From Solibacillus merdavium (GTDB lineage: Bacteria; Bacillota; Bacilli; Bacillales_A; Planococcaceae), in the NCBI RefSeq assembly GCF_014836935.1, contig NZ_JACSPW010000004.1, positions 62,001 through 126,000 on the forward strand: 64,000 bases of DNA, in the 5' to 3' direction. Below the pieces are notes generated by a model that made no database searches, was not told the origin of the DNA, and saw nothing but the letters and a program-made list of their open reading frames with translations. The translations under genes were made by a program, and so were the position numbers. This document shows positions 1-64,000 of this stretch, one piece after another. Each line of letters opens with the position of its first letter. Position 1 is the stretch's first letter.

Positions 1-273
1 ACCTTCAATAATCGATTGTGCTTCCGTACGAGCTTCTTTAAGAAGGCTCTTTTGTTCTTCTAATAGTGCTTGTGTTTCTTTTTTGGCTTTTTCAGCCGCG
101 TCGATACCGTTTGCAACTAACTCTTCACGTTCGCGCATAATACCCATTAAAGGACCCCAAGCGAACTTTTTAAGAAGTGCCATTAATCCTAAGAAAATCA
201 CTAATGTTGCGATAGCGTCTCCTAAGTTAATGCCAGTAGCACCTGCACCTAGTACAAGATAATCTAAAAACAC
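1..273 (-). CDS. atpF: ATP synthase F0 subunit b (partial, 3' end beyond window)
   Basis: Only the first 91 codons are present and the rest runs off the left edge. GTG at 271-273 is used as start because AAGGGAGTG lies about 10 nt upstream. The N-terminus carries one hydrophobic anchor (about residues 5-25). It is followed by the start of a charged, Ala/Glu/Lys-rich helix typical of the b-subunit stalk. Subunit b forms the peripheral stator that connects the membrane a/c ring to F1. It is the fourth gene in the order atpI-atpB-atpE-atpF, read on the minus strand and normal for Bacillales. Identification is firm from sequence character plus context. Confidence 0.95.
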   Translation of the reverse strand, partial: MFLDYLVLGAGATGINLGDAIATLVIFLGLMALLKKFAWGPLMGIMREREELVANGIDAAEKAKKETQALLEEQKSLLKEARTEAQSIIEG

Positions 274-380
274 GATTGTTTCACTCCCTTCAAGAGCTTG
301 AATAGAAATCTATATTTTGTATTACTTTTTGTTCGTTTTAATATTTGTAAAAAAAGGGTAATCCTTCTTTATACAAAACT

Positions 381-418
381 AATGGCGAAGGGTTTCAAAA
401 GAATTCTACTTCGCCATT
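381..418 (-). other. Intercistronic hairpin between atpE and atpF
   Basis: Perfect 10-bp inverted repeat: AATGGCGAAG at 381-390 and CTTCGCCATT at 409-418, loop 18 nt. No U-run follows on the minus strand, so it does not look like a terminator. It lies directly 3' of the atpE stop. It may set the differential expression of subunit c (about ten copies per complex) by stabilising the upstream mRNA; that role is inference. Confidence 0.6.
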
Positions 419-441
419 GGATTTAATAATCTTATTGAAGA

Positions 442-705
<264 letters not shown>

Positions 706-744
706 TCAAATCGCCACACTACATTTGAATGCGGAAATTTATAA

Positions 745-1500
<756 letters not shown>

Positions 1501-1872
1501 TTAGTGGCTTTTTTTGTGATGTACAAGTCTTTCTACTACTAAAAAGATGTACGGAATCATCAGCCCAATGACCGTGCTTATTAAGTGAAAATATTGTGGC
1601 AACGATATTGCGATTGCGACTGCGGCAACACCTGATCCAAAGCGAAGCGCTGTGCCGATAGATGCTACTTTTGTCCCTTCACTAATGGAACGGTCAAATT
1701 TTTCCATACGTCGAACTAATATCCAAAAGTTATACGTACCAAAGAACGCACCCAGGGCTATACCAGCAAACACAGAATCATATGGTGAAAATCCCCAGCC
1801 TAACGCACAAACAACAAGCAAAAAAAAGAACGCTTTCTTCTGCATTGCAAAAATGTGATGCAAATTTAGCAT
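1501..1872 (-). CDS. atpI: ATP synthase subunit I
   Basis: Small membrane protein (about 123 residues) with four predicted helices. It heads the atp operon and assists c-ring assembly and possibly Mg2+ handling in relatives. The segment FGTYNFWILVRRMEKFDRS matches the central loop of Bacillus AtpI. Start is ambiguous: ATG at 1870-1872 (chosen) or an in-frame TTG at 1876-1878. The GGAG sits 5 nt from the TTG and 11 nt from the ATG. Sequence is weakly conserved in this family, so the call relies partly on position. Confidence 0.88.
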   Translation of the reverse strand: MLNLHHIFAMQKKAFFFLLVVCALGWGFSPYDSVFAGIALGAFFGTYNFWILVRRMEKFDRSISEGTKVASIGTALRFGSGVAAVAIAISLPQYFHLISTVIGLMIPYIFLVVERLVHHKKSH

Positions 1873-1878
1873 TGGCAA

Positions 1879-2188
1879 TTAATCTCCTGAAACTTTTTCG
1901 AGTAAAGAAAGTGTTCATCGACCATTAAATGAATTTAAATCGTAGTGAATGCACTACAAAATTAGAGGCCGTTACAAGTACTAAATAATTTTTACTATAG
2001 ACAAATCACATAGTAAACATTCATTTCATACTTCTAAATGTCTCTTAATCTTCACGGACTTAATCCAGACGCAAAACGTTGCAAATTGACGAATTTCGTT
2101 TCAACCGTCAATCTAGTAGAAACTTGATATAACAAGTGTTTCAACGTCTTTAGACTAAACGAAACCCTTATCATTCTTACCCTTTGTA
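1879..2188 (-). other. Long structured 5' leader of the atp operon
   Basis: About 300 nt separate the promoter at 2189-2217 from atpI and hold no credible gene. Several small inverted repeats are visible: GTAGTG/CACTAC at 1942-1957 (loop AATG), ATTGACG/CGTCAAT at 2085-2112, and ACTTG/CAAGT near 2121-2137. A short sequence GTTTCAAC(C)GTC occurs twice (about 2098 and 2139). No known riboswitch consensus was recognised. Confidence 0.45.
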
Positions 2189-2217
2189 AGCATACAATAG
2201 GGGGTTTTTGATGTCAA
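2189..2217 (-). promoter_or_regulatory. Sigma-A promoter of the atp operon
   Basis: Minus-strand -35 TTGACA (complement of 2212-2217), 17-bp spacer, -10 TATGCT (complement of 2189-2194). The -35 is a consensus match and the -10 matches at four of six positions. It is oriented toward atpI, and no better candidate was seen in the 600-bp gap. Confidence 0.7.
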
Positions 2218-2253
2218 TTAGTAATGGTGAAAAACTTCACACAGTTAAATTCC

Positions 2254-2271
2254 TTGTCAAATTGTTGACAA
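2254..2271. promoter_or_regulatory. 18-bp palindrome resembling a Rex/FNR-type operator
   Basis: TTGTCAA-ATTG-TTGACAA is a perfect 7-4-7 inverted repeat. Geometry equals the Rex box (TTGTGAA-N4-TTCACAA in Bacillus/Staphylococcus; TTGTTAA-N4-TTAACAA in clostridia), differing at one symmetric position. It lies 37 bp upstream of the atp -35 and overlaps the -35 of a plus-strand promoter. Binding by Rex is inference. Confidence 0.4.
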
Positions 2272-2294
2272 ATTTGTGCATTAATGTTCATAAT
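2265..2294 (+). promoter_or_regulatory. Candidate plus-strand sigma-A promoter
   Basis: TTGACA at 2265-2270, 18-bp spacer, CATAAT at 2289-2294. No plus-strand gene follows, so a transcript from here would be non-coding and would run antisense into the 3' end of wecB. Confidence 0.4.
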
Positions 2295-2300
2295 TATTCT

Positions 2301-2484
2301 CTACTTTTTTTCACTAAAGCTAAAATTCGCTATCTCATGCATTTTTTCCATTCTTACTAAAAGTGAAGTATCATAGAAAATTTTTTTTAGCAAAAATAGC
2401 GAATTTTGCTATTGACAAATGGAAAATAAGTATTATCCCCTATTTTTCCCTATTAAAGGTCAATAATTTTGCGCTAGGGAGTAT
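2301..2484 (+). other. Intergenic region with mutually exclusive hairpins
   Basis: AAAATTCGCTAT (2322-2333) is perfectly complementary to ATAGCGAATTTT (2396-2407). The second arm can instead form a local hairpin, AGCAAAA / TTTTGCT, at about 2390-2409. The two pairings exclude each other. No ORF with a ribosome site is present. It could be a small RNA or the structured 3' end of wecB; undecided. Confidence 0.35.
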
Positions 2485-3639
2485 TTATCTCGTTTCAGCA
2501 TTTTTAATAATATCTTCCAATAGTTGCTTTTGTGCGAACTTCAACAACGCTTCCACAATACGAGCAGATGCAAATCCATCTCCATATGGGTTCGAAGCAT
2601 GAGCCATAGCTTCGTATGCATTACTATTTGTTAGTAGCTCTTTAGCCATTTTATAAATTACTTCCTCATCTGTACCTGCAAGCTTTAATGTGCCCGCTGC
2701 AATCCCTTCAGGACGTTCAGTCGTATCGCGTAAAACGAGTACTGGTTTTCCTAACGATGGCGCTTCTTCCTGCACACCACCTGAATCTGTTAAAATCATA
2801 TATGAACGGGCTGCAAAGTTATGGAAATCAAACACTTCCAATGGCTCGATTAAATGAACTCTTGGGTTGTCACCTAAAATTTCATTTGCAACCTCTCGAA
2901 CTGCAGGGTTCATATGCACTGGATATACTACTTGAATATCCTGATGCTCATTTAATAGACGCATAATAGCACGGAACATATTACGCATTGGCTTACCTAA
3001 GTTTTCGCGACGATGTGCAGTCAGTAAAATCATTCGGTCTGTGCCAATCTTTTCGATTACTGGGTGAGTATAATGATCACTTACAGTTGTTTTCAGTGCA
3101 TCTATCGCTGTATTACCTGTCACAAAAATTGACTCATCAAGCTTATTTTCCATTAGTAGGTTTGCTCTCGATTGTTCTGTTGGAGCAAAATGCAAATCTG
3201 CCATTACTCCCGTTAACTGTCGATTCATCTCTTCTGGATAAGGCGAGTATTTTTGACCTGTTCGTAAACCTGCTTCTACATGGCCAATTGCAATCTGATT
3301 ATAAAAAGCAGCTAAACTCCCTACAAATGTTGTCGCAGTATCTCCATGAACTAAAACAATATCAGGTTTTGCCTCTTTCATTACACGGTCAAGACCGAGT
3401 AATGCATTTGTTGCTACATCGACCAATGTTTGGCGATCCTTCATTATATTTAAATCATAATTTGGTGTAATATTGAACGTTTCCAATACTTGATCAAGCA
3501 TTTGACGATGTTGCGCTGTCACAGTTACGATTGATTCAATTTCCTCTGAATGCTTTTCTAGCTCCAACACAAGTGGTGCCATTTTAATTGCTTCTGGACG
3601 TGTCCCAAAAATCGTCATAACTTTATACTTTTTCTTCAT
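2485..3639 (-). CDS. wecB: UDP-N-acetylglucosamine 2-epimerase (non-hydrolysing)
   Basis: A 384-residue cytosolic enzyme that interconverts UDP-GlcNAc and UDP-ManNAc, giving the ManNAc donor for teichoic-acid linkage units and related glycans (MnaA in B. subtilis, 380 residues). Visible family motifs in order: GTRPEAIKMAPL near residue 12, VHGDTATT near 97, HVEAGLRTG near 119, PEEMNRQ and TAHRRENLGKP. The start has AAGGAGC six nt upstream. It lies between the atp operon and upp, as often in Bacillales. No clear U-rich terminator was found after it. Confidence 0.96.
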   Translation of the reverse strand: MKKKYKVMTIFGTRPEAIKMAPLVLELEKHSEEIESIVTVTAQHRQMLDQVLETFNITPNYDLNIMKDRQTLVDVATNALLGLDRVMKEAKPDIVLVHGDTATTFVGSLAAFYNQIAIGHVEAGLRTGQKYSPYPEEMNRQLTGVMADLHFAPTEQSRANLLMENKLDESIFVTGNTAIDALKTTVSDHYTHPVIEKIGTDRMILLTAHRRENLGKPMRNMFRAIMRLLNEHQDIQVVYPVHMNPAVREVANEILGDNPRVHLIEPLEVFDFHNFAARSYMILTDSGGVQEEAPSLGKPVLVLRDTTERPEGIAAGTLKLAGTDEEVIYKMAKELLTNSNAYEAMAHASNPYGDGFASARIVEALLKFAQKQLLEDIIKNAETR

Positions 3640-3720
3640 AATTCTGCTCCTTATCTAATCTAGAATATTAATTATTGCTTTGATTCAGCATGTGTTTCAA
3701 ACACTGCCGATTCAAGATAA

Positions 3721-3747
3721 AACGCCCGTTACTTATGCACGGGCGTT
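3721..3747 (-). terminator. Intrinsic terminator of upp
   Basis: Arms AACGCCCGT (3721-3729) and ACGGGCGTT (3739-3747), loop 9 nt. On the minus strand the hairpin is followed by TTATCTT, directly after the upp stop. Confidence 0.85.
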
Positions 3748-3758
3748 TGATGTTTTCA

Positions 3759-4478
<720 letters not shown>

Positions 4479-4520
4479 TTATTTTACAAGGTAAGGTTTA
4501 TATTTCGCAATAATAAAAAA

Positions 4521-4556
4521 GGACATATTCATCACTAAAATAGCTAGTATATGTCC
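4521..4556. terminator. Hairpin with A/T runs on both sides
   Basis: GGACATAT (4521-4528) and ATATGTCC (4549-4556), with a run of A before and T after. It could terminate in either direction. It lies beyond the dedicated glyA terminator and upstream of the upp promoter, so it may be a back-up terminator that insulates upp. Confidence 0.5.
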
Positions 4557-4703
4557 ATTTTTTCATTTTGTTCTCTTTTTTTATGAAAAACTTTTGTCAA
4601 CCTTCAATTCGCAATATGAAAATCTACAAATTGCTTTTTGTTCACAGTTTTTATTCAATATTTAATGGAAAATTTCAGGTATTGCAATCGAAATATATTA
4701 AAA

Positions 4704-4742
4704 AAGCCTTTCTAATTAACATAATCGTAGTTAGAAAGGCTT
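4704..4742 (-). terminator. Intrinsic terminator of glyA
   Basis: Perfect 12-bp arms AAGCCTTTCTAA (4704-4715) and TTAGAAAGGCTT (4731-4742). A U-run follows on the minus strand, 8 nt past the glyA stop. Confidence 0.9.
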
Positions 4743-4750
4743 AAATTTAA

Positions 4751-5995
4751 TTATGCATATAATGGATATTTCGCTGTTAAAGCTTCAACACGTTTACGGG
4801 CTTCTTCTTTAACTGATGTATCTTCATGATTTTTAAGAACAGATGCGATAATTTTACCTACCTCAATAACATCCTCTTCTTTAAAGCCACGAGATGTTAC
4901 AGCAGCTGTACCTACACGAATTCCAGAAGTTACAAATGGAGATTCTGTATCGAAAGGAATCGTATTTTTATTCGTAGTAATCGCTACTTCATCTAATACA
5001 TGCTCAGCTACTTTACCTGTTAAACCTAAAGACTTTACATTTAATAGAAGTAAGTGGTTATCTGTACCACCAGATACGATTTCAACGCCTTCTTCCATTA
5101 AAGATTTAGCCAATGCTGCTGCATTTAGTTTAATTTGTTTTGCGTACTCTTTAAATTCTGGCTGTAATGCTTCACCAAATGATACTGCTTTTGCAGCAAT
5201 GACATGCATTAATGGACCACCTTGAATACCTGGGAATACTGATTTATTTAATTCTTTTTCCCATTTTGCATCATTTGTTAAGATCATACCGCCGCGAGGA
5301 CCACGTAACGTTTTATGTGTTGTTGTTGTTACGAAATCTGCGTATGGCACTGGGTTTTGGTGTTCACCTGCAGCAACTAGACCAGCAATATGTGCCATGT
5401 CTACCATGAAGTATGCGCCTACTTCATCTGCGATTTCCCGGAATTTTGCAAAGTCAATTTCACGTGGGTATGCTGAAGCACCTGCAACGATTAACTTCGG
5501 TTTAGATTCCAACGCTTTTTGTCTTACATCTTCATAGTCGATTACATTTGTATCTTCTGTAACACCGTACTCTACGAAATTATATAAAATACCTGAGAAG
5601 TTAACTGGAGAACCATGCGTTAAATGACCACCGTGAGATAAGTTCATACCTAATACTGTATCTCCTGGTTTTAAAACTGTATGGTAAACTGCCATGTTTG
5701 CTTGTGCACCTGAGTGAGGCTGTACGTTTACATATGCAGCACCGAATAAGTCTTTTGCACGGTCGCGCGCAATATTTTCAACTACGTCTACGTGTTCGCA
5801 GCCACCATAGTAACGTTTCCCAGGATAGCCTTCTGCATACTTATTTGTAAGGTAAGAGCCTTGCGCTTCCATTACAGCTTCCGATACGAAGTTTTCTGAA
5901 GCGATTAACTCAATGTTCGTATTTTGACGTTTTTTTTCCAATAGAATTGCGTCTAAAATTGCCTTGTCTTGTCCAGCTAAGTTTTCAAATGCCAT
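4751..5995 (-). CDS. glyA: Serine hydroxymethyltransferase
   Basis: A PLP enzyme that converts serine and tetrahydrofolate to glycine and 5,10-methylene-THF, the main source of one-carbon units. The protein has 414 residues, the normal bacterial length. The PLP lysine is K228 in [14 protein letters not shown]. Other family segments are [11 protein letters not shown] and [13 protein letters not shown]. The start [10 protein letters not shown] follows a TAGGGGGA site. A CCGAATAT segment at 6021-6028 upstream is a weak PurBox-like match (B. subtilis glyA belongs to the PurR regulon), not strong enough to call. Confidence 0.97.
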
Positions 5996-6071
5996 TATAA
6001 AAATCCCCCTAAATTTTGTTCCGAATATACCGGAGTTTCCAATTCAAAATGATGTATGTAACGTCACAGCG

Positions 6072-6617
6072 TTACTTATATTGCGCACGTTCTCCACCGA
6101 TAAGTTTTGGACGTGTTGTCGCTAATGTAATGACGGCATTACCTAAATGTTTAACAGATGTTCGAATAGGTACCGCTACTGATTTTAAATGCATGCCGAT
6201 TAAAGTTTGACCAATATCAATGCCATAATGTGCCTGTATCGATTCTACGACTACTGGTTCATTCATTTTTGAGAATGCATAGGCAGACATGGAACCGCCT
6301 GCTGTGCGAACTGGAATAACTGAAACCGGTTCTAAATGGTACTTCTTAGCCGTAGCCGACTCAAGAGTTAAAGCTCGATTAATATGTTCGCAACCCTGGA
6401 ATACTAAATGGACATTGTATCTTTGTGCGAATTTTGAGAATTCTTCATATAGAGCTTTTGCAACATCGAGTGCGCCGGCTGTGCCAATCTTTTCGCCCAT
6501 TACTTCAGACGTGGAGCAGCCGACGACAAAAAGCTGACCTTCAGTAAACTTCACTTGTTGCTCAAATTCATTTAATGCTTGTCTTAAATCATTTTGCAAA
6601 TCGTGTAAGTCCGTCAT
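6072..6617 (-). CDS. ywlG: YwlG/TIGR01440 family protein (DUF436)
   Basis: A 181-residue cytosolic protein of the widely conserved DUF436 family with no established activity. Recognisable segments are FVVGCSTSEVMGEKIGTAG near residue 30, FQGCEHINRAL near 73 and a Gly-rich stretch around VRTAGGSMSAYAF. AAGGAGCG precedes the ATG. It sits between rpiB (14 nt upstream) and glyA, the same order as in B. subtilis, so the genes are probably co-transcribed. Confidence 0.9.
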   Translation of the reverse strand: MTDLHDLQNDLRQALNEFEQQVKFTEGQLFVVGCSTSEVMGEKIGTAGALDVAKALYEEFSKFAQRYNVHLVFQGCEHINRALTLESATAKKYHLEPVSVIPVRTAGGSMSAYAFSKMNEPVVVESIQAHYGIDIGQTLIGMHLKSVAVPIRTSVKHLGNAVITLATTRPKLIGGERAQYK

Positions 6618-6631
6618 TAGATCGCTCCTTG

Positions 6632-7069
6632 TTACCCTTCAATTTCTGAAATCTTTTCTACGCGGCGGATATGACGTCCACCTTCGAATTCAGTATTCAA
6701 CCAAGTTTCAACGATTTCCCTAGCCAATCCCGGCCCTATTACACGCTCACCCATCGCTAATACATTGGAATCATTATGACAGCGTGTTGCTTTTGCAGAA
6801 AATACGTCATGTACAAGTGCACAGCGAATGCCTTTAAACTTATTTGCAGCAATCGAAATACCAATTCCTGTGCCGCAAATTAATATCCCGCGGTCAAATT
6901 CACCTTTTGCTACTCGTTCTGCTACGGGACGAGCATAGTCTGGATAGTCTACAGAATCGTCAGTTTGTGGACCAAAGTCTTCATAACTTATCGACAATTC
7001 GTCCAATAGTGACATAATTTCTTTTCTTAAATTATTTCCACCGTGGTCTGATGAAATCGCAATTTTCAT
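6632..7069 (-). CDS. rpiB: Ribose-5-phosphate isomerase B / sugar-phosphate isomerase (RpiB/LacAB family)
   Basis: 145 residues, typical of RpiB. The N-terminus MKIAISSDHGG and the catalytic Cys65 in LICGTGIGISIAANK identify the family. It interconverts ribose 5-phosphate and ribulose 5-phosphate in the pentose phosphate pathway. B. subtilis YwlF occupies the same position. Substrate specificity within RpiB/LacA/LacB cannot be read with certainty, but the lack of lactose genes nearby favours RpiB. First gene of the rpiB-ywlG-glyA run. Confidence 0.9.
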   Translation of the reverse strand: MKIAISSDHGGNNLRKEIMSLLDELSISYEDFGPQTDDSVDYPDYARPVAERVAKGEFDRGILICGTGIGISIAANKFKGIRCALVHDVFSAKATRCHNDSNVLAMGERVIGPGLAREIVETWLNTEFEGGRHIRRVEKISEIEG

Positions 7070-7255
7070 GAAGGTTCCTCCTACCTCTTTTTTTATTTAC
7101 AATTATATTCAACATCAGTGTACCATTTATTACATCAAAATGACACGTCTTTTCCGAAGATGTTTCGCAATATATACACAAAACACGAATATTAAACCTA
7201 TACTAATGTAATATTGTTATTTTTTTGGACATTTCGCTTTAAAAGTTTATATAAA

Positions 7256-7285
7256 AAAAGATCACCCTAATTTGAGCGATCTTTT
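7256..7285 (-). terminator. Intrinsic terminator of the cytochrome c gene
   Basis: AAAAGATC (7256-7263) and GATCTTTT (7278-7285), with a U-run extending on the minus strand. Confidence 0.8.
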
Positions 7286-7290
7286 CCAAT

Positions 7291-7644
7291 TTATTGTATA
7301 GATAATAGATAATCTGCTACTGCCTCTTCTTCACCTGCTGCAGTTCCTGCTGGCATTGAGCCTTTACCGTTTTCTAAAATATTGATAATTTCATCTTTAG
7401 ATAATGAAAGGTTAGTTAAGTTTGGTCCCATTGCTCCTGACAAGTCGCCCCCGTGACAGCCGATACAGCTGGCATTCACAACCTTTTCCCCTTCTGAAAC
7501 ATCTGACGTAGCTGAGTCATTTGATTCGGTTGATTCAGTAGGTGTTGAATTTGTAGAGTCCGTATCTGTTTCCTCTGCATCCCCACATGCAGCTAAACCC
7601 GCTACTACTACACCCATTAACAACCAGTACTTGATTTTTTTCAA
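7291..7644 (-). CDS. Lipoprotein cytochrome c (c551-like)
   Basis: A small monoheme c-type cytochrome, about 117 residues. TTG at 7642-7644 is chosen because GGAGGG lies 6 nt upstream and it yields a clean lipoprotein signal peptide, KKIKYWLLMGVVVAGLAAC, with the lipidated Cys at position 20. An Asp/Glu/Ser/Thr-rich linker of about 35 residues follows. Then comes the heme site CIGCH and a probable axial Met in GSMPAG. The layout equals CccB/c551 of Bacillus, an outer-face membrane-anchored electron carrier to terminal oxidases. It is monocistronic. Confidence 0.9.
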   Translation of the reverse strand: MKKIKYWLLMGVVVAGLAACGDAEETDTDSTNSTPTESTESNDSATSDVSEGEKVVNASCIGCHGGDLSGAMGPNLTNLSLSKDEIINILENGKGSMPAGTAAGEEEAVADYLLSIQ

Positions 7645-7765
7645 AACGATCCCTCCAGGATTAATTTTTATACGTAATATTTCGTACATACCCTATTCAT
7701 TTCAACATGAAACGACAAACCCCTTTATTAAGGCACACATAGTCATAATTTTGACAAATATAAAA

Positions 7766-7802
7766 CCCCTATTAAATTGGAATGCATCCAAGATTATAGG
7801 GG
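7766..7802 (-). terminator. Intrinsic terminator of the chemotaxis receptor gene
   Basis: CCCCTAT (7766-7772) and ATAGGGG (7796-7802) enclose an inner stem TTGGA/TCCAA. On the minus strand it is followed by TTTTATATTT. Confidence 0.8.
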
Positions 7803-7829
7803 AACGTTTATAATATTTTCAATATCTAA

Positions 7830-9122
7830 CTATTCGTTTCGATCGAATTGCTGAATCATTCGATATAGCTCAGCAGATTGCTGATTTAAATCACTTGCCA
7901 ATGCTTCTACTTTCTTAATAGCTTGGGCTTGTTCTGAAGATGCAGCACTTACTTCCTGTGCACTTGCTGATGTTTGTTCTGCAATTGCGGCTACTTCTTG
8001 CGATTGTTGCGATGTATGCTCGATATTTTTCATTTGCTGTTCAACTAATTGAGAAATTTGAACAACATCATCTGCCATTTCATACACTGATTTCGTCATG
8101 CCTTCAACGGCTGTTGTCGTTTCAGATACACGTGAAGATTCATTGGCAGCAAATGTAACTTGTTCGTTCATTTGTTTTACTACAATAGAAACGTTTTGTT
8201 GCATTGTTTGAATTAATTTTGTAATTCCTTGTACTGCATTAGCACTTTCGTCAGCTAAACCACGTACTTCTTCCGCTACCACAGCGAAACCTTTACCGTG
8301 TTCGCCTGCTCGCGCTGCTTCAATTGAGGCATTTAATGCAAGTAAATTTGTTTGACCTGCAATATCTCCTACTAAACTTATAATTCGTTCAATTTGCTCT
8401 GCATTGTTTTCTAATTCACGAATATTAACTAATGAATTTTCATTATCCGCAGCAATCTTTTGAATACTATTTACAACTCCATGAATCGCATCCGTTGTTG
8501 AAGTTAAATTTGATAAAAGGTCTTTCGAACGACTGGCCGTCTGCAGTGCTTTATTGTTTACTTCAGATGCCAACGTACGCACTTCTTCAATAGCTTCTAC
8601 TGTTTCCTGAATCGCCACTGCCGAAGATTCGGCTCCTAATGAAATTTGACTGATATTGCTCGTTATTTGTTCAGCATTGTTTGTTACAGATACACTTTCA
8701 TCTGATAGCTTTCGGATAGTTTTGTCTGTTGTTTTATAATTATCTTCAATGCCATTCACCATTTTGCGTAAATTAACGACCATCGCCTGAAATGCCTCTG
8801 CTACAGTTCGAATTTCATCATTTGTTTTTGGCATGTCGACATCTTTCCCAATCTTGCCCTCAGCTACTTGATTTGCACTGCTCTCTAAACGCTGTAACGG
8901 ACGTACAATTACTAAGCTAAATACTGCTGCCAATGCACATGACCAAAAGATTCCTAATACATATGTAATAATTTGAAACAGGCTCGTACTAGTATTTTCG
9001 AAAAACATCGGACGTAAATATTCGATAAATACAAAACTGCATGTATATGTAATAAGTGCTAATATTCCTACAAATAATACAAGCTTCCGACGTAAGCTAA
9101 ATGATTTTTTTTGTGAATCCAT
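7830..9122 (-). CDS. Methyl-accepting chemotaxis protein with minimal external loop
   Basis: 430 residues. Two transmembrane helices (about 12-33 and 46-73) are separated by only about a dozen residues, so there is no extracytoplasmic ligand domain. A HAMP domain follows (about 73-125) and then a cytoplasmic coiled-coil signalling domain with the conserved tip around [19 protein letters not shown]. It should dock CheA/CheW. With no external sensor domain it may sense through the membrane or through cytoplasmic cues. It lies 1 nt downstream of ywlE and may be co-transcribed with mntP-ywlE; a terminator follows. Confidence 0.92.
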
Positions 9123-9123
9123 G

Positions 9124-9582
9124 TTAAATTTTCTCCTCCAATTTTAGTTTTATTTCTAGTTTATTAATCGCTTCGTTTAGTTCATTATATGTCTGCTCAT
9201 ATATTTGCAGGCTTCCTCCATATGGATCTTGTATATCCGCCCCATCTTCCATCTCTACATATTCTTTTAACGTAAATATTTTATGTGCGGCCTCTTCAAC
9301 AAGACTTATAACCACTTCTTTATGTGCCGTCGTCATTGTTAAAATCAAGTCTGCCCACTGTGCATCGCTCTTTGTAAATTGCGAAGAGTGATGGGGTTGG
9401 AAAATATCCTTTTGCAATAATATTTCTTCGGCATTTCGGGACATTCCATTCCCCTCATAAGCATAAATACCCGCAGAGCGTACATTTATATTTTCATAGT
9501 TTTTAGCTTTTAAAATTGCTTCTGCCATAGGACTTCTACATGTGTTTCCTGTACAAATAAAGTAAATATTTATCTTCTTCAC
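9124..9582 (-). CDS. ywlE: Protein arginine phosphatase (low-molecular-weight phosphatase family)
   Basis: 152 residues. The P-loop CTGNTCRS (Cys10 to Ser17) has Thr in the fifth position, the residue that directs YwlE to phospho-arginine rather than phospho-tyrosine. The general acid Asp lies in DIQDPYGGS. It counters the McsB arginine kinase that marks proteins for ClpCP. The start is odd: GTG at 9580-9582 is only 2 nt from AGAGG, and no alternative ATG exists before the P-loop. It lies 10 nt after mntP. Confidence 0.93.
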
Positions 9583-9592
9583 ACCCTCTAAT

Positions 9593-10090
9593 CTACCATT
9601 TTAATAACAAAACACTCATTATAATCAGTAATAATCCCGCAATTTTCTTTAATGCGTTATTTCTCAAAATAGTAGTTTTTTGCGCTACTACTAAAGCCGC
9701 ATAGGATAAAAAAAATGTGGATAACCCTGCACTTATAATAAAAACATATTTTTCTAAATTTAGCATACCAAAAGATAGGCTAACTGAAAAGGTATCAATG
9801 CTCGCAAATATGGCAATAATCGGTAAAGATATGGCAGGGAAACTTTCATCTTTTTTTGAGAGCAGTAATTGCAAACCAACAAAGAATAGTAATATTGTAG
9901 AAAGGCTTGTCGCCCAGTTATTTAAATAAACGGCTATCCATTCTCCAAAACGGTATCCTATCAACGGGAAAATCATATGTAATAATGCCGTCCATAACGC
10001 TAATAACCATTTTGATTTAACATTTGTAGCAATTAAATAAAGTGCAACGACATCAAACGACATTAATATCCCAGCAACCACTTCCTGCAT
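9593..10090 (-). CDS. mntP: Putative manganese efflux pump MntP (YwlD)
   Basis: 165 residues in six predicted helices arranged as two repeats. Each repeat has a buried Asp motif: MSFDVVALYLIA near residue 10 and FASIDTFSVSLSFG near 96, the MntP/DUF204 signature. It should export Mn2+. It heads the unit mntP-ywlE-receptor. The order next to ywlE and ywlC is conserved in Bacillus (YwlD). No Mn riboswitch (yybP-ykoY) was recognised upstream. Confidence 0.82.
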   Translation of the reverse strand: MQEVVAGILMSFDVVALYLIATNVKSKWLLALWTALLHMIFPLIGYRFGEWIAVYLNNWATSLSTILLFFVGLQLLLSKKDESFPAISLPIIAIFASIDTFSVSLSFGMLNLEKYVFIISAGLSTFFLSYAALVVAQKTTILRNNALKKIAGLLLIIMSVLLLKW

Positions 10091-10172
10091 TTTTTCCCCT
10101 CTTCCTCTATGCGCTGTTGTAATTTATGCTTTTCCAATTAAAAATATCCTACTGTTTTGTACAAACAAAAAA

Positions 10173-10203
10173 ACCACACCTACAAATTTCTGCAGAATGT
10201 GGT
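10173..10203 (-). terminator. Intrinsic terminator of tsaC/sua5
   Basis: ACCACA (10173-10178) and TGTGGT (10198-10203); on the minus strand a run of seven T follows. Confidence 0.8.
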
Positions 10204-10214
10204 CGAGAAGATTA

Positions 10215-11249
10215 TTAAAGTGTATACCAATTGCCGCCAGCTGCTTTTTCTAAGCGGTTCATAATTGCAGTACCTACCCCGGATTTTGTTGTAGCCGTTG
10301 CTAAAATAATTGTAGCATCAGTTTTATCACAAGCGCGTAAAGCATCGTACAATGTCGCACTCATTTGTTCAAGATTATGTGCTTCACCAAAAGAAAAATA
10401 GTAATCTGCTTGTATATCTTTAAAGCTTTCTGGTGCCAATAGAGCAACTTTATGCTCGGATTTCAATTGCCCTAATGCATTTTCAATTGTTTCTTTATCT
10501 GCATCTATTAAATACACAGGTGCATTCGGTGCATAATGGGTATATTTCATCCCTGGTGCTTTTGGTGTCGACTCAATCTTTTGCTGTTCAATGCTTGGCT
10601 CAACTACCGGACCGATTACCGCTTCCAGCATTTCTTTTGTCACACCACCTGGTCGTAAAATAACAGGCGTATCTAACGTGACATCAAGGACGGTTGATTC
10701 TACACCGATTCCTGTCATCCCACCATCTAAAATACATGGGATGATGCCCTGCAAATCTTCGAATACATGATCAGCTTTTGTCGGACTTGGCTTCCCACTG
10801 CGGTTTGCACTTGGTGCCGCTAATGGTGCTTTTAAAGTTTGCAGCAGTTTGAGTGCCACCGGGTGGTTTGGCATACGGATTCCAACTGTATCTAATCCCG
10901 CTGTCACGCTCGGTGCCAATACATTTGGTTTTGCCTGCATGACAATTGTGAGTGGACCCGGCCAAAAAGCCTCCATGCATATTTTGGCAACTTCAGGAAT
11001 ATATGATGTATAGAGGGATATTTCTTCCGCTGTGCCAATATGTACAATAAGCGGATTATCGGAAGGACGACCTTTTGCATCAAATATTTTTTTCACTGCT
11101 TTTTCATCTGTTGCAACTGCACCCAACCCGTAAACTGTTTCTGTCGGAAACGCTACAACTTCTCCCTTTTCCAACAAATCCACAGCTTGTGTATAATTTT
11201 CTGAATTATCCACAAAATCATCCACAGGTAATTGTAAGGTTTGCATCAT
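10215..11249 (-). CDS. ywlC: Threonylcarbamoyl-AMP synthase (Sua5/YwlC type)
   Basis: 344 residues, the long two-domain form. A YrdC-like catalytic domain spans about 20-205 with KGRPSDNPL and SANRSGKPSPT. It is joined by a linker to a C-terminal Sua5 domain (about 235-344). The enzyme uses threonine, bicarbonate and ATP to make threonylcarbamoyl-AMP for the t6A37 modification of ANN-decoding tRNAs. Two ATG codons in tandem (11244-11249) follow an AAGGGGG site; either may start. It lies downstream of spoIIR, and a terminator follows. Confidence 0.95.
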   Translation of the reverse strand: MMQTLQLPVDDFVDNSENYTQAVDLLEKGEVVAFPTETVYGLGAVATDEKAVKKIFDAKGRPSDNPLIVHIGTAEEISLYTSYIPEVAKICMEAFWPGPLTIVMQAKPNVLAPSVTAGLDTVGIRMPNHPVALKLLQTLKAPLAAPSANRSGKPSPTKADHVFEDLQGIIPCILDGGMTGIGVESTVLDVTLDTPVILRPGGVTKEMLEAVIGPVVEPSIEQQKIESTPKAPGMKYTHYAPNAPVYLIDADKETIENALGQLKSEHKVALLAPESFKDIQADYYFSFGEAHNLEQMSATLYDALRACDKTDATIILATATTKSGVGTAIMNRLEKAAGGNWYTL

Positions 11250-11295
11250 TCCAACCCCCTTTCTATAAGGATTTCAAAATATTATCCACAATTTG

Positions 11296-11892
11296 TTAAT
11301 AACTAACAGCATCCTGTGTATATTCTCTTATTTTCTGTTGATTATTTTTTAATTTATTTTTTTTCCACCACTCAGAAATATAAAAGGTTGGTCGTTCCGT
11401 TTTCGTTGGTTCATTATTTTTGCAAAGCGTTGGAAACACTGCACAGAACCAATTTTCACCCCGCCCTTGTCCAATAACAAAATTAACAGAATAATATTTG
11501 TTTTGTGGATAAAATTGTCCCAAATACCATTTTGGAGGCATTAAGTTATCCCCAAAGTTATACGAAACTTTTAATTGTGGGTAATTTTTCTGAATTTCTT
11601 GATAAATCTTTTCCACACTGTGGATATCTTCCGAAAAATCTGATGTATCTTGCATATAAGCTTGTATTGTTTCTACGACCTCATACTTTACTAATTGATC
11701 AGCTTTTGTTGAACTATTTGCAATGACACGGATTTTTAGTTCCTCACCACTTAGCGCCTGCCCTTCTCGTAATTCCTCTACAAAGTCAGGTACGATACAG
11801 GCAGCACTATATATAAACAACACACTTATTAGTAATTTAGCAATTGCTAAAAAAAGATTGGATTCACTTTGAATATCGTAATCATGTAACAT
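11296..11892 (-). CDS. spoIIR: Stage II sporulation protein R
   Basis: 198 residues. An N-terminal hydrophobic segment (about 14-36) would export the protein from the forespore. The rest matches SpoIIR: LKIRVIANSSTKADQLVKYEVV, then ICs around YNFGDNLMPPKWYLGQFYPQ and VIGQGRGENWFCAVFPTLC. It signals across the septum to trigger SpoIIGA cleavage of pro-sigma-E in the mother cell. The start MLHDYD is chosen for GGGGG 7 nt upstream. In B. subtilis it is sigma-F dependent; I did not find a convincing sigma-F promoter by eye. Confidence 0.93.
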   Translation of the reverse strand: MLHDYDIQSESNLFLAIAKLLISVLFIYSAACIVPDFVEELREGQALSGEELKIRVIANSSTKADQLVKYEVVETIQAYMQDTSDFSEDIHSVEKIYQEIQKNYPQLKVSYNFGDNLMPPKWYLGQFYPQNKYYSVNFVIGQGRGENWFCAVFPTLCKNNEPTKTERPTFYISEWWKKNKLKNNQQKIREYTQDAVSY

Positions 11893-11936
11893 TTTCATTC
11901 CCCCTTGCAAACCATTGTTAACAAGGAATCTAGTTT

Positions 11937-12800
11937 TTAATCACTAATCTCACAAAAAATTATTCGATCTTTTTTATTTATATCTTTAACTACTGTTACA
12001 CATGCTTTCGGGAAGCTTTTTTTGAAAAATTCTGCTACAGCTTCTCCCTGTGTATAGCCAATTTCAAGTCCGATTAAGGCAGGTGTATTCATAATTGCCG
12101 GTAAATTTTCTGCTAGTTTACGATAAAGCAACAGCCCATTTTCCTCTGCAAATAACGCACTATGCGGTTCATGTGCAACGACAACATCGGACATGTCCTT
12201 CATCTCATCAAAAGCGATATACGGGGGATTGGATAATACGATATCCCACTTTTCATTGGTAATCGGTGCTGTTAGATCGCCCTGCTTAAATGTAATTTGC
12301 GCGTGAAGTTGCGCTGCATTTTTCTTTGCTGTTTCCAATGCGGACTCCGAAATATCCGTCGCTGTTACATCAAGATTTGGGCATTCTTTTTTCATCGTAA
12401 TAGCGATTGCTCCACTACCTGTTCCGATATCGGCAAATTTAAGTTCTTTTTTTTCACCAAATAGCTTTTGCATCCGCTCTATTGTACCCACAATCAACTC
12501 TTCTGTTTCAGGGCGTGGAATTAAAACGGACTCATCCACATTGTAAGTACGACCATAAAATTCTTCTACACCTGTAATGTATTGTATAGGCCGTCCTTTA
12601 ATATGCTCCTGTAAATAAGCGTCAAATTGCTGTTGGTGTTCTATCAATAGGGGATCATGCATTTTCATCATCAACCCTGAATAATTTGTCTGTAAAATAT
12701 GCTGCAAGAGTAATCTTGCGGCATTGCCTTCGCGACCATTTTCCTCTAAAAAAGAAGAAGCCCCATTCAGGGCCTCAAAAATTGTTTTATGCATCTTCAT
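11937..12800 (-). CDS. prmC: Peptide chain release factor N5-glutamine methyltransferase
   Basis: 287 residues. An N-terminal helical substrate-binding domain is followed by a SAM-binding Rossmann domain with [12 protein letters not shown] and the catalytic SNPPYI motif. It methylates the Gln of the GGQ loop in RF1 and RF2. The start ATG at 12798-12800 overlaps the last codons of prfA (stop 12787-12789) with no clear ribosome site of its own, so translation is probably coupled to its substrate's gene. A second ATG lies two codons in. Confidence 0.95.
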
Positions 12801-13863
12801 TCAAGTTCGATAAGCGTGTTGCTTGCTCATCTAAAATGAGTGCATCGATAATTTCATCCAGCTTACCTTCAACAATTTGATCAAGTTTTTGAATCGTTAA
12901 GCCAATTCTGTGATCTGTTACTCGGTTTTGTGGATAGTTGTAAGTACGAATACGCTCAGAACGGTCGCCTGTTCCTACTGCTGTCTTACGTGTTGCATCG
13001 ATTTCTGCCTGTGCTTCTTGACGGTGTTTATCTGCTACACGGGCTACTAAAATTTTCATCGCTTTTTCACGGTTTTTAATTTGTGAACGCTCATCCTGCA
13101 TCGAAACGACAACCCCAGTTGGTAAGTGGGTCATACGGACAGCGGACATCGTTGTATTTACTGATTGACCACCAGCACCTGATGAAGCGAATGTATCAAC
13201 ACGGATATCTTTTTCATGAATTTCCACATCTTCTACATGCACTTCCGGTAAACATGCTACCGTTGCAGTTGATGTATGAATACGGCCTTGTGATTCTGTC
13301 GCCGGTACACGCTGAACACGGTGTGCGCCGTTTTCATATTTGAATTTCGAATACGCACCTTGACCATTAATCATCAAGATTACCTCTTTATAGCCGCCTG
13401 CCGGATTTGGTGTAGCTTCCATTACATCCACTTTCCAACCTTGCGTTTCTGCATAACGTGTATACATACGGAACAGGTCACCTGCAAAAATATTGGCCTC
13501 GTCACCGCCTGCAGCACCGCGTATTTCCATAATTACGTTTTTCGAATCGTTCGGGTCTTTCGGAATTAATAAAATACGTAGACGTTCTTCTAAATCCGGA
13601 ACTTGTTTATTTAAGTCATTAAACTCTTCCTTCATCATTTCAAGCATTTCAGCATCTTTTTCCATTTCAATTAACTCACGTGTATCCGCCAGTTGCTCTT
13701 TTACCGATTTGTATTCACGGTATACTTCCACCATTTCCTGAATATCGGATTGCTCTTTTGAATACTCACGTAATTTGTTCGAATCACTTACGATTTCCGG
13801 GTCACTCAGTAATTCATTTAATCTTTCATATCGGTCCTCAACCGCCTGTAAACGATCAAACAT
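12787..13863 (-). CDS. prfA: Peptide chain release factor 1
   Basis: 358 residues. It terminates translation at UAA and UAG. The codon-recognition tripeptide PAT is at 187-189, within [14 protein letters not shown], and the catalytic GGQ at 231-233. A long N-terminal coiled-coil region spans about 1-100. AGAGGTG precedes the ATG. Two short ORFs with ribosome-site-like sequences lie in the 200-nt leader (see the entry at 13946). It is operonic with prmC. Confidence 0.97.
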
Positions 13864-13945
13864 TTGTATTTCACCTCTAAAATTTATTTTTAAATTATTT
13901 TATATCAGCTCGTCATTTCCCGAGTCATGTTAAAATGCACCTTTA

Positions 13946-13999
13946 CTAGTATAAAGAAATTTCACGGTTGTTGCTACCTCTACGGCGAACTTTATTCAT
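13946..13999 (-). CDS. Candidate leader peptide upstream of prfA (17 residues)
   Basis: ATG at 13997-13999 follows AAAGGTG by 7 nt and reads 17 codons of a basic peptide (MNKVRRRGSNNREISLY), ending in TAG. A second mini-ORF (MTREMTS, TGA stop) begins 17 nt later and is also preceded by AAAGGTG. Both lie between tdk and prfA. UAG is decoded only by RF1, the product of the next gene, so a sensing role is possible, but nothing here proves translation. Confidence 0.3.
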   Translation of the reverse strand: MNKVRRRGSNNREISLY

Positions 14000-14069
14000 A
14001 ACTTTACACCTTTCCATAAATACATTTAGGTTTCCAATTTTCTTTGTAATCTATACTTTATGCATGAAG

Positions 14070-14642
14070 TTATAAAGGTGGGTTTGAATGGCATTTGCGA
14101 CAAACGGGATAATAACTATCATTACCCCCAATTTGTATTTGATCACCTGTACGAACCGGTTTTTTGCTTTCATCTACTCTTAAATTCATCGTCGCCTTTT
14201 TATGGCAGAACCAGCAGATTGTTTTCATTTCCTCAATTTTATCAGCATAAATCGTCATATAACGGCTACCTTCAAACAGTTCATTTTGGAAATCATTTTT
14301 CAAACCGAAGCCCATAACAGGTATATTCAACTCATCGACAATTTGAGTCAATTGAAGGACATGCTCTTTTGATAAAAATTGGACTTCATCAACGAGTACA
14401 CAATATAATTTCCCTTCATGATTTTTGACGATCTCATAAATATTTGTATCATTAAAAACGGCGATTGCCGGGCGCTTTAAACCAATTCGACTTGAGACCA
14501 TCCCTACTTCATCACGTGTATCAATACCTGATGTAAATATAAGAACCGATTTATTTTGTTCTTCATAATTGTGGGCAACTTTTAAAATTTCAATCGATTT
14601 ACCGCTGTTCATTGCACCATGTTTATAAAATAATTGAGCCAT
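14070..14642 (-). CDS. tdk: Thymidine kinase
   Basis: 190 residues, type II thymidine kinase that phosphorylates thymidine with ATP in nucleotide salvage. The P-loop is GAMNSGKS near residue 10. The Walker B-like VLVDEVQFL follows. The structural zinc site is formed by CWFCHKKA and CRKCH. The start MAQLFYKHG is preferred over an upstream in-frame ATG because GAGG lies 7 nt before it. A strong hairpin (14677-14704) lies immediately upstream and may control expression. Confidence 0.96.
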
Positions 14643-14676
14643 TTTAATTCCTCGTTTCTCCACGTAATTACAGACA

Positions 14677-14704
14677 AAAACCTTGAGTGCCTACTCAAGG
14701 TTTT
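14677..14704. terminator. Perfect 12-bp hairpin just upstream of tdk
   Basis: AAAACCTTGAGT (14677-14688), loop GCCT, ACTCAAGGTTTT (14693-14704). On the minus strand it ends in TTTTTG, so it can terminate transcription only about 30 nt before the tdk ribosome site. Either tdk starts within that gap or this is an attenuator; a weak promoter pair (TAGACG-17-TAAGAT) lies upstream of it on the minus strand. Confidence 0.7.
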
Positions 14705-14808
14705 ACTTTTTATTATTCTTCTTTTATCTTAGCTATTTTTTCATGATTCGTCTATTGTAAAAGATGTTGTACTTATTATTTATCTTTAAGAAAACTTGTG
14801 TGAAAAAT

Positions 14809-14982
14809 TTCTAATATAATCAAATTTCCTTCTAATATAATTTTATATTTTCTAATAAACCTCGGATTTTCTAATAAAATATGTACATCTTCTAATATAA
14901 GATCTCCGTTTTCGAATATACTATTCAGACCTGCTAATAACCTTAAAAGTTTTCTAATAACTACACAATATGTTCTAATAAA
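14809..14982. repeat. 21-bp-period array, nine copies of TTCTAATAWA with variable spacers
   Basis: The 10-bp core begins at 14809, 14830, 14850, 14869, 14890, 14911 (TTCGAATATA), 14932 (TGCTAATAAC), 14952 and 14973. Steps are 21, 20, 19, 21, 21, 21, 20 and 21. Spacers share no sequence. The array lies in a non-coding gap downstream of the rpmE terminator and upstream of the tdk hairpin. On the minus strand, the direction of rpmE, the core reads TWTATTAGAA. The arrangement is not CRISPR-like (core too short) and not a simple tandem duplication, because spacers differ. Function unknown. Confidence 0.85.
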
Positions 14983-15010
14983 ATTATTTTACTCATTATA
15001 AAAATCAAAA

Positions 15011-15040
15011 AACCCATCTCCAACAACGTGGAAATGGGTT
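15011..15040 (-). terminator. Intrinsic terminator of rpmE
   Basis: AACCCAT (15011-15017) and ATGGGTT (15034-15040), extended inward by TCCA/TGGA. TTTTTTGATTTT follows on the minus strand. Confidence 0.9.
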
Positions 15041-15046
15041 AAGGTA

Positions 15047-15247
15047 TTATTTCATACCATATTTTTTGTTGAACTTATCAACACGTCCGTCAGCAGAAGC
15101 GAACTTTTGACGACCTGTGTAGAATGGGTGACATTCGTTACAGAACTCGATTGAGATCTTTTCTTTAACTGAACCTGTTTCAAAAGAATTACCACAAGAG
15201 CAAGTTACTGTTGCTACTTTGTAATCTGGGTGGATACCTTGTTTCAT
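15047..15247 (-). CDS. rpmE: 50S ribosomal protein L31 (zinc-binding form)
   Basis: 66 residues. Cysteines in VTCSCGNSF and [15 protein letters not shown] form the zinc site of the C+ paralogue, as opposed to the zinc-independent YtiA type used in zinc starvation. L31 bridges the ribosomal subunits at the central protuberance. It has its own promoter, a structured leader and a terminator, so it is monocistronic between rho and tdk. Confidence 0.97.
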
Positions 15248-15375
15248 ATTCGTTTTCTCCTCTCGCCCTGAACCATCCGGAACAGAGTATTTTCGAACTG
15301 CACCTTACATAGCCCGAATATGTCACTACATACGTAATGTGTTGAGGTCAGCTATATATGTGCACGTTTCATACC
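15248..15375 (-). ncRNA. Structured rpmE leader (candidate L31 autoregulatory leader)
   Basis: About 128 nt lie between the predicted start site and rpmE. GCAC at 15360-15363 on the minus strand can pair with GGUGC near 15300-15304. An adjacent 7-bp stem (AUAUAGC with GCUAUGU, one G-U) encloses a further small hairpin. L31 leaders are a described class of ribosomal-protein leader RNAs, including a Firmicutes form. I have not checked this one against a covariance model. Confidence 0.45.
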
Positions 15376-15381
15376 TAATGA

Positions 15382-15410
15382 ATTATAGCAACAATTAAAA
15401 TAGGTTGCAA
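15382..15410 (-). promoter_or_regulatory. Promoter of rpmE
   Basis: -10 TATAAT (complement of 15382-15387) is preceded by TGC (extended -10), with a 17-bp spacer to -35 TTGCAA (15405-15410). Confidence 0.75.
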
Positions 15411-15432
15411 CTATTTTTTACTAAGTAAACGA

Positions 15433-16716
15433 TTATAATAACCCTTTACCGTTCGTTGCCTTTTTCATATCTGTATCTAGCTTTTCGAAAAATTCTTCGT
15501 TTGATTTCGTAGTGCGTATTTTACGTAAAAACTTCTCGCCGAAATCATGGGAATCACTAAATGTTTTACGGATTGCCCATAACTTATCCAACTGATCTTT
15601 TGGAATAAGAAGCTCTTCTTTACGCGTACCCGAACGGCGGATATCCAATGCAGGGAATATACGGCGCTCTGCCAAGCTACGGTCTAAGTGTAATTCCAAG
15701 TTACCCGTTCCTTTAAACTCCTCGTAAATCACTTCATCCATACGGCTACCTGTTTCGACAAGAGCAGTCGCCAAAATTGTTAAACTACCACCCTCTTCGA
15801 TATTACGAGCCGAACCGAAGAAACGTTTTGGACGATGGAATGCAGCTGGGTCAATACCCCCTGAAAGTGTACGGCCACTTGGCGGAATGACTAAGTTGTA
15901 AGCACGTGCTAAACGCGTAATTGAATCCATTAAAATAATTACATCTCGCTTATGTTCTACTAAACGTCGTGCACGTTCCAGTACAATTTCCGCTACTTTT
16001 ATATGGTTTTCCGGCACTTCATCAAAAGTGGATGAAACAACATCTGCATTTACTGAGCGCTCGATATCCGTTACTTCCTCTGGACGCTCATCAATTAATA
16101 ATACGATAAGTTCCGCTTCCGGATGATTTGTCGTAATGGCATTGGCAATTTCCTTTAATAAAGAAGTTTTACCTGCTTTTGGCGGTGCTACAATTAATCC
16201 ACGTTGACCAAATCCAACAGGAGCTACTAAATCCATAATTCGTGTTGAAAGTTTTGCAGGTACTGTTTCCAATTTAATATGACGGTCCGGATAAAGCGGC
16301 GTTAATGCAGGGAAATGCACTCGCTCTTTGGCTACTTCTGGATCTTCGCCATTTACTGCATCAACTTGCAATAATCCATAATAGCGTTCATTTTCTTTTG
16401 GCGGACGAACCTTTCCTGATACTTTATCTCCATTTCGCAAATCAAAACGACGAATTTGCGACGCTGAAATATAAATGTCCTCTTTCGAAGGGGAATAGTT
16501 AATCGGGCGTAAAAATCCGAAGCCATCCGTAGGAATGATTTCTAAAACACCTTCCATGAAAAAGAAGCCTTCCTGTTCAGAGCGTGATTTTAAAATTGCA
16601 AAAATAAGTTCCTTTTTATTTAGCTTACTAGCATTCATTACTTTAAATTGCTTCGCTAAAGCATATAATTCTTTTAATGTCATGCTTTCTAATTGAGCAA
16701 TGGTTAATGCTGTCAT
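15433..16716 (-). CDS. rho: Transcription termination factor Rho
   Basis: 427 residues from the ATG at 16714-16716, which has GGAG 7 nt upstream and yields the normal Rho N-terminus [21 protein letters not shown]. The longer open frame has no homology. An N-terminal helical domain and cold-shock-like RNA-binding domain (GFGFLRP) precede the hexameric ATPase core with Walker [12 protein letters not shown] and Walker [17 protein letters not shown]. It terminates non-coding and antisense transcription. It lies between glpX and rpmE as in B. subtilis. Confidence 0.97.
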
Positions 16717-16812
16717 AGGTTTTCTCCAGTCTATTAATAATTTAAATTTTTGGGCTTTTACATGTAGAAAATTTAGGAATGTGCGTTGGAAGAAGATTAA
16801 TTTATTTGAAAG

Positions 16813-16836
16813 ATGCCCGGCTATTATACCGGGCAT
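16813..16836. terminator. 8-bp perfect hairpin between glpX and rho
   Basis: ATGCCCGG (16813-16820), loop 8 nt, CCGGGCAT (16829-16836). The tail on the minus strand is only CTTTC, so termination after glpX would be weak. It may instead be part of the rho leader. Confidence 0.45.
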
Positions 16837-16903
16837 TTATTATATAATATCGTAAATTAAATGAAAATGGGCATTTTCTATGTTAATTACAATATATGAG
16901 AAG

Positions 16904-17869
16904 TTAGAGTTGACCGTACTTTGGCTTTTTGTCAATGCTGTGGCGCCCTTCGATAAAGCGTACTGTACCAGTTTTTGCGCGCATAACAACCGAATGTGTC
17001 AGTGCATAGGAACCTTTATATTGAACACCACGTAAAAGTTCTGAGTCAGTAACAGCTGTTGCTGCAAAAATTGCATCGTCGCCCTTAACTAAATCTTCCA
17101 TCATTAACACTTTATCTACGTCGATCCCCATCTTTTTGCAACGTTCCAGCTGTTCTTCATCTTCCGGAACTAGTTTAGCTTGGAAATCGCCACCTAAACA
17201 TTTTAAAGCTACAGCTGCGATAACACCTTCTGGAGCGCCACCCATACCAAACATAATGTCGATACCTGTTTCGTCAAAAGCTGTATTAATCGCAGCGGCT
17301 ACATCGCCATCTTGGATAAATTTAATACGAGCACCTGTTTCACGGATTTCATCAACAATATGCTGATGACGAGGACGATCTAAAAGAGTTGCTACGACAT
17401 CAGAAACATCTTTATTTTTTGCCTTCGCTACTTGCAGTAGGTTATAAGTAACAGATGCGTTAATATCAACTTTACCTGCTGCTTCTGGACCTACTGCAAT
17501 TTTATCCATATACATATCCGGTGCGTTTAAAAGGTTCCCACGGTCTGCAATAGCCAGTACAGTCATCGCGCCATTTGTTCCTTTTGCTACGATATTCGTA
17601 CCTTCTAATGGATCCACTGCGATATCAACTTCAGGTCCGCCATTTCGAAGCCCTAATTCTTCACCGATATAAAGCATCGGTGCCTCATCCATTTCTCCTT
17701 CGCCAATTACAACTGTCGCATGCATTGGGATTGTATCAAACATAACACGCATCGCTGTTGTTGCTGCGTCATCTGCTTCATTTTTAAGTCCGCGTCCCAT
17801 CCATTTCGCTGATGCAATCGCTGCTGCTTCTGTTACACGTACTACTTCCATTGATAAACTACGTTCCAT
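16904..17869 (-). CDS. glpX: Fructose-1,6-bisphosphatase class II (GlpX)
   Basis: 321 residues. It hydrolyses fructose 1,6-bisphosphate for gluconeogenesis. Family markers are ASAKWMGRG near residue 17, [13 protein letters not shown] near 56, the metal-binding DPLEGTN near 86 and [12 protein letters not shown] near 208. GGAGG lies 10 nt before the ATG. B. subtilis YwjI occupies the same site. With fbaA, transaldolase and rpiB in the same stretch it forms part of a central carbon neighbourhood. Confidence 0.95.
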
Positions 17870-18021
17870 TTTGTGTTTGCCTCCTGTAATCGGGTAAAGC
17901 CGATTTTAACAGCATTAAAAACCGCTGTTTTGTAATTGTATAATTTACTTACTATTTTTTTCGAATTTAATTTTAACATATTTTAAAGGTGCGCTAATTT
18001 GCTCATCAATTATGGCAAATT

Positions 18022-19299
18022 TTATGCTTTATTATTCGTATTAATGACAGATGACTCTTTTCGGATATTTGCACCTAATGCACATAACTTTTCAATTAAT
18101 GAACTATACCCACGCTCTATATGATGAATATCATGAATTTCTGTCTCGCCTTTTGCAATTAAACCGGCTAAAACCAATGCTGCACCTGCACGCAGGTCTG
18201 TTGCTGTTACTGCCGATCCTTCTAAAGAAACAGGTCCTTGTATAATTGCCGTATTTCCTTCTACTCGTGCTTTTGCACTCATGCGACGTAATTCATCAAT
18301 ATGTTTGAAGCGTGCAGAATAAATTGTGTCCGTTATCATTGAAGTACCTTCTGCCTGAGTCATTAATACAGATAATGGTTGCTGTACATCGGTTGGAAAT
18401 CCTGGATATACAAGTGTTTTAACATCAACTGCTTGTAGGTTCGTTTGCTTTGGAATGTACATGCTTTCTTCGTTTTCTTCTACAATTACGCCCATTTCAC
18501 GAAGCTTCGCTGTCACTGCCTCTAAATGCAGGGGAATAACATTATCTATTACTACACCATCACCAATTGCCGCTGCCATTATCATAAATGTTGCAGCTTC
18601 AATTCGATCTGGAATAATCGTATGTTTTGTTCCTTTTAGCTCATCGACGCCTTCAATACGTATAACACTCGTTCCAGCACCTTTAATATTGGCACCCATA
18701 TTAGTTAAAAGTGTCGCAACATCAATAATTTCAGGCTCTTTAGCAGCGTTTTCAATAGTAGTTTTACCTTTTGCCCGCACTGCAGCCAGCATAATATTAA
18801 TTGTCGCCCCTACACTAGCCACGTCTAAATAAATTTTTGCACCGATCAATTCATCCGCACGCAAATAAATTGCACCGTGCTCATTCGTCACTTTTGCGCC
18901 TAACGCTTCAAATCCCTTAATATGCTGATCAATTGGACGTGGGCCTAAAAAACAGCCTCCTGGCAAACCAATAACAGCTTGCTTAAAACGTCCTAACATT
19001 GCACCCATCATATAGTAGGATGCCCGTAATTTTTTTACATTGCCATTAGGAAGTGGCATTGCTACCATTTTTGAAGGATCGATTGTCATCTTTCCATCTT
19101 CAAACGTTACTTCGCCACCGATTTCTTCCAACAGTGCTTTTAATGTCCACGCATCCGAAATCTCTGGAATTCCTCCAATTGTAACGGAAGAATCCGCCAA
19201 AATTGATGCAGGAATTAAAGCAACTGCACTATTTTTTGCACCACTAACAGTAATTTTCCCTTTTAGTCGACGTCCGCCTTGAATTTTAAATACATCCAT
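18022..19299 (-). CDS. murA: UDP-N-acetylglucosamine 1-carboxyvinyltransferase
   Basis: 425 residues from the ATG at 19297-19299 (GGGAG 8 nt upstream). It transfers enolpyruvate from PEP to UDP-GlcNAc, the first committed step of peptidoglycan synthesis. K22 in SGAKNS and the fosfomycin-target Cys116 in [13 protein letters not shown] are intact. By position beside glpX and the transaldolase it corresponds to the second Firmicute paralogue (MurAB/MurZ of B. subtilis), not the one beside atpC. Confidence 0.95.
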
Positions 19300-19363
19300 T
19301 TTGTGTTCTCCCTTATAATTGGACAAATTTCACAATGAACCAGATTGCTGTGAAGTATTCTTA

Positions 19364-20014
19364 TTATTTCCCTTCACGCTTTGCCCAATCCGCTAAAAAT
19401 CCTTCAATTCCTTTGGCTGTTAATGGATGGTTAAACAGTTGCTGTAAAACTTTGTATGGTGTCGTTGCAATATGGGCACCTGCCAATGCAGCTTGCGTAA
19501 TATGTTGTGGATGACGAATAGAAGCAGCAATTATTTCAGTATCAATCTCATGGATTGCAAACATTTCAGCAATTTCACGAATTAATTCAACACCGTCTTG
19601 ACCAATATCATCTAAGCGTCCTAAAAATGGAGATACATATGATGCGCCAGCACGAGCGGCCATTAATGCTTGGTTTGCAGAGAAAATTAATGTCACATTT
19701 GTTTTAATCCCTTTTTCAGAGAAGTGTTTACATGCTTTTAAACCGTCTGGAGTCATCGGCAGTTTTACAGTGATATTTGGATGAATCGCTGCTAATTCTT
19801 CCCCTTCACGAATCATTCCTTCAGCGTCTAAAGAGATAACCTCACCAGACACCGATCCGTTTACTAATTCCGCGATTTCACGTAAGCGATCGTGGAAATT
19901 TACACCTGATTCTTTTGCTACTAATGATGGGTTCGTTGTTACACCTGAAAGAATCCCCCAAGAGTATGCTTCTTTAATCTCGTCAAAGTTTGCTGTATCA
20001 ATAAAAAATTTCAT
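19364..20014 (-). CDS. tal: Transaldolase (fructose-6-phosphate aldolase family)
   Basis: 216 residues, the short transaldolase subfamily (YwjH of B. subtilis, 212). [16 protein letters not shown] at the start, [12 protein letters not shown], and the Schiff-base lysine in ITVKLPMT identify the TIM-barrel enzyme. It transfers dihydroxyacetone units in the non-oxidative pentose phosphate pathway. Whether it is transaldolase or F6P aldolase cannot be decided from the sequence alone; context with rpiB and fbaA favours transaldolase. Confidence 0.93.
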
Positions 20015-20050
20015 TATATGTCCTCCGATTTATGTGTACTTAGAAAAACA

Positions 20051-20076
20051 CATCCCGCCCAATTGTGAACGAGATG
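20051..20076 (-). terminator. Intrinsic terminator after fbaA
   Basis: RNA stem CAUCUCG/CGGGAUG with one G-U pair (complement of 20051-20076), followed by TGTTTTTC on the minus strand. Confidence 0.65.
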
Positions 20077-20152
20077 CTTGAAGTTGAAAACAAGTGTTCA
20101 CAAAGAAAAGTGCGCTACTATTGCCCATTTCTTTTGTGGAATCATTTATTTG

Positions 20153-21007
20153 TTAAGCTTTCCCCGCGCTACCGAATTCACGCATTTTTCCGATTACTGT
20201 TGCTTTAATCGCTTCACGAGCCGGGCCTAAATATTTGCGTGGGTCATATGTTTTCTTGTCGCCATCCAAAAATTCACGGATTACTTTAGTCGCCGCGATT
20301 TGATTTTCTGTATTTACGTTAATTTTAGCTGTACCTAAAGAGATAGAACGTTGAATATCCTTTGTTGGAATTCCAGTACCACCATGTAAAACTAAAGGTA
20401 CATCCGTCAGTGTAGAAATTTCTTCCATTTCAGTGAAACCTAAGTTTGGTTCCCCTTTATAAGGACCGTGAACTGAACCTAGTGCAGGTGCCAGGCAATC
20501 AATTCCTGTAGCTTCCACTAAAGCTTTACACTCTTGTGGATTTGCATACATAATACCACCGATAACACCATCTTCTTCTCCACCTACAGTACCCAATTCA
20601 GCCTCTACAGAAACACCTTTTGCATGTGCATATTCAACAACTGTTTTTGTCGTTTCTACATTTTCTTCGTATGGATGATGGGAAGCGTCAATCATAACAG
20701 AAGTAAAGCCAGCATCGATTGCTTCTTTACATTTATCGAAGCTCGAACCATGGTCTAAATGAATGGCAACTGGAACTGTTGTTTTATAGCTTTCCATTAA
20801 GCCCTCAACCATTTTTACAACAGCGATGAATCCGCCCATATATTTACCGGCACCTTCAGAAACACCTAAAATAACCGGTGATTTTTCTTCTTCTGCTGCC
20901 TGTAGAATAGCTTGTGTCCACTCTAAGTTGTTAATATTGAACTGACCAACTGCATAATTTTCTGCTTTTGCTTTAATTAACATTTCTTTCATTGAAACTA
21001 ACGGCAT
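20153..21007 (-). CDS. fbaA: Fructose-bisphosphate aldolase class II
   Basis: 284 residues. It cleaves fructose 1,6-bisphosphate in glycolysis and runs in reverse for gluconeogenesis. Zinc and substrate ligands are visible in [10 protein letters not shown] near residue 80, [15 protein letters not shown] near 178 and LHGGTGIP near 208. The ATG is preceded by GGAGGA. It is followed by a terminator and lies downstream of spo0F, as in Bacillus. Confidence 0.97.
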
Positions 21008-21157
21008 TATTAAAATCCTCCTCGAAGATACATAAATAGTTTGCTACTAGAAAAACGTAGTTTGTGCATTATGCTTTTTTTAAGTAATTTTTCTATTGTC
21101 AATTCTATGCAAGTTCACATGAATTGATAAAAACATTCAGATTAATCATAACAAAAA

Positions 21158-21180
21158 CAGACAGTATGCGCTACTGCCTG
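21158..21180 (-). terminator. Intrinsic terminator of spo0F
   Basis: Nine-bp stem CAGACAGTA (21158-21166) with TACTGCCTG (21172-21180), one G-U in RNA. TTTTTGTT follows on the minus strand. Confidence 0.8.
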
Positions 21181-21193
21181 CTCACGGGTTCAT

Positions 21194-21571
21194 TTATATT
21201 TTTTCGTGAATCTTTAATATTTTTTTTACTTCATCACGTATTTCAAATATATTGAATGGCTTAGAAAAGTACTTTGTCACACCTAGTTCTGTTGCGGTAT
21301 CAATCATATGTTGTTCAACGTACGCTGTCATCATTATAACCGGTAAGTAGGAATTTTTGCTTTTTAGACGAGCTAATATTTCCAATCCATCCATTCCAGG
21401 GATTTTCATATCCAACAAAACGCAATCTACTGCATTTTCCTCTGCTATTTTTAATGCATCATAACCGTTTGCAGCCAAATGTGTTATAAATCCTTCTTTT
21501 TTAAATAATTCATTTAACAGTAACCTTATTCCTCTTTGATCATCTACGATTAATATTTCCCTCATAGTCAT
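21194..21571 (-). CDS. spo0F: Sporulation phosphorelay response regulator Spo0F
   Basis: 125 residues, a single receiver domain without output domain. The phospho-acceptor is D54 in LLDMKIPGMDG. The acidic pocket D10/D11, T82 and K104 are all present, and numbering matches B. subtilis Spo0F exactly. It takes phosphate from Kin sensor kinases and passes it to Spo0B, then Spo0A, to start sporulation. A sigma-H promoter lies upstream. It is divergent from ywjG. Confidence 0.96.
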   Translation of the reverse strand: MTMREILIVDDQRGIRLLLNELFKKEGFITHLAANGYDALKIAEENAVDCVLLDMKIPGMDGLEILARLKSKNSYLPVIMMTAYVEQHMIDTATELGVTKYFSKPFNIFEIRDEVKKILKIHEKI

Positions 21572-21604
21572 TCCCCATTTACGATATTGATTTTATATTA
21601 CTAA

Positions 21605-21631
21605 ATTCAATTTTTATCTTTTTTTTCCTTC
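21605..21631 (-). promoter_or_regulatory. Sigma-H promoter of spo0F
   Basis: Minus strand: -35 GAAGGAAAA (complement of 21623-21631) fits RnAGGAWWW. -10 ATTGAAT (complement of 21605-21611) fits RnnGAAT. The spacer is 11 bp. Sigma-H control of spo0F is known in B. subtilis. No convincing 0A box was seen nearby. Confidence 0.75.
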
Positions 21632-21700
21632 TTTTACAATAAGTATATACGATTTTGCTTTTTCTTGAGCACAATTTTATAATAGCTTTGAGGTGAAATT

Positions 21701-22264
21701 ATGTCTAAAATTTTAACTACTCAATTAACAGGGCTATTTCAGCGCATTCAACAGTCCGAAGAAGAGCCTATTGAGGAAACAGCCCGTTTATTGGCACAGG
21801 CAGCTATCGGGCAAGGAACTATTTACTTTGCTGCTTTTGGTGAAATGGAAGCTGTCACAATCCATGCAGAGCTTGGTGCCAGTCCTTTTGCAAAATTTGC
21901 TCGTTATACGGATGAGGTTGAGCTGTTGCCTGCTGATCGTCTCATTATTTTTACGCAGCACGCTACGGATGAACAAGCGTTAAAGCTCGCGCAAAAACTG
22001 CATGATAACTTTATTCCCTTTGCAGCTGTGGCAAGTGAGGTTGCTGAGACTGGCAATCTTTTAAGCGAGCTTGCATATACTTATATTTCATTAAAAGTAC
22101 GTGGTGGAATTTTACCCCATCCAACCAATCTTGGTGAGCGAATCGTATTCCCTCATTTAATGGCTGCTTTATATATTTATGAGGCGATTAAAATGGAATT
22201 TGATGAAATGCTGGTCGATGATGACGAAGATGAAGAAGAGGAATCTATTTCTCCTTTTGCTTAA
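21701..22264 (+). CDS. ywjG: DUF2529 protein (YwjG)
   Basis: 187 residues, a SIS-like sugar-phosphate-binding fold protein of unknown function found beside spo0F in Bacillales. It has no obvious catalytic motif. The C-terminus ends in an acidic tract (residues about 172-182). GAGGTG precedes the ATG at suitable distance. It is transcribed alone, divergently from spo0F and convergently with pyrG, with its own terminator. Confidence 0.88.
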   Translation: MSKILTTQLTGLFQRIQQSEEEPIEETARLLAQAAIGQGTIYFAAFGEMEAVTIHAELGASPFAKFARYTDEVELLPADRLIIFTQHATDEQALKLAQKLHDNFIPFAAVASEVAETGNLLSELAYTYISLKVRGGILPHPTNLGERIVFPHLMAALYIYEAIKMEFDEMLVDDDEDEEEESISPFA

Positions 22265-22269
22265 CTAAT

Positions 22270-22310
22270 AAACGATTCTTATTACGTTTCACTACGTATA
22301 GGGATCGTTT
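22270..22310 (+). terminator. Intrinsic terminator of ywjG
   Basis: AAACGAT (22270-22276) with ATCGTTT (22304-22310), extended inward by T-G and C-G pairs. TTTTAC follows. Confidence 0.7.
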
Positions 22311-22324
22311 TTTACTTTTAAAAA

Positions 22325-22354
22325 AAGCGTGCCCCATTTAAATAGGACACGCTT
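22325..22354 (-). terminator. Intrinsic terminator of pyrG
   Basis: AAGCGTG (22325-22331) and CACGCTT (22348-22354), with a T-run on the minus strand after the hairpin. Confidence 0.85.
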
Positions 22355-22362
22355 CTGAACTG

Positions 22363-23967
22363 TTATTTTCGGTTATTAAACGCTGCTCCAACAAACTCAC
22401 GGAATAATGGCTGTGGACGTTGTGGACGAGAAATTAATTCTGGGTGGAATTGACCAGCCACAAAGAATTTTTTCTCTGGTAATTCAATGATTTCTACTAA
22501 CTTGTTATCAGGTGATACGCCTGAGAATACCATACCTTCCGCTTCCATTGCTTCACGGAATTCATTGTTAAACTCGTAGCGGTGACGGTGACGTTCATAC
22601 ACCAACTCTTCACCGTTGTAGGCCGTGCGTGCACGTGATCCTTCTTTTAATTTACATGGATATAGTCCAAGACGTAATGTACCGCCTAAATCTGTATCCT
22701 CAGATTGATCTGGCAGGAAATCAATAATCGGGTACTTCGTAGTTTTATCCAATTCAGTTGAATGTGCACCATCTAAGCCCATTACATTACGCGCAAATTC
22801 TACAGTAGCCATCTGCATTCCTAAACAAATACCGAAGAATGGGATGTCATTTTCACGAGCATAACGAATAGATTCGATCTTTCCTTCAACACCGCGGTCA
22901 CCGAAACCACCTGGCACTAAAATGCCGTCCGCTTGTCCCAGTAATTGCTCCACGTTTTCAGCTGTAATATGTTCAGCATTGATCCAGTCAATTTCGATAT
23001 CTGAATTGTAAACATAACCTGCATGCTTTAATGCTTCTACTACTGAAATATACGCATCTTGAAGCTCTACATATTTACCAACTAAAGCGATACGTGTTTT
23101 ATGCTCCAGGTTTTTCACTAAATGTACAAGGTCTTTCCAATCTTCCATATTTGCCTGTGGTGCGCTAATGCGGAAGTGGTCAAGAACGATTTGGTCGAAT
23201 CCTTGTGCATGTAAGTTTAGTGGCACTTCATATAAATGTTCAGCATCACGGGATTCGATAATATCAGAAGATTGCACGTCACAGAATAGCGCGATTTTCT
23301 CTTTCATATCCTGAGGTACCGGCTGTTCAGTACGTAAAACGATAATGTTTGGCTGAATACCTAATGAACGTAACTCTTTTACAGAGTGCTGCGTTGGTTT
23401 TGTTTTCATTTCTCCTGCAGCCGCGATGTAAGGCATTAATGTACAGTGGATATACATAACATTTTCATGACCTAGGTCACGACGCATTTGACGAATGGCT
23501 TCTAGGAAAGAAAGAGATTCGAAGTCACCTACTGTACCACCAATTTCCGTAATTACGACATCCGCTGAAGTTTCACGGCCTGCACGTTGAATACGGTCTT
23601 TAATTTCATTTGTTACGTGAGGAATTACTTGAACTGTACCACCGTTGTAATCACCACGGCGCTCTTTATTCAATACAGACTGATACACTTTACCAGAAGT
23701 TACTGTTGAGTGTTTCCCAAGATTAATATCAATAAAACGCTCATAGTGTCCTAAGTCTAAATCTGCCTCTGCGCCATCATCAGTAACGAAAACTTCACCG
23801 TGCTGGTAAGGGCTCATTGTACCTGGATCAATGTTTAAATACGGATCAAATTTTTGAATTGTTACTTCCAAACCGCGGTTTTTTAATAAACGTCCTAAAG
23901 AAGCGGCTACGATCCCTTTACCAAGAGAGGATACTACTCCACCTGTTACAAATATATACTTTGTCAT
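22363..23967 (-). CDS. pyrG: CTP synthase
   Basis: 534 residues. The N-terminal synthetase domain (about 1-265) has the ATP site [14 protein letters not shown] near residue 6 and the CTP/UTP site residues in [14 protein letters not shown]. The C-terminal glutaminase domain carries the nucleophile in FGICLGMQ near 378 and the His/Glu pair in FHPELIS. It aminates UTP to CTP. The leader carries the CTP-sensing attenuator described below. It lies downstream of rpoE, as in B. subtilis. Confidence 0.98.
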
Positions 23968-24069
23968 ATAATAATTTCCTCCTTCTTTCTAAAACAAATT
24001 AGAAAAACACCCTGTTACTTGCTAGAAGTAAGTGAATGTTTTTCTAATATACACATGAAAAAATAAAAA

Positions 24070-24140
24070 ACGCTCCTCCTGCATCAGTTTGCAGGGGGAG
24101 CGTATTACTTATACGGTCAATCTCCTTTTTAAAGGAGCCC
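24070..24140 (-). promoter_or_regulatory. pyrG attenuator with GGGCTCC initiation site
   Basis: Terminator stem of 13 bp (24070-24082 with 24091-24103, one mismatch) followed on the minus strand by TTTTTATTTTTTC, well upstream of pyrG. The likely transcript start is GGGCTCC (first G at 24140). The terminator 5' arm contains the pyrimidine run CUCCCCC. In B. subtilis low CTP causes reiterative G addition at GGGCU, and the poly-G pairs with this run to block termination. All elements are present here. Confidence 0.8.
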
Positions 24141-24149
24141 AAGTAAAAG

Positions 24150-24176
24150 ATTATACGTAACTGAAAAAGAAGTCAA
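24150..24176 (-). promoter_or_regulatory. Promoter of pyrG
   Basis: -10 TATAAT (complement of 24150-24155) and TTGACT (complement of 24171-24176) with a short 15-bp spacer; GGG follows the -10 by 9 nt. Confidence 0.65.
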
Positions 24177-24206
24177 GTACTTTCAATTTTCCAATTGAAA
24201 CACTAA

Positions 24207-24785
24207 TTATTTTAAATCTTCTTCATCTTCCAGTTCTTCATCCAATTCATCTTCGTCGTCATCTTCGATAATAAATGTATCATCTTCATCGATAAGCTCT
24301 TCATCAATGTCCGGATCAATTTCTTCGATGTCTTCTTCTACAAAGTCGATTTCATCTTCTACTTCATCTTCGTCGTCTTCTTCATCTACGAATTCATCAT
24401 AATCTTCCTCGAATAATACATCCTCTTCTTCAAGGTCAAGTACTTCTTCATCTTCGTCATCCGCGACTTTTGCTTTCTTTTTACGCGTCTTAATAGTCGG
24501 TGCAGTTTCTTCCTCGATTGTTTCTACTTTATACCATTCACGTAATCCCCAACCATTTTCCTGGTTTAATAAGAAACGCCCTTCTACATTTAAGTCAGTA
24601 TAAAATTGCACTAAACGAGATTTTAAGTCTGCATCGGAAATACCATTTAATTGTTGGATTCCTTTTAATAATTCATTTAAAGGCATTGCTTGTTTTTTTT
24701 CTTCTAGTAGTGCGTATGCTAAGTCGATTAATGACTCTTCTGCTAATTGTTCATCTGTCAAACCACGAAAGTTCAAATCGTGCAC
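24207..24785 (-). CDS. rpoE: RNA polymerase delta subunit
   Basis: 192 residues. An N-terminal folded domain (about 1-90), with MPLNELLKGIQQLNG and QFYTDLNVEGRF, is followed by a long disordered Asp/Glu tail (about 105-192). Delta raises polymerase recycling and promoter selectivity, and is specific to Firmicutes. Start is uncertain: GTG at 24783-24785 is close to AAAGGA, and an in-frame TTG four codons later is better spaced. It is followed closely by the pyrG promoter region. Confidence 0.95.
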   Translation of the reverse strand: MHDLNFRGLTDEQLAEESLIDLAYALLEEKKQAMPLNELLKGIQQLNGISDADLKSRLVQFYTDLNVEGRFLLNQENGWGLREWYKVETIEEETAPTIKTRKKKAKVADDEDEEVLDLEEEDVLFEEDYDEFVDEEDDEDEVEDEIDFVEEDIEEIDPDIDEELIDEDDTFIIEDDDEDELDEELEDEEDLK

Positions 24786-24910
24786 GTCCTTTCTTATCTT
24801 ACATATCTATTTATCCAGGCACTATGTTCATTCAACCATACTCAAACATTGGCCGAATGAAGATAAGCATAATACCCATTATATACAAACATGCCATCAC
24901 TATGCTAGTT

Positions 24911-25072
24911 TCATTTCTTGTTTTTTAAATTTGTTGCTTTTTTATATGCTACATAAAATAAAATGAATGATAATATCAGTAAAGGAATTGCAGCTAATTG
25001 CTGGTTGTATAAAAAGAAGGTTGCGATAAGGCATGCTAATATTAAAATGTAATGTAAATATTGCTGCACCAT
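24911..25072 (-). CDS. Small membrane protein, 53 residues, unknown
   Basis: ATG at 25070-25072 with AAGGAAGAAGG upstream. The product begins MVQQYLHYILILACLIATFF and contains two hydrophobic helices (about 6-22 and 26-44). It ends with a basic tail, YKKATNLKNKK. The strong ribosome site and coherent topology argue that it is real. It lies between icmF and rpoE on the same strand as both. I do not recognise the family. Confidence 0.6.
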   Translation of the reverse strand: MVQQYLHYILILACLIATFFLYNQQLAAIPLLILSFILFYVAYKKATNLKNKK

Positions 25073-25198
25073 GCCGCACCTTCTTCCTTTAAAATATCAT
25101 GTGTTTACTAGTATAACGAAATTTACTGTCCCCGTGGTATGACAAATTAATTTATTTGCAATTTTTGCAAAATATTAGTGATTTTTTGCTTTTTTCTA

Positions 25199-28100
25199 TT
25201 ACATATTGCGTCGGTATTGCCCTCCTACTTCATAGAGAGCTTGTGTAATTTGCCCTAAGCTTGCTACTTTTACTGTTTCCATAAGCTCTTCGAAAATATT
25301 GCCACCCGTTTTTGCGACTTCCTTTAATTTACTAAGTGCTTCAGCACAAATATGAGTATTCGCACCTTTAAAGCTTTCTAAGTTAGCAATTTGTAAATCC
25401 TTTTCCTCTTTTGAGGCACGTGCAATCTCCATATTATTGATTGTATCCTCAGAAGGCGGATTTGGATTTAGGTACGTATTCACCCCAATAATCGGCAGTT
25501 GTCCTGAATGCTTTAAATGCTCGTAGTACATGGATTCTTCCTGAATTTTTCCGCGCTGATACTGCGTTTCCATCGCACCAAGAACACCACCTCGATCATT
25601 CATGCGATCAAACTCCTCCAGCACCGCATGCTCCACCAATTGTGTAAGCTCTTCAATAACGAAAGCGCCTTGTAAAGGGTTCTCATTTTTAGATAGACCA
25701 TGCTCTTTTGTAATAATCATTTGAATCGCCATTGCACGACGTACCGATTCTTCTGTAGGAGTAGTTATTGCCTCATCGTATGCATTCGTATGCAATGAAT
25801 TACAATTATCTTGTAAAGCCATTAATGCCTGTAATGTTGTACGAATATCATTGAAATCGATTTCTTGTGCGTGTAGGCTACGACCGGATGTTTGGATATG
25901 ATACTTCAGTTTTTGTGAGCGTTCATTTGCACCATACTTTTCACGCATAACGACTGCCCAGATTCGACGTGCTACACGACCAATTACAGTATATTCAGGA
26001 TCCAGTCCATTCGAGAAGAAAAAGCTTAAGTTAGGTGCGAAATCGTCAATATGCATACCACGACTTAAATAATATTCTACATACGTAAAGCCATTTGCAA
26101 GTGTAAATGCTAGTTGCGAAATTGGATTTGCCCCTGCTTCAGCAATATGATAACCCGAAATTGAAACCGAATAGTAGTTGCGGACTTTATGATCGATGAA
26201 ATATTGTTGAATATCACCCATCATCCGTAAAGCAAATTCTGTTGAGAAAATACACGTGTTTTGCCCTTGATCTTCTTTTAATATATCCGCCTGTACCGTA
26301 CCACGTACAACTTGTAACGTTTGTTCTCTTGTTTGTGTAAATTCTTCCATAGTCAATGTACGACCAAGCTCTTGTTCGCGCTTACGTACTTGTTGATCTA
26401 TTGCTGTATTCATAAACATTGCCAAAATAATCGGTGCAGGTCCATTAATTGTCATCGAAACAGAAGTTGAAGGTGCACATAAGTCAAATCCTGCATATAG
26501 CTTCTTCATATCTTCAAGTGTACATATGCTTACTCCTGATTCGCCAACTTTCCCGTAAATATCCGGACGTGTATGAGGGTCCTCCCCATATAGAGTTACT
26601 GAGTCAAATGCAGTTGATAGGCGCTTTGCATCATCATCCTTCGATAAATAATGGAACCGTTTATTTGTACGTTCTGGTGTCCCTTCGCCAGCAAATTGAC
26701 GTTTCGGATCTTCTCCTTCTCGTTTGAATGGAAACACCCCTGCTGTATACGGGAATTCCCCTGGTACATTTTCTTTATAAACCCAGCGTAAAATTTCACC
26801 GTAATCTTTAAAGCCCGGCAATGCTACTTTTGGAATTTTCAAGCCGGCCAAAGACTCTGTTCGTAAAATGGTTTTAATTTCTTTATCGCGTACTTTCGTA
26901 ATTAACTCATCACCTGCATATGCTTCTTTTAATGCTTGCCAATTTTTTAGAATACGCTTTGATTCTGCTGTCAGTTCATTTTGTACCCCTTCCAATAAAG
27001 AATCAATCGACAAAATTAATGCTGTTTCATTTTCATTTAGCAACGCTTTTGTTCCTTCAAGCTGATACCATTTCGTTGCGAGGTTTGTCTGTTGCTCTGC
27101 ATGCTTATGATAGTTGCGCACTGTTTCCGAAATTTCGCGTAAGTAGTAGCGGCGATCATTTGGAATAACGATATTTTGCTTTTGTGTTTTCACAAATTGC
27201 TCATAAGAAGTTTCCCAATTGTAGCCGAACTTTTCATTGATTTTTGAAACGAGTGCTGCAAACAATGAGTTCGTTCCTAAATCGTTAAACTGTGAGGCAA
27301 TCGTCCCGAATACCGGCATTTGCTCAATCGGCTCTTCCCATAGCTCACGTGAACGTTGGAATTGTTTTTGGACTTGGCGCAATGCATCCTCTGAGCCTTT
27401 TCGCTCGAATTTATTGATCGCAATTAAATCCGCATAGTCAATCATGTCGATTTTTTCTAGCTGTGTTGGAGCACCAAATTCACTTGTCATTACATACATC
27501 GAAAGATCTGTGTATTTTGTGATCTCTGCGTCCCCTTGCCCAATGCCACTTGTTTCTACAAGAATTAAGTCAAATCCTGCTGCACGCACAACATCGAGTA
27601 CATCGCCAATTGAGCTTGATAATTCTGTATGTGAGCCACGTGTTGCCAAACTACGCATATAAACGCGATTATTAAAGATGGCATTCATGCGAATACGGTC
27701 ACCAAGCAATGCACCACCTGTTTTTTGTTTTGTTGGATCGACTGATATAATAGCCAGCTTTTTATCTGGAAACTCTTGCAGGAAACGTCGAATTAGTTCA
27801 TCTGTTAACGAAGATTTCCCAGCTCCGCCAGTACCGGTAATCCCAATAACCGGTGTATTTAAATCCTTGCTGCGCACAAGCTGCAGCATTGACTCAATCT
27901 CCGCTCCATCACCATTTTCAGCAGCTGTAATTAAATTAGCCAAAATTTCTGGTGTATTTGTCGACAGCTTTTCTAAAAGTTCTTTATAATTTCCCTTTAA
28001 TGTAGAAAAGTCCGCGCCTTGCAACTTTTTATTAATCATTCCTTGTAAGCCTAATTGACGGCCATCCTCCGGTGAGAAAATACCAGCAATTCCGTACTCA

Positions 28101-28441
28101 TGAAGCTCTTTGATTTCACGCGGTAAAATAACTCCCCCACCACCGCCAAAAATCTTAATATGTGGTGCACCTTTTTCGCGCAGTAGGTCATACATATATT
28201 TAAAATATTCCATATGCCCGCCTTGGTATGATGAGATCGCTATCCCTTGTGCATCTTCCTGTATCGCAGCGTTAACAACTTCCTCTACTGAACGGTTGTG
28301 ACCTAAGTGAATTACTTCCGCACCACTAGATTGTAATATTCGTCGCATAATATTAATCGAAGCATCATGACCATCAAAAAGACTAGATGCTGTAACGAAG
28401 CGAATATAATTTTTTGGTTTGTATACTTCAATTTTCCCCAT
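25199..28441 (-). CDS. icmF: Fused acyl-CoA mutase IcmF (isobutyryl-CoA mutase with G-protein chaperone)
   Basis: 1080 residues. The B12-binding domain (about 12-145) has D23-G-H25 in FDGHDAS. The MeaB-like GTPase (about 195-410) has P-loop GTGGAGKS at 203-210, and the radical TIM-barrel mutase domain begins near 540. [11 protein letters not shown] carries Phe where methylmalonyl-CoA mutases have Tyr, as in isobutyryl/pivalyl-CoA mutases. It interconverts isobutyryl- and n-butyryl-CoA with adenosylcobalamin; the GTPase gates cofactor loading. A hairpin lies just upstream, the TetR gene precedes it, and the B12 uptake operon is 8 kb away. Confidence 0.95.
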
Positions 28442-28472
28442 TTTATTACCCCTTTGTTATAGTGAAATAGTG

Positions 28473-28528
28473 AAAAAACACCATACAAAGCAAACTCCCT
28501 AAAATAGTTGCTCTACATGGCGTTTTTT
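28473..28528 (-). terminator. Terminator-like hairpin between tetR and icmF
   Basis: AAAAAACACCAT (28473-28484) pairs with ATGGCGTTTTTT (28517-28528), giving a 12-bp RNA stem with one G-U; the loop has a smaller stem. It ends only about 31 nt before icmF, so icmF expression depends on read-through or on a promoter inside it. Confidence 0.55.
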
Positions 28529-28534
28529 CCTTTC

Positions 28535-29170
28535 TTATTTTTCAAACTGCATAATGCCTTGTAAAAACATTGTTGTTTGCAATTTAATATATTCCTCAAT
28601 TGTATAGCGTTTTTGCAATGCCCATTTACGGAATGCCCAACTTTGCCCCTGAACGACAATTTGATGCGCTGCCAAATAGATGGCAGCGTTTGATAACGAT
28701 AAATTACCAGAGTCGACACAATCTTTTAGTATACGCTCAAAAATCGCGACCATTTCCATCTCCTTGTCGAGAATATAATGCATTGCTTCTTTCGGCAGTG
28801 ACTTCGTTTCCTGGTACATAATCGTAAACTCTTCAGGCATTTTATCAATGAGCAAATAATATTGACGGATTGCTTTTTCCAAACTTGCCACCGAACCTAT
28901 TTCAGAGGGAAATTCCAATAAGCATTCTGTCACTTCATTGAAGATATTGTCACATACTAAAAATAAAACATCTTCCTTAGTGCGAATATATTCATACAAT
29001 GTCCCAATTGAAAATCCGGCAGCCTTTGCAAGTTCTCGTGTTGTTGCACGGTGGAAGCCTTTTTCCTTAAAGAGCTTCACACCTGCATCAATAATTTGCT
29101 GGCGCCGCTCTATAATTTTATTTTCATCCTTTATTGACGATCGGACATGCAGCTTATCATTATTCGCCAT
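28535..29170 (-). CDS. TetR-family regulator of acyl-CoA metabolism (FadR-like)
   Basis: 211 residues. An N-terminal helix-turn-helix (about 22-68, GVKLFKEKGFHRATTRELAKAAGFSIGTLYEY) is followed by an all-helical ligand domain. B. subtilis FadR is a TetR repressor of fad genes that is released by long-chain acyl-CoA. Context and the near-identical operators at 33832-33855 and 36418-36435 suggest the same role here. It begins 3 nt after the acyl-CoA dehydrogenase stop without its own ribosome site, suggesting coupled translation. Confidence 0.85.
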   Translation of the reverse strand: MANNDKLHVRSSIKDENKIIERRQQIIDAGVKLFKEKGFHRATTRELAKAAGFSIGTLYEYIRTKEDVLFLVCDNIFNEVTECLLEFPSEIGSVASLEKAIRQYYLLIDKMPEEFTIMYQETKSLPKEAMHYILDKEMEMVAIFERILKDCVDSGNLSLSNAAIYLAAHQIVVQGQSWAFRKWALQKRYTIEEYIKLQTTMFLQGIMQFEK

Positions 29171-29173
29171 AAA

Positions 29174-30310
29174 TTATTTCGTAATCATACGCGAAATTAC
29201 GAGGCGTTGAATCTCTTGTGTGCCCTCATAAATTTGCGTAATTTTCGCATCACGCATATAGCGCTCTACCGGATAGTCTTTTGTATAGCCGTAGCCACCG
29301 AAAACCTGTACAGCTTCTGTCGTTACCTTCATCGCTGTATCTCCGGCAAGTAGTTTGGCCATTGCAGATGCTTTTCCGTATGGTAAATCATTTGATTCTA
29401 ACCATGCTGCTTGGTACGTCAATAAACGTGAAGCTTCGATTTCTGTTGCCATATCCGCAAGTTTAAACGAGATACCTTGGTTTGCTGTAATTGGTTTTCC
29501 GAATTGGACACGCTCTTTTGCATAGTCAACCGCTGCATCCAATGCACCCTGGGCAATTCCTACTGCCTGTGCAGCAATTCCGTTACGTCCCCCATCAAGT
29601 GTTTTCATGGCAATTTTAAAGCCTTCACCTTCTTCACCTAAAACATTTGCTTTTGGCACACGGCAATTATCGAAAATAATTTCCGTTGTTGGAGATGAAC
29701 GAATTCCTAGTTTTCTCTCCTTTTTCCCTACAGAAAACCCTGGGTAATCCGCTTCAACGATAAAGGCAGTTGTACCGTTTTTCGCCTCTGGATCTGTTAC
29801 TGCAAACACAACATAAATATCTGCAATGCCACCATTTGTAATAAAGATTTTTGAGCCATTTAAAATGTAGTCATCGCCGTCTTTTACCGCGTATGTCTTC
29901 ATCCCGCCAGCATCTGAACCTGATGCTGGCTCTGTTAAGCCGTAAGCACCTATTTTTTTACCTTCTGCCATTGGACGTAAATACTTTTGCTTTTGCTCTT
30001 CATTGCCGAATTTGAAAATCGGCCAGCCTGCTAGTGATGTATGCGCCGATAATGTTACCCCTGTTGAGGCACATACTCGTGACAGTTCCTCTACTGCGAT
30101 ACAGTACGCTAAATAATCAAAGCCTGCACCACCGTATTCTTCCGGCCATGGAATCCCCGTTAAGCCTAGCTCTGCCATTTTGTCGAAAATGCCGCGGTCA
30201 AATTCCTCATGTTCATCACGGTGCTCAGCTGTTGGTGCCACTTCATTAATTGCAAAGTCGCGAATCATTTCGCGTAATTGTTGGTGTTCTTCTGATAATT
30301 GAAAGTTCAT
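29174..30310 (-). CDS. Acyl-CoA dehydrogenase (AcdA-like)
   Basis: 378 residues, FAD-dependent, first step of beta-oxidation. N-terminal helical domain, then the FAD-binding beta domain with [17 protein letters not shown] near residue 125. The C-terminal domain has the catalytic Glu in [11 protein letters not shown] near 362. It is closest in layout to short/branched-chain dehydrogenases such as B. subtilis AcdA. An AAAGGGGA site precedes it. Its gene is followed directly by the TetR regulator. Confidence 0.93.
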
Positions 30311-30378
30311 TTCCCCATATCCCCTTTAAATTAGATTAACTGTTGATTTCCGTTACGGTTACGCTTTCCGCGGACAAC

Positions 30379-30447
30379 AACTAGAGATAAACTAGTTTGT
30401 CTCTAGTTCTTTGCACCAAGGATGGTGGCAACTTATTGCTACCACCG
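30379..30447. other. Long palindrome and second hairpin between the two acyl-CoA dehydrogenase genes
   Basis: AACTAGAGA (30379-30387), T, AAACTAGTTT (30389-30398), G, TCTCTAGTT (30400-30408) make a 30-bp palindrome broken at one symmetric pair. A second hairpin with GGTGG/CCACC ends follows at about 30423-30446. Neither has a U-run, so they are more likely mRNA processing/stability structures or an operator than terminators. Confidence 0.55.
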
Positions 30448-30478
30448 CAGAAGCAACCTTACTACTTATCAAAAATAT

Positions 30479-31615
30479 CTACCCAATCACATGCTTACTA
30501 ATAACGATGCGTTGGATTTCGCTTGTGCCTTCATAAATTTGTGTTACTTTTGCGTCGCGGAAATAGCGTTCTACTGGGTATTCTTCTGTATAGCCATAGC
30601 CACCAAAAATCTGTACCGCTTCGATTGCTGTATCCATTGCTGTTTGAGAAGCGAATAATTTTGCCATTGACGCTTCCTTTCCGCATGATAACCCTTCACT
30701 TCGTAAGTTTGCAGCCCGGTAAACGAGTAGCTTTGCCGCTTCAACTGCTGTGGCCATATCAGCAAGCTTAAAGCCGACTCCTTGCTGCTGGGCTATCGGT
30801 TTTCCAAATTGAATGCGCTCTTTTGCATAATTTGTCGCAGCTTCCAACGCAGCTTCGGCAATGCCTAAGCTTTGGGCTGCAATGCCGATTCGACCTACAT
30901 CTAAATTGGCCATTGCGATTTTAAAGCCTTCCCCTTCCTGCCCGAGAAGATTTTGTGCAGGAATACGCATGTTTTCAAATGTTAGCTGTACTGTACGGGA
31001 GCCATGCAGTCCCATTTTGCGTTCATCTTTGCCGATAATTAGGCCCGGTGTATTCTTTTCTACAATAAATGCCGAAATCCCGCGTGATCCCGCTTCAGGA
31101 TTTGTAGAAGCAAATACGATATAGACATCTGCTTCCCCGCCATTAGTAATGAATACTTTTGCACCATCCAAAACATAATGCTCTCCATCTCGAACTGCCC
31201 GTGTTTTTAAAGACCCTGCATCACTTCCTGCACTTGGTTCCGTTAAACAAAAGGCTCCGATATATTCACCACTTGCAAGCTTCGGTACATACTGTTTCTT
31301 TTGTTCATCATTGCCGAAATACAAAATCGGATTTGTGCCAACAGATGTATGGACTGATAAAATAACACCCATCACTGCACTTACTTTCGATAGCTCATGG
31401 ATAGCAATAATATAAGATGTGAAATCCATTTCCGCCCCGCCGTATTCAGCAGGTGCTGTAATGCCCATCAGTCCTAGCTCCCCCATTTTCGTTAGTAAAT
31501 GCCTGGGGAATTCGCCCGCTTCCATTTGCTCGATAAATGGCTCGATTTCAGTTTTGGCAAAATCACGTACCATGTTACGCATCATTATCTGCTCATCAGT
31601 AAATTGTAGATTCAT
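30479..31615 (-). CDS. Acyl-CoA dehydrogenase (MmgC-like)
   Basis: 378 residues, same family as the neighbour but diverged. FAD segment AFCLTEPSAGSDAGSLKT, catalytic Glu in IYEGTSEIQRIV. In B. subtilis mmgC sits with mmgA and mmgB in one operon; here the order mmgA-mmgB-acd is preserved with 9- to 13-nt gaps. The operon would turn short-chain acyl-CoA into acetyl-CoA together with an enoyl-CoA hydratase that is not in the window. Confidence 0.92.
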   Translation of the reverse strand: MNLQFTDEQIMMRNMVRDFAKTEIEPFIEQMEAGEFPRHLLTKMGELGLMGITAPAEYGGAEMDFTSYIIAIHELSKVSAVMGVILSVHTSVGTNPILYFGNDEQKKQYVPKLASGEYIGAFCLTEPSAGSDAGSLKTRAVRDGEHYVLDGAKVFITNGGEADVYIVFASTNPEAGSRGISAFIVEKNTPGLIIGKDERKMGLHGSRTVQLTFENMRIPAQNLLGQEGEGFKIAMANLDVGRIGIAAQSLGIAEAALEAATNYAKERIQFGKPIAQQQGVGFKLADMATAVEAAKLLVYRAANLRSEGLSCGKEASMAKLFASQTAMDTAIEAVQIFGGYGYTEEYPVERYFRDAKVTQIYEGTSEIQRIVISKHVIG

Positions 31616-31624
31616 AGGAGTCCC

Positions 31625-32479
31625 TCAGCTTTCGTATATGTAGAAACCTCGGCCGCTCTTTTTGCCTAACCAGCCGGCTGCCACATATTTGCGTAATAAT
31701 GGACAAGGGCGATACTTACTATCACCAAGTCCCTCATGTAAAATTTCCATAATCGATAAGCATGTATCCAGCCCGATAAAATCAGCTAATGTGAGTGGAC
31801 CCATCGGATGATTCATCCCCATCTTCATCACATCATCAATCGCTTCTTTCGTTGCTACCCCTTCATACAATGCGTAAATCGCTTCATTGATCATTGGTAG
31901 TAAAATACGATTCGAAATAAAGCCTGGGAAGTCATTTACTTCTACACCTGTTTTACCAAGCTGCTTTGTCATATCAGCAACCGTTTCATATACTGCATCT
32001 GTTGTTGCAAGACCGCGAATAATTTCCACAAGCTTCATGACAGGTACAGGATTCATAAAGTGCATGCCAATAACTTGTTCCGGACGCTTAGTCACTGCCG
32101 CAATTTCTGTAATTGGCAAACTTGATGTATTCGTTGCTAAAATCGCATGCTTAGGTGCAATTTCATCAAGCTGTTTAAAAATTGATTGTTTAATATCCAT
32201 ATTTTCAACGGCCGCTTCAATAATAATGTCTGCGTTTTTTGCATCCTTAATGGCCACAGATTTTGTAATTCGTGCTAATATAGCTGATTTTTCTTCTTCT
32301 GTTTTCCGACCTTTTTCTACATCACGTGTCAGGTTTTTCGTAATGGTATTTAGACCTCGTTCGAAAAACTCATCCTTCATATCATTTAAAATGACTTCAT
32401 AGCCTGCTTGTGCACAAACTTGTGCGATCCCGGAACCCATTTGCCCTGCACCGATGACCATAACTTTTTGAATCGTCAT
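31625..32479 (-). CDS. mmgB: 3-hydroxybutyryl-CoA dehydrogenase
   Basis: 284 residues. The Rossmann NAD site is [17 protein letters not shown] near residue 10. The catalytic His lies in [18 protein letters not shown], with [11 protein letters not shown] and [16 protein letters not shown] in the C-terminal domain. It oxidises 3-hydroxyacyl-CoA to 3-oxoacyl-CoA. Middle gene of the mmgA-mmgB-acd operon. Confidence 0.95.
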
Positions 32480-32492
32480 TTATTTCATCCCC

Positions 32493-33683
32493 TTAGTTTG
32501 TTACTTCAATTAATACCGCGTCACCTTGGCCACCGCCTGAACAAATTGCCGCAATCCCTAAACCACCGCCACGACGTTTCAATTCGTAAGCGAGTGTTAA
32601 AATGATACGGGTACCACTTGCTCCAATTGGATGACCCAATGCAACTGCTCCACCATTGACGTTCACTTTATTCTCATCTAACCCGCTAATTTGATTGCTA
32701 ACTAGCGCAACTGCCGCGAATGCTTCATTAATTTCGATTAAATCAATGTCCGCCAATGTTTTACCGGACTTTTCAAGTAATTGATTAATGACAAGTCCTG
32801 GTGTTTGAGGGAAATCTTCCGGTGCTACTCCCACTTCTGCATGTGCCAGGATTGTTGCAAGTGGCTGACGGTTTTCTTGTTGTGCTTTTTCTTCACTCAT
32901 AAGTACTAATGCACATGCCCCGTCATTTACACCCGGTGCATTCCCCGCTGTAATAGATCCATCGCTGCTAAATGCCGACTTTAATTTTGCAAGCGTTTCC
33001 ATTGTTGTCCCTAAGCGCGGTGCTTCATCTGTTTCTATGCGAAGCGGCTCACCTTTTCTTTGTGGAATTTCTACGCCTACAATTTCCTCAGCAAATTTAC
33101 CTGATTCAATCGCTCCAAGTGCTTTTTCGTGGCTACGTGCTGCCCATGCATCCTGCTGTTCACGGGAAACCTCAAACTTACTTGCTGTTTCATTACCGTA
33201 AATGCCCATATGCACTTGTTTTGGATGAAATGCACATGACAGACCATCATAAATCATGCCATCTACTAAACTTGCATCTCCCATACGCAAGCCAAATCTC
33301 CCTTTTGGCATATAGTACGGTGCGTTTGACATCGATTCCATTCCGCCAGCCACGATCACCTCTTCATCCCCTAATCGAATGAGTTGATCGGCAAGTGTTA
33401 CACTGCGCATTCCTGATGCACAGACTTTATTAATTGTTTCTGTTTTTACATTCCATGGAATCCCGGCTTTGTTTGCAGCTTGTCGTGAAGGGATTTGCCC
33501 TTGCCCTGCTTGTAACACCGTTCCAATAATTACTTCGTCTACTGCATCTGTTGCTACATTCGCTTTTGCCAATGCCTCTTTAATCACAATTCCACCTAAA
33601 TCACTTGCTGTTAATGAACTTAATGCACCACCAAATTTACCAAATGGCGTCCGTGCTCCGTCTAAAATGACTGTTCTCGACAA
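32493..33683 (-). CDS. mmgA: Acetyl-CoA acetyltransferase (thiolase)
   Basis: 396 residues from TTG at 33681-33683, chosen because AAAGGGG lies 8 nt upstream and it yields the usual start LSRTVILDGARTPFG. Active-site residues are the nucleophilic Cys in INKVCASGMRS, His in GHPIGASGTR and the second Cys in AICSGGGQGDA. It cleaves acetoacetyl-CoA, or condenses acetyl-CoA. First gene of the operon, driven by the TetR-box promoter at 33827-33855. Confidence 0.95.
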   Translation of the reverse strand: MSRTVILDGARTPFGKFGGALSSLTASDLGGIVIKEALAKANVATDAVDEVIIGTVLQAGQGQIPSRQAANKAGIPWNVKTETINKVCASGMRSVTLADQLIRLGDEEVIVAGGMESMSNAPYYMPKGRFGLRMGDASLVDGMIYDGLSCAFHPKQVHMGIYGNETASKFEVSREQQDAWAARSHEKALGAIESGKFAEEIVGVEIPQRKGEPLRIETDEAPRLGTTMETLAKLKSAFSSDGSITAGNAPGVNDGACALVLMSEEKAQQENRQPLATILAHAEVGVAPEDFPQTPGLVINQLLEKSGKTLADIDLIEINEAFAAVALVSNQISGLDENKVNVNGGAVALGHPIGASGTRIILTLAYELKRRGGGLGIAAICSGGGQGDAVLIEVTN

Positions 33684-33826
33684 TACATACACCCCTTTGT
33701 TTGAATCTGCTAATCTTGCAAAATCCGAAATAGATTTTGCCTTTTTCACCAACTTCAAGTAACCCCTTTACTTAATGGTAAAAAGAACAATTTTGCTGCT
33801 TTCCCTCTGTGTAAATCATTTCTTGG

Positions 33827-33855
33827 TTTATTTGACTGAACGCTCGCTCAATCAA
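33827..33855 (-). promoter_or_regulatory. Promoter of the mmgA operon with embedded TetR-type operator
   Basis: Minus-strand -35 TTGATT (complement of 33850-33855), 17-bp spacer, -10 AATAAA (complement of 33827-33832). The spacer and -35 are covered by an imperfect 24-bp palindrome, TTGACTGAACGC / TCGCTCAATCAA at 33832-33855. It matches the operator at 36418-36435 in 15 of 18 positions. Confidence 0.7.
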
Positions 33856-33867
33856 TATTTAGAAAAA

Positions 33868-33892
33868 AATGAGAGTAATAGCTACTCCCATT
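33868..33892 (-). terminator. Intrinsic terminator of fadF
   Basis: AATGAGAGTA (33868-33877) and TACTCCCATT (33883-33892), 10-bp RNA stem with one G-U; TTTTTTTC follows on the minus strand. Confidence 0.75.
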
Positions 33893-33974
33893 TCTTCACT
33901 TAATTTCATTGTATTAAATAGTTTTCTAAACTGCAACAATTATTCAAATATACTGAATTTAAATATTCTTCTCT

Positions 33975-36329
33975 TTAATTCTTATTTTCTTTATCCTGTT
34001 CATCATTTTCCTCAGAAGGACTCTGTGCTAAATCTTCATCCGTTGCGACTTGTTGCTCTTCAATAATCGATGATTGTTCTACAGGAGGTGCTTCTTTTTC
34101 AACTTCTGCAGGTTCTGTCTGCTGCACATTTTCGTTAGTCTGTTCTCCAGAAACTTCCACTGGTTCTAAAATCGTTTCTTCTTCGATTTCTTCTACCTGC
34201 TCTTTTTGTACTTGAACTTTTTGCGGTGTACCGAATACTGCTCGCTCTAAAATTTCCGCAATATCAAATGTTCCCACTGTTTCTTCCACTTCTTTTGCTT
34301 TCGTACCATCTGAAAGCATTGTTAAACAGTACGGACATCCTGAGGAAATAACAGAAGCCTGTGTTGCCAGAGCCTGCTCTGTACGTGCTACGTTAATACG
34401 GTTTCCGACATGCTCTTCCATCCACATTAAGCCACCACCGGCACCACAACACATACCATCCTGACGATTACGTGTCATTTCTACCAGCTTAACACCTGCT
34501 ATACCTTTTAGAATTTCACGTGGTGGATCATATACATCATTGTAGCGACCTAAATAACATGAATCATGGAATACAATCGTTTCATCCACACGGTAGTCCA
34601 TCGTTAAACGACCTTCTTGGATTAAATCGTATAAAAGCTCTGTATGGTGAAGTACTTCACCTTTCCAACCGAAATCCTGATATTCATTTTTAAAAATATT
34701 GTATGCGTGCGGGTCAATTGTAACAATTTTCGTCACACCATTTTTTTCAAATTCATCAATATTTGCAGTTGCCAGCTCTTGGAACAGGAATTCATTTCCT
34801 AAACGGCGTGGTGTATCACCAGAGTTCTTTTCCTTATTACCTAAAATAGCGAACTTAACGCCGGCCTTATTCATTAATTTAGCGAATGCTAATGCAATTT
34901 TTTGTGAGCGGTTGTCAAATGAACCCATCGAACCTACCCAGAATAAATATTCCATTTCTTCGCCTGATTTTTTTAGCTCTTTAACTGTTGGAACATAAAC
35001 AGATTCGTCCAGCTCTCTCCAGTTTTCTTTCTCTTTACGGTTTAATCCCCATGGATTACCTTGGCGTTCGATATTAGTCATCGCACGCTGTGCATCCGGG
35101 TTTACTTTACCTTCTGTCATTGTTAAATAACGGCGTAAATCAATAATTTTATCCACATGCTCATTCATTACCGGACATTGATCTTCACAGTTACGGCATG
35201 TTGTACAAGCCCAAATTTCCTCTTCTGTAATAACATCACCAATTAATGATGGACTATAAATATCTTCAATTACCGCACCTTCAGCACCAGCTGCCATTGC
35301 TAATTGGTTCCCTTGTGTATTGTTGAAGAAAGAAAATGGTACCCAAGGCTTTTTCTTTAGTTCAACAGCCCCTGTAAATGTTAAGTGATCACGCAATTTT
35401 ACAAGTAAATCCATTGGCGACAGCATTTTTCCTGTACCTGTTGCCGGACACATATTCGTACAGCGGCCACATTCAACACAGGAATATAAATCGAGCATTT
35501 GCTTCTGCGTGAAATCATGAATTTTACCAACACCGAGCGGCGGCATACTTTCCTCGTCTTCCGCTTCTTCCAAAGCTGCAAAATCGATTGGACGTAATGT
35601 ACCCATACGGTCTTGACGATTGAAATAAACATTTAAAATCGACGTAATTAAATGGAAGTGCTTACCTTGTGGAATATAAACAAGGAATGCTAATAGCGCT
35701 AATAAATGCGCCCACCACATTACAAAGAACATTACGGCAGCAATTGTTGGGTTCATCCATTGGAATACCCATGCAATAGCTGAAGCAACAGGTTCAGAAC
35801 CTGTTAAGCCATGATCATGCCAAATTAAATAAAAACCGTTACCAAATAGTGTGGCAAACATTAAAATTGCTAAAAACATGTATACTAAACCGTTTTTAAA
35901 TCCTTGCTTTAAACGAGCAAGCTTTTCCATATAACGACGGTAAAATGCGACTGCAACTGCGATTAAAATCGTTAGTACGACAAGCTCCTGTGTAAATGTA
36001 AATACTGGGTATAAGCCGCCTAACGGCAAATGCGAACCCGGTGCCAACCCTTTCCAAATCAGGTCAATTGCTCCAAACTGAACCATTAAAAATCCGTAGA
36101 AAAACAGAACGTGTACAAGTCCCATCTTCTTGTCTTTCATTAATTTGGATTGACCGAATACTTTCTCGATAATATCTTCCATGCGCTCAGAAAATTTTTG
36201 ATTAAACTCTTCTTTACGACCAAGCTGAATGTAGTCATAGCGTGTTTTCAATAAGTATGCAAATAACCCTAATGCATAAAGTAGCACAGCAATGAATGCA
36301 ATCCAGTTAATAATTAAAAATGTATTCAT
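33975..36329 (-). CDS. fadF: Membrane iron-sulfur oxidoreductase FadF (ETF:menaquinone oxidoreductase type)
   Basis: 784 residues. The N-terminal membrane domain has about six helices (1-250, nitrate-reductase-gamma-like). A ferredoxin region has two 4Fe-4S motifs (CVECGRCTNMCP near 290 and CTTCRNCEDQCP near 390), and CCG-type domains follow with SCYLGRYND, MCCGAGGGL and SGCPYCLTML. It should pass electrons from acyl-CoA dehydrogenases via ETF to menaquinone, as FadF of B. subtilis (705 residues). Unusual: a Glu/Gln/Pro-rich tail of about 80 residues at the C-terminus with no cysteines. Own promoter with a TetR-type operator. Confidence 0.92.
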   Translation of the reverse strand: MNTFLIINWIAFIAVLLYALGLFAYLLKTRYDYIQLGRKEEFNQKFSERMEDIIEKVFGQSKLMKDKKMGLVHVLFFYGFLMVQFGAIDLIWKGLAPGSHLPLGGLYPVFTFTQELVVLTILIAVAVAFYRRYMEKLARLKQGFKNGLVYMFLAILMFATLFGNGFYLIWHDHGLTGSEPVASAIAWVFQWMNPTIAAVMFFVMWWAHLLALLAFLVYIPQGKHFHLITSILNVYFNRQDRMGTLRPIDFAALEEAEDEESMPPLGVGKIHDFTQKQMLDLYSCVECGRCTNMCPATGTGKMLSPMDLLVKLRDHLTFTGAVELKKKPWVPFSFFNNTQGNQLAMAAGAEGAVIEDIYSPSLIGDVITEEEIWACTTCRNCEDQCPVMNEHVDKIIDLRRYLTMTEGKVNPDAQRAMTNIERQGNPWGLNRKEKENWRELDESVYVPTVKELKKSGEEMEYLFWVGSMGSFDNRSQKIALAFAKLMNKAGVKFAILGNKEKNSGDTPRRLGNEFLFQELATANIDEFEKNGVTKIVTIDPHAYNIFKNEYQDFGWKGEVLHHTELLYDLIQEGRLTMDYRVDETIVFHDSCYLGRYNDVYDPPREILKGIAGVKLVEMTRNRQDGMCCGAGGGLMWMEEHVGNRINVARTEQALATQASVISSGCPYCLTMLSDGTKAKEVEETVGTFDIAEILERAVFGTPQKVQVQKEQVEEIEEETILEPVEVSGEQTNENVQQTEPAEVEKEAPPVEQSSIIEEQQVATDEDLAQSPSEENDEQDKENKN

Positions 36330-36407
36330 ACTTTTCCCCCCTGGAATACTAAGTTTCCGAACCCCTTTGTTCTTACAAACTATATTACCCTATTAATCTC
36401 TAACCTC

Positions 36408-36436
36408 ATTGTAGTTATGAATGAGCATTCAGTCAA
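36408..36436 (-). promoter_or_regulatory. Promoter of fadF with FadR-like operator
   Basis: Minus-strand TTGACT (complement of 36431-36436), 17 bp, TACAAT (complement of 36408-36413). The plus-strand operator TGAATGAGCATTCAGTCA (36418-36435) lies over the -35 and spacer. It matches the B. subtilis FadR box arms TGAATGA/TCATTCA at 13 of 14 arm positions. Confidence 0.8.
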
Positions 36437-36477
36437 CAAATTTCATCATTAATTCTGAAAATTAAATCAAAATATAA

Positions 36478-36519
36478 AAAATGCTAGCCTGACAATTTAA
36501 TTGTCTAAGCTAGCATTTT
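36478..36519 (-). terminator. Intrinsic terminator of cobO
   Basis: ATGCTAGC (36481-36488) and GCTAGCAT (36509-36516), extended by A/T pairs outward and with an inner GACAA/TTGTC stem. T-run on the minus strand. Confidence 0.9.
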
Positions 36520-36525
36520 ACTGCT

Positions 36526-37086
36526 TTATTTAAAGACGTCACCACTACGAATATACTCAATATCCCTAATGGATAAGCGATAGTTCACTACGCGTGCTGC
36601 AGCAAATAGATAATCCGATAAGCGATTTAAATACTTTTGTACAACAGGTGAAACGTCTTCAATTTCTTTCATTAACGATACGGTTTGTCGTTCTGCGCGA
36701 CGTGCTACTGTGCGAGCAATATGCAGTGTGGCAGCAGCAGGAGCACCTCCTGGTAAAATGAAACGTTTTAATGGAGGTGCTTCTTCAGATAATAAATCAA
36801 TCCGATTCTCCAAAACTGTAATAGGTTCCTCTGCTAATTTATAGTGGCGATCTTTCATAACATTAGCCAAATCGCCACCGCCATCGAACAATTCATGCTG
36901 GATAGCTGTTAAATCTTCAATAATATCCTGAAATTTACTTGCATCCAGTTCTGATACTGCTTTACCAATGAATGAATTCAATTCATCAATTGTTCCATAA
37001 GCTTCTACACGTAGATGATCTTTATCAACACGCCCTCCAATAATGCTTGTCTTCCCTTTATCGCCTGACTTTGTGTATAATTTCAT
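36526..37086 (-). CDS. Cob(I)alamin adenosyltransferase, PduO type
   Basis: 186 residues. Transfers the adenosyl group of ATP to cob(I)alamin, making the coenzyme that IcmF uses. The ATP-binding N-terminus KLYTKSGDKGKTSIIGG, RVEAYGTIDELNSFIG and ARRAERQ mark the PduO fold. ATG at 37084-37086 has AAGGA 8 nt upstream. It ends the riboswitch-controlled operon btuF-btuC-btuD/cbiZ-cobO and is followed by a strong terminator. Confidence 0.93.
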   Translation of the reverse strand: MKLYTKSGDKGKTSIIGGRVDKDHLRVEAYGTIDELNSFIGKAVSELDASKFQDIIEDLTAIQHELFDGGGDLANVMKDRHYKLAEEPITVLENRIDLLSEEAPPLKRFILPGGAPAAATLHIARTVARRAERQTVSLMKEIEDVSPVVQKYLNRLSDYLFAAARVVNYRLSIRDIEYIRSGDVFK

Positions 37087-37116
37087 CAAATTTCATCCTT
37101 TCGATTTAGCGTTGCA

Positions 37117-38583
37117 TTAAAGAATTGTATGCTCTTTATACTTTATTATTGCGGACACGGTAACTTCGAAAACGGCGCGACCGATTAATTTTCCAACTTC
37201 AGTAATTGGCCCTGCATACGGCATTTCTTCACCTTGCTGGGTCGCGGCGATTAATAAGCTATCAGTTGCGGTACTAGTTGCCGTTGTGTTTGTTAAAGGG
37301 TCTTTAATTTGTTGATCTGCCAATGCTTTTGTTTTCGCTTCAGTTGCCGTAATCATAGCTTGGATAAATGCTTCATCCGTTAGTTTACCATTAATAAAAA
37401 CCCATGTATTAATAGTTCCGATATGCGGCTCGTCTTCGCGTAAATAAGCTTTTGTGACATCAACACCATTTCCTATCCCTGCTGTTACCATAACACTAAT
37501 TTCAACATTACCTTTTGAAAAATGCTGAATGGCAGCACATTTCGTTTTCACAGCTGTTAACATAACGACCGTATTTGTTGGTGAAAACCGGTTGTGTCGT
37601 AAAAATTGCTCTGTTTCTTCTTTTACATTGTATATATCATATTCCGGAGCAATCGCCCGGTTTAAAAATGTATCGTACCAGCCCATTCCTGCGTTATGTA
37701 CTGCTGAAGAGATAACTTTTAATGGGGAGGGAGAATTGTACTTAACATATTCATCTGTTATTATGAAATTTTTTTTATTAATAGTCGCTTTTTTCCGTTC
37801 TAATTCATTCGTTGGCAACATTGTTATTTGCGGCTTTGGCAGTTCCGGATGTGGATAAGTCACAATACGTGCTTTGTATACATCAGCAATTTGATCTTGC
37901 ATAATGACTTCATGCGGCTCACCAAACGCGCGTATTTCCCCATTTTCTATTAGGAGCAGTTCATCACAATATAGCGACGCCAAATTAATGTCATGGAAGA
38001 TTGATACAACGGTTAACCCATTAAGTTCGACTTGCATCCGAATCATATCCAAAATTTGCTTCTGATGGGCAATGTCCAAATGATTTGTCGGCTCATCCAA
38101 AAGAAGCAGCTCCGAATCTTGAGCTAATGCCTGTGCAATAAATACACGCTGTTGCTCACCACCAGACAGAAACTCTAGATGTTGATTTCTGTAATGTGAA
38201 ACACCTGTGCTTTCCATTGCACGCTGTACTAGGTTTTCATCTTCCTTTGACCATGTGGAAAAAAAGCCACTTTGATGTGGATATCTGCCCAATGAAACAG
38301 CGTCATATACACTGTTCGTAAATACGCTTGCATTTAATTGAGGAAGAACGGCCATCTTTTTTGCCAACTGTTTGATATCATAGCTATTAATCGGGCGATC
38401 TTCAATCAAGATTCCCCCCCGTGTAGGTTTTAAAACGCCACTGATCATTTTTAATAATGTCGATTTTCCACTACCGTTCGGACCAAGAATCCCGAGGATT
38501 TTACCTTTTTCCACGTGAAACGTCATATTTTTCACAATCTGTTTCCCGTCATAACCACCCGACAATTCGTTCACTTTTAACAT
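37117..38583 (-). CDS. Cobalamin/cobinamide ABC transporter ATPase fused to adenosylcobinamide amidohydrolase (BtuD-CbiZ)
   Basis: 488 residues, two domains. The N-terminal ATPase (about 1-250) has Walker A GPNGSGKST at 34-42, signature LSGGEQQR and Walker B LLLLDEPTNHLD. The C-terminal CbiZ domain (about 265-488) has VTAGIGNGVD, GTINTWVFING, TEAKTKAL and TATDSLLIA. CbiZ cleaves the aminopropanol arm of adenosylcobinamide to give adenosylcobyric acid for salvage. A similar fusion is B. subtilis YvrA. ATG overlaps the btuC stop by one base. Confidence 0.93.
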   Translation of the reverse strand: MLKVNELSGGYDGKQIVKNMTFHVEKGKILGILGPNGSGKSTLLKMISGVLKPTRGGILIEDRPINSYDIKQLAKKMAVLPQLNASVFTNSVYDAVSLGRYPHQSGFFSTWSKEDENLVQRAMESTGVSHYRNQHLEFLSGGEQQRVFIAQALAQDSELLLLDEPTNHLDIAHQKQILDMIRMQVELNGLTVVSIFHDINLASLYCDELLLIENGEIRAFGEPHEVIMQDQIADVYKARIVTYPHPELPKPQITMLPTNELERKKATINKKNFIITDEYVKYNSPSPLKVISSAVHNAGMGWYDTFLNRAIAPEYDIYNVKEETEQFLRHNRFSPTNTVVMLTAVKTKCAAIQHFSKGNVEISVMVTAGIGNGVDVTKAYLREDEPHIGTINTWVFINGKLTDEAFIQAMITATEAKTKALADQQIKDPLTNTTATSTATDSLLIAATQQGEEMPYAGPITEVGKLIGRAVFEVTVSAIIKYKEHTIL

Positions 38584-39590
38584 TATGCAACAACCTTTCT
38601 ACGTTGCTTAAAGAAAATATAGGCAAATACCGGTGCACCAATAAACGACGTAATCACGCCAATTGGGAGCTCTACAGGTGAGATGATGGTACGTGATACT
38701 AAGTCGCAAATGACGAGTAGACTGGCACCATTTAAAAAGGATAATGTCAGTAAATGTCGATGATCGGCTCCAACTAATAGACGAATCATGTGTGGGACAA
38801 CTAAACCGACAAAACCAATCGTACCGGATGCAGCTACAGCAGACCCTGTTAAGATGGAGCCGCCTGCTAAAATCATATATTTACTTCGCTTCACATTTAC
38901 CCCTAAGTACTGGGCACGTTCCTCTCCGTATATCATCGCATTCAGCTCACGGCGGTTGAACCATATAATACTCGTACCGATAATCATGAATGGTAAAACC
39001 ATATTTACATATGACCAGCCGCGCATCGATACACTGCCAAGCAGCCAACCAATAATAGCTCTAAGCTCTTCCCCCGTTAAAGCAACCATTAATGAGATAC
39101 ATGAACCTAAAAACGAGCTAAATATAATTCCTGTTAAGATTAACGTTTCCATTTTCATAGAACGATCCACAAGTCGGGCAAATGATAATACTATGACCAT
39201 TGTAAATGCGGCACCTGCCATACTGAATACAGGTAATGTAAATGCACCAAGAACAGGAATCGAGATACCTAAAAAAATCGTCATAACTGCTCCGACTGAT
39301 GCACCTGATGAAATCCCTAGCGTATACGGATCGGCCAATGGATTTTTTAAGAGCCCCTGAAAAGCCGCACCTGCAATCGCAAGTGATGCACCAACAATTG
39401 CGGCTAAAATTACGCGTGGCATTCGAATTTTCCAAAGTATACTATAAGCAATCGGATCTGTCGCTTTATCCCACAATGTCGAAATCGGGATATTAACCGT
39501 TCCAAATGATACCCCAATCCACAAACTGCAAAGAAGCAATGCAATGGAAGCAATATAAGCATATATATACTTACTATTCTTTAAATACAT
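38583..39590 (-). CDS. btuC: Cobalamin/cobinamide ABC transporter permease
   Basis: About 335 residues with eight to ten transmembrane helices of the FecCD/BtuC family. The Gly-rich segment GSILTGSAVAASGTIGFVGLVVPHMIR is the coupling region. ATG at 39588-39590 overlaps the 3' end of btuF; an in-frame GTG at 39606-39608 is possible but lies within the AGGTGAGG site. Substrate assignment rests on the upstream riboswitch and the CbiZ fusion. Confidence 0.92.
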   Translation of the reverse strand: MYLKNSKYIYAYIASIALLLCSLWIGVSFGTVNIPISTLWDKATDPIAYSILWKIRMPRVILAAIVGASLAIAGAAFQGLLKNPLADPYTLGISSGASVGAVMTIFLGISIPVLGAFTLPVFSMAGAAFTMVIVLSFARLVDRSMKMETLILTGIIFSSFLGSCISLMVALTGEELRAIIGWLLGSVSMRGWSYVNMVLPFMIIGTSIIWFNRRELNAMIYGEERAQYLGVNVKRSKYMILAGGSILTGSAVAASGTIGFVGLVVPHMIRLLVGADHRHLLTLSFLNGASLLVICDLVSRTIISPVELPIGVITSFIGAPVFAYIFFKQRRKVVA

Positions 39591-40530
39591 CTGGATAAAT
39601 TGCCTCACCTAGTGATTCAATACCTTCTACAATACGTGGACCTTGGCGACTCGTCGTATCCCCATCCACTACATGAACATTGCCATTTTTAATTGCATCC
39701 ATTTCGGCATAGGCAGAATTATTTACGATGCTATCATAGTCATTTTCATATGTTACAATCACTTCGTCCGGATTACTGTCAACAAATTGCTCAGAGCTAT
39801 ACATCGGCCACCCAAGTTCTTGTACTGCATTTTCTACATTTAACACTTCTAGCATTTCATTAATAAATGTTTCCTGTCCTGCTGCATATAAGTCCGGCTC
39901 TGTGCCCACTACGATAAACACAGATTTTTCTTCTAAATCAGCCACTTTAACTTCAATGTCTTGAATTCCTTTTTGAATGGATGCAATCATCTCTGTTGCC
40001 TCAGCGGTTTTCCCTGTTAATTGCCCAATTTGTTCAATAGTCGTATATGTTTCTTCAAATGTTGTAGTATTTTTCACTACAAATACAGGAATACCCACTG
40101 ATTCAAGTTGCGCAATACCTTCTTCGTTAAAGCTATAAAGACCTGATTCATGAGCTACTACTAGATCTGGCTGCAATGCAATCAATTGTTCCAAGTTAAA
40201 TTCCATTCCACCGACTTTTTCTTTTGTCTGAGCTTCTTCCGGGTAATTATCATTATCGGATACTCCAATAATTTGTTCATTTAAGCCTAAGCCAAATAAT
40301 ATTTCTGTATTGGACGGAATGAGGGAAATAATGCGTTCAGGTGCTTTTTCCACTGTCACTTCTTTGTTTAAAGCATCAGTTACCGTTACAGGAAACTGCG
40401 CTTGTTCCTCAGCCGCTTTTGTCGATTGTTGTGCTGTATCTTTTTCAACTGCTGTTTCTTCTACTCCACATCCTGCAAGAAGCATAATGGAGATGATTCC
40501 TGTTGAAGAAAGTCGTTGCCAAGTTTTCAT
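39574..40530 (-). CDS. btuF: Cobalamin/cobinamide-binding lipoprotein
   Basis: 318 residues. Lipoprotein signal with LLAGC near residue 20, a Glu/Gln/Thr-rich linker, then a class III substrate-binding fold: PERIISLIPSNTEILFGLGL, GGMEFNLEQLIALQPDLVVA and a C-terminal lobe. It captures corrinoids outside the membrane for BtuCD. First gene after the cobalamin riboswitch. Confidence 0.92.
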   Translation of the reverse strand: MKTWQRLSSTGIISIMLLAGCGVEETAVEKDTAQQSTKAAEEQAQFPVTVTDALNKEVTVEKAPERIISLIPSNTEILFGLGLNEQIIGVSDNDNYPEEAQTKEKVGGMEFNLEQLIALQPDLVVAHESGLYSFNEEGIAQLESVGIPVFVVKNTTTFEETYTTIEQIGQLTGKTAEATEMIASIQKGIQDIEVKVADLEEKSVFIVVGTEPDLYAAGQETFINEMLEVLNVENAVQELGWPMYSSEQFVDSNPDEVIVTYENDYDSIVNNSAYAEMDAIKNGNVHVVDGDTTSRQGPRIVEGIESLGEAIYPDVFKE

Positions 40531-40585
40531 ATGTAATTAATTCCTCCTAAAATTGTTCTAACCTGTAATTTTACACAAAAATAAA

Positions 40586-40610
40586 AAGCCTCCTACAAAA
40601 TAGGAAGCTT
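40586..40610 (-). terminator. Riboswitch expression-platform terminator
   Basis: AAGCCTCCTA (40586-40595) and TAGGAAGCTT (40601-40610), one G-U in RNA; TTTTTATTTTTG follows on the minus strand. It lies between the aptamer and btuF. Confidence 0.85.
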
Positions 40611-40639
40611 TATGAAAGCAAATAAATTCAAATAAAAAA

Positions 40640-40815
40640 TTCATTTACCGCATCCTATCCGCGTAGGCATTAATTGGGCATTATAAAGGCAGGTCTCCTG
40701 GCTTATGCGTTAGCGTTTATGAGCTGCCTTCCCAAAAATTTCAGTGGCATATAGCTCAAAACTAGCAATTACAGTGGCGGGACCGCATCGGATTTGAACC
40801 GATTTCCCTTTTACT
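40640..40815 (-). ncRNA. Cobalamin riboswitch
   Basis: The minus strand contains the B12 box AGCCAGGAGACCTGCC (complement of 40688-40703) and the upstream conserved core GCGGUCCCGCCACUGU (around 40772-40787), preceded by GGGAAAUCGGUUCAAAUCC. A terminator follows, so coenzyme B12 binding should stop transcription of btuFCD-cobO. Outer limits are approximate. A TATAAT (complement of 40874-40879) upstream may belong to its promoter. Confidence 0.95.
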
Positions 40816-40980
40816 TCTTACTTTAATTAGATATAGTAAGAACCTTTATAGTACATATTTAATTAATAATATTATTATAGCGGATATTTCATTTATTGTA
40901 TGCAAAATCCGCCAAAGTTTCAGATAATTTGTTTTAATCTGATTGAAATCGGACCACGTGTAGTGTAATAAAAGAACAGG

Positions 40981-42150
40981 TTACTCTTTAGCTTTTAAAT
41001 TGTTTTCAATTGCTGTCTCCGCTAAACGCTTTATCGTAATATCATCCATTGGCGGATTGTGTAAGCCTGCACGAACATCACGGTAATAGCGTTGAAGTGG
41101 GTTGGATCGTTGCAAGCTCTTTGCTCCGACTAAACGCATCGCTTTATCAACGACTTCAATCGCTGTATTTGTCACAACATGTTTGGCAATATTGATTTCA
41201 TTTATAAGTGTCTTCTTTTTTGTTGGGTCATTGTATAACCCGGCTACTCCGTAAATGGTAAAGCGTGCGTTCGTCAATGCTAAATCCATTTCTCCAATCA
41301 GTGTTTGTATATTAGGCAGCTGGGCAATTGTCCCTTTAATACTATTCGGTGAATGGCTATTTGCAAAATCTACCGCATAATCCCGTGCAGCCTGTGCAAT
41401 CCCTAAATAAGTCGCTGGGATGAGGAGCAACCAACCGTTCAATTTAAAACCTGTTGTATAGTTTGGAATTTCCACTAAGTTTGTTTGATCAATGCGTACA
41501 TTGTCCAGCACTAAATCATCGCTTCCTGTACCGCGCATCGACGCCACATCCCACGTATTTTCCACCGATACTCCTTGCACCGTTTTCGGAACAAGGAAAA
41601 ATCCTAACTGGTCCTCGTCTTCGATCCAAGCTGATACTAAAAAGTAATCTAGATCGGGTGCACCGCTCGTATAGTTTTTACGCCCGGTAATTATATAATG
41701 GTTGCCATCACGTTTTGCCGATGTCGCCGGACGTCCGCCGCGCACTGGGCTCCCCATCGCAAACTCGCTTACCGCACGATTTACTGTTGCACCATTTGCG
41801 ATTTCTCCTCCAAACCAGTCGAGCTTTTGTGGATTCCAGTAACGATTCTCAAAAATTTCGCCTACATTTTGAATTGTCCATGATACAGTTAGCCCCGTGC
41901 TACCGCAATAGCTTGCCAAAGTTTCATGAAGTAAGATCGCATCATATAATGTGAAGCCATCCCCACCGTATTCTTTTGGCAACGTTATTTTTGTATAACC
42001 GATTTCCCGCAGTTTCCGGAAATTTTCAAATGGAAATGTCGCTTGTTCATCTGTTTGTTGGGCGAGTTGTTTCACGCTCTCTGAAATTGTTTCGAGTTTT
42101 TCCAACCATTGTCGCTGCTCGTCTGTTTGAATAAATAATTCCTTGCTCAT
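40981..42150 (-). CDS. Acyl-CoA dehydrogenase family protein
   Basis: 389 residues from ATG at 42148-42150 (GAGGTGG upstream). It has the acyl-CoA dehydrogenase fold: ITLPKEYGGDGFTLYDA, a FAD region, and a C-terminal LVGAKSLQRSNPLQRYYRDVRAG. It lacks the Y-E-G-T-x-x-I-Q motif with the catalytic Glu of classical dehydrogenases and resembles the DszC/SfnB or YdbM-like branch, whose members can be monooxygenases. Substrate not assignable. No operon partner; the riboswitch unit is upstream in position but is read away from it. Confidence 0.85.
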   Translation of the reverse strand: MSKELFIQTDEQRQWLEKLETISESVKQLAQQTDEQATFPFENFRKLREIGYTKITLPKEYGGDGFTLYDAILLHETLASYCGSTGLTVSWTIQNVGEIFENRYWNPQKLDWFGGEIANGATVNRAVSEFAMGSPVRGGRPATSAKRDGNHYIITGRKNYTSGAPDLDYFLVSAWIEDEDQLGFFLVPKTVQGVSVENTWDVASMRGTGSDDLVLDNVRIDQTNLVEIPNYTTGFKLNGWLLLIPATYLGIAQAARDYAVDFANSHSPNSIKGTIAQLPNIQTLIGEMDLALTNARFTIYGVAGLYNDPTKKKTLINEINIAKHVVTNTAIEVVDKAMRLVGAKSLQRSNPLQRYYRDVRAGLHNPPMDDITIKRLAETAIENNLKAKE

Positions 42151-42339
42151 GAAAAGCACCACCTCGTGTTTGTTGTCATGCATCGTTATTTCGTTAAATT
42201 AATAGTACGTTTCAGAAATTTACAAGTCAATAGATATCCCTAGCTTCTTTGTAGGGATTCACTTACTTCATAGAGGAGGCATTGCAAGTCTAAAGTGGAA
42301 CGATTGCTGGAAAAAGGAGAATATACTCAAGCTAATGAA

Positions 42340-42379
42340 AAAACACCCTATTTTCCGCATAAAGGAAATAGGGTGTTTT
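42340..42379 (-). terminator. Intrinsic terminator of argS
   Basis: Fourteen-bp arms AAAACACCCTATTT (42340-42353) and AAATAGGGTGTTTT (42366-42379), T-run on the minus strand. Confidence 0.92.
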
Positions 42380-42389
42380 GAAATATAAA

Positions 42390-44057
42390 TTACATTTTCT
42401 CAGGTGCACTTACTCCGATTAGTTTCAATGCATTGGCTAAAGTTGTTTTTACTGCTGTAATTAATGCTAAACGAGCTTCAGTTAGCTCTTTATTATCTTG
42501 GTTTAAAACTTTTTCTGCATTGTAGAAGCTATGGAATGCTGCTGCTAAGTCCTGGATATAGTTCGCGATACGGTGCGGTGTGCGGTGTTTCGCTGCATCT
42601 GCCACGATTTGCGGGAATGCACCTACCTTTTTCAGAACATCTTCTTCTTTTTCTGCTACAAGTAAGTTCAGGTTTTCCAATGATGCTTCAAAACCTTGCT
42701 CGCTTGCTGCACGTAAAATTGATGAAATACGTGCATGTGCATACTGCGCATAATACACTGGGTTTTCATTCGATTGTGATACTGCTAAGTCTAAATCGAA
42801 GTCCATGTGAGAATCTCCTGCAGTTTTCACGAAGAAATAACGTACTGCATCCAGACCTACTTCTTCCACTAACTCACGCATTGTTACAGCATTACCTGTA
42901 CGCTTACTCATTTTGAATTTCTCGCCGTTCTTGTAAAGCTGAACCATTTGAATTACTTCGACTTCCAATGTTTCACGCTCATAGCCAAGTGCTTCAATAG
43001 CCGCTTTCATACGTGGGATATAGCCATGGTGGTCAGCACCCCAAATATTGATTAATTTATCAAATCCGCGACGTAATTTATCTTCATGGTAAGCAATATC
43101 CGGAGTTAAATATGTGAATGAACCATCGTTTTTAATTAACACTCGATCCTTGTCATCTCCAAATGTTGTTGAACGGAACCAAGTTGCTCCCTCTTCATCA
43201 AATACATGGCCATTTGATTTTAATTTCTCTAATGCAACATCGATTTTACCGTTTTCATATAAAGATGTTTCTGAATACCATACATCAAATTCAACACGGA
43301 AGTTTTTCAAGTCATTTTGTAATTTCGCTAATTCCAGTTTTAGGCCATGCTCACGGAAAAATTTGAAGCGTTCTTCTTCAGTTTTGTCTAAAATCGAAGC
43401 ACCAAACTCTTCAGCTAATTTCCCAGCGATAGCGATTATATCTGGACCGTGATAGCCATCTTCCGGCATCTCAGCATCCATGCCTAAAGCCTGTTTATAG
43501 CGTGCCTCTAATGAGTACGCTAAGTTGTTGATTTGGTTACCTGCATCATTAATGTAGTATTCGCGAGATACATCAAAACCGGCAAAATCCATAACGTTAC
43601 ATAAAGAATCCCCAACAGAAGCACCGCGGGCATGTCCTAAGTGTAAGTCGCCAGTTGGATTCGCCGATACGAACTCGACTTGTACTTTTTCACCAGCACC
43701 AGCAGTAGAACGACCGTAATTTTCACCTTGTTCGAATGCTGCTTTTACTACACCTGCCAAAAAGTCTTTACGAACTGTAATGTTTAAGAAGCCAGGACCT
43801 GCGATTTCGATTTTTTCGATATCTGTCCCTTCTGTATTTACATTCTCTAAAATGCTTTCTGCAATGGCACGCGGCGGCTTTTTCGCCAGTTTAGTTAATT
43901 GCATCGCTACGTTTGTGGCAAAATCACCGTTTGCTTTGTCCTTTGGTGTTTCCAGGTGAATATTTACTTCTGTGTCAGCTTCGACTAGGCCGGCCTGATT
44001 GATTGCCGCTTTTAAAGTGTCTTTAATCGATTGCTGTAATTGTTCTACTGCGTTCAT
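42390..44057 (-). CDS. argS: Arginyl-tRNA synthetase
   Basis: 555 residues, class I synthetase. N-terminal Add-1 domain for tRNA D-loop contact, HIGH-like motif in [15 protein letters not shown] near residue 136, KMSK-like [13 protein letters not shown] near 385, and a helical DALR anticodon-binding domain at the end. Start ATG overlaps the ywiB stop by four bases (ATGA). This length and pairing with ywiB match B. subtilis argS. Confidence 0.97.
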
Positions 44058-44497
44058 GAATATACCTCCGTAAATTGAATTTCCAATGTGTATTGTCCGA
44101 CAGAATTGCCGCCTATTATAAGATCATATTGCGTTTTAAAACGCCCTGATACTTTTTCGTTTTGTGTTACTTCAATGGCTAACTGATGTGTATCGGTAAC
44201 GATTGGCAATGATCCGAATGGACTTTCATAATGCCCATTTTCCCGTAAGCCTGGATTTAAAGGGAGACGCATGTTGACACCACCGCTTCGCATTATAAAG
44301 GCTTTCGCTTCATTTAGCTTTATTGTCGTTTGAATTCGTGCGTCTTCCTGAATTTCCTCATAGCGTAAATAATGATTAGCGCCTTTTTCTACACAGTTGC
44401 CTTCCAGCCACATTTCGTATTTTTCAAGCTCGCCCTCGGTAGGAATGATGGAGGAAATTAGCTTAATTTTGACTGTTTTCCCATTCTCGTTCGCCAC
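44054..44497 (-). CDS. ywiB: DUF1934 beta-barrel protein (YwiB)
   Basis: 147 residues. Calycin-like beta-barrel family (DUF1934) of unknown function that regularly precedes argS in Bacillales. GTG at 44495-44497 has AGGAG 9 nt upstream. No signal peptide. Overlaps argS by four bases, so the two are translationally coupled. Confidence 0.9.
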
Positions 44498-44692
44498 AGC
44501 AGTCAGCTCCTATACATATATTTCTATAACCTTTTTATTATAGGATAAGTTTATCTCTTTAAGCAACATTGAACTTAAACTTAGATTTAGTACCTTTATC
44601 ACCCTATTTTTGAGTATTTTTCCGTTAATTAAATCATTTTTATAGTATTTCCGATAGAAAAGAGTAATGATTATTTTATAAAGGAGTTAATT

Positions 44693-45775
44693 ATGTTTAT
44701 CGAAATATTGTCTTATTTTTGTATATTATTTACGTTTACCCTATTAATTTACTGGCCATTTATCAATTACTTTAAAATTACGCCATTTATCGATCGATCA
44801 ATTCCTTATGTGACAGGTATAAAATTCGGTGTGACAGGGCTAATTTTGACATATTCCGCAATTAATCTTGTTGACGGTGTATTGGTAAATTCCCAGTTTG
44901 TATCAGTCCTGTTCAGTGGTTTATTAGGTGGACCATTTGCGATTTTAGTAAGCGGTCTTATTATAGGAATCGGTCGCTTTTTCTTTTCAGAGGTAACGAT
45001 GATTTCTACTATTTTTAACTATAATTTTATTTTACTAGTACTGTTCCTGTTTCTAATTACACGAAAATATGAAATGACTTCTAAAACGGTTTTCACTTAT
45101 TTTTGGCTTTGTTTGGTTGAATCGATTTTGATTTCTTTTATAGGACTTTGCTTTAGTAGTCAAGGATACGGATTCCTCCTGCTATATGGTTTATTTACAG
45201 TTTTCGCATTTTATTTTATTTACATTGTTATTCATCAGGTGAAACGTACAAATGATACTGTACAGGAAACCAATTATTTGCGGAAAATTGATTATTTAAC
45301 ACAGTTGCCTAATACAACAGAATTTGAAAAATGTATTCAACAACTTATGAAGAAAAATGAGATACTCAGTTTATTATTGGTAGATATTCGAGATTTAAAA
45401 ATGATTAATTCCAAATACGGGTACCCTACAGGAGATTTAATCATTAAGCAGCTGGCTCTTCATTTAAAAGAATATGCAGATAAAAATGATGCATTTGTTG
45501 GTCGGCTAAGTGGTGAGGAGTTTGCCATTATTCTAAAGGATACCCCTCCTGCTCTAGCGATATTTGAGGCAGATAATTTAATACATACTATTGCCCAGCA
45601 GCCCTTTAATGTAATAGACAAAGAAGTAATTTATATTTCCGTCACGATTGGATTAAGCTCTTTCCCTGATAATGGTGTTACTTCCCGTAGTTTGACGGAA
45701 AATTTAATTAGAGCATCTCAACTTGCAAAATCAAATAAAACTTCAGGCTATTTTCATGCAAACAACTTAAAGTAA
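44693..45775 (+). CDS. Diguanylate cyclase with 5TM-Lyt membrane sensor
   Basis: 360 residues. The N-terminal half (about 1-185) has five or six transmembrane helices with the layout of the 5TMR-LYT sensor. The C-terminal GGDEF domain (about 195-355) has the active loop SGEEF, a variant that can still be active. The inhibitory RxxD I-site is absent: the corresponding four residues read DKND. It would make c-di-GMP in response to a membrane or envelope signal. AAAGGAG precedes the ATG. It is a single-gene unit convergent with speB. Confidence 0.88.
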   Translation: MFIEILSYFCILFTFTLLIYWPFINYFKITPFIDRSIPYVTGIKFGVTGLILTYSAINLVDGVLVNSQFVSVLFSGLLGGPFAILVSGLIIGIGRFFFSEVTMISTIFNYNFILLVLFLFLITRKYEMTSKTVFTYFWLCLVESILISFIGLCFSSQGYGFLLLYGLFTVFAFYFIYIVIHQVKRTNDTVQETNYLRKIDYLTQLPNTTEFEKCIQQLMKKNEILSLLLVDIRDLKMINSKYGYPTGDLIIKQLALHLKEYADKNDAFVGRLSGEEFAIILKDTPPALAIFEADNLIHTIAQQPFNVIDKEVIYISVTIGLSSFPDNGVTSRSLTENLIRASQLAKSNKTSGYFHANNLK

Positions 45776-45783
45776 TTACTTAA

Positions 45784-45815
45784 AAAGCGAGCGACAGAAA
45801 TTCGTCGCTCGCTTT
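45784..45815. terminator. Bidirectional terminator between the GGDEF gene and speB
   Basis: AAAGCGAGCGAC (45784-45795) and GTCGCTCGCTTT (45804-45815), T-rich on both sides. Confidence 0.92.
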
Positions 45816-45825
45816 ATTTTTATCC

Positions 45826-46698
45826 TTATTTCACCCAACCTAAAATCATTTCGCGGATTAATTTCGCTGCTGTGTTTACTGTTATTTCTGCATGGTCGTA
45901 AATCGGTGCTACTTCAACAAGATCAAAGCCGACAACATTTACTTCTGAGTGCGCGATTTCATGAATTGCAGCTAAAAGTTCTTTTGGTGTAATACCACCT
46001 GCATCAACAGTGCCTGTACCAGGAGCATGTGCCGGGTCCAATACGTCAATATCGATTGTCACATAAACATTGCGTCCTTTTAATTTAGGTAGGATCTGCT
46101 TTAAAGGCTCGAGTACTTCGAATAATGAAATGTGCATCCCGTTTTCCTTTGCCCACTGCAATTCTTCCTTTAAGCCTGAACGAATTCCAAATGAATAGAC
46201 ATTTTCAGGTCCGATTGTATCAGCGATTTTACGAATTGGAGTTGCATGTGAATAAGGTTCGCCTTCATAATCCGTACGCAAATCTGTATGCGCATCAAAA
46301 TGGATAATGGCTAAATCTGAGTATTTTTCGTATACCGCTTCCATTACTGGCAATGATACTAAGTGTTCGCCACCCATACCAACTGGAACTTTGTTATCTG
46401 CCAATACTTTACGAACAAATGTCTTAATTTCCGCCAATGATTTTTCCGGGTTACCGAACGGCAGTGGAATATCTCCAGCATCAAAGAATGGAACATCCGC
46501 TAATTCGCGATCCAAGTAAAAGCTGTATTCTTCCAAACCAACAGATACTTCACGAATTCTAGCTGGGCCAAAACGTTGGCCGGGACGATAGCTTACTGTC
46601 CAATCCATTGGCATGCCGTATAGAACTGCCTTACTTTCCTCGTAATTTTGATGGCTTTTAATAAACATGTTACCCGCATATGTTTCGTCAAATCTCAT
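45826..46698 (-). CDS. speB: Agmatinase
   Basis: 290 residues, ureohydrolase family. The Mn2+-binding motifs are GGEHLVSLPV, HFDAHTDLR and TIDIDVLDPAHAPGTG. It converts agmatine to putrescine and urea in polyamine synthesis. In B. subtilis speB follows speE; here no speE is seen and pbpG is divergent. Confidence 0.94.
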   Translation of the reverse strand: MRFDETYAGNMFIKSHQNYEESKAVLYGMPMDWTVSYRPGQRFGPARIREVSVGLEEYSFYLDRELADVPFFDAGDIPLPFGNPEKSLAEIKTFVRKVLADNKVPVGMGGEHLVSLPVMEAVYEKYSDLAIIHFDAHTDLRTDYEGEPYSHATPIRKIADTIGPENVYSFGIRSGLKEELQWAKENGMHISLFEVLEPLKQILPKLKGRNVYVTIDIDVLDPAHAPGTGTVDAGGITPKELLAAIHEIAHSEVNVVGFDLVEVAPIYDHAEITVNTAAKLIREMILGWVK

Positions 46699-47028
46699 TT
46701 ACAATCACCTACAACTTTCTCTATTTTAAATTATCAATTATAAATAAATTTGTTCTTAATTTCGTATGCATAGCGAACGGTGATTTTGCTCATACTAAAT
46801 CTAACAAATGAAACTTTTGATCGCTATTTTCGTATAATTAAGTATAACTGACAAAATTCGACATTATGAATACGTATTGTCATAGCAGAATAAATGCTTA
46901 CTTCCATTTAATGTGCTACGACAAAAGTATAGTTGTTTTCATTAAAAGTGCAATAGAATTTTTGTAACTTTTTGTGAATGAACGAAAACTTTTTACTAAC
47001 TACTAAAAAAGAAATGAGGTGAAAAAAC
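46699..47028. other. Divergent intergenic region speB / pbpG
   Basis: 330 bp without a credible gene. It must hold the promoters of both divergent genes. A minus-strand TATAAT near 46738 could serve speB. B. subtilis pbpG is sigma-F dependent; a GTATA at about 46926 has the right look for a sigma-F -35 but I could not find a matching -10. Nothing else stands out. Confidence 0.4.
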
Positions 47029-49086
47029 TTGAAAAGACAGCAATATAAAAAACGAAAAAGCCGTAAAAGATTTATGAAAAAAATAGGTCTCGTTACTATT
47101 GCCCTTTTATGTTTTTTCGCTGTAACGTTCCTTTCATTGCGTATATATGCACAAGTTGCTGGAGCACCTCCACTTACGGTCCCGAAAGCTTCGATTTTTT
47201 TGGATAGCGACAATAATCAAATTGGCGATTATTTCACCGAGGAGCGTCGCTATTGGACAGAATTGAATGATATTTCACCTTATTTAGTTGATGCTACAGT
47301 TGCTGTTGAAGATAAAGATTTCTTTAATCATAGTGGTTTTGACTATTCCCGTATTGCTGGAGCCGTCTTAGCGGATCTTAAAGCGGGAAGCAAAGTCCAA
47401 GGAGCAAGTACGCTCACACAGCAATATGCTCGGAACCTTTATTTAACCCATGAAAAAACATGGAACAGGAAAATAAATGAAGCCTTATTCGCCTACCGTT
47501 TAGAGTTATTTTACTCAAAAGAGGAAATTTTAGAAGGTTATTTAAATACTGTTTACTACGGTCACGGAATGTACGGCGTAGAAGCTGCGAGTCGTTATTT
47601 TTACGGCAAATCAGCAAAGGATTTAACATTGGCGGAAGCTTCCATGCTTGCCGGTGTTCCAAAAGGACCGACTTATTATTCGCCACTAAATAATTTAGAA
47701 AAGGCGACTAATCGTCAGCACGTTATTTTACGATTAATGAATGAGCAAGGAAAAATTACAGACGATGAAAAAACACGCGCTACGACTGAACAGGTCGCAC
47801 TAAAAAGTGATCAATGGATTGCGACAAAATCGATTGCGCCTTACTTTTTGGATGTTGTTTGGGAAGAAGCAAGTGATATATTACAATCCAAAAACCTAAG
47901 TATTAGTGAAGGTGGCTGGACAATTCAAACCACCCTGAACCAGGCACATCAGCGCGCAGCGGAAAATGCCATTAAAACGAATATGCCCAATAGTGATTTG
48001 CAGGTTGGTTTTGTCAGTATGGATGCACATACTGGTTTTGTAACAGCGCTTGTTGGGGGGCGTGATTATAGTGAAAGTTCCTTTAACCGAGTCGCCTTGG
48101 GAAATCGTCAGCCCGGCTCTGCCATCAAGCCGATTTTATACGCAGCTGCCCTTGAAAAGAATTTTCACCCTATGTCATTTTTGGATGTCAGTGAAACAAC
48201 ATTCACCTATGATAGTGGACGAGCAACTTATACGCCACAAAACGTTAACAACAAATTTGCAGACCATGCACTTTCATTAGCTCAAGCATTGGCTATTTCA
48301 GATAATATTTATGCAGTAAAGACATTGGAAGGAATCGGCTACCGTTCTTTCCGCGATATTCAAAAACGCTTTGGACTTCAATATTCTGAAAAAGATATAC
48401 CGTCTATTGCATTGGGGACCGCTGAAAATTCGTTGTACGATTTAACAAATGCGTATAACATCCTTGCAGCTGGTGGAGAAAAGAGAAAACCAGTGACCGT
48501 ATTATCTATTATCGATGCAAAAGGGAAAGTCGTTTATAAATATAAGAAGCCTGAGAAAGAACAGGTAATTTCCGAACAGGATGCTTTTGTTCTAACACAA
48601 ATGATGACAGGAATATTCGACCCTGTATTCAGTGATTATTCCCCTGCAACCGGTCTATCACTGCGCTCTAGAATGTCCCATACGTATGCAGCAAAATCAG
48701 GGACAACTAACAGTGACCAGTGGATGATTGGCTTTACACCCAGTTTGACTGCCGGTGTATGGAATGGCTATGACCAAGGGAAGACACTATCTGTCCAGGC
48801 AGATATGGCAGCTTCTAAACAAGTGTGGATTGAATTTATGGAAACCGCCCTTAATGGAAAGGCAAACGAAACTTTTAAAATACCAAGTGGAGTCGAGCCT
48901 GTTACGGTCGATATTCTGAGTGGTAAGTTAGCCGATCCCTCTTGTCCGAACCAGCGTGTCGTTTATATGAAAACAGCAGATATTCCTACTGAATCCTGTG
49001 GAACATTCGATTTCTTCGACACAGATACATGGGGTAATTTCTTTGAAACATTACCCTTCGAAGCATTCAAAGGTTTTTGGGACTAA
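47029..49086 (+). CDS. pbpG: Class A penicillin-binding protein (PbpG-like)
   Basis: 685 residues. TTG at 47029-47031 has GAGGTG 7 nt upstream. A basic cytoplasmic start is followed by one membrane anchor (about 17-40). The transglycosylase domain has VEDKDFFNHSGFD and GASTLTQQYARN. The transpeptidase domain has active Ser in GSAIKP, SDN in ISDNIYAVK and KSGTTN. It polymerises and cross-links peptidoglycan. Position beside ywhD/ywhB matches B. subtilis pbpG (YwhE), which acts in spore peptidoglycan. Confidence 0.93.
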   Translation: MKRQQYKKRKSRKRFMKKIGLVTIALLCFFAVTFLSLRIYAQVAGAPPLTVPKASIFLDSDNNQIGDYFTEERRYWTELNDISPYLVDATVAVEDKDFFNHSGFDYSRIAGAVLADLKAGSKVQGASTLTQQYARNLYLTHEKTWNRKINEALFAYRLELFYSKEEILEGYLNTVYYGHGMYGVEAASRYFYGKSAKDLTLAEASMLAGVPKGPTYYSPLNNLEKATNRQHVILRLMNEQGKITDDEKTRATTEQVALKSDQWIATKSIAPYFLDVVWEEASDILQSKNLSISEGGWTIQTTLNQAHQRAAENAIKTNMPNSDLQVGFVSMDAHTGFVTALVGGRDYSESSFNRVALGNRQPGSAIKPILYAAALEKNFHPMSFLDVSETTFTYDSGRATYTPQNVNNKFADHALSLAQALAISDNIYAVKTLEGIGYRSFRDIQKRFGLQYSEKDIPSIALGTAENSLYDLTNAYNILAAGGEKRKPVTVLSIIDAKGKVVYKYKKPEKEQVISEQDAFVLTQMMTGIFDPVFSDYSPATGLSLRSRMSHTYAAKSGTTNSDQWMIGFTPSLTAGVWNGYDQGKTLSVQADMAASKQVWIEFMETALNGKANETFKIPSGVEPVTVDILSGKLADPSCPNQRVVYMKTADIPTESCGTFDFFDTDTWGNFFETLPFEAFKGFWD

Positions 49087-49092
49087 AAATAA

Positions 49093-49140
49093 AAAAGCTC
49101 TTTCGTTTCCGGTTCTAGTCCGTAAAACGAAAGAGCTTTT
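49093..49140 (+). terminator. Intrinsic terminator of pbpG
   Basis: Sixteen-bp arms AAAAGCTCTTTCGTTT (49093-49108) and AAACGAAAGAGCTTTT (49125-49140); A/T rich on both flanks, so it may work in both directions. Confidence 0.92.
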
Positions 49141-49417
49141 CTATTGTGGTTAACGAAAGGATGAGAACCATGGGGCATTCGGCTTGGGAATGTTCAAATG
49201 CCGCATAATACTCATCACTATTCATTTCCCACATGTCCTAGCCTACTACTTTGCAAGCTTTAAATTCAGTTTACTTTCTTTTGGAAGCAGTTTCAACCAT
49301 CGATTTGGATGTTCTTGAAATGTCACATATTGTTCACCGAATGGATTCATTTTTCCAAAAAAGTAATTGACTGACCATAATATTTATTTGTACTTTATAT
49401 TTAACCTATAAGTAATT
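49141..49417 (-). pseudogene. Possible decayed gene between pbpG and ywhD
   Basis: Two coding-like stretches on the minus strand, in different frames and broken by stops. One opens after a stop near 49385 and reads on through ATG at 49349-49351 (MNPFGEQYVTFQEHPNRW and onward to TAG near 49246). Another reads MWEMNSDEYYAAFEHSQAE from about 49234. Neither has a proper ribosome site. B. subtilis carries ywhC between ywhD and ywhB, but I see no resemblance to it. Identity unknown; it may be chance. Confidence 0.25.
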
Positions 49418-49479
49418 TTACGCTAAATCATTTACTAATTTTTCATCGCTATTGTTCCACATTTCTTCATTGTGGTTTT

Positions 49480-49929
49480 TCAGGAAGTCAGCCAATATTT
49501 TTTTGATGGTGCATCCATATGGTCGACGATGATTTGGCGCTTCATTGATTTATCCATTCTGTTTACATGATCCGCCAATATTTTATAACCACGGCGCTTT
49601 TCACGGTTTACAACCATCTCACACGCAGTTACGCCTGCAAAGTAGGCACCGGATTCATTATGATCAATCGTTACCCATACTAACCAGTAATTTTTTCCGC
49701 CTGCTGAGTCTTCTCGGTTCGTTGTAAATTTAATGCCACGCTCCACTTCACTTTTTGCATGCATTGCGCCAATATCAACAATTGCTGTTCCTTCTGCGAC
49801 ATCGACAATAACTGGCGATACATTTTCCAGAGATAGTGAGCCAATGCCAAAACCTTTATGCCCATCAGTTGGATCATTCTTAATAATCGTAAAACCCATT
49901 TTTGGTTGAGATTTTTCTTCATTTGCCAT
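49480..49929 (-). CDS. ywhD: YwhD family protein, C-terminus frameshifted
   Basis: 149 residues in the open frame from ATG at 49927-49929 (GGAGG 8 nt upstream). The YwhD family is of unknown function and about 172 residues in B. subtilis. At a run of seven A on the coding strand (complement of 49498-49504) the frame passes to a premature TGA. In the -1 frame the reading continues ILADFLKNHNEEMWNNSDEK to a TAA at 49418-49420, which would give 170 residues, the family length. This is a one-base indel, an assembly error, or slippage at A-AAA-AAA. Confidence 0.85.
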   Translation of the reverse strand: MANEEKSQPKMGFTIIKNDPTDGHKGFGIGSLSLENVSPVIVDVAEGTAIVDIGAMHAKSEVERGIKFTTNREDSAGGKNYWLVWVTIDHNESGAYFAGVTACEMVVNREKRRGYKILADHVNRMDKSMKRQIIVDHMDAPSKKYWLTS

Positions 49930-49994
49930 TGTAAATACCTCCAAATACGCTAATATAAATACTATACACTATATTTTACCTAGGAGGCGACTTT

Positions 49995-50180
49995 ATGCCA
50001 ATCGTTACAATTAAAATGGTTGAGGGGCGTACAGAAGAACAAAAGCGAGCGCTTGTAGAAGAAGTTACACAAGCCGTTTCAAAAACAGTCGACGCACCAG
50101 TAGAAAATGTATCCATTATTATCGAAGAAATGTCTAAAAACCACTTTGCAAAAGGTGGCGTGCGATACAGCGACAATTAA
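49995..50180 (+). CDS. ywhB: 4-oxalocrotonate tautomerase family protein (YwhB)
   Basis: 61 residues. Pro1 after Met removal is the catalytic base (MPIVTIKMVEGRTEEQ), and the Arg residues at about 11 and 39 region fit the 4-OT fold. YwhB of B. subtilis has tautomerase and weak dehalogenase activity; the physiological substrate is unknown. TAGGAGG precedes the ATG. Divergent from ywhD with 65 bp between starts. Confidence 0.93.
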   Translation: MPIVTIKMVEGRTEEQKRALVEEVTQAVSKTVDAPVENVSIIIEEMSKNHFAKGGVRYSDN

Positions 50181-50230
50181 TCCGTCCTATATTCAACCGA
50201 TTATGCAGTACACAATTAAAATGGCGACGC

Positions 50231-50267
50231 AAAAGGGATGAATCTGTAATTTGATTCATCCCCTTTT
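50231..50267. terminator. Bidirectional terminator between ywhB and ywfO
   Basis: AAAAGGGATGAATC (50231-50244) with GATTCATCCCCTTTT (50253-50267), one-base bulge. It abuts the stop codon of the convergent HD gene. Confidence 0.9.
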
Positions 50268-51575
50268 TTAAACACTTTCAATTAGCCTCTGTATTTCTTG
50301 TCGTAACGTTTCCGGAATGTTCTCGTCTATCAATAACTCCTCCGGGTAGTAAACTTTATGGTCCACTTTTATACGGCCGGCAATCGCCTCAACTATTTGA
50401 CTTTCCTCTGATAGCTCTCGTTGCTCCCCATCTTGCATAAGTAGGTAAATCGGCTTTTTCGTCCCTTCAATTCCAGGTCGGTAGAAGTCATAAGGTAAGT
50501 CCGATGTGGAATCATGCACTAAATAATAATCCGGGTCCATATCCGCCTCTATAAATAGGCGACGCAGTTCTGCGTAAACTTCGGGTTGCTTAAAAGGGTT
50601 GAGATTCGTATATTGAAACAATTTCCGATTAACAAATCTTCTACATAGATCACGTAAAATCCGATCCTCTTCCTGCATCCAAAATTGGAAGTATGCGAGC
50701 ATAATACTTTCATCTAATGCTATATAATCTTCCAAAGTTACGTTTCCCTTGAAAAAAGCAATAAAAGGTGATGGCTCATATTTAAATGCATAATTATTCG
50801 CACATAACACTTTTACCCGCTTTAAAATATTATTGAGTACAACTTCTGCACTGCGCGATACAGGATGGAAGTAAATTTGCAAATACATTTGATAGCGGCT
50901 CATAATATAATGCTCTACTGCATGCATTCCACTTTCTTTTATAACGACGCCATTTTCGCGGGGACGCATAACACGCATGATGCGCTCCATATCAAAATGA
51001 CCATAGCTAACGCCTGTATAATAGGCATCACGCTGTAAATAATCCATTCGATCGGCGTCAATTTGGCTTGAAATTAAGCTGACAACCAATTCGTTAGGAT
51101 ATGTTTTTTCTATCACTTGGGCAACTTTTTCAGGGAAGTCTTGTGAAACTCGACGAAGCACTGCGTTCACTTCTGTCTCCCCTAATAAAATTTGACGTGT
51201 AAAATATTCATGATCGGTCTCAAATACATTCTCAAAGGCATGGGAAAACGGACCGTGCCCTAAATCATGCAATAGCGCTGCACATAACACGAGTAATCTC
51301 TCAGATTCGTCCCATTCTTTTCTTCCTCTGAATACATCATCTACAATACGGCGTACAATTTCGTACACACCCAATGAATGATTAAAGCGGCTATGCTCCG
51401 CTCCGTGGAATACTAAATATGTAGTACCAAGCTGTTTAATACGGCGCAGTCTTTGAAATTCTCTTGTTTTTATCAAATCCCAAATCACTTGATCCCGAAC
51501 GTGGATATAACGATGGACAGGGTCTTTAAAAACTTTTTCCTCTAGCAGTTTTGTTTTTGCATATGTCGTCAACAT
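50268..51575 (-). CDS. ywfO: HD-domain nucleotide phosphohydrolase (YwfO, dGTPase-like)
   Basis: 435 residues. The metal site is formed by HSRFNHSLGV, LLHDLGHGPFSHAFE and the Asp in SQIDADRMDYLQRDA, as in dNTP triphosphohydrolases of the SAMHD1/EF1143 group. The family hydrolyses dGTP or other dNTPs, often allosterically. The C-terminal 100 residues are less conserved. AAGGAGG lies 6 nt before the ATG. Position beside rsfA matches B. subtilis ywfO. Confidence 0.92.
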   Translation of the reverse strand: MLTTYAKTKLLEEKVFKDPVHRYIHVRDQVIWDLIKTREFQRLRRIKQLGTTYLVFHGAEHSRFNHSLGVYEIVRRIVDDVFRGRKEWDESERLLVLCAALLHDLGHGPFSHAFENVFETDHEYFTRQILLGETEVNAVLRRVSQDFPEKVAQVIEKTYPNELVVSLISSQIDADRMDYLQRDAYYTGVSYGHFDMERIMRVMRPRENGVVIKESGMHAVEHYIMSRYQMYLQIYFHPVSRSAEVVLNNILKRVKVLCANNYAFKYEPSPFIAFFKGNVTLEDYIALDESIMLAYFQFWMQEEDRILRDLCRRFVNRKLFQYTNLNPFKQPEVYAELRRLFIEADMDPDYYLVHDSTSDLPYDFYRPGIEGTKKPIYLLMQDGEQRELSEESQIVEAIAGRIKVDHKVYYPEELLIDENIPETLRQEIQRLIESV

Positions 51576-51766
51576 AGCCGACCTCCTTATCCCTTTTTCT
51601 TATTATAAGTGAGTTCTCAATGAAATAGAAATGAATCCATTAGGCAAAAAGCATAATTGTTTTCATGTACAAAAAATTATTGATAAGTATACTTCATCTG
51701 CAAAGCCCTTATAAATGCGAAAAGGACTTGTTCTGAAAATCATTTCAGGACATGCCCCCTACGTCG

Positions 51767-51991
51767 TTACTTTTTTAGTTTGTCGAGTACCTTTACCATT
51801 AACTCCTCTTCAGTTAACGCGGCAACTGGACGATTGTTTACAAATGTGAATGTTTTTTTGCGGCCTGGACCACAGTATGAATGACAGCCAATTTCAATCG
51901 TTGCTTCTGGATCAATTTCTTTTAATTTTGGAATTAACGTCTTTAAATTAACGGCCTGACATTCATCGCAAACGTGAAATAAGTTTGCCAT
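51767..51991 (-). CDS. DUF1450 family small cysteine protein
   Basis: 74 residues with cysteines in HVCDEC near residue 8-11 and GCHSYCGPG near 36-40. This is the DUF1450 (YuzB-like) family with a thioredoxin/ferredoxin-like fold and no known function. The four Cys suggest a redox or metal site. Monocistronic between ywfO and rsfA; a weak hairpin near 51735-51755 may terminate it. Confidence 0.85.
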
Positions 51992-52213
51992 AGTGTCAAC
52001 ACCTTTCCCTTAGCTATTTTAACCTATTTGTTATTGTATCTCATATTGCATATTCCATTCAAGCATATACTAGCAATTCCGTCAAAGGTCTGATAGGAAT
52101 ATATTTCTCATTATTCTATCAACAATTTACGATATATTGAATAAATGTTTTCCCCTTTGGACATGATAGATTTACAACAACAAAACTATGAATAAGATCA
52201 GGGGGAGTTTTTT

Positions 52214-52855
52214 ATGACAAAAACAAGACAAGATGCGTGGGTAAAAGAGAATGACGAGTTATTGGCAGAAGCTGTTTTGCGCCATGTTAAAGAAGGAAGC
52301 ACACAGCTTAATGCTTTTGAAGAAGCTGGTGATCTATTGAATCGAACAGCTGCAGCGTGTGGTTTCCGCTGGAATGCAGTAGTACGACGTATTTATGAAG
52401 AAGATTTAGCACAGGCGAAAAAGGAACGTAAAGAACGTATGCGTATGATGAATACGGCAACAAAGCGCAGAACGTCACCTTTATATTTAATGCCTTCTAA
52501 TGAGAGCCAGCCGACGTCAATTCCACTATCAGCTTTATCACTGGATATCGTCATTGCATACTTAGTAAAATTGCAACATACGAATTCAAATGAGCAAGAT
52601 TTAGTGAAGTGGCGCAAATTAACATCACTATTAACGGAACAAAAGAATCAGCTTGAACAACAATTGGCTGCACTTCAAAAAGAAAACAAAGCGATTAAAG
52701 AAGATTACGAGCAATTTGTATCTATTATGAATCGCGCAAGAAGACTTGTGGCACTAGAAGATTCAGAGCCAAACGCACCGACGTTCAAAATGGAGCGAAA
52801 CGGAAACTTAGTTTCCCAGTCATCACTAAATGATTCAGGCGAAGCGCTATATTAG
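52214..52855 (+). CDS. rsfA: RsfA family prespore transcription regulator
   Basis: 213 residues. The N-terminal Myb/SANT-like domain (about 1-60) has RQDAWVKENDELLAEAVLRH and CGFRWNAVVRRIY. A long coiled coil (about 135-175) follows. In B. subtilis RsfA is made under sigma-F and tunes sigma-F genes in the forespore. GGGGGAG precedes the ATG. The C-terminus overlaps the 5' arm of a terminator. Confidence 0.92.
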   Translation: MTKTRQDAWVKENDELLAEAVLRHVKEGSTQLNAFEEAGDLLNRTAAACGFRWNAVVRRIYEEDLAQAKKERKERMRMMNTATKRRTSPLYLMPSNESQPTSIPLSALSLDIVIAYLVKLQHTNSNEQDLVKWRKLTSLLTEQKNQLEQQLAALQKENKAIKEDYEQFVSIMNRARRLVALEDSEPNAPTFKMERNGNLVSQSSLNDSGEALY

Positions 52856-52865
52856 CACCTCGCCT
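52837..52865. terminator. Terminator between rsfA and lipL
   Basis: AGGCGA (52837-52842) and TCGCCT (52860-52865) with TTTTT after on the plus strand; the 5' arm lies inside rsfA. Confidence 0.7.
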
Positions 52866-52868
52866 TTT

Positions 52869-53696
52869 TTATTTGTTTAACATTGATTCATTGCGCTTCA
52901 ATACGCGCTGTAAATAATATTCGTATAATTCCATTTCACTTTTCTGCAATGGTTGTTCATTTACCTTCCCATTCCAGTGGTTCAATAGCTTGCGTAGGCG
53001 TTCATTTACTTGGGATACAGTTATGCTTTGTCCTGTAAGCTCCTGTAATGAAGCCATTACGTCCGGTTTAATGTCCGGATATTGAAATTTTGTTACCTCG
53101 CCTTTTAGACCTGCCTCGTAAAATTGCTTAATCAGCTCTGCCCGTTCACTTCCGCTGCCTTCTACACATAAGTAAATTTGTACAGCAATGCCATTTTTCA
53201 TGCGGCGTTGTGATATTCCGGCAAACTTTTTACCATCGATACTTAAATCATATGAACCTGGGCAATACGAGCCGACAACTTCATATGCTTCTATTTTAGT
53301 TGCGACTTCTGGAAAAAGCTGTCGAATCAATTCGACCATCATTTCAAAAGCGTTATTAATACTAAGCGGTTTGTCTTCCCCGATGACAATGGAAATATTC
53401 AGCACTCCCGCATCCAATACAACGGCTAATCCTCCTGAATTCCGGACAATCGGTTTATGGCCATGCATTATTAATGTCTGCATTCCTTGTTCTATATACG
53501 GCAATCGGTGGTCCTGGATACCCAACACGACTGAATCGTAATGCACCCACGTACGAAGTGTTGCATCTGACATGAGCTGTCCTACAAGATGGCAAAGTGT
53601 GTCATCCATCGCGAATGACTCTAAAGGTGAGCGTTTATTCGCACTAATCGATTGATCAACGAAACGCCACTTCGTTTGTTTTAAAATTTCGTTCAT
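52869..53696 (-). CDS. lipL: Octanoyl-[GcvH]:protein N-octanoyltransferase (LipL)
   Basis: 275 residues, biotin/lipoate protein ligase fold. RNSGGLAVV near residue 85 is the ligand loop. The nucleophilic Cys in GSYCPGSYDLS and the Lys in GKKFAGISQRR fit the amidotransferase LipL, which moves octanoyl groups from GcvH to E2 subunits, rather than LipM. The position beside rsfA (ywfL in B. subtilis) supports this. Confidence 0.88.
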   Translation of the reverse strand: MNEILKQTKWRFVDQSISANKRSPLESFAMDDTLCHLVGQLMSDATLRTWVHYDSVVLGIQDHRLPYIEQGMQTLIMHGHKPIVRNSGGLAVVLDAGVLNISIVIGEDKPLSINNAFEMMVELIRQLFPEVATKIEAYEVVGSYCPGSYDLSIDGKKFAGISQRRMKNGIAVQIYLCVEGSGSERAELIKQFYEAGLKGEVTKFQYPDIKPDVMASLQELTGQSITVSQVNERLRKLLNHWNGKVNEQPLQKSEMELYEYYLQRVLKRNESMLNK

Positions 53697-53784
53697 ATAA
53701 ATACTCCTAGCTTAATTTCTCTTCACTTTAGCATACCTCAATTCAAAGTGATGTCAAATTGGTGAAAATATCGAATATGCGAGG

Positions 53785-53838
53785 TTGAAATGATTTTTTT
53801 TTACTGATTTATGCTACACTAACTGTGAATCATTTTCA
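53785..53838 (+). promoter_or_regulatory. hemQ promoter region with Fur/PerR-like box
   Basis: Extended -10 TGCTACACT (53812-53820), with TTGAAA at 53785-53790 as a distant -35. TGTGAATCATTTTCA (53824-53838) matches the 7-1-7 Fur/PerR palindrome at 11 of 14 arm positions and would overlap the start site. Regulator assignment is inference. Confidence 0.4.
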
Positions 53839-53860
53839 TTTACAAGGAGTGTTTAAGCAC

Positions 53861-54598
53861 ATGAATGAAGCAGCAATTACTTTAGATGGCTGGTATGCAT
53901 TACATGATTTCCGCTCAATTGACTGGGCATCATGGAAATTAGTTTCAACTGAAGAACGCGAAGCCGCTACGAAAGAATTTATCGCATTTTTAGAAGACTT
54001 AAATAAAGATACAGGTTCAAATGCTTTCTACTCTATTATTGGTCAAAAAGCAGATTTCATGATGATGACATTACGCGAAACACCGGAAGAATTAAGCGAA
54101 ATCGAAACAAAATTTGCTAAACTGGCAATTGCAGATTTCACTATTCCAACTTATTCTTACGTTTCGATTGTAGAATTATCAAATTACCTAGCTGGGAAGT
54201 CGGATGAAGATCCTTACCAAAACCCACATGTACGTGCACGTTTATATCCTGAATTGCCAAAATCAAAATATGTTTGCTTCTATCCAATGGATAAAAAGCG
54301 CGATGGCAATGACAACTGGTACATGCTTACGATGGACAAGCGTCGTCAATTAATGCATTCTCACGGACTAATCGGACGTAGCTATGCAGGTAAGATCAAA
54401 CAAATCATTACTGGTTCAGTTGGATTGGACGACCACGAATGGGGCGTAACATTATTCTCTGATGATATGCTAGAATTCAAAAAAATTGTTTACGAAATGC
54501 GCTTCGATGAAGTATCAGCCCGCTATGGCGAGTTTGGTGAGTTCCTAGTAGGTAACTTATTAGACAACGAAAAACTAGAAAAATTATTAGCGATTTAA
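53861..54598 (+). CDS. hemQ: Coproheme decarboxylase HemQ
   Basis: 245 residues from ATG at 53861-53863 (AAGGAG 11 nt upstream). Chlorite-dismutase fold. The radical Tyr141 and Lys145 lie in [10 protein letters not shown]. The proximal His is H168 in [14 protein letters not shown]. It decarboxylates two propionates of coproheme III with H2O2 to make heme b, the last step of the Gram-positive pathway. In B. subtilis ywfI is its counterpart. A terminator and then the second 21-bp array follow. Confidence 0.95.
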
Positions 54599-54607
54599 TA
54601 CTGATGT

Positions 54608-54659
54608 ACCCGTTCACCCTTGATTATTGGTTATCCCATCTTCAAGTGGCTGAACGGGT
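54608..54659 (+). terminator. Intrinsic terminator of hemQ
   Basis: ACCCGTTCA (54608-54616) and TGAACGGGT (54651-54659), then TTATTTTTATT. An inner CTTGA/TCAAG pairing is possible. Confidence 0.85.
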
Positions 54660-54665
54660 TTATTT

Positions 54666-54775
54666 TTATTGGACATCTTTCTATCGATATTCGTCAATCG
54701 TCCATACTTATTCGCCACTACCCCATACATAATCGACACTTTGTGATGTATATTCGTCATTTCAAAGCAGTTATT
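54666..54775. repeat. 21-bp-period array, six copies of WTATTCGYCA with variable spacers (approximate right end; last core ends 54780)
   Basis: Cores begin at 54666 (TTATTGGACA), 54687 (ATATTCGTCA), 54708 (TTATTCGCCA), 54729 (ATAATCGACA), 54750 (ATATTCGTCA) and 54771 (TTATTCGCCA). Every step is exactly 21 bp: a 10-bp core plus an 11-bp non-conserved spacer. The array starts 6 bp after the hemQ terminator and ends about 20 bp before the terminator of the convergent small gene. No ORF with a ribosome site is present. Same architecture as 14809-14982, with a different core. Confidence 0.85.
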
Positions 54776-54802
54776 CGCCAACGGCTTCATCCCTAAAACG
54801 GA

Positions 54803-54836
54803 AAAAGGTGAGTCGAACTAAATCGACTCACCTTTT
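54803..54836 (-). terminator. Intrinsic terminator of the small membrane-protein gene
   Basis: Fourteen-bp perfect arms AAAAGGTGAGTCGA (54803-54816) and TCGACTCACCTTTT (54823-54836). On the minus strand TTCCGTTTTAG follows. The outer arm overlaps the gene's stop codon. Confidence 0.85.
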
Positions 54837-55005
54837 ACGTATGATCATCCTGCAATTTTAAAATTATAATAATGGTATTAATGAACAAACCCGTTACGAT
54901 GAGAAGGATTAATAAATACCAATGGATCGGTTGCCCGTAAAATTTCGCAACCGCAAAGGACAAAAATGCACTAATAATTATCCCTAACCATACTCCTATT
55001 TTCAT
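54835..55005 (-). CDS. Small membrane protein, 56 residues, unknown
   Basis: ATG at 55003-55005 with GGGAGTGG 6 nt upstream. The product begins MKIGVWLGIIISAFLSFAVA and has two hydrophobic helices (about 4-21 and 29-49). The loop is FYGQPIHW and the charged end is KLQDDHT. A strong terminator begins at the stop. Ribosome site, topology and terminator together make it a convincing gene. Family not recognised. Confidence 0.7.
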   Translation of the reverse strand: MKIGVWLGIIISAFLSFAVAKFYGQPIHWYLLILLIVTGLFINTIIIILKLQDDHT

Positions 55006-55389
55006 GACGTTCCACTCCCGTGCTTTTCATTAACACTGGGCAACAATTTTCTATTTATGTAACATATATTGCCCATTTCGTTGAAAGTTATTACTTATTT
55101 ATATTAAATTATTCTATAGTATGTTAACTATTCAAAAAATAATACTGCAACAGTGTTCAACTTTTTTTTTTTATGCATATACTAAAACGAAAAAGGAGGT
55201 TACTTACAACGCCTATAGTTATAAAAGATAATCTTCTTGCTCGATTAAGATGCTACAAAAGGTCATTCGAATGCCCTGCCTAGTATTATGGACAATGGCG
55301 TAGTGGTCATATTGAAGCTGGGTGTTGAGAATCGGCAACTGCAAATTGTCTAGTGGTTTATTAAATTTACTTAATGAAAGGATGCAAAA
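55006..55389 (+). other. Region before gerQ: sporulation-type -10 and a possible decayed ORF
   Basis: CATATACTA (55176-55184) resembles a sigma-E/sigma-K -10. AAAAGGAGGT (55191-55200) is a strong ribosome site, but the codon at proper spacing is ACG (55209-55211), followed by PIVIKDNLLARLRCYKRSF and a stop. A second fragment in another frame reads MDNGVVVILKLGVENRQLQ up to 55352. In Bacillus cwlJ sits here; the fragments show only slight resemblance to its N-terminus. The rest shows nothing. Confidence 0.3.
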
Positions 55390-55725
55390 TTGACTTATTA
55401 TTGGACGTCTCCAATGCAACAAATGAATCCTTCGACGCTTACGTACCCTACGACTATGCAAGGTGTAGGCGTTCCACGTGAGGAATCCTATATTGAAAAT
55501 ATTTTACGGTTAAATCGTGGGAAACCAGGTACGTTTTATTTTTCATTTGATAATGCGGTAGCTGGCAGCAATACGCGTGCTGTTCGCGGTGTTGTCGAAG
55601 CAGCTGGACGCGACCATGTTATTTTGCGTGATTTAAAGAATAACCATCGCTTCTTGTTCCCGATGATTTACTTTGATTATGCTGAATTTGATGAGGAATT
55701 AAGTTACTTTACACAAACACCTTAA
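55390..55725 (+). CDS. gerQ: Spore coat protein GerQ
   Basis: 111 residues from TTG at 55390-55392 (AAAGGATG upstream). The conserved core SYIENILRLNRGKPGTFYFSF and VVEAAGRDHVILRDL to MIYFDYAEFDEEL matches GerQ. The Gln-rich N-terminal extension of B. subtilis GerQ (181 residues, cross-linked by transglutaminase) is much shorter here, with Gln only around residues 10-11 and 24. GerQ localises the germination hydrolase CwlJ to the coat. Confidence 0.92.
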   Translation: MTYYWTSPMQQMNPSTLTYPTTMQGVGVPREESYIENILRLNRGKPGTFYFSFDNAVAGSNTRAVRGVVEAAGRDHVILRDLKNNHRFLFPMIYFDYAEFDEELSYFTQTP

Positions 55726-55752
55726 TAGGCTGCAAGTCTTTTAACATGCAAG

Positions 55753-55788
55753 AAAAAGCAAGGTGCAATCACTAGCACCTTGCTTTTT
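55753..55788. terminator. Bidirectional terminator between gerQ and the receptor gene
   Basis: AAAAAGCAAGGTGC (55753-55766) and GCACCTTGCTTTTT (55775-55788), perfect 14-bp arms. Confidence 0.93.
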
Positions 55789-55793
55789 CCTAT

Positions 55794-57479
55794 TTACACT
55801 TTAAATTGTTGGATTTCCTGCTGTAGGTTTTGGGCATTGTCATTTAATGTGGTTGCCACTGCATTGACTTGTTGCATCGTTGCCGTTTGTTCCTCCACGG
55901 CTGCTGCTATCATTTCAAGGTGGCTGCTCGATTCGTTTGAGCCATTGGCAATTTCATTTACCGAAGCGGTTACTTGTTCTGCACTTGCCGAAAGCTGTTC
56001 AGATGTAGCTGAAATCTCTTCAATTTGCATTGACATTTCAGTTACTGCTCCCACAATCGATGTAAATGACTGACCTGCATTTGTAATAATATCTACACCG
56101 TCTTTTACAGATATTAAAGAGTCCGATACAGCACGTTCGACATTTTCTGTATCTGCTTTAATTTCAAGTGTTAAGTTGACGATTGAATTTGCCGAGCTTT
56201 TAGATTGCTCCGCCAGCTTTCGTACTTCATCCGCTACAACTGCAAATCCTTTTCCGTGTTCCCCTGCTCGTGCCGCTTCAATTGCAGCGTTTAGCGCAAG
56301 AAGATTCGTTTGATCCGTAATTGCCGTAATGATTTGTGAGATATTATTGATTTCCTCTGTTTGTTGAGCCAGCTTCTGTACTAAATCATTGACAGAATTT
56401 GTGGAAGTACTAATTATGTTCATTTGCTGTTGTGCATCATGAATAATTTGACCACCGTTTTTCGCTGTTTGTGTCGCATCAACAGAATTACCATGTAATT
56501 TTTGAGTCGCTTCTGCAATTCTCTGTATTCCAGCTGCTGTTTCTTCCATGGCACGAGCACTTTCGTTTGAAGCGTGTGCAGAAATTTGGGATCTTTCTGC
56601 TGTATGACTAACACGCGTCGTCACATCTTCTGTTGTTGCCGTAATTTCCTCTGTACTTGCTGAAAGTTCCTGTGCTGCAGCACTTACTTGTTCAGAATTC
56701 ATTTGCATATTTTTAATTAGATTTGCTAAATTATTTTTCATCATACTGAAGGACTTACCTAGCTGACCGATTTCGTCTTTTGTTTTGACTACAAAATCCG
56801 GCTGTGATAAGTCGCCTGATGCAATAATATTCGCTTCTTTTACGATATTCTTTAATGGTGATGTAATTGTTTTACGAATATATAACATTACGGCTACACC
56901 AATCAAAATACTGATTACCAAGGCGATGCTTGCCACTGTTTGAGAAAAGGCAATCGAGTTGTTGGCTTTTTTATTAATCGCTTCAAGCTGTTCTTCTTGA
57001 AATAAGACAATTTGATTTGTCACATCAAACATGCCGTTACTTGCCACATGAAGCTTCGTATTAATAAATCCATTTGCCAGAATTTGATCCCCTCGATTAT
57101 ATGCATCAATCATATCAAGATACCCATTGTTAAAATCATCGCGGAACTTTTTTACTTGCTCCATATATTCCTGCATCGTACCGCTGACTACCAATGTATC
57201 CAAATAATCAATTTCCGCGTCCAATAATTCATTGTACTGATTAAAACTATTGATAGATTCCTCTTTGCCGTCCAACACTATGGCACGTGCATACATCCCT
57301 TGCATTCCTATATTCAATCGAATTTGATCTACTGTGCGGATTTGCTCAACACGATGATCGAGCGCTTCGTCCATATTACCCTGAATTTCATTTAAACTAA
57401 TAAAGTTAAGAACTACAGTTATCGTTATTAAGACAATCATTAATATGAAAGCAGAATATAACTTTTTACCAACACTCAT
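55794..57479 (-). CDS. Methyl-accepting chemotaxis protein with 4HB sensor domain
   Basis: 561 residues from ATG at 57477-57479 (AAGGG 8 nt upstream). First membrane helix about 5-27, an extracellular four-helix-bundle sensor of about 155 residues, second helix near 186-206, HAMP, then signalling coiled coil with the tip [19 protein letters not shown]. It lies 20 nt after the M20 amidohydrolase, so it may sense a product or substrate of that enzyme. Confidence 0.92.
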
Positions 57480-57499
57480 TTCCATTTCCCTTCTCTCTG

Positions 57500-58675
57500 T
57501 CAATCATTTTCAAGAAATTCTAAGGCAGCTCGTCCTAGTACTTTTGCGGCAATCAGCATCGCTCTTTCATCAAAATCAAATTTGGCATGATGATGTGGAT
57601 AAACGGTTTCCCACAGCGGATCTTTGGCCCCAGTAAAGAAAAATGTGCCTGGAATATGCTGCATATAATAGCCATAATCCTCACCAATCATAAATGGCGG
57701 ACACTCTGTAACCTTTTCTACTCCACTTGTTTGCTCCGCTACTTTTGCTATAAACTTTGTTTGTTCTTCATGGTTAACAACAGGTGGGTACCCATCGAAA
57801 TATTGATAACTATATGTAGCGTGCATCCCTAAACAAGTTGCTTTTAACAATAATTCAATTTCTTCTTTTATTTGCTTACGAACCTGTTCATCTAGAGCAC
57901 GTACTGTCCCTTGTATTTTCACTGTATCGGCGATGACATTAAACGGATTGATCGCTTCAAACTGACCAATTGTCACAACCCCCGATTGAAGCGGTGCGAT
58001 ACGACGGGAAGTAATAGTCTGTACTTGAGTGACAAAGTGGGCTCCCACTACTATTGCATCCACTGAATGCTGTGGCTCTGCGCCATGTCCTCCCTTACCT
58101 TGAATCACAATTTCAAACCGGTCTGCCGCTGCCATAATTGCCCCATCTTTTACAAGCACTTCGCCTAGGGGGGTTGGCGCCCATAAATGCGTCCCAAAAA
58201 TAACATCTACATCGTTTAGACACCCATCTTCAATCATGGCCAATGCACCACCTGGAGCAATTTCCTCTGCATGCTGATGAATAAAAACGATGTTACCCGA
58301 CAATTGCTCTCGCATGCCCACCAAGACTTTTGCTAAAACGAGCAACGTTGCCGTATGACCATCATGACCACATGCATGCATTACACCGTCGTTTTTAGAC
58401 TTATAGGGCAAATCATTTAATTCCTGAATAGCCAATGCATCAAAATCCGCACGTAAAGCTACCGTTTTTCCTGGTCTTGCACCTCTTAGTGTGGCTACAA
58501 CTCCACGTCCCCCTACATACTCGCGCACTTCTAATCCAAGCTCACGGTGAAAATCCGCAATATATGCAGGTGTATGTACTTCTTCATGCGATACTTCAGG
58601 ATGCTCATGTAAATAGCGACGTATAATCACCATTTCTTCAAAATGATCTTCTAGCTTTAATAATAATTGGTCCAT
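57500..58675 (-). CDS. M20 family amidohydrolase
   Basis: 391 residues. Metal-binding [14 protein letters not shown] near residue 100, [11 protein letters not shown] near 136 and the GEDYGYY end motif belong to the M20D group (hippurate hydrolase, N-acyl amino acid and IAA-amide hydrolases). Two domains: catalytic and a dimerisation insert (about 185-300). The exact substrate cannot be told. AAAGGGG precedes the ATG. Followed by the chemotaxis receptor gene. Confidence 0.9.
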
Positions 58676-58771
58676 TTTCCTTACCCCTTTACTAGCCTAC
58701 TTTATAACTATACAATAAATTCAAACAATTTAGATAAAAGTTTTATTTTTCCTATTAAAATAATAAAAAAA

Positions 58772-58801
58772 GCATATACTTCTATTTTTAGGAGTATACG
58801 C
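58772..58801 (-). terminator. Intrinsic terminator of ywdK
   Basis: GCATATACT (58772-58780) and AGTATACGC (58793-58801), one G-U in RNA; TTTTTTTATT on the minus strand. Confidence 0.8.
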
Positions 58802-58812
58802 CTTCTATTTTT

Positions 58813-59190
58813 CTATGCCTTTTTTACTACTGACATTATAACCATTATCCAACCAATTAAAAATAGGACACCACCGATAGGAGTAATTGCCCCCAGTATG
58901 CCGATTCCTGTTAAAGCTAATACCATTAGACTACCTGCAAAAATGACGATTCCTGCATTAAAACAGATCATTGCTATTTTCAGTTGCTTTACTTCACCTA
59001 AAATAGCGTTTGACATTAAAATTCCGACTAATATTAGTGCTGCTGCATGAAACATTTGATATTGTATAGCCGTATCCCATATTCCCGTACTGTAGTCATC
59101 CAGCATATCTTCCAATGCATGTGCTGCGAATGCGCCTAATGCGACTGCTAAAAAACCATGAATTGCACCTGATATAATTGAGCCTTTCAT
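58813..59190 (-). CDS. ywdK: DUF423 membrane protein (YwdK)
   Basis: 125 residues with four transmembrane helices. The N-terminal GAIHGFLAVALGAFAAHALE and the central YQMFHAAALILVG are hallmarks of DUF423. No function is known. It is followed by a terminator and lies downstream of ywdI, an order shared with B. subtilis. Confidence 0.92.
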   Translation of the reverse strand: MKGSIISGAIHGFLAVALGAFAAHALEDMLDDYSTGIWDTAIQYQMFHAAALILVGILMSNAILGEVKQLKIAMICFNAGIVIFAGSLMVLALTGIGILGAITPIGGVLFLIGWIMVIMSVVKKA

Positions 59191-59241
59191 TTTCTTACCT
59201 CTTTCTTTTATCTATTCAATAATTCTCTATTTTAATAACGA

Positions 59242-59514
59242 TTAAAAATCAAAAAGTGAATCCCCATTTGCATCCTCTTCCTCGAGCTTTTGCGCCGGAA
59301 TTGCAATAGGCTGTGTATATACCGGTGAGGAAACAGTTGTACTGACAAGGTTTGCAGCTGGGAGCTTTGTGGAGTTTATTTTTTCGTCCAATACGACATC
59401 ACATAATGCACGAATAGCCGTGAGCTTTTCACGAGCCAGTTGCTCCGTTGTTGCATGAGTAGCTTCTGCGGTTAACTTTTCAATTTGTTTGATGATTGTT
59501 TCATACGTGATCAT
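59242..59514 (-). CDS. ywdI: YwdI family protein
   Basis: 90 residues. A helical N-terminal half (ITYETIIKQIEKLTAEATHA), then a Thr/Val/Pro linker and an acidic end ending in SLFDF. The family is uncharacterised. Its start overlaps the stop of the upstream small Cys protein by four bases, so both are coupled. Identification rests on position between ung and ywdK. Confidence 0.75.
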   Translation of the reverse strand: MITYETIIKQIEKLTAEATHATTEQLAREKLTAIRALCDVVLDEKINSTKLPAANLVSTTVSSPVYTQPIAIPAQKLEEEDANGDSLFDF

Positions 59515-59693
59515 CTCCCATTGTCCCCTCCTCTATTTTTCGGCACAAACTTTAAGCAATCCATTCCTGATGACTGTTTTACAACGAGAGATGGTAGCTG
59601 CTTAGTTTTAAAACCATAAGCCGTGCACCCGCGCGGATTATTTTGATCCCATGTCACACGGAAAAAATGACATTTAAAGCAATCAACTTTCAT
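59511..59693 (-). CDS. Small four-cysteine protein, unknown
   Basis: 60 residues. Cysteines at 5, 8, 23 and 46 (CFKC, RGCTAYG, MDCLKF) suggest a zinc or Fe-S site. The basic end is KNRGGDNGR. GGAGCGG lies upstream of the ATG, and the gene overlaps ywdI. Its place directly downstream of ung (39 nt) hints at co-transcription with the repair gene. I do not recognise the family. Confidence 0.75.
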   Translation of the reverse strand: MKVDCFKCHFFRVTWDQNNPRGCTAYGFKTKQLPSLVVKQSSGMDCLKFVPKNRGGDNGR

Positions 59694-59732
59694 TTGCCGC
59701 TCCCTCTCTTTCTATCATTACTTTACCATGCT

Positions 59733-60443
59733 TCACAGTAAAAGTTTAGATTGTTTAGAACCACTTTCATCTAAACACCAATTGATGGGCTTTTCACCTA
59801 TCGAAAGAAGTGCTTCATTTGTTTTTGAGTAGGGTCTGCTTCCAAAAAATCCGCGATGGGCGCTTAATGGGCTTGGATGAGGTGCCTGGAGAATAATATG
59901 CTTATCGGAAATTCGTTCAATTAATATCCGTTTACTTTGCGCCGGCTTTCCCCATAATAAAAAGACGATTGGTTGAACACGCTCTGCAAGTTTTTCGATA
60001 ACTGCATCAGTAAACTGTTCCCATCCTTGTCCTTTATGAGAATTCGCTTTTCCTGCCTGTACAGTTAATACCGTATTCAACAATAAAACACCTTGCTTTG
60101 CCCAAGATGTTAAGTCTCCATGCCCAGGTATTTCACAGCCCAAGTCCTGCTGTAACTCTTTCATCATATTCCTTAAGCTTGGTGGCATTTTTTGTCCCTG
60201 CTCGACCGAAAAGCTGAGTCCATGCGCCTGATTGGGACCGTGATATGGATCTTGTCCTAATATGACTACTTTTACCGAATCATAATCCGTCAACAAAAGG
60301 GCATTTAAAATATGTTCCTTTTTTGGGTAAACAGTACCCATTTCATACTGCGTTTCTAAAAAGCTTTGCAAGTTTTTATAATAAGACTGCTGCGCTTGTG
60401 TCGCCAAAATTGCTTTCCAACTATTTGTTAATTGTTCAATCAT
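59733..60443 (-). CDS. ung: Uracil-DNA glycosylase
   Basis: 236 residues, family 1 UDG. The catalytic Asp is in VVILGQDPYHGPNQAHG near residue 66, and the DNA-intercalating loop is APHPSPLSAHRGFFG near 187. It removes uracil from DNA. The ATG follows TGAGGTG. The ung-ywdI-ywdK order matches B. subtilis. Confidence 0.97.
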   Translation of the reverse strand: MIEQLTNSWKAILATQAQQSYYKNLQSFLETQYEMGTVYPKKEHILNALLLTDYDSVKVVILGQDPYHGPNQAHGLSFSVEQGQKMPPSLRNMMKELQQDLGCEIPGHGDLTSWAKQGVLLLNTVLTVQAGKANSHKGQGWEQFTDAVIEKLAERVQPIVFLLWGKPAQSKRILIERISDKHIILQAPHPSPLSAHRGFFGSRPYSKTNEALLSIGEKPINWCLDESGSKQSKLLL

Positions 60444-60605
60444 AATTTCACCTCATCTCAAACGGTATTGAAATTCATAGAGAAGTTCAAGTAATTTCTT
60501 CTGACCTTAAAGTTTTTTCTTTTTCTGGCTATTTTTATATAGTCAGATAAGCGCTATACTAAAGACAATTATTATTCGAATATTCATTTTAAGGAGATTT
60601 GCTTT

Positions 60606-61454
60606 ATGACACTTAAAAAAACTTTAACAATTGCAGGGTCTGATACTTCTGCAGGTGCAGGAATGCAGGCAGATTTGAAAGCTTTCCAGGAACATGGTAC
60701 TTACGGAATGGTCGCATTAACAGTAGTCGTAACAATGGATCCTAAAACTTGGAGCCATACTGTGACACCATTGCCGACAGACCTTTTGCAAAAACAAATC
60801 GATACAGCCCTTTCTACAGGAGTAGATGCGATTAAAACAGGGATGCTTTCTACAGAAGAGATTATACAAATGGCTTCACAGGCCATTCAATCTTCAGGAA
60901 CGAATAAAGTAGTCATCGATCCGGTAATGGTATGTAAAGGCGATGACGAAGTATTAAATCCTGGCAATACAACAGCTATGGTTAATTATTTATTACCTCA
61001 TGCTACAGTTGTTACACCTAACCTTTTTGAAGCAGGTCAATTAGCAGGGACAGGTACACCCAAATCAATTGAGGAAATGCAAGCAGCTGCACTGAAAATA
61101 TATGAGCTTGGGGCAAAAAATGTTGTCATTAAAGGTGGAAAAGCTTTAGTGCATGATAAAGCCGTTGATTTATTCTATAACGGGAAAGACTTCAAATTAC
61201 TTGAATCCGAAAAAGTCACTTCAACTTATAATCATGGAGCAGGCTGTACATTTGCAGCGAGTATTTGCGCCAACTTAGCAAATGGTCTTTCTGTTGAAGA
61301 ATCCGTAATAGAAGCGAAGGAATTCGTTTCGGCTGCAATTAAACATGGTTGGGCTTTAAATGCTCATGTTGGACCAGTTATGCATGGTGCTAAACCTCGT
61401 TTCGGTGCACCTGCAGTAACGGTTTCGACGATCCCAAACTACATTAATGCATAA
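60606..61454 (+). CDS. pdxK: Pyridoxine/pyridoxal/hydroxymethylpyrimidine kinase
   Basis: 282 residues, ribokinase fold of the ThiD/PdxK group. The N-terminal AGSDTSAGAGMQADLKAF, a Cys in the VMVCKGDDE loop and the anion hole with reactive Cys in HGAGCTFAASI match B. subtilis PdxK (YwdB), which phosphorylates B6 vitamers and can also act on HMP. No thiamine genes or TPP riboswitch are adjacent. AAGGAG precedes the ATG. Confidence 0.9.
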   Translation: MTLKKTLTIAGSDTSAGAGMQADLKAFQEHGTYGMVALTVVVTMDPKTWSHTVTPLPTDLLQKQIDTALSTGVDAIKTGMLSTEEIIQMASQAIQSSGTNKVVIDPVMVCKGDDEVLNPGNTTAMVNYLLPHATVVTPNLFEAGQLAGTGTPKSIEEMQAAALKIYELGAKNVVIKGGKALVHDKAVDLFYNGKDFKLLESEKVTSTYNHGAGCTFAASICANLANGLSVEESVIEAKEFVSAAIKHGWALNAHVGPVMHGAKPRFGAPAVTVSTIPNYINA

Positions 61455-61462
61455 AATATACT

Positions 61463-61495
61463 AAGTCGCACAAGAATTCGCTTATTGTGTGACTT
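61463..61495 (+). terminator. Intrinsic terminator of pdxK
   Basis: AAGTCGCACAA (61463-61473) and TTGTGTGACTT (61485-61495), one G-U; TTTCTTTT follows. Confidence 0.8.
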
Positions 61496-61562
61496 TTTCT
61501 TTTCATACTTCGTAAAATTTGACTATACTATTAGTAGATAGATTCGAAAGGAGTTAATAAGA

Positions 61563-61916
61563 GTGATGAAGGAAGTAAATACTAACGAGCTCCAGGAATT
61601 ACTTAATTCTTTTGCGAACAAAGACGTTTTTATTCATCTAGAAACTACAAATGGCTCTTATGCAACACACTATAATGAAAACTTTTTCAATGCAGGGGCA
61701 TTTATCCGTAACGTACAATTACGTTATGAATTAGGGAAAGTTGTAGGGGACGCCCCACACCGCGTTGGCTTAAAAATGCCACATGGTTGGGTTTATGCAC
61801 AAGGAATTACACATTTTGAATTGGATGATCAAGGTCGCTTATTAATGGCTGGAATAGATAATACAGGAAAGCTAGCGATTGCGTTGGAAATTAGCGAATC
61901 GCCATTTGCTTATTAA
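61563..61916 (+). CDS. yojF: YojF family protein (DUF1806)
   Basis: 117 residues. The family is uncharacterised and regularly precedes bshB2; it may support bacillithiol synthesis. GTG at 61563-61565 is 9 nt after GGAG; the ATG directly after it is an alternative start. Ends 13 nt before bshB2, whose ribosome site overlaps the yojF stop. Confidence 0.9.
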   Translation: MMKEVNTNELQELLNSFANKDVFIHLETTNGSYATHYNENFFNAGAFIRNVQLRYELGKVVGDAPHRVGLKMPHGWVYAQGITHFELDDQGRLLMAGIDNTGKLAIALEISESPFAY

Positions 61917-61929
61917 GGAGGTTGCTTAC

Positions 61930-62607
61930 ATGACATTACAAGAAGAACGCCATGTTTTGGTCGTTTACCCTCACCCAGATGATGAAGCCTTTTCGGTTGC
62001 AGGTACATTACGCTTATATCACAATATGGGAGTTCCTGTTACATATGCTTGTTTAACATTAGGTGAAATGGGTCGTAATCTAGGAAATCCTCCGTTCGCC
62101 ACTCGCGAATCATTGCCGGAAATACGTAGAAAAGAACTGATTGCTGCTTGTGAGGCGATGGGTATAGAAGATCTACGTATGATGGGTTTACGTGATAAGA
62201 CGGTAGAATTTGAAGATGATGAAAAGATGATCAAACTAGTAACCGATTTAATTGTGGAACTTAATCCTTCTTTAATTTTCACATTTTTACCTGGATTTGC
62301 AGTGCATCCCGACCATGAAGCAACTGGTCGTGCAGTAGTAGAAGCCGTTCGTCGGATTGATAAGAAATATCGCCCCCGTATTTTAGCCTGTGCTTTTGCC
62401 AATGATACAGTCGAGAAAAATGGAGAGCCTGATGTAACAATTGATATTAGCTCTGTCAAAGAAGACAAATTAAAGGCGCTAAAAGCCCATATTTCGCAAA
62501 CTGGCTGGATGTTGCAGGAAACAGCAAAACGTGTCGACGAAGGTGAAGTTTTATCGGACAGCTGGTTAAATACCGAAAAATTTTACAATGTTGTGTTTAA
62601 CGATTGA
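61930..62607 (+). CDS. bshB2: Bacillithiol biosynthesis deacetylase BshB2
   Basis: 225 residues from ATG at 61930-61932 (GGAGG 8 nt upstream). LmbE-like zinc deacetylase: YPHPDDEAFSVAGTL near residue 12 and the third zinc ligand in AVHPDHEATG. It deacetylates GlcNAc-malate to GlcN-malate, the second step of bacillithiol synthesis, or acts on bacillithiol conjugates. B. subtilis YojG is the counterpart. Confidence 0.93.
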   Translation: MTLQEERHVLVVYPHPDDEAFSVAGTLRLYHNMGVPVTYACLTLGEMGRNLGNPPFATRESLPEIRRKELIAACEAMGIEDLRMMGLRDKTVEFEDDEKMIKLVTDLIVELNPSLIFTFLPGFAVHPDHEATGRAVVEAVRRIDKKYRPRILACAFANDTVEKNGEPDVTIDISSVKEDKLKALKAHISQTGWMLQETAKRVDEGEVLSDSWLNTEKFYNVVFND

Positions 62608-62663
62608 TTCTCTTTATAATACAATCAAGAATAATATAGAGACTACAACAAAAAACTCGTAAT

Positions 62664-62699
62664 AAAAAGCGTCGCAAATTTTGGTTTGCGACGCTTTTT
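62664..62699. terminator. Bidirectional terminator between bshB2 and the larA-like gene
   Basis: AAAAAGCGTCGCAAA (62664-62678) and TTTGCGACGCTTTTT (62685-62699), perfect arms, 6-nt loop. Confidence 0.93.
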
Positions 62700-62732
62700 T
62701 TATGTCTATCTGAAATTGGAAATAGATTATAC

Positions 62733-63995
62733 CTATTCTTCTACATAAGGAATAGTCAAAGGACCAATTGGTAATATTGCAGTAGAATAGTTTGGACCAT
62801 ATTTCCCCTTCAATTGCTCCAATAATACTTCAATATCTTCCACATAATTTAACATACTATTTTCAACTTGTTCTCGTGTTAATGTTGAATACAAATGTAC
62901 GTCCGACCATACTTGAATAACAGCTTGTTTTTGAACTTGCCATTGATCAAACTTTTTAAAGTTTTCATCATTAATCATATCAAGCAATTCTTGTGGAGTT
63001 TTTCTCATTTGTAGTATTTCCGCATAATTTCCGTGGTTAGGTAAACCATCTATGCATTCTGCAGCACAAATAATCGTACCGCCTTCTTTTACAATTTTTT
63101 GCGCGGCACTCATCCCTTTTACCGCTTGATATAAATTTTGGTCTAATGGATATCCAGAATTTGAAGTAATCACTACATCAAATCGATCTTCGCATTTTAC
63201 CATCGTATGTTCTTTTACATATGCACAGCCTAAATCATGTGCTTCAATTAATTCCCCTGCAAATACATTTGTAATTTTCTTTTCGCGATTTAATGTAACG
63301 TTTAACATGAAATGTGGTTTACACATACCATTAATTTCACGTGTCATATCTTGCAGTGGATTATCAATCATATTTCCCCATGTAGCTAAAGGATGTCCAA
63401 TCATTTTTGCATTGTGAAATGTCATAATTGTTTCAATTCCAGCAATACCAGGCATAATTCCTTTTGGTCCTCCAGAAAATCCAGCAAAAAAGTGTGGCTC
63501 AATAAAGCCTGTTACGATTCTAAAATCAGCTTCAACATACTCCGAATTCAACCAAACATCACAACCAAATCTACTTGTTCCAACTTTCGTTTGAGTTGAT
63601 TTATCATGACAACTATTATTGATAATCCTAATGTTTTTGACAATATCTTCGCCCAACATTTGAATAAATTCTTCTTCCGTTTGATCACGATGTGTTCCCG
63701 TACCATTTATAATAACAAAATTCTCTTTTGGTACATGGGGCAGTGCATTAATAATCGCAGGAACTATTTTCTCATTTGGTGTAGGACGAGTAATATCACT
63801 TATAACGATTGCAACTTTATCTGTTTCTTTTACGATTTCATGTATCGGTGAAGTACCAATAGGGTTTAATAGCGCTTCGTTCAATGCCCCCATCTCATCC
63901 TCTACCCCATTAATGCTTTTTGGTTCCAAAACGACAGAATGGTCAGGTACATTAATTTTTAATTCTCCTTTACCATACAATAAAGATACTTCCAT
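62733..63995 (-). CDS. LarA-family nickel-pincer racemase/epimerase
   Basis: 420 residues, apparently complete, with the ribosome site beyond the window edge. K178 in FSGGPKGIMPG is the lysine that tethers the nickel-pincer nucleotide. H102 (GTGTHRDQT), H168 (IEPHFFAG) and H194 (TFHNAKM) match the L. plantarum LarA residues K184, H108, H174 and H200 with a constant offset of six. LarA racemises lactate, but many homologues act on other 2-hydroxyacids, so the substrate is open. larB/C/E are not in the window. Confidence 0.9.
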   Translation of the reverse strand: MEVSLLYGKGELKINVPDHSVVLEPKSINGVEDEMGALNEALLNPIGTSPIHEIVKETDKVAIVISDITRPTPNEKIVPAIINALPHVPKENFVIINGTGTHRDQTEEEFIQMLGEDIVKNIRIINNSCHDKSTQTKVGTSRFGCDVWLNSEYVEADFRIVTGFIEPHFFAGFSGGPKGIMPGIAGIETIMTFHNAKMIGHPLATWGNMIDNPLQDMTREINGMCKPHFMLNVTLNREKKITNVFAGELIEAHDLGCAYVKEHTMVKCEDRFDVVITSNSGYPLDQNLYQAVKGMSAAQKIVKEGGTIICAAECIDGLPNHGNYAEILQMRKTPQELLDMINDENFKKFDQWQVQKQAVIQVWSDVHLYSTLTREQVENSMLNYVEDIEVLLEQLKGKYGPNYSTAILPIGPLTIPYVEE

Positions 63996-64000
63996 TGTAT

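Follow-up and report, generated by a model that had tools for sequence, protein, structure and literature searches.

One dispersed family of helically phased direct-repeat arrays beside gene ends in Solibacillus, and its possible reading as a double-stranded DNA platform

REP and BIME elements are extragenic repeats present in about a hundred or more copies, with species-specific sequences and possibly an architectural function; REPs are palindromic, BIMEs alternate in orientation, and a boundary-type role of the manner considered below has been proposed for the latter. Closer to the arrays described here are the 20-21-nt tandem repeats of Bacillus, constant in size and variable in sequence, whose role was left unexplained (Subirana and Messeguer, 2021; PMC8161180). 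The constant 20-21-nt size, found in many bacteria, has thus been published without an explanation; that article equates it with two helical turns, suggests a nucleoid protein or a small RNA, and admits repeats of 20-21 nt that number at least four and of which at least 60% share one length within 1 nt. In the plasmid centromeres of the parC/ParR and tubC/TubR systems, as described in PMC5016525, blocks of direct repeats are bound by a protein polymer, with wrapping of the DNA and a loop between the blocks.

The window is the whole stretch of 64,000 nucleotides that was analysed, from Solibacillus merdavium (contig NZ_JACSPW010000004.1, positions 62,001 to 126,000; this genome is called G000 below). 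It carries two arrays in the following settings.

14070..14645, minus strand: ORF downstream of array 1, putative tdk (thymidine kinase)
14677..14704, plus strand: terminator-like hairpin between tdk and array 1 (hairpin scan)
14809..14980, minus strand: array 1, a class A array with nine cores of the TATTAGAA type (nine-core run, array-model match)
15011..15040, minus strand: intrinsic-terminator-like hairpin between rpmE and array 1 (hairpin scan)
15047..15247, minus strand: rpmE, upstream of array 1 (ORF only, name from an earlier reading)
53825..54598, plus strand: hemQ, upstream of array 2 (ORF only, name from an earlier reading)
54608..54659, plus strand: hemQ-side hairpin before array 2, with a long loop, its arms 54608-54616 and 54651-54659 (found by eye, missed by the scan)
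54667..54780, plus strand: array 2, class B, six TATTCGYCA-type cores, the first degenerate (core run, array-model match)
54803..54836, minus strand: terminator-like hairpin 3' of array 2 (hairpin scan)

The cores of array 1 follow each other at steps of 21, 20, 21, 21, 21, 19, 20 and 21 bp, and those of array 2, beginning with the degenerate TATTGGAC, at exactly 21 bp; the period of 21 proposed in an earlier note holds throughout array 2 and has to be widened to 19-21 bp for array 1. The same note had singled out the variant unit TATATTCGAA, which is indeed the sixth of array 1 counted along the plus strand (the fourth from rpmE), and had placed each array after a terminator and before a second hairpin; hairpins were found on both sides of each. 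Tandem Repeats Finder, at a score of at least 30, listed neither array. The array models R1 and R2 matched them at G000:C43:76802-76982 (E 4.7e-25) and G000:C43:116660-116782 (E 5.6e-14), respectively.

Both arrays are members of one dispersed chromosomal family, far from chance. The family has two core classes, A (TATTAGAA) and B (TATTCGYCA), on a common layout of nine cores in a single orientation with stereotyped steps of 21, 21, 21, 21, 21, 19, 20 and 20 or 21 bp, of which array 2 is a shortened, six-core version. The odd 19-bp step falls at the same unit in both classes, and class A sites also match the class B model in register (R2 match counts contain class A places that cross-match), which bears out the proposal that the two arrays form one class. 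Its description as dispersed, intergenic, helically phased and near terminators is likewise supported, and the arrays are far from being the only two: a search of G000 for a trio of TATTMG cores spaced 21 bp apart, with at most two mismatches, gave 198 overlapping matches versus 28 for the reversed pattern. The idea of locus-specific cores copied within an array did not hold, as differences between loci sit in the spacers, the cores are class-wide, and unit 9 reads TATTAGAA in every one of 44 nine-blocks of class A, which come from G158 and G155.

Nor can the family be called previously unnamed, since its general class is already described in PMC8161180. The 20-21-nt unit, the species-specific families, the short conserved sequence and the large number per genome are alike in both. 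Judged from their steps rather than with the program used there, the window arrays and the nine-blocks lie within the published length and number limits; one genome holds several families with short characteristic sequences (classes A and B), constant size goes with species-specific sequence (the 21-bp lag being kept with different core sequences at 8 of 80 tdk loci), and the arrays are non-coding by the counts given below. The present arrays have a 4+9 layout, the 19-bp step, a quantised gap and two core classes on one layout, for which the accessible text of PMC8161180 has no counterpart; nor does that text hold the comparison of cores and spacers between orthologs or the statistics on gene ends and terminators given here. 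The broad class is thus in print, and the 4+9 layout and the helical quantisation were not found in the literature searched. REP and BIME elements, as far as the descriptions drawn on extend, resemble the family in copy number (36-111 class A matches in each of eight genomes), in extragenic position at gene ends (from the G000 context), in species-specific sequence and in a possibly architectural role. Unlike them, the present arrays are phased by helical turns, their class A core is non-palindromic and their units do not form hairpins (fold z about 0, 30 of 44 blocks). In each of the 37 arrays scored for orientation, the cores make up a single run confined to one strand, without REP/BIME-type alternation; core chains were assembled for each strand separately, and no counterpart was listed on the opposite strand at the same place.

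The 80 stretches taken from four relatives rich in arrays have their cores grouped into blocks of four (72 of 172 blocks) and of nine (87 of 172); the loci are the stronger matches to the nine-core model, and nine is favoured because they were picked with it, the four-block and the gap lying outside that search model. Before a block of nine or ten cores (n = 88) stands a block of four in 61 cases, one of three or five in 7, one of nine in 2 and no block in 18. The gap between blocks is unconserved and favours lengths of about 39, 50, 60, 71, 81 and 92 bp, one helical turn apart. There are 89 gaps, and 77 of the 78 in the range of 60-100 bp fall at 70-73, 80-83 or 90-93 bp. The best period is 10.5 bp (R 0.93), and random placement of seven length classes, whose centres were set after inspection of the data, equalled this periodicity within 9.8-11.2 bp in 27 of 20,000 cases. 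Element counts are not independent, because the copies of class A are related by descent; by their flanks, the 70 elements form 24 groups, the one with 19 elements being possibly non-orthologous. Among the eight flank groups with unequal gaps, four differ by 1 bp, two by about one turn (82/72; 81-82/71), one shows larger shifts (82, 50, 132) and one mixes many loci; among orthologs, the shift to 132 is only approximately a whole number of turns. In G000, most nine-blocks are without a four-block, as are both window arrays, and the five gaps measure 28, 40, 40, 40 and 69 bp, 28 and 69 being off the lattice.

The best explanation of this geometry, to which we give a little better than even credence, is that the arrays work as double-stranded DNA, with a protein assembling on one helical face. 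The helix-matched spacing suggests that one face of the DNA is coated by a putative protein. An element has about 6-13 near-identical sites of about 12 bp each (WTATTAGAANAW in class A), all in a single orientation, which would share one helical face; a putative sequence-specific protein would bind these sites side by side, and through it the four-block and the nine-block might form a single nucleoprotein complex, wrapped or rod-like. Taken by themselves, the nine-blocks are best fitted by 10.25 bp per turn; this value in the blocks, versus about 10.5 in the gaps, would suit blocks held by protein, with their DNA against its surface, and a gap of free DNA. Together with the 4+9 layout and the slowly changing cores, the gaps of whole turns yield a testable claim, namely that a protein reads the sites on one face, and the element offers a defined bait for such a reader.

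PMC8161180 proposes transcription of its repeats, backed by RNA-seq in the case of the 52-nt class, and the present arrays sit downstream of genes, as transcribed repeats acting as a small RNA, a sponge or a Rho-type terminator might. Such a role is improbable, because a turn-quantised, unconserved gap would make no sense in single-stranded RNA. Moreover, the 30 nine-blocks folded (of 44) did so no better than shuffles on either strand (z 0.57 and -0.15), Rfam searches with eight G000 loci returned one match, below threshold, and none above the gathering score, and the orientation of the arrays relative to neighbouring genes varies in G000; an RNA element was dropped on the folding and Rfam results. 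Gyrase wrapping and Rho (rut) sites were also considered and set aside.

That 21 is a multiple of three, that tandem duplication occurs and that two or three short ORFs were called by the ORF scorer over or touching arrays in G158 might recommend neutral slippage arrays or the remains of coding repeats. We find this scarcely credible. The reading frame is broken because of the steps of 19 and 20 bp, a frame free of stops exists in only 7 of 44 nine-blocks, none of the 37 G000 arrays lies under a called ORF, and the cores are far slower to change than the spacers; the steps and the stop codons led us to drop coding repeats. Some matches outside the genus are arrays of another kind or no arrays at all, L082 resembling a coding heptad repeat.

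Within the genus, class A matches are bimodal: of 16 genomes, eight have 36-111 each and eight have 0-3. The orthologous rpmE-tdk junction holds a nine-core array in 8 of the 16, and the hemQ junction a class B array in two (six cores in G000, decayed to three in G152); the other 14 have no class B array of at least four cores there, and in six close species the two terminators adjoin directly. The element is dispensable, since half of the species are nearly without class A matches and a 400-kb sample of one array-poor species gave no lag-21 hits of any core. Where orthologous arrays are compared, with core columns fixed from one species and G152 excluded, mismatch is 0.033 in cores versus 0.225 in spacers (seven species), and for two arrays in four species 0.014 versus 0.226 and 0.016 versus 0.329, so that the rate of change is roughly 6- to 20-fold lower in cores than in spacers.

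The bimodal numbers and the mostly empty hemQ junction (14 of 16), with its directly adjoining terminators, favour a selfish or passively mobilised, MITE-like family, as do the tandem duplication of whole elements and the spacers of different copies, which are more alike at the same unit (0.446) than at different units (0.351). The geometry would then mainly reflect descent, the cores would be needed for copying, and gene ends would be the least harmful places. We consider this unlikely, though to be taken seriously, and it is compatible with the platform reading. One filled junction, compared by eye with an empty one, showed neither a terminal repeat nor a target duplication, and the flanks of the 44 nine-blocks have no strong consensus terminus. 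No linked transposase came to notice in analyses with other aims. BLAST with one class A element against plasmid and phage records, and with one class B cluster against plasmid records, gave no match, in searches that had no positive control and could detect close copies only. Furthermore, cores and phase are kept in orthologous copies. On the platform reading, too, the elements would form a repeat family that spreads and undergoes turnover.

The arrays lie beside gene 3' ends. With genes called by a simple ORF scorer, gaps between convergent genes hold 14 of 36 arrays in G000 versus 11.6% of the intergenic bases (p 2.5e-5). Of 48 gene ends that face an array, 37 are separated from it by a terminator-like hairpin, versus 1.0 in shuffles, a comparison with shuffles only, which does not amount to enrichment over gene ends in general. 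The association with replication direction envisaged earlier was not seen, 84 matches being co-oriented and 66 anti-oriented among 150 matches listed of 405. Matches on the plus strand are in excess on both replication arms, for which we have no explanation.

On the platform reading, this position might point, more weakly than the geometry points to a protein, to a boundary between neighbouring, often convergent, genes, through pinning of supercoils or a stop to read-through. A tentative extension, which we think possible but more doubtful than the platform itself, is that the arrays encode a defined nucleoprotein particle of 4+9 sites, about 310 bp long and on one face, whose gap would change only by whole turns; a lineage-specific protein would read it, and it would serve as a boundary or nucleoid-folding point at up to about 100 gene ends per genome. 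If true, such a code would explain in structural terms why the repeat size is held at 20-21 nt across Firmicutes.

The closest mechanical precedent for such a particle is offered by the split iteron blocks and wrapped segrosomes of plasmid partition (PMC5016525), and the arrays, like those centromeres, consist of direct repeats in one or more blocks. A plasmid-type centromere moved to the chromosome and bound by a ParR-like or TubR-like protein is nevertheless very improbable: such centromeres form one locus beside their own operon, whereas the arrays are scattered over the chromosome at tens to a hundred places, with no known operon (36-111 matches in each array-rich genome). The actin-like partner family ALP_N, a search for which covers the type II partition motor only, was rejected as a correlate, being present in 6 of 16 genomes and absent from the array-rich G154, G158 and G159. 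No linked DNA-binding gene or binding protein was found: the densest cluster of one relative, its genes judged by their first residues, gave no obvious candidate, and none was recognised among long internally repetitive ORFs (self-comparison; window, L031-L064, L199-L204 and L245-L304), which by their first residues alone seem to be surface, peptidoglycan or other ordinary proteins. The eight array-rich and eight array-poor species of one genus form a natural presence/absence series for the protein's gene.

The period was also scanned in about 206 kb of non-coding DNA, made up of the window and 80 tdk loci fetched regardless of arrays. At a cut-off of 45/84, lag 21 gave 15 hits (2 in the window and 13 in 8 of the 80 tdk loci, L163 supplying 4 of the 13), lag 42, its harmonic, 9, lag 52 15, and other lags from 9 to 60 gave 0-2 each; at 50/84, lag 21 gave 9 hits from 7 sources and lag 52 13 hits from 3. 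In a G000 sample, spaced about evenly over the larger contigs at positions chosen after hit lists had been seen, lags 51 and 21 gave 6 hits each at 43/84; samples of G157 and G158 were taken at fixed 180-kb steps. The 21-bp period is therefore equalled by one other class, of 51-52 bp (15 versus 15; 6 versus 6), and the remaining lags from 9 to 60, harmonic 42 apart, gave 0-3 hits. This class recalls the 52-nt repeats of PMC8161180, which share with the present arrays a constant size near whole turns. Its units in G000 look like imperfect dyads of about five turns, whereas the present arrays are direct repeats of two.

The window holds two arrays of short cores with a period of about 21 bp, which represent two core classes (class A, and class B with the core TATTCGYCA) and are both flanked by hairpins:

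14809-14980, minus strand, array 1 (class A), between rpmE and tdk, nine cores
54667-54780, plus strand, array 2 (class B), after hemQ, six cores at 21 bp

The core steps of array 1 are 21, 20, 21, 21, 21, 19, 20 and 21 bp. When the 3.78-Mb genome of Solibacillus merdavium (G000; the window is C43:62001-126000) was searched with a three-core pattern at 21 bp, 198 overlapping matches were obtained, versus 28 with the reversed pattern. In 34 stretches chosen among the matches listed in that search, many arrays follow one step pattern, namely five steps of 21 (sometimes 20) bp, then 19, 20, and 20 or 21 bp. Classes A and B share this pattern, including the unit at which the 19-bp step falls; shorter or 21-bp-only arrays are also present (e.g., L041, L044, L045, L063 and array 2 of the window). 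Models built from sequence alone, R1 from 20 class A sequences and R2 from 7 class B sequences, each returned 44 rows in G000 at E ≤ 1. Several class A places were matched in register by R2 too, with weak E-values (best 3.9e-6). Whole elements are tandemly repeated at L223 (period ~345 bp), L214 (~235 bp), L056 and L060.

Stretches of the congeneric genome G158 first revealed that a separate block of four cores can lie upstream of the nine-core block. In 80 stretches from G158, G155, G163 and G159, 172 blocks were counted, of three (3), four (72), five (7), six (1), seven (1), nine (87) or ten (1) cores. A four-core block lies 23-140 bp ahead of 61 of the 88 nine- or ten-core blocks, the others being preceded by three or five cores (7), by nine (2) or by none (18). 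The gaps between blocks (n = 89) measure 38-39 (3), 49-50 (5), 59-61 (3), 71-72 (17), 80-82 (56), 91-92 (4) and 132 bp (1), with a best period of 10.5 bp; four-blocks are few in G000, where the five gaps seen are 28, 40, 40, 40 and 69 bp. No clear shared sequence was present in the aligned gaps of 81 bp (10) and 82 bp (7). For the 24 elements that combine both blocks (4+9 cores), core positions fit a helical repeat of 10.30 bp per turn (R 0.898); for nine-blocks alone the value is 10.25. Because the gap is free in sequence yet fixed in helical phase, the data point to proteins that would contact double-stranded DNA on one face. RNA structure, coding and slippage were also considered, and none accounts for the data.

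PMC8161180 describes the broad repeat class without settling what it does, PMC6749651 gives earlier background, and PMC5016525 offers a precedent from plasmid partition. A search of open-licence papers found no report of the 4+9 layout or of a turn-quantised gap.

In the loci aligned, cores are the most conserved part of these elements. Of 16 genomes of the genus, eight carry a nine-core array at the rpmE-tdk junction (one core being weak in G155), G162 has four cores there, and the remaining seven have none. Mismatches there in seven species numbered 50/1512 in cores, 471/2094 in spacers and 734/4968 in flanks, or 31/1080, 283/1500 and 353/3630 without G000, both alignments excluding G152. 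At a second locus, in four species, the counts were 6/432, 136/603 and 419/1817, and for its upstream block 3/192, 77/234 and 481/2426. The class B array downstream of hemQ, with six cores in G000, has decayed to three in G152. Since the two terminators are adjacent at this junction in six close species, a gain in the G000/G152 lineage is the simplest account of the array; weak three-core runs found by scan downstream of hemQ in G150, G151 and G163 are read as chance. At the rpmE-tdk junction of G152 (L166), an extra block between array and tdk starts near AGGCTGGGACATAA and has a palindrome near its end; by eye it is confined to G152 among the 16 junctions. A stretch like AATAGACGAAT...TAGCTAAGATAAAAGAAG, perhaps the tdk promoter, was seen by eye upstream of the gene at some 12 of these 16 junctions (L165-L180).

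The 37 G000 arrays lie between convergent (14), tandem (19) or divergent (3) genes, one having no second neighbour in the stretch. Convergent positions are enriched (p 2.5e-5 by bases, 3.3e-4 by counts) and tandem ones below expectation (p 0.015 and 0.047), and the deficit of divergent positions does not reach significance (p 0.26). At 37 of 48 gene ends that face an array, a terminator-like hairpin lies in between, versus 1.0 in shuffles, the baseline being shuffles rather than array-free gene ends. The element would most likely serve at gene ends as a boundary or in folding the nucleoid; the main rival reading is a repeat family that tolerates gene-end places only. Among 150 matches listed from four genomes, 52 lie at 0.7-0.9 of the map from dnaA and 10 at 0.5-0.7, and array orientation showed no correspondence with replication. 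Among the matches listed, class A elements of G158, G155, G159 and G163 cluster at map positions of about 0.74-0.83 and are rare at 0.5-0.7; the G158 clusters lie at 2.66-2.73 and 2.88-2.90 Mb.

Within the genus (16 genomes, E 1e-4, a maximum of 150 scored candidates per genome), R1 matches number 36 in G000, 36 in G152, 93 in G153, 61 in G154, 82 in G155, 95 in G158, 101 in G159 and 111 in G163, and 0-3 in the remaining eight. The same eight R1-rich genomes have 4-27 R2 matches, some being class A places; elsewhere R2 matches number 12 in G160, 3 in G156 and 0-1 in each other genome. As G160 has twelve R2 matches but a single R1 match, the two classes may occur apart from each other. Across the family, R1 matches were found in 55 of 261 genomes (E 0.001, no more than 10 scored candidates per genome); outside the genus the matches lose strength and include sequences of other kinds, one (L082) looking coding. 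Lag-21 hits (lag being the repeat period, scored out of 84) occurred in 8 of 80 tdk loci of named relatives, with cores that vary by species. The Tdk proteins nearest to that of G000 in named records share 90% identity with it (Bacillus ndiopicus, a Metasolibacillus MAG), in a comparison that may have excluded records of G000 itself. These 21-bp arrays with other cores (L088, L092, L098, L099, L101, L111, L115 and L163) belong to Lysinibacillus, Psychrobacillus-like, Chryseomicrobium, Ureibacillus and Bacillus records, and in six of the eight loci one such array directly follows tdk.

In 400-kb fixed-step samples, 13 lag-21 hits with a score of at least 43/84 came from G158 and no such hit from G157. 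The G000 sample gave six lag-21 and six lag-51 hits, lag 51 being that of a second published repeat class; PMC8625621 concerns transcription of the 52-nt class. This second constant-size class shares the G000 genome with the 21-bp arrays. Its arrays, of period 51-52, contain AATAACGG...TTCCSTTATT-type imperfect dyads and lie at:

L249, 17748-17965
L250, 5273
L258, 3218
L260, 8567
L262, 6905
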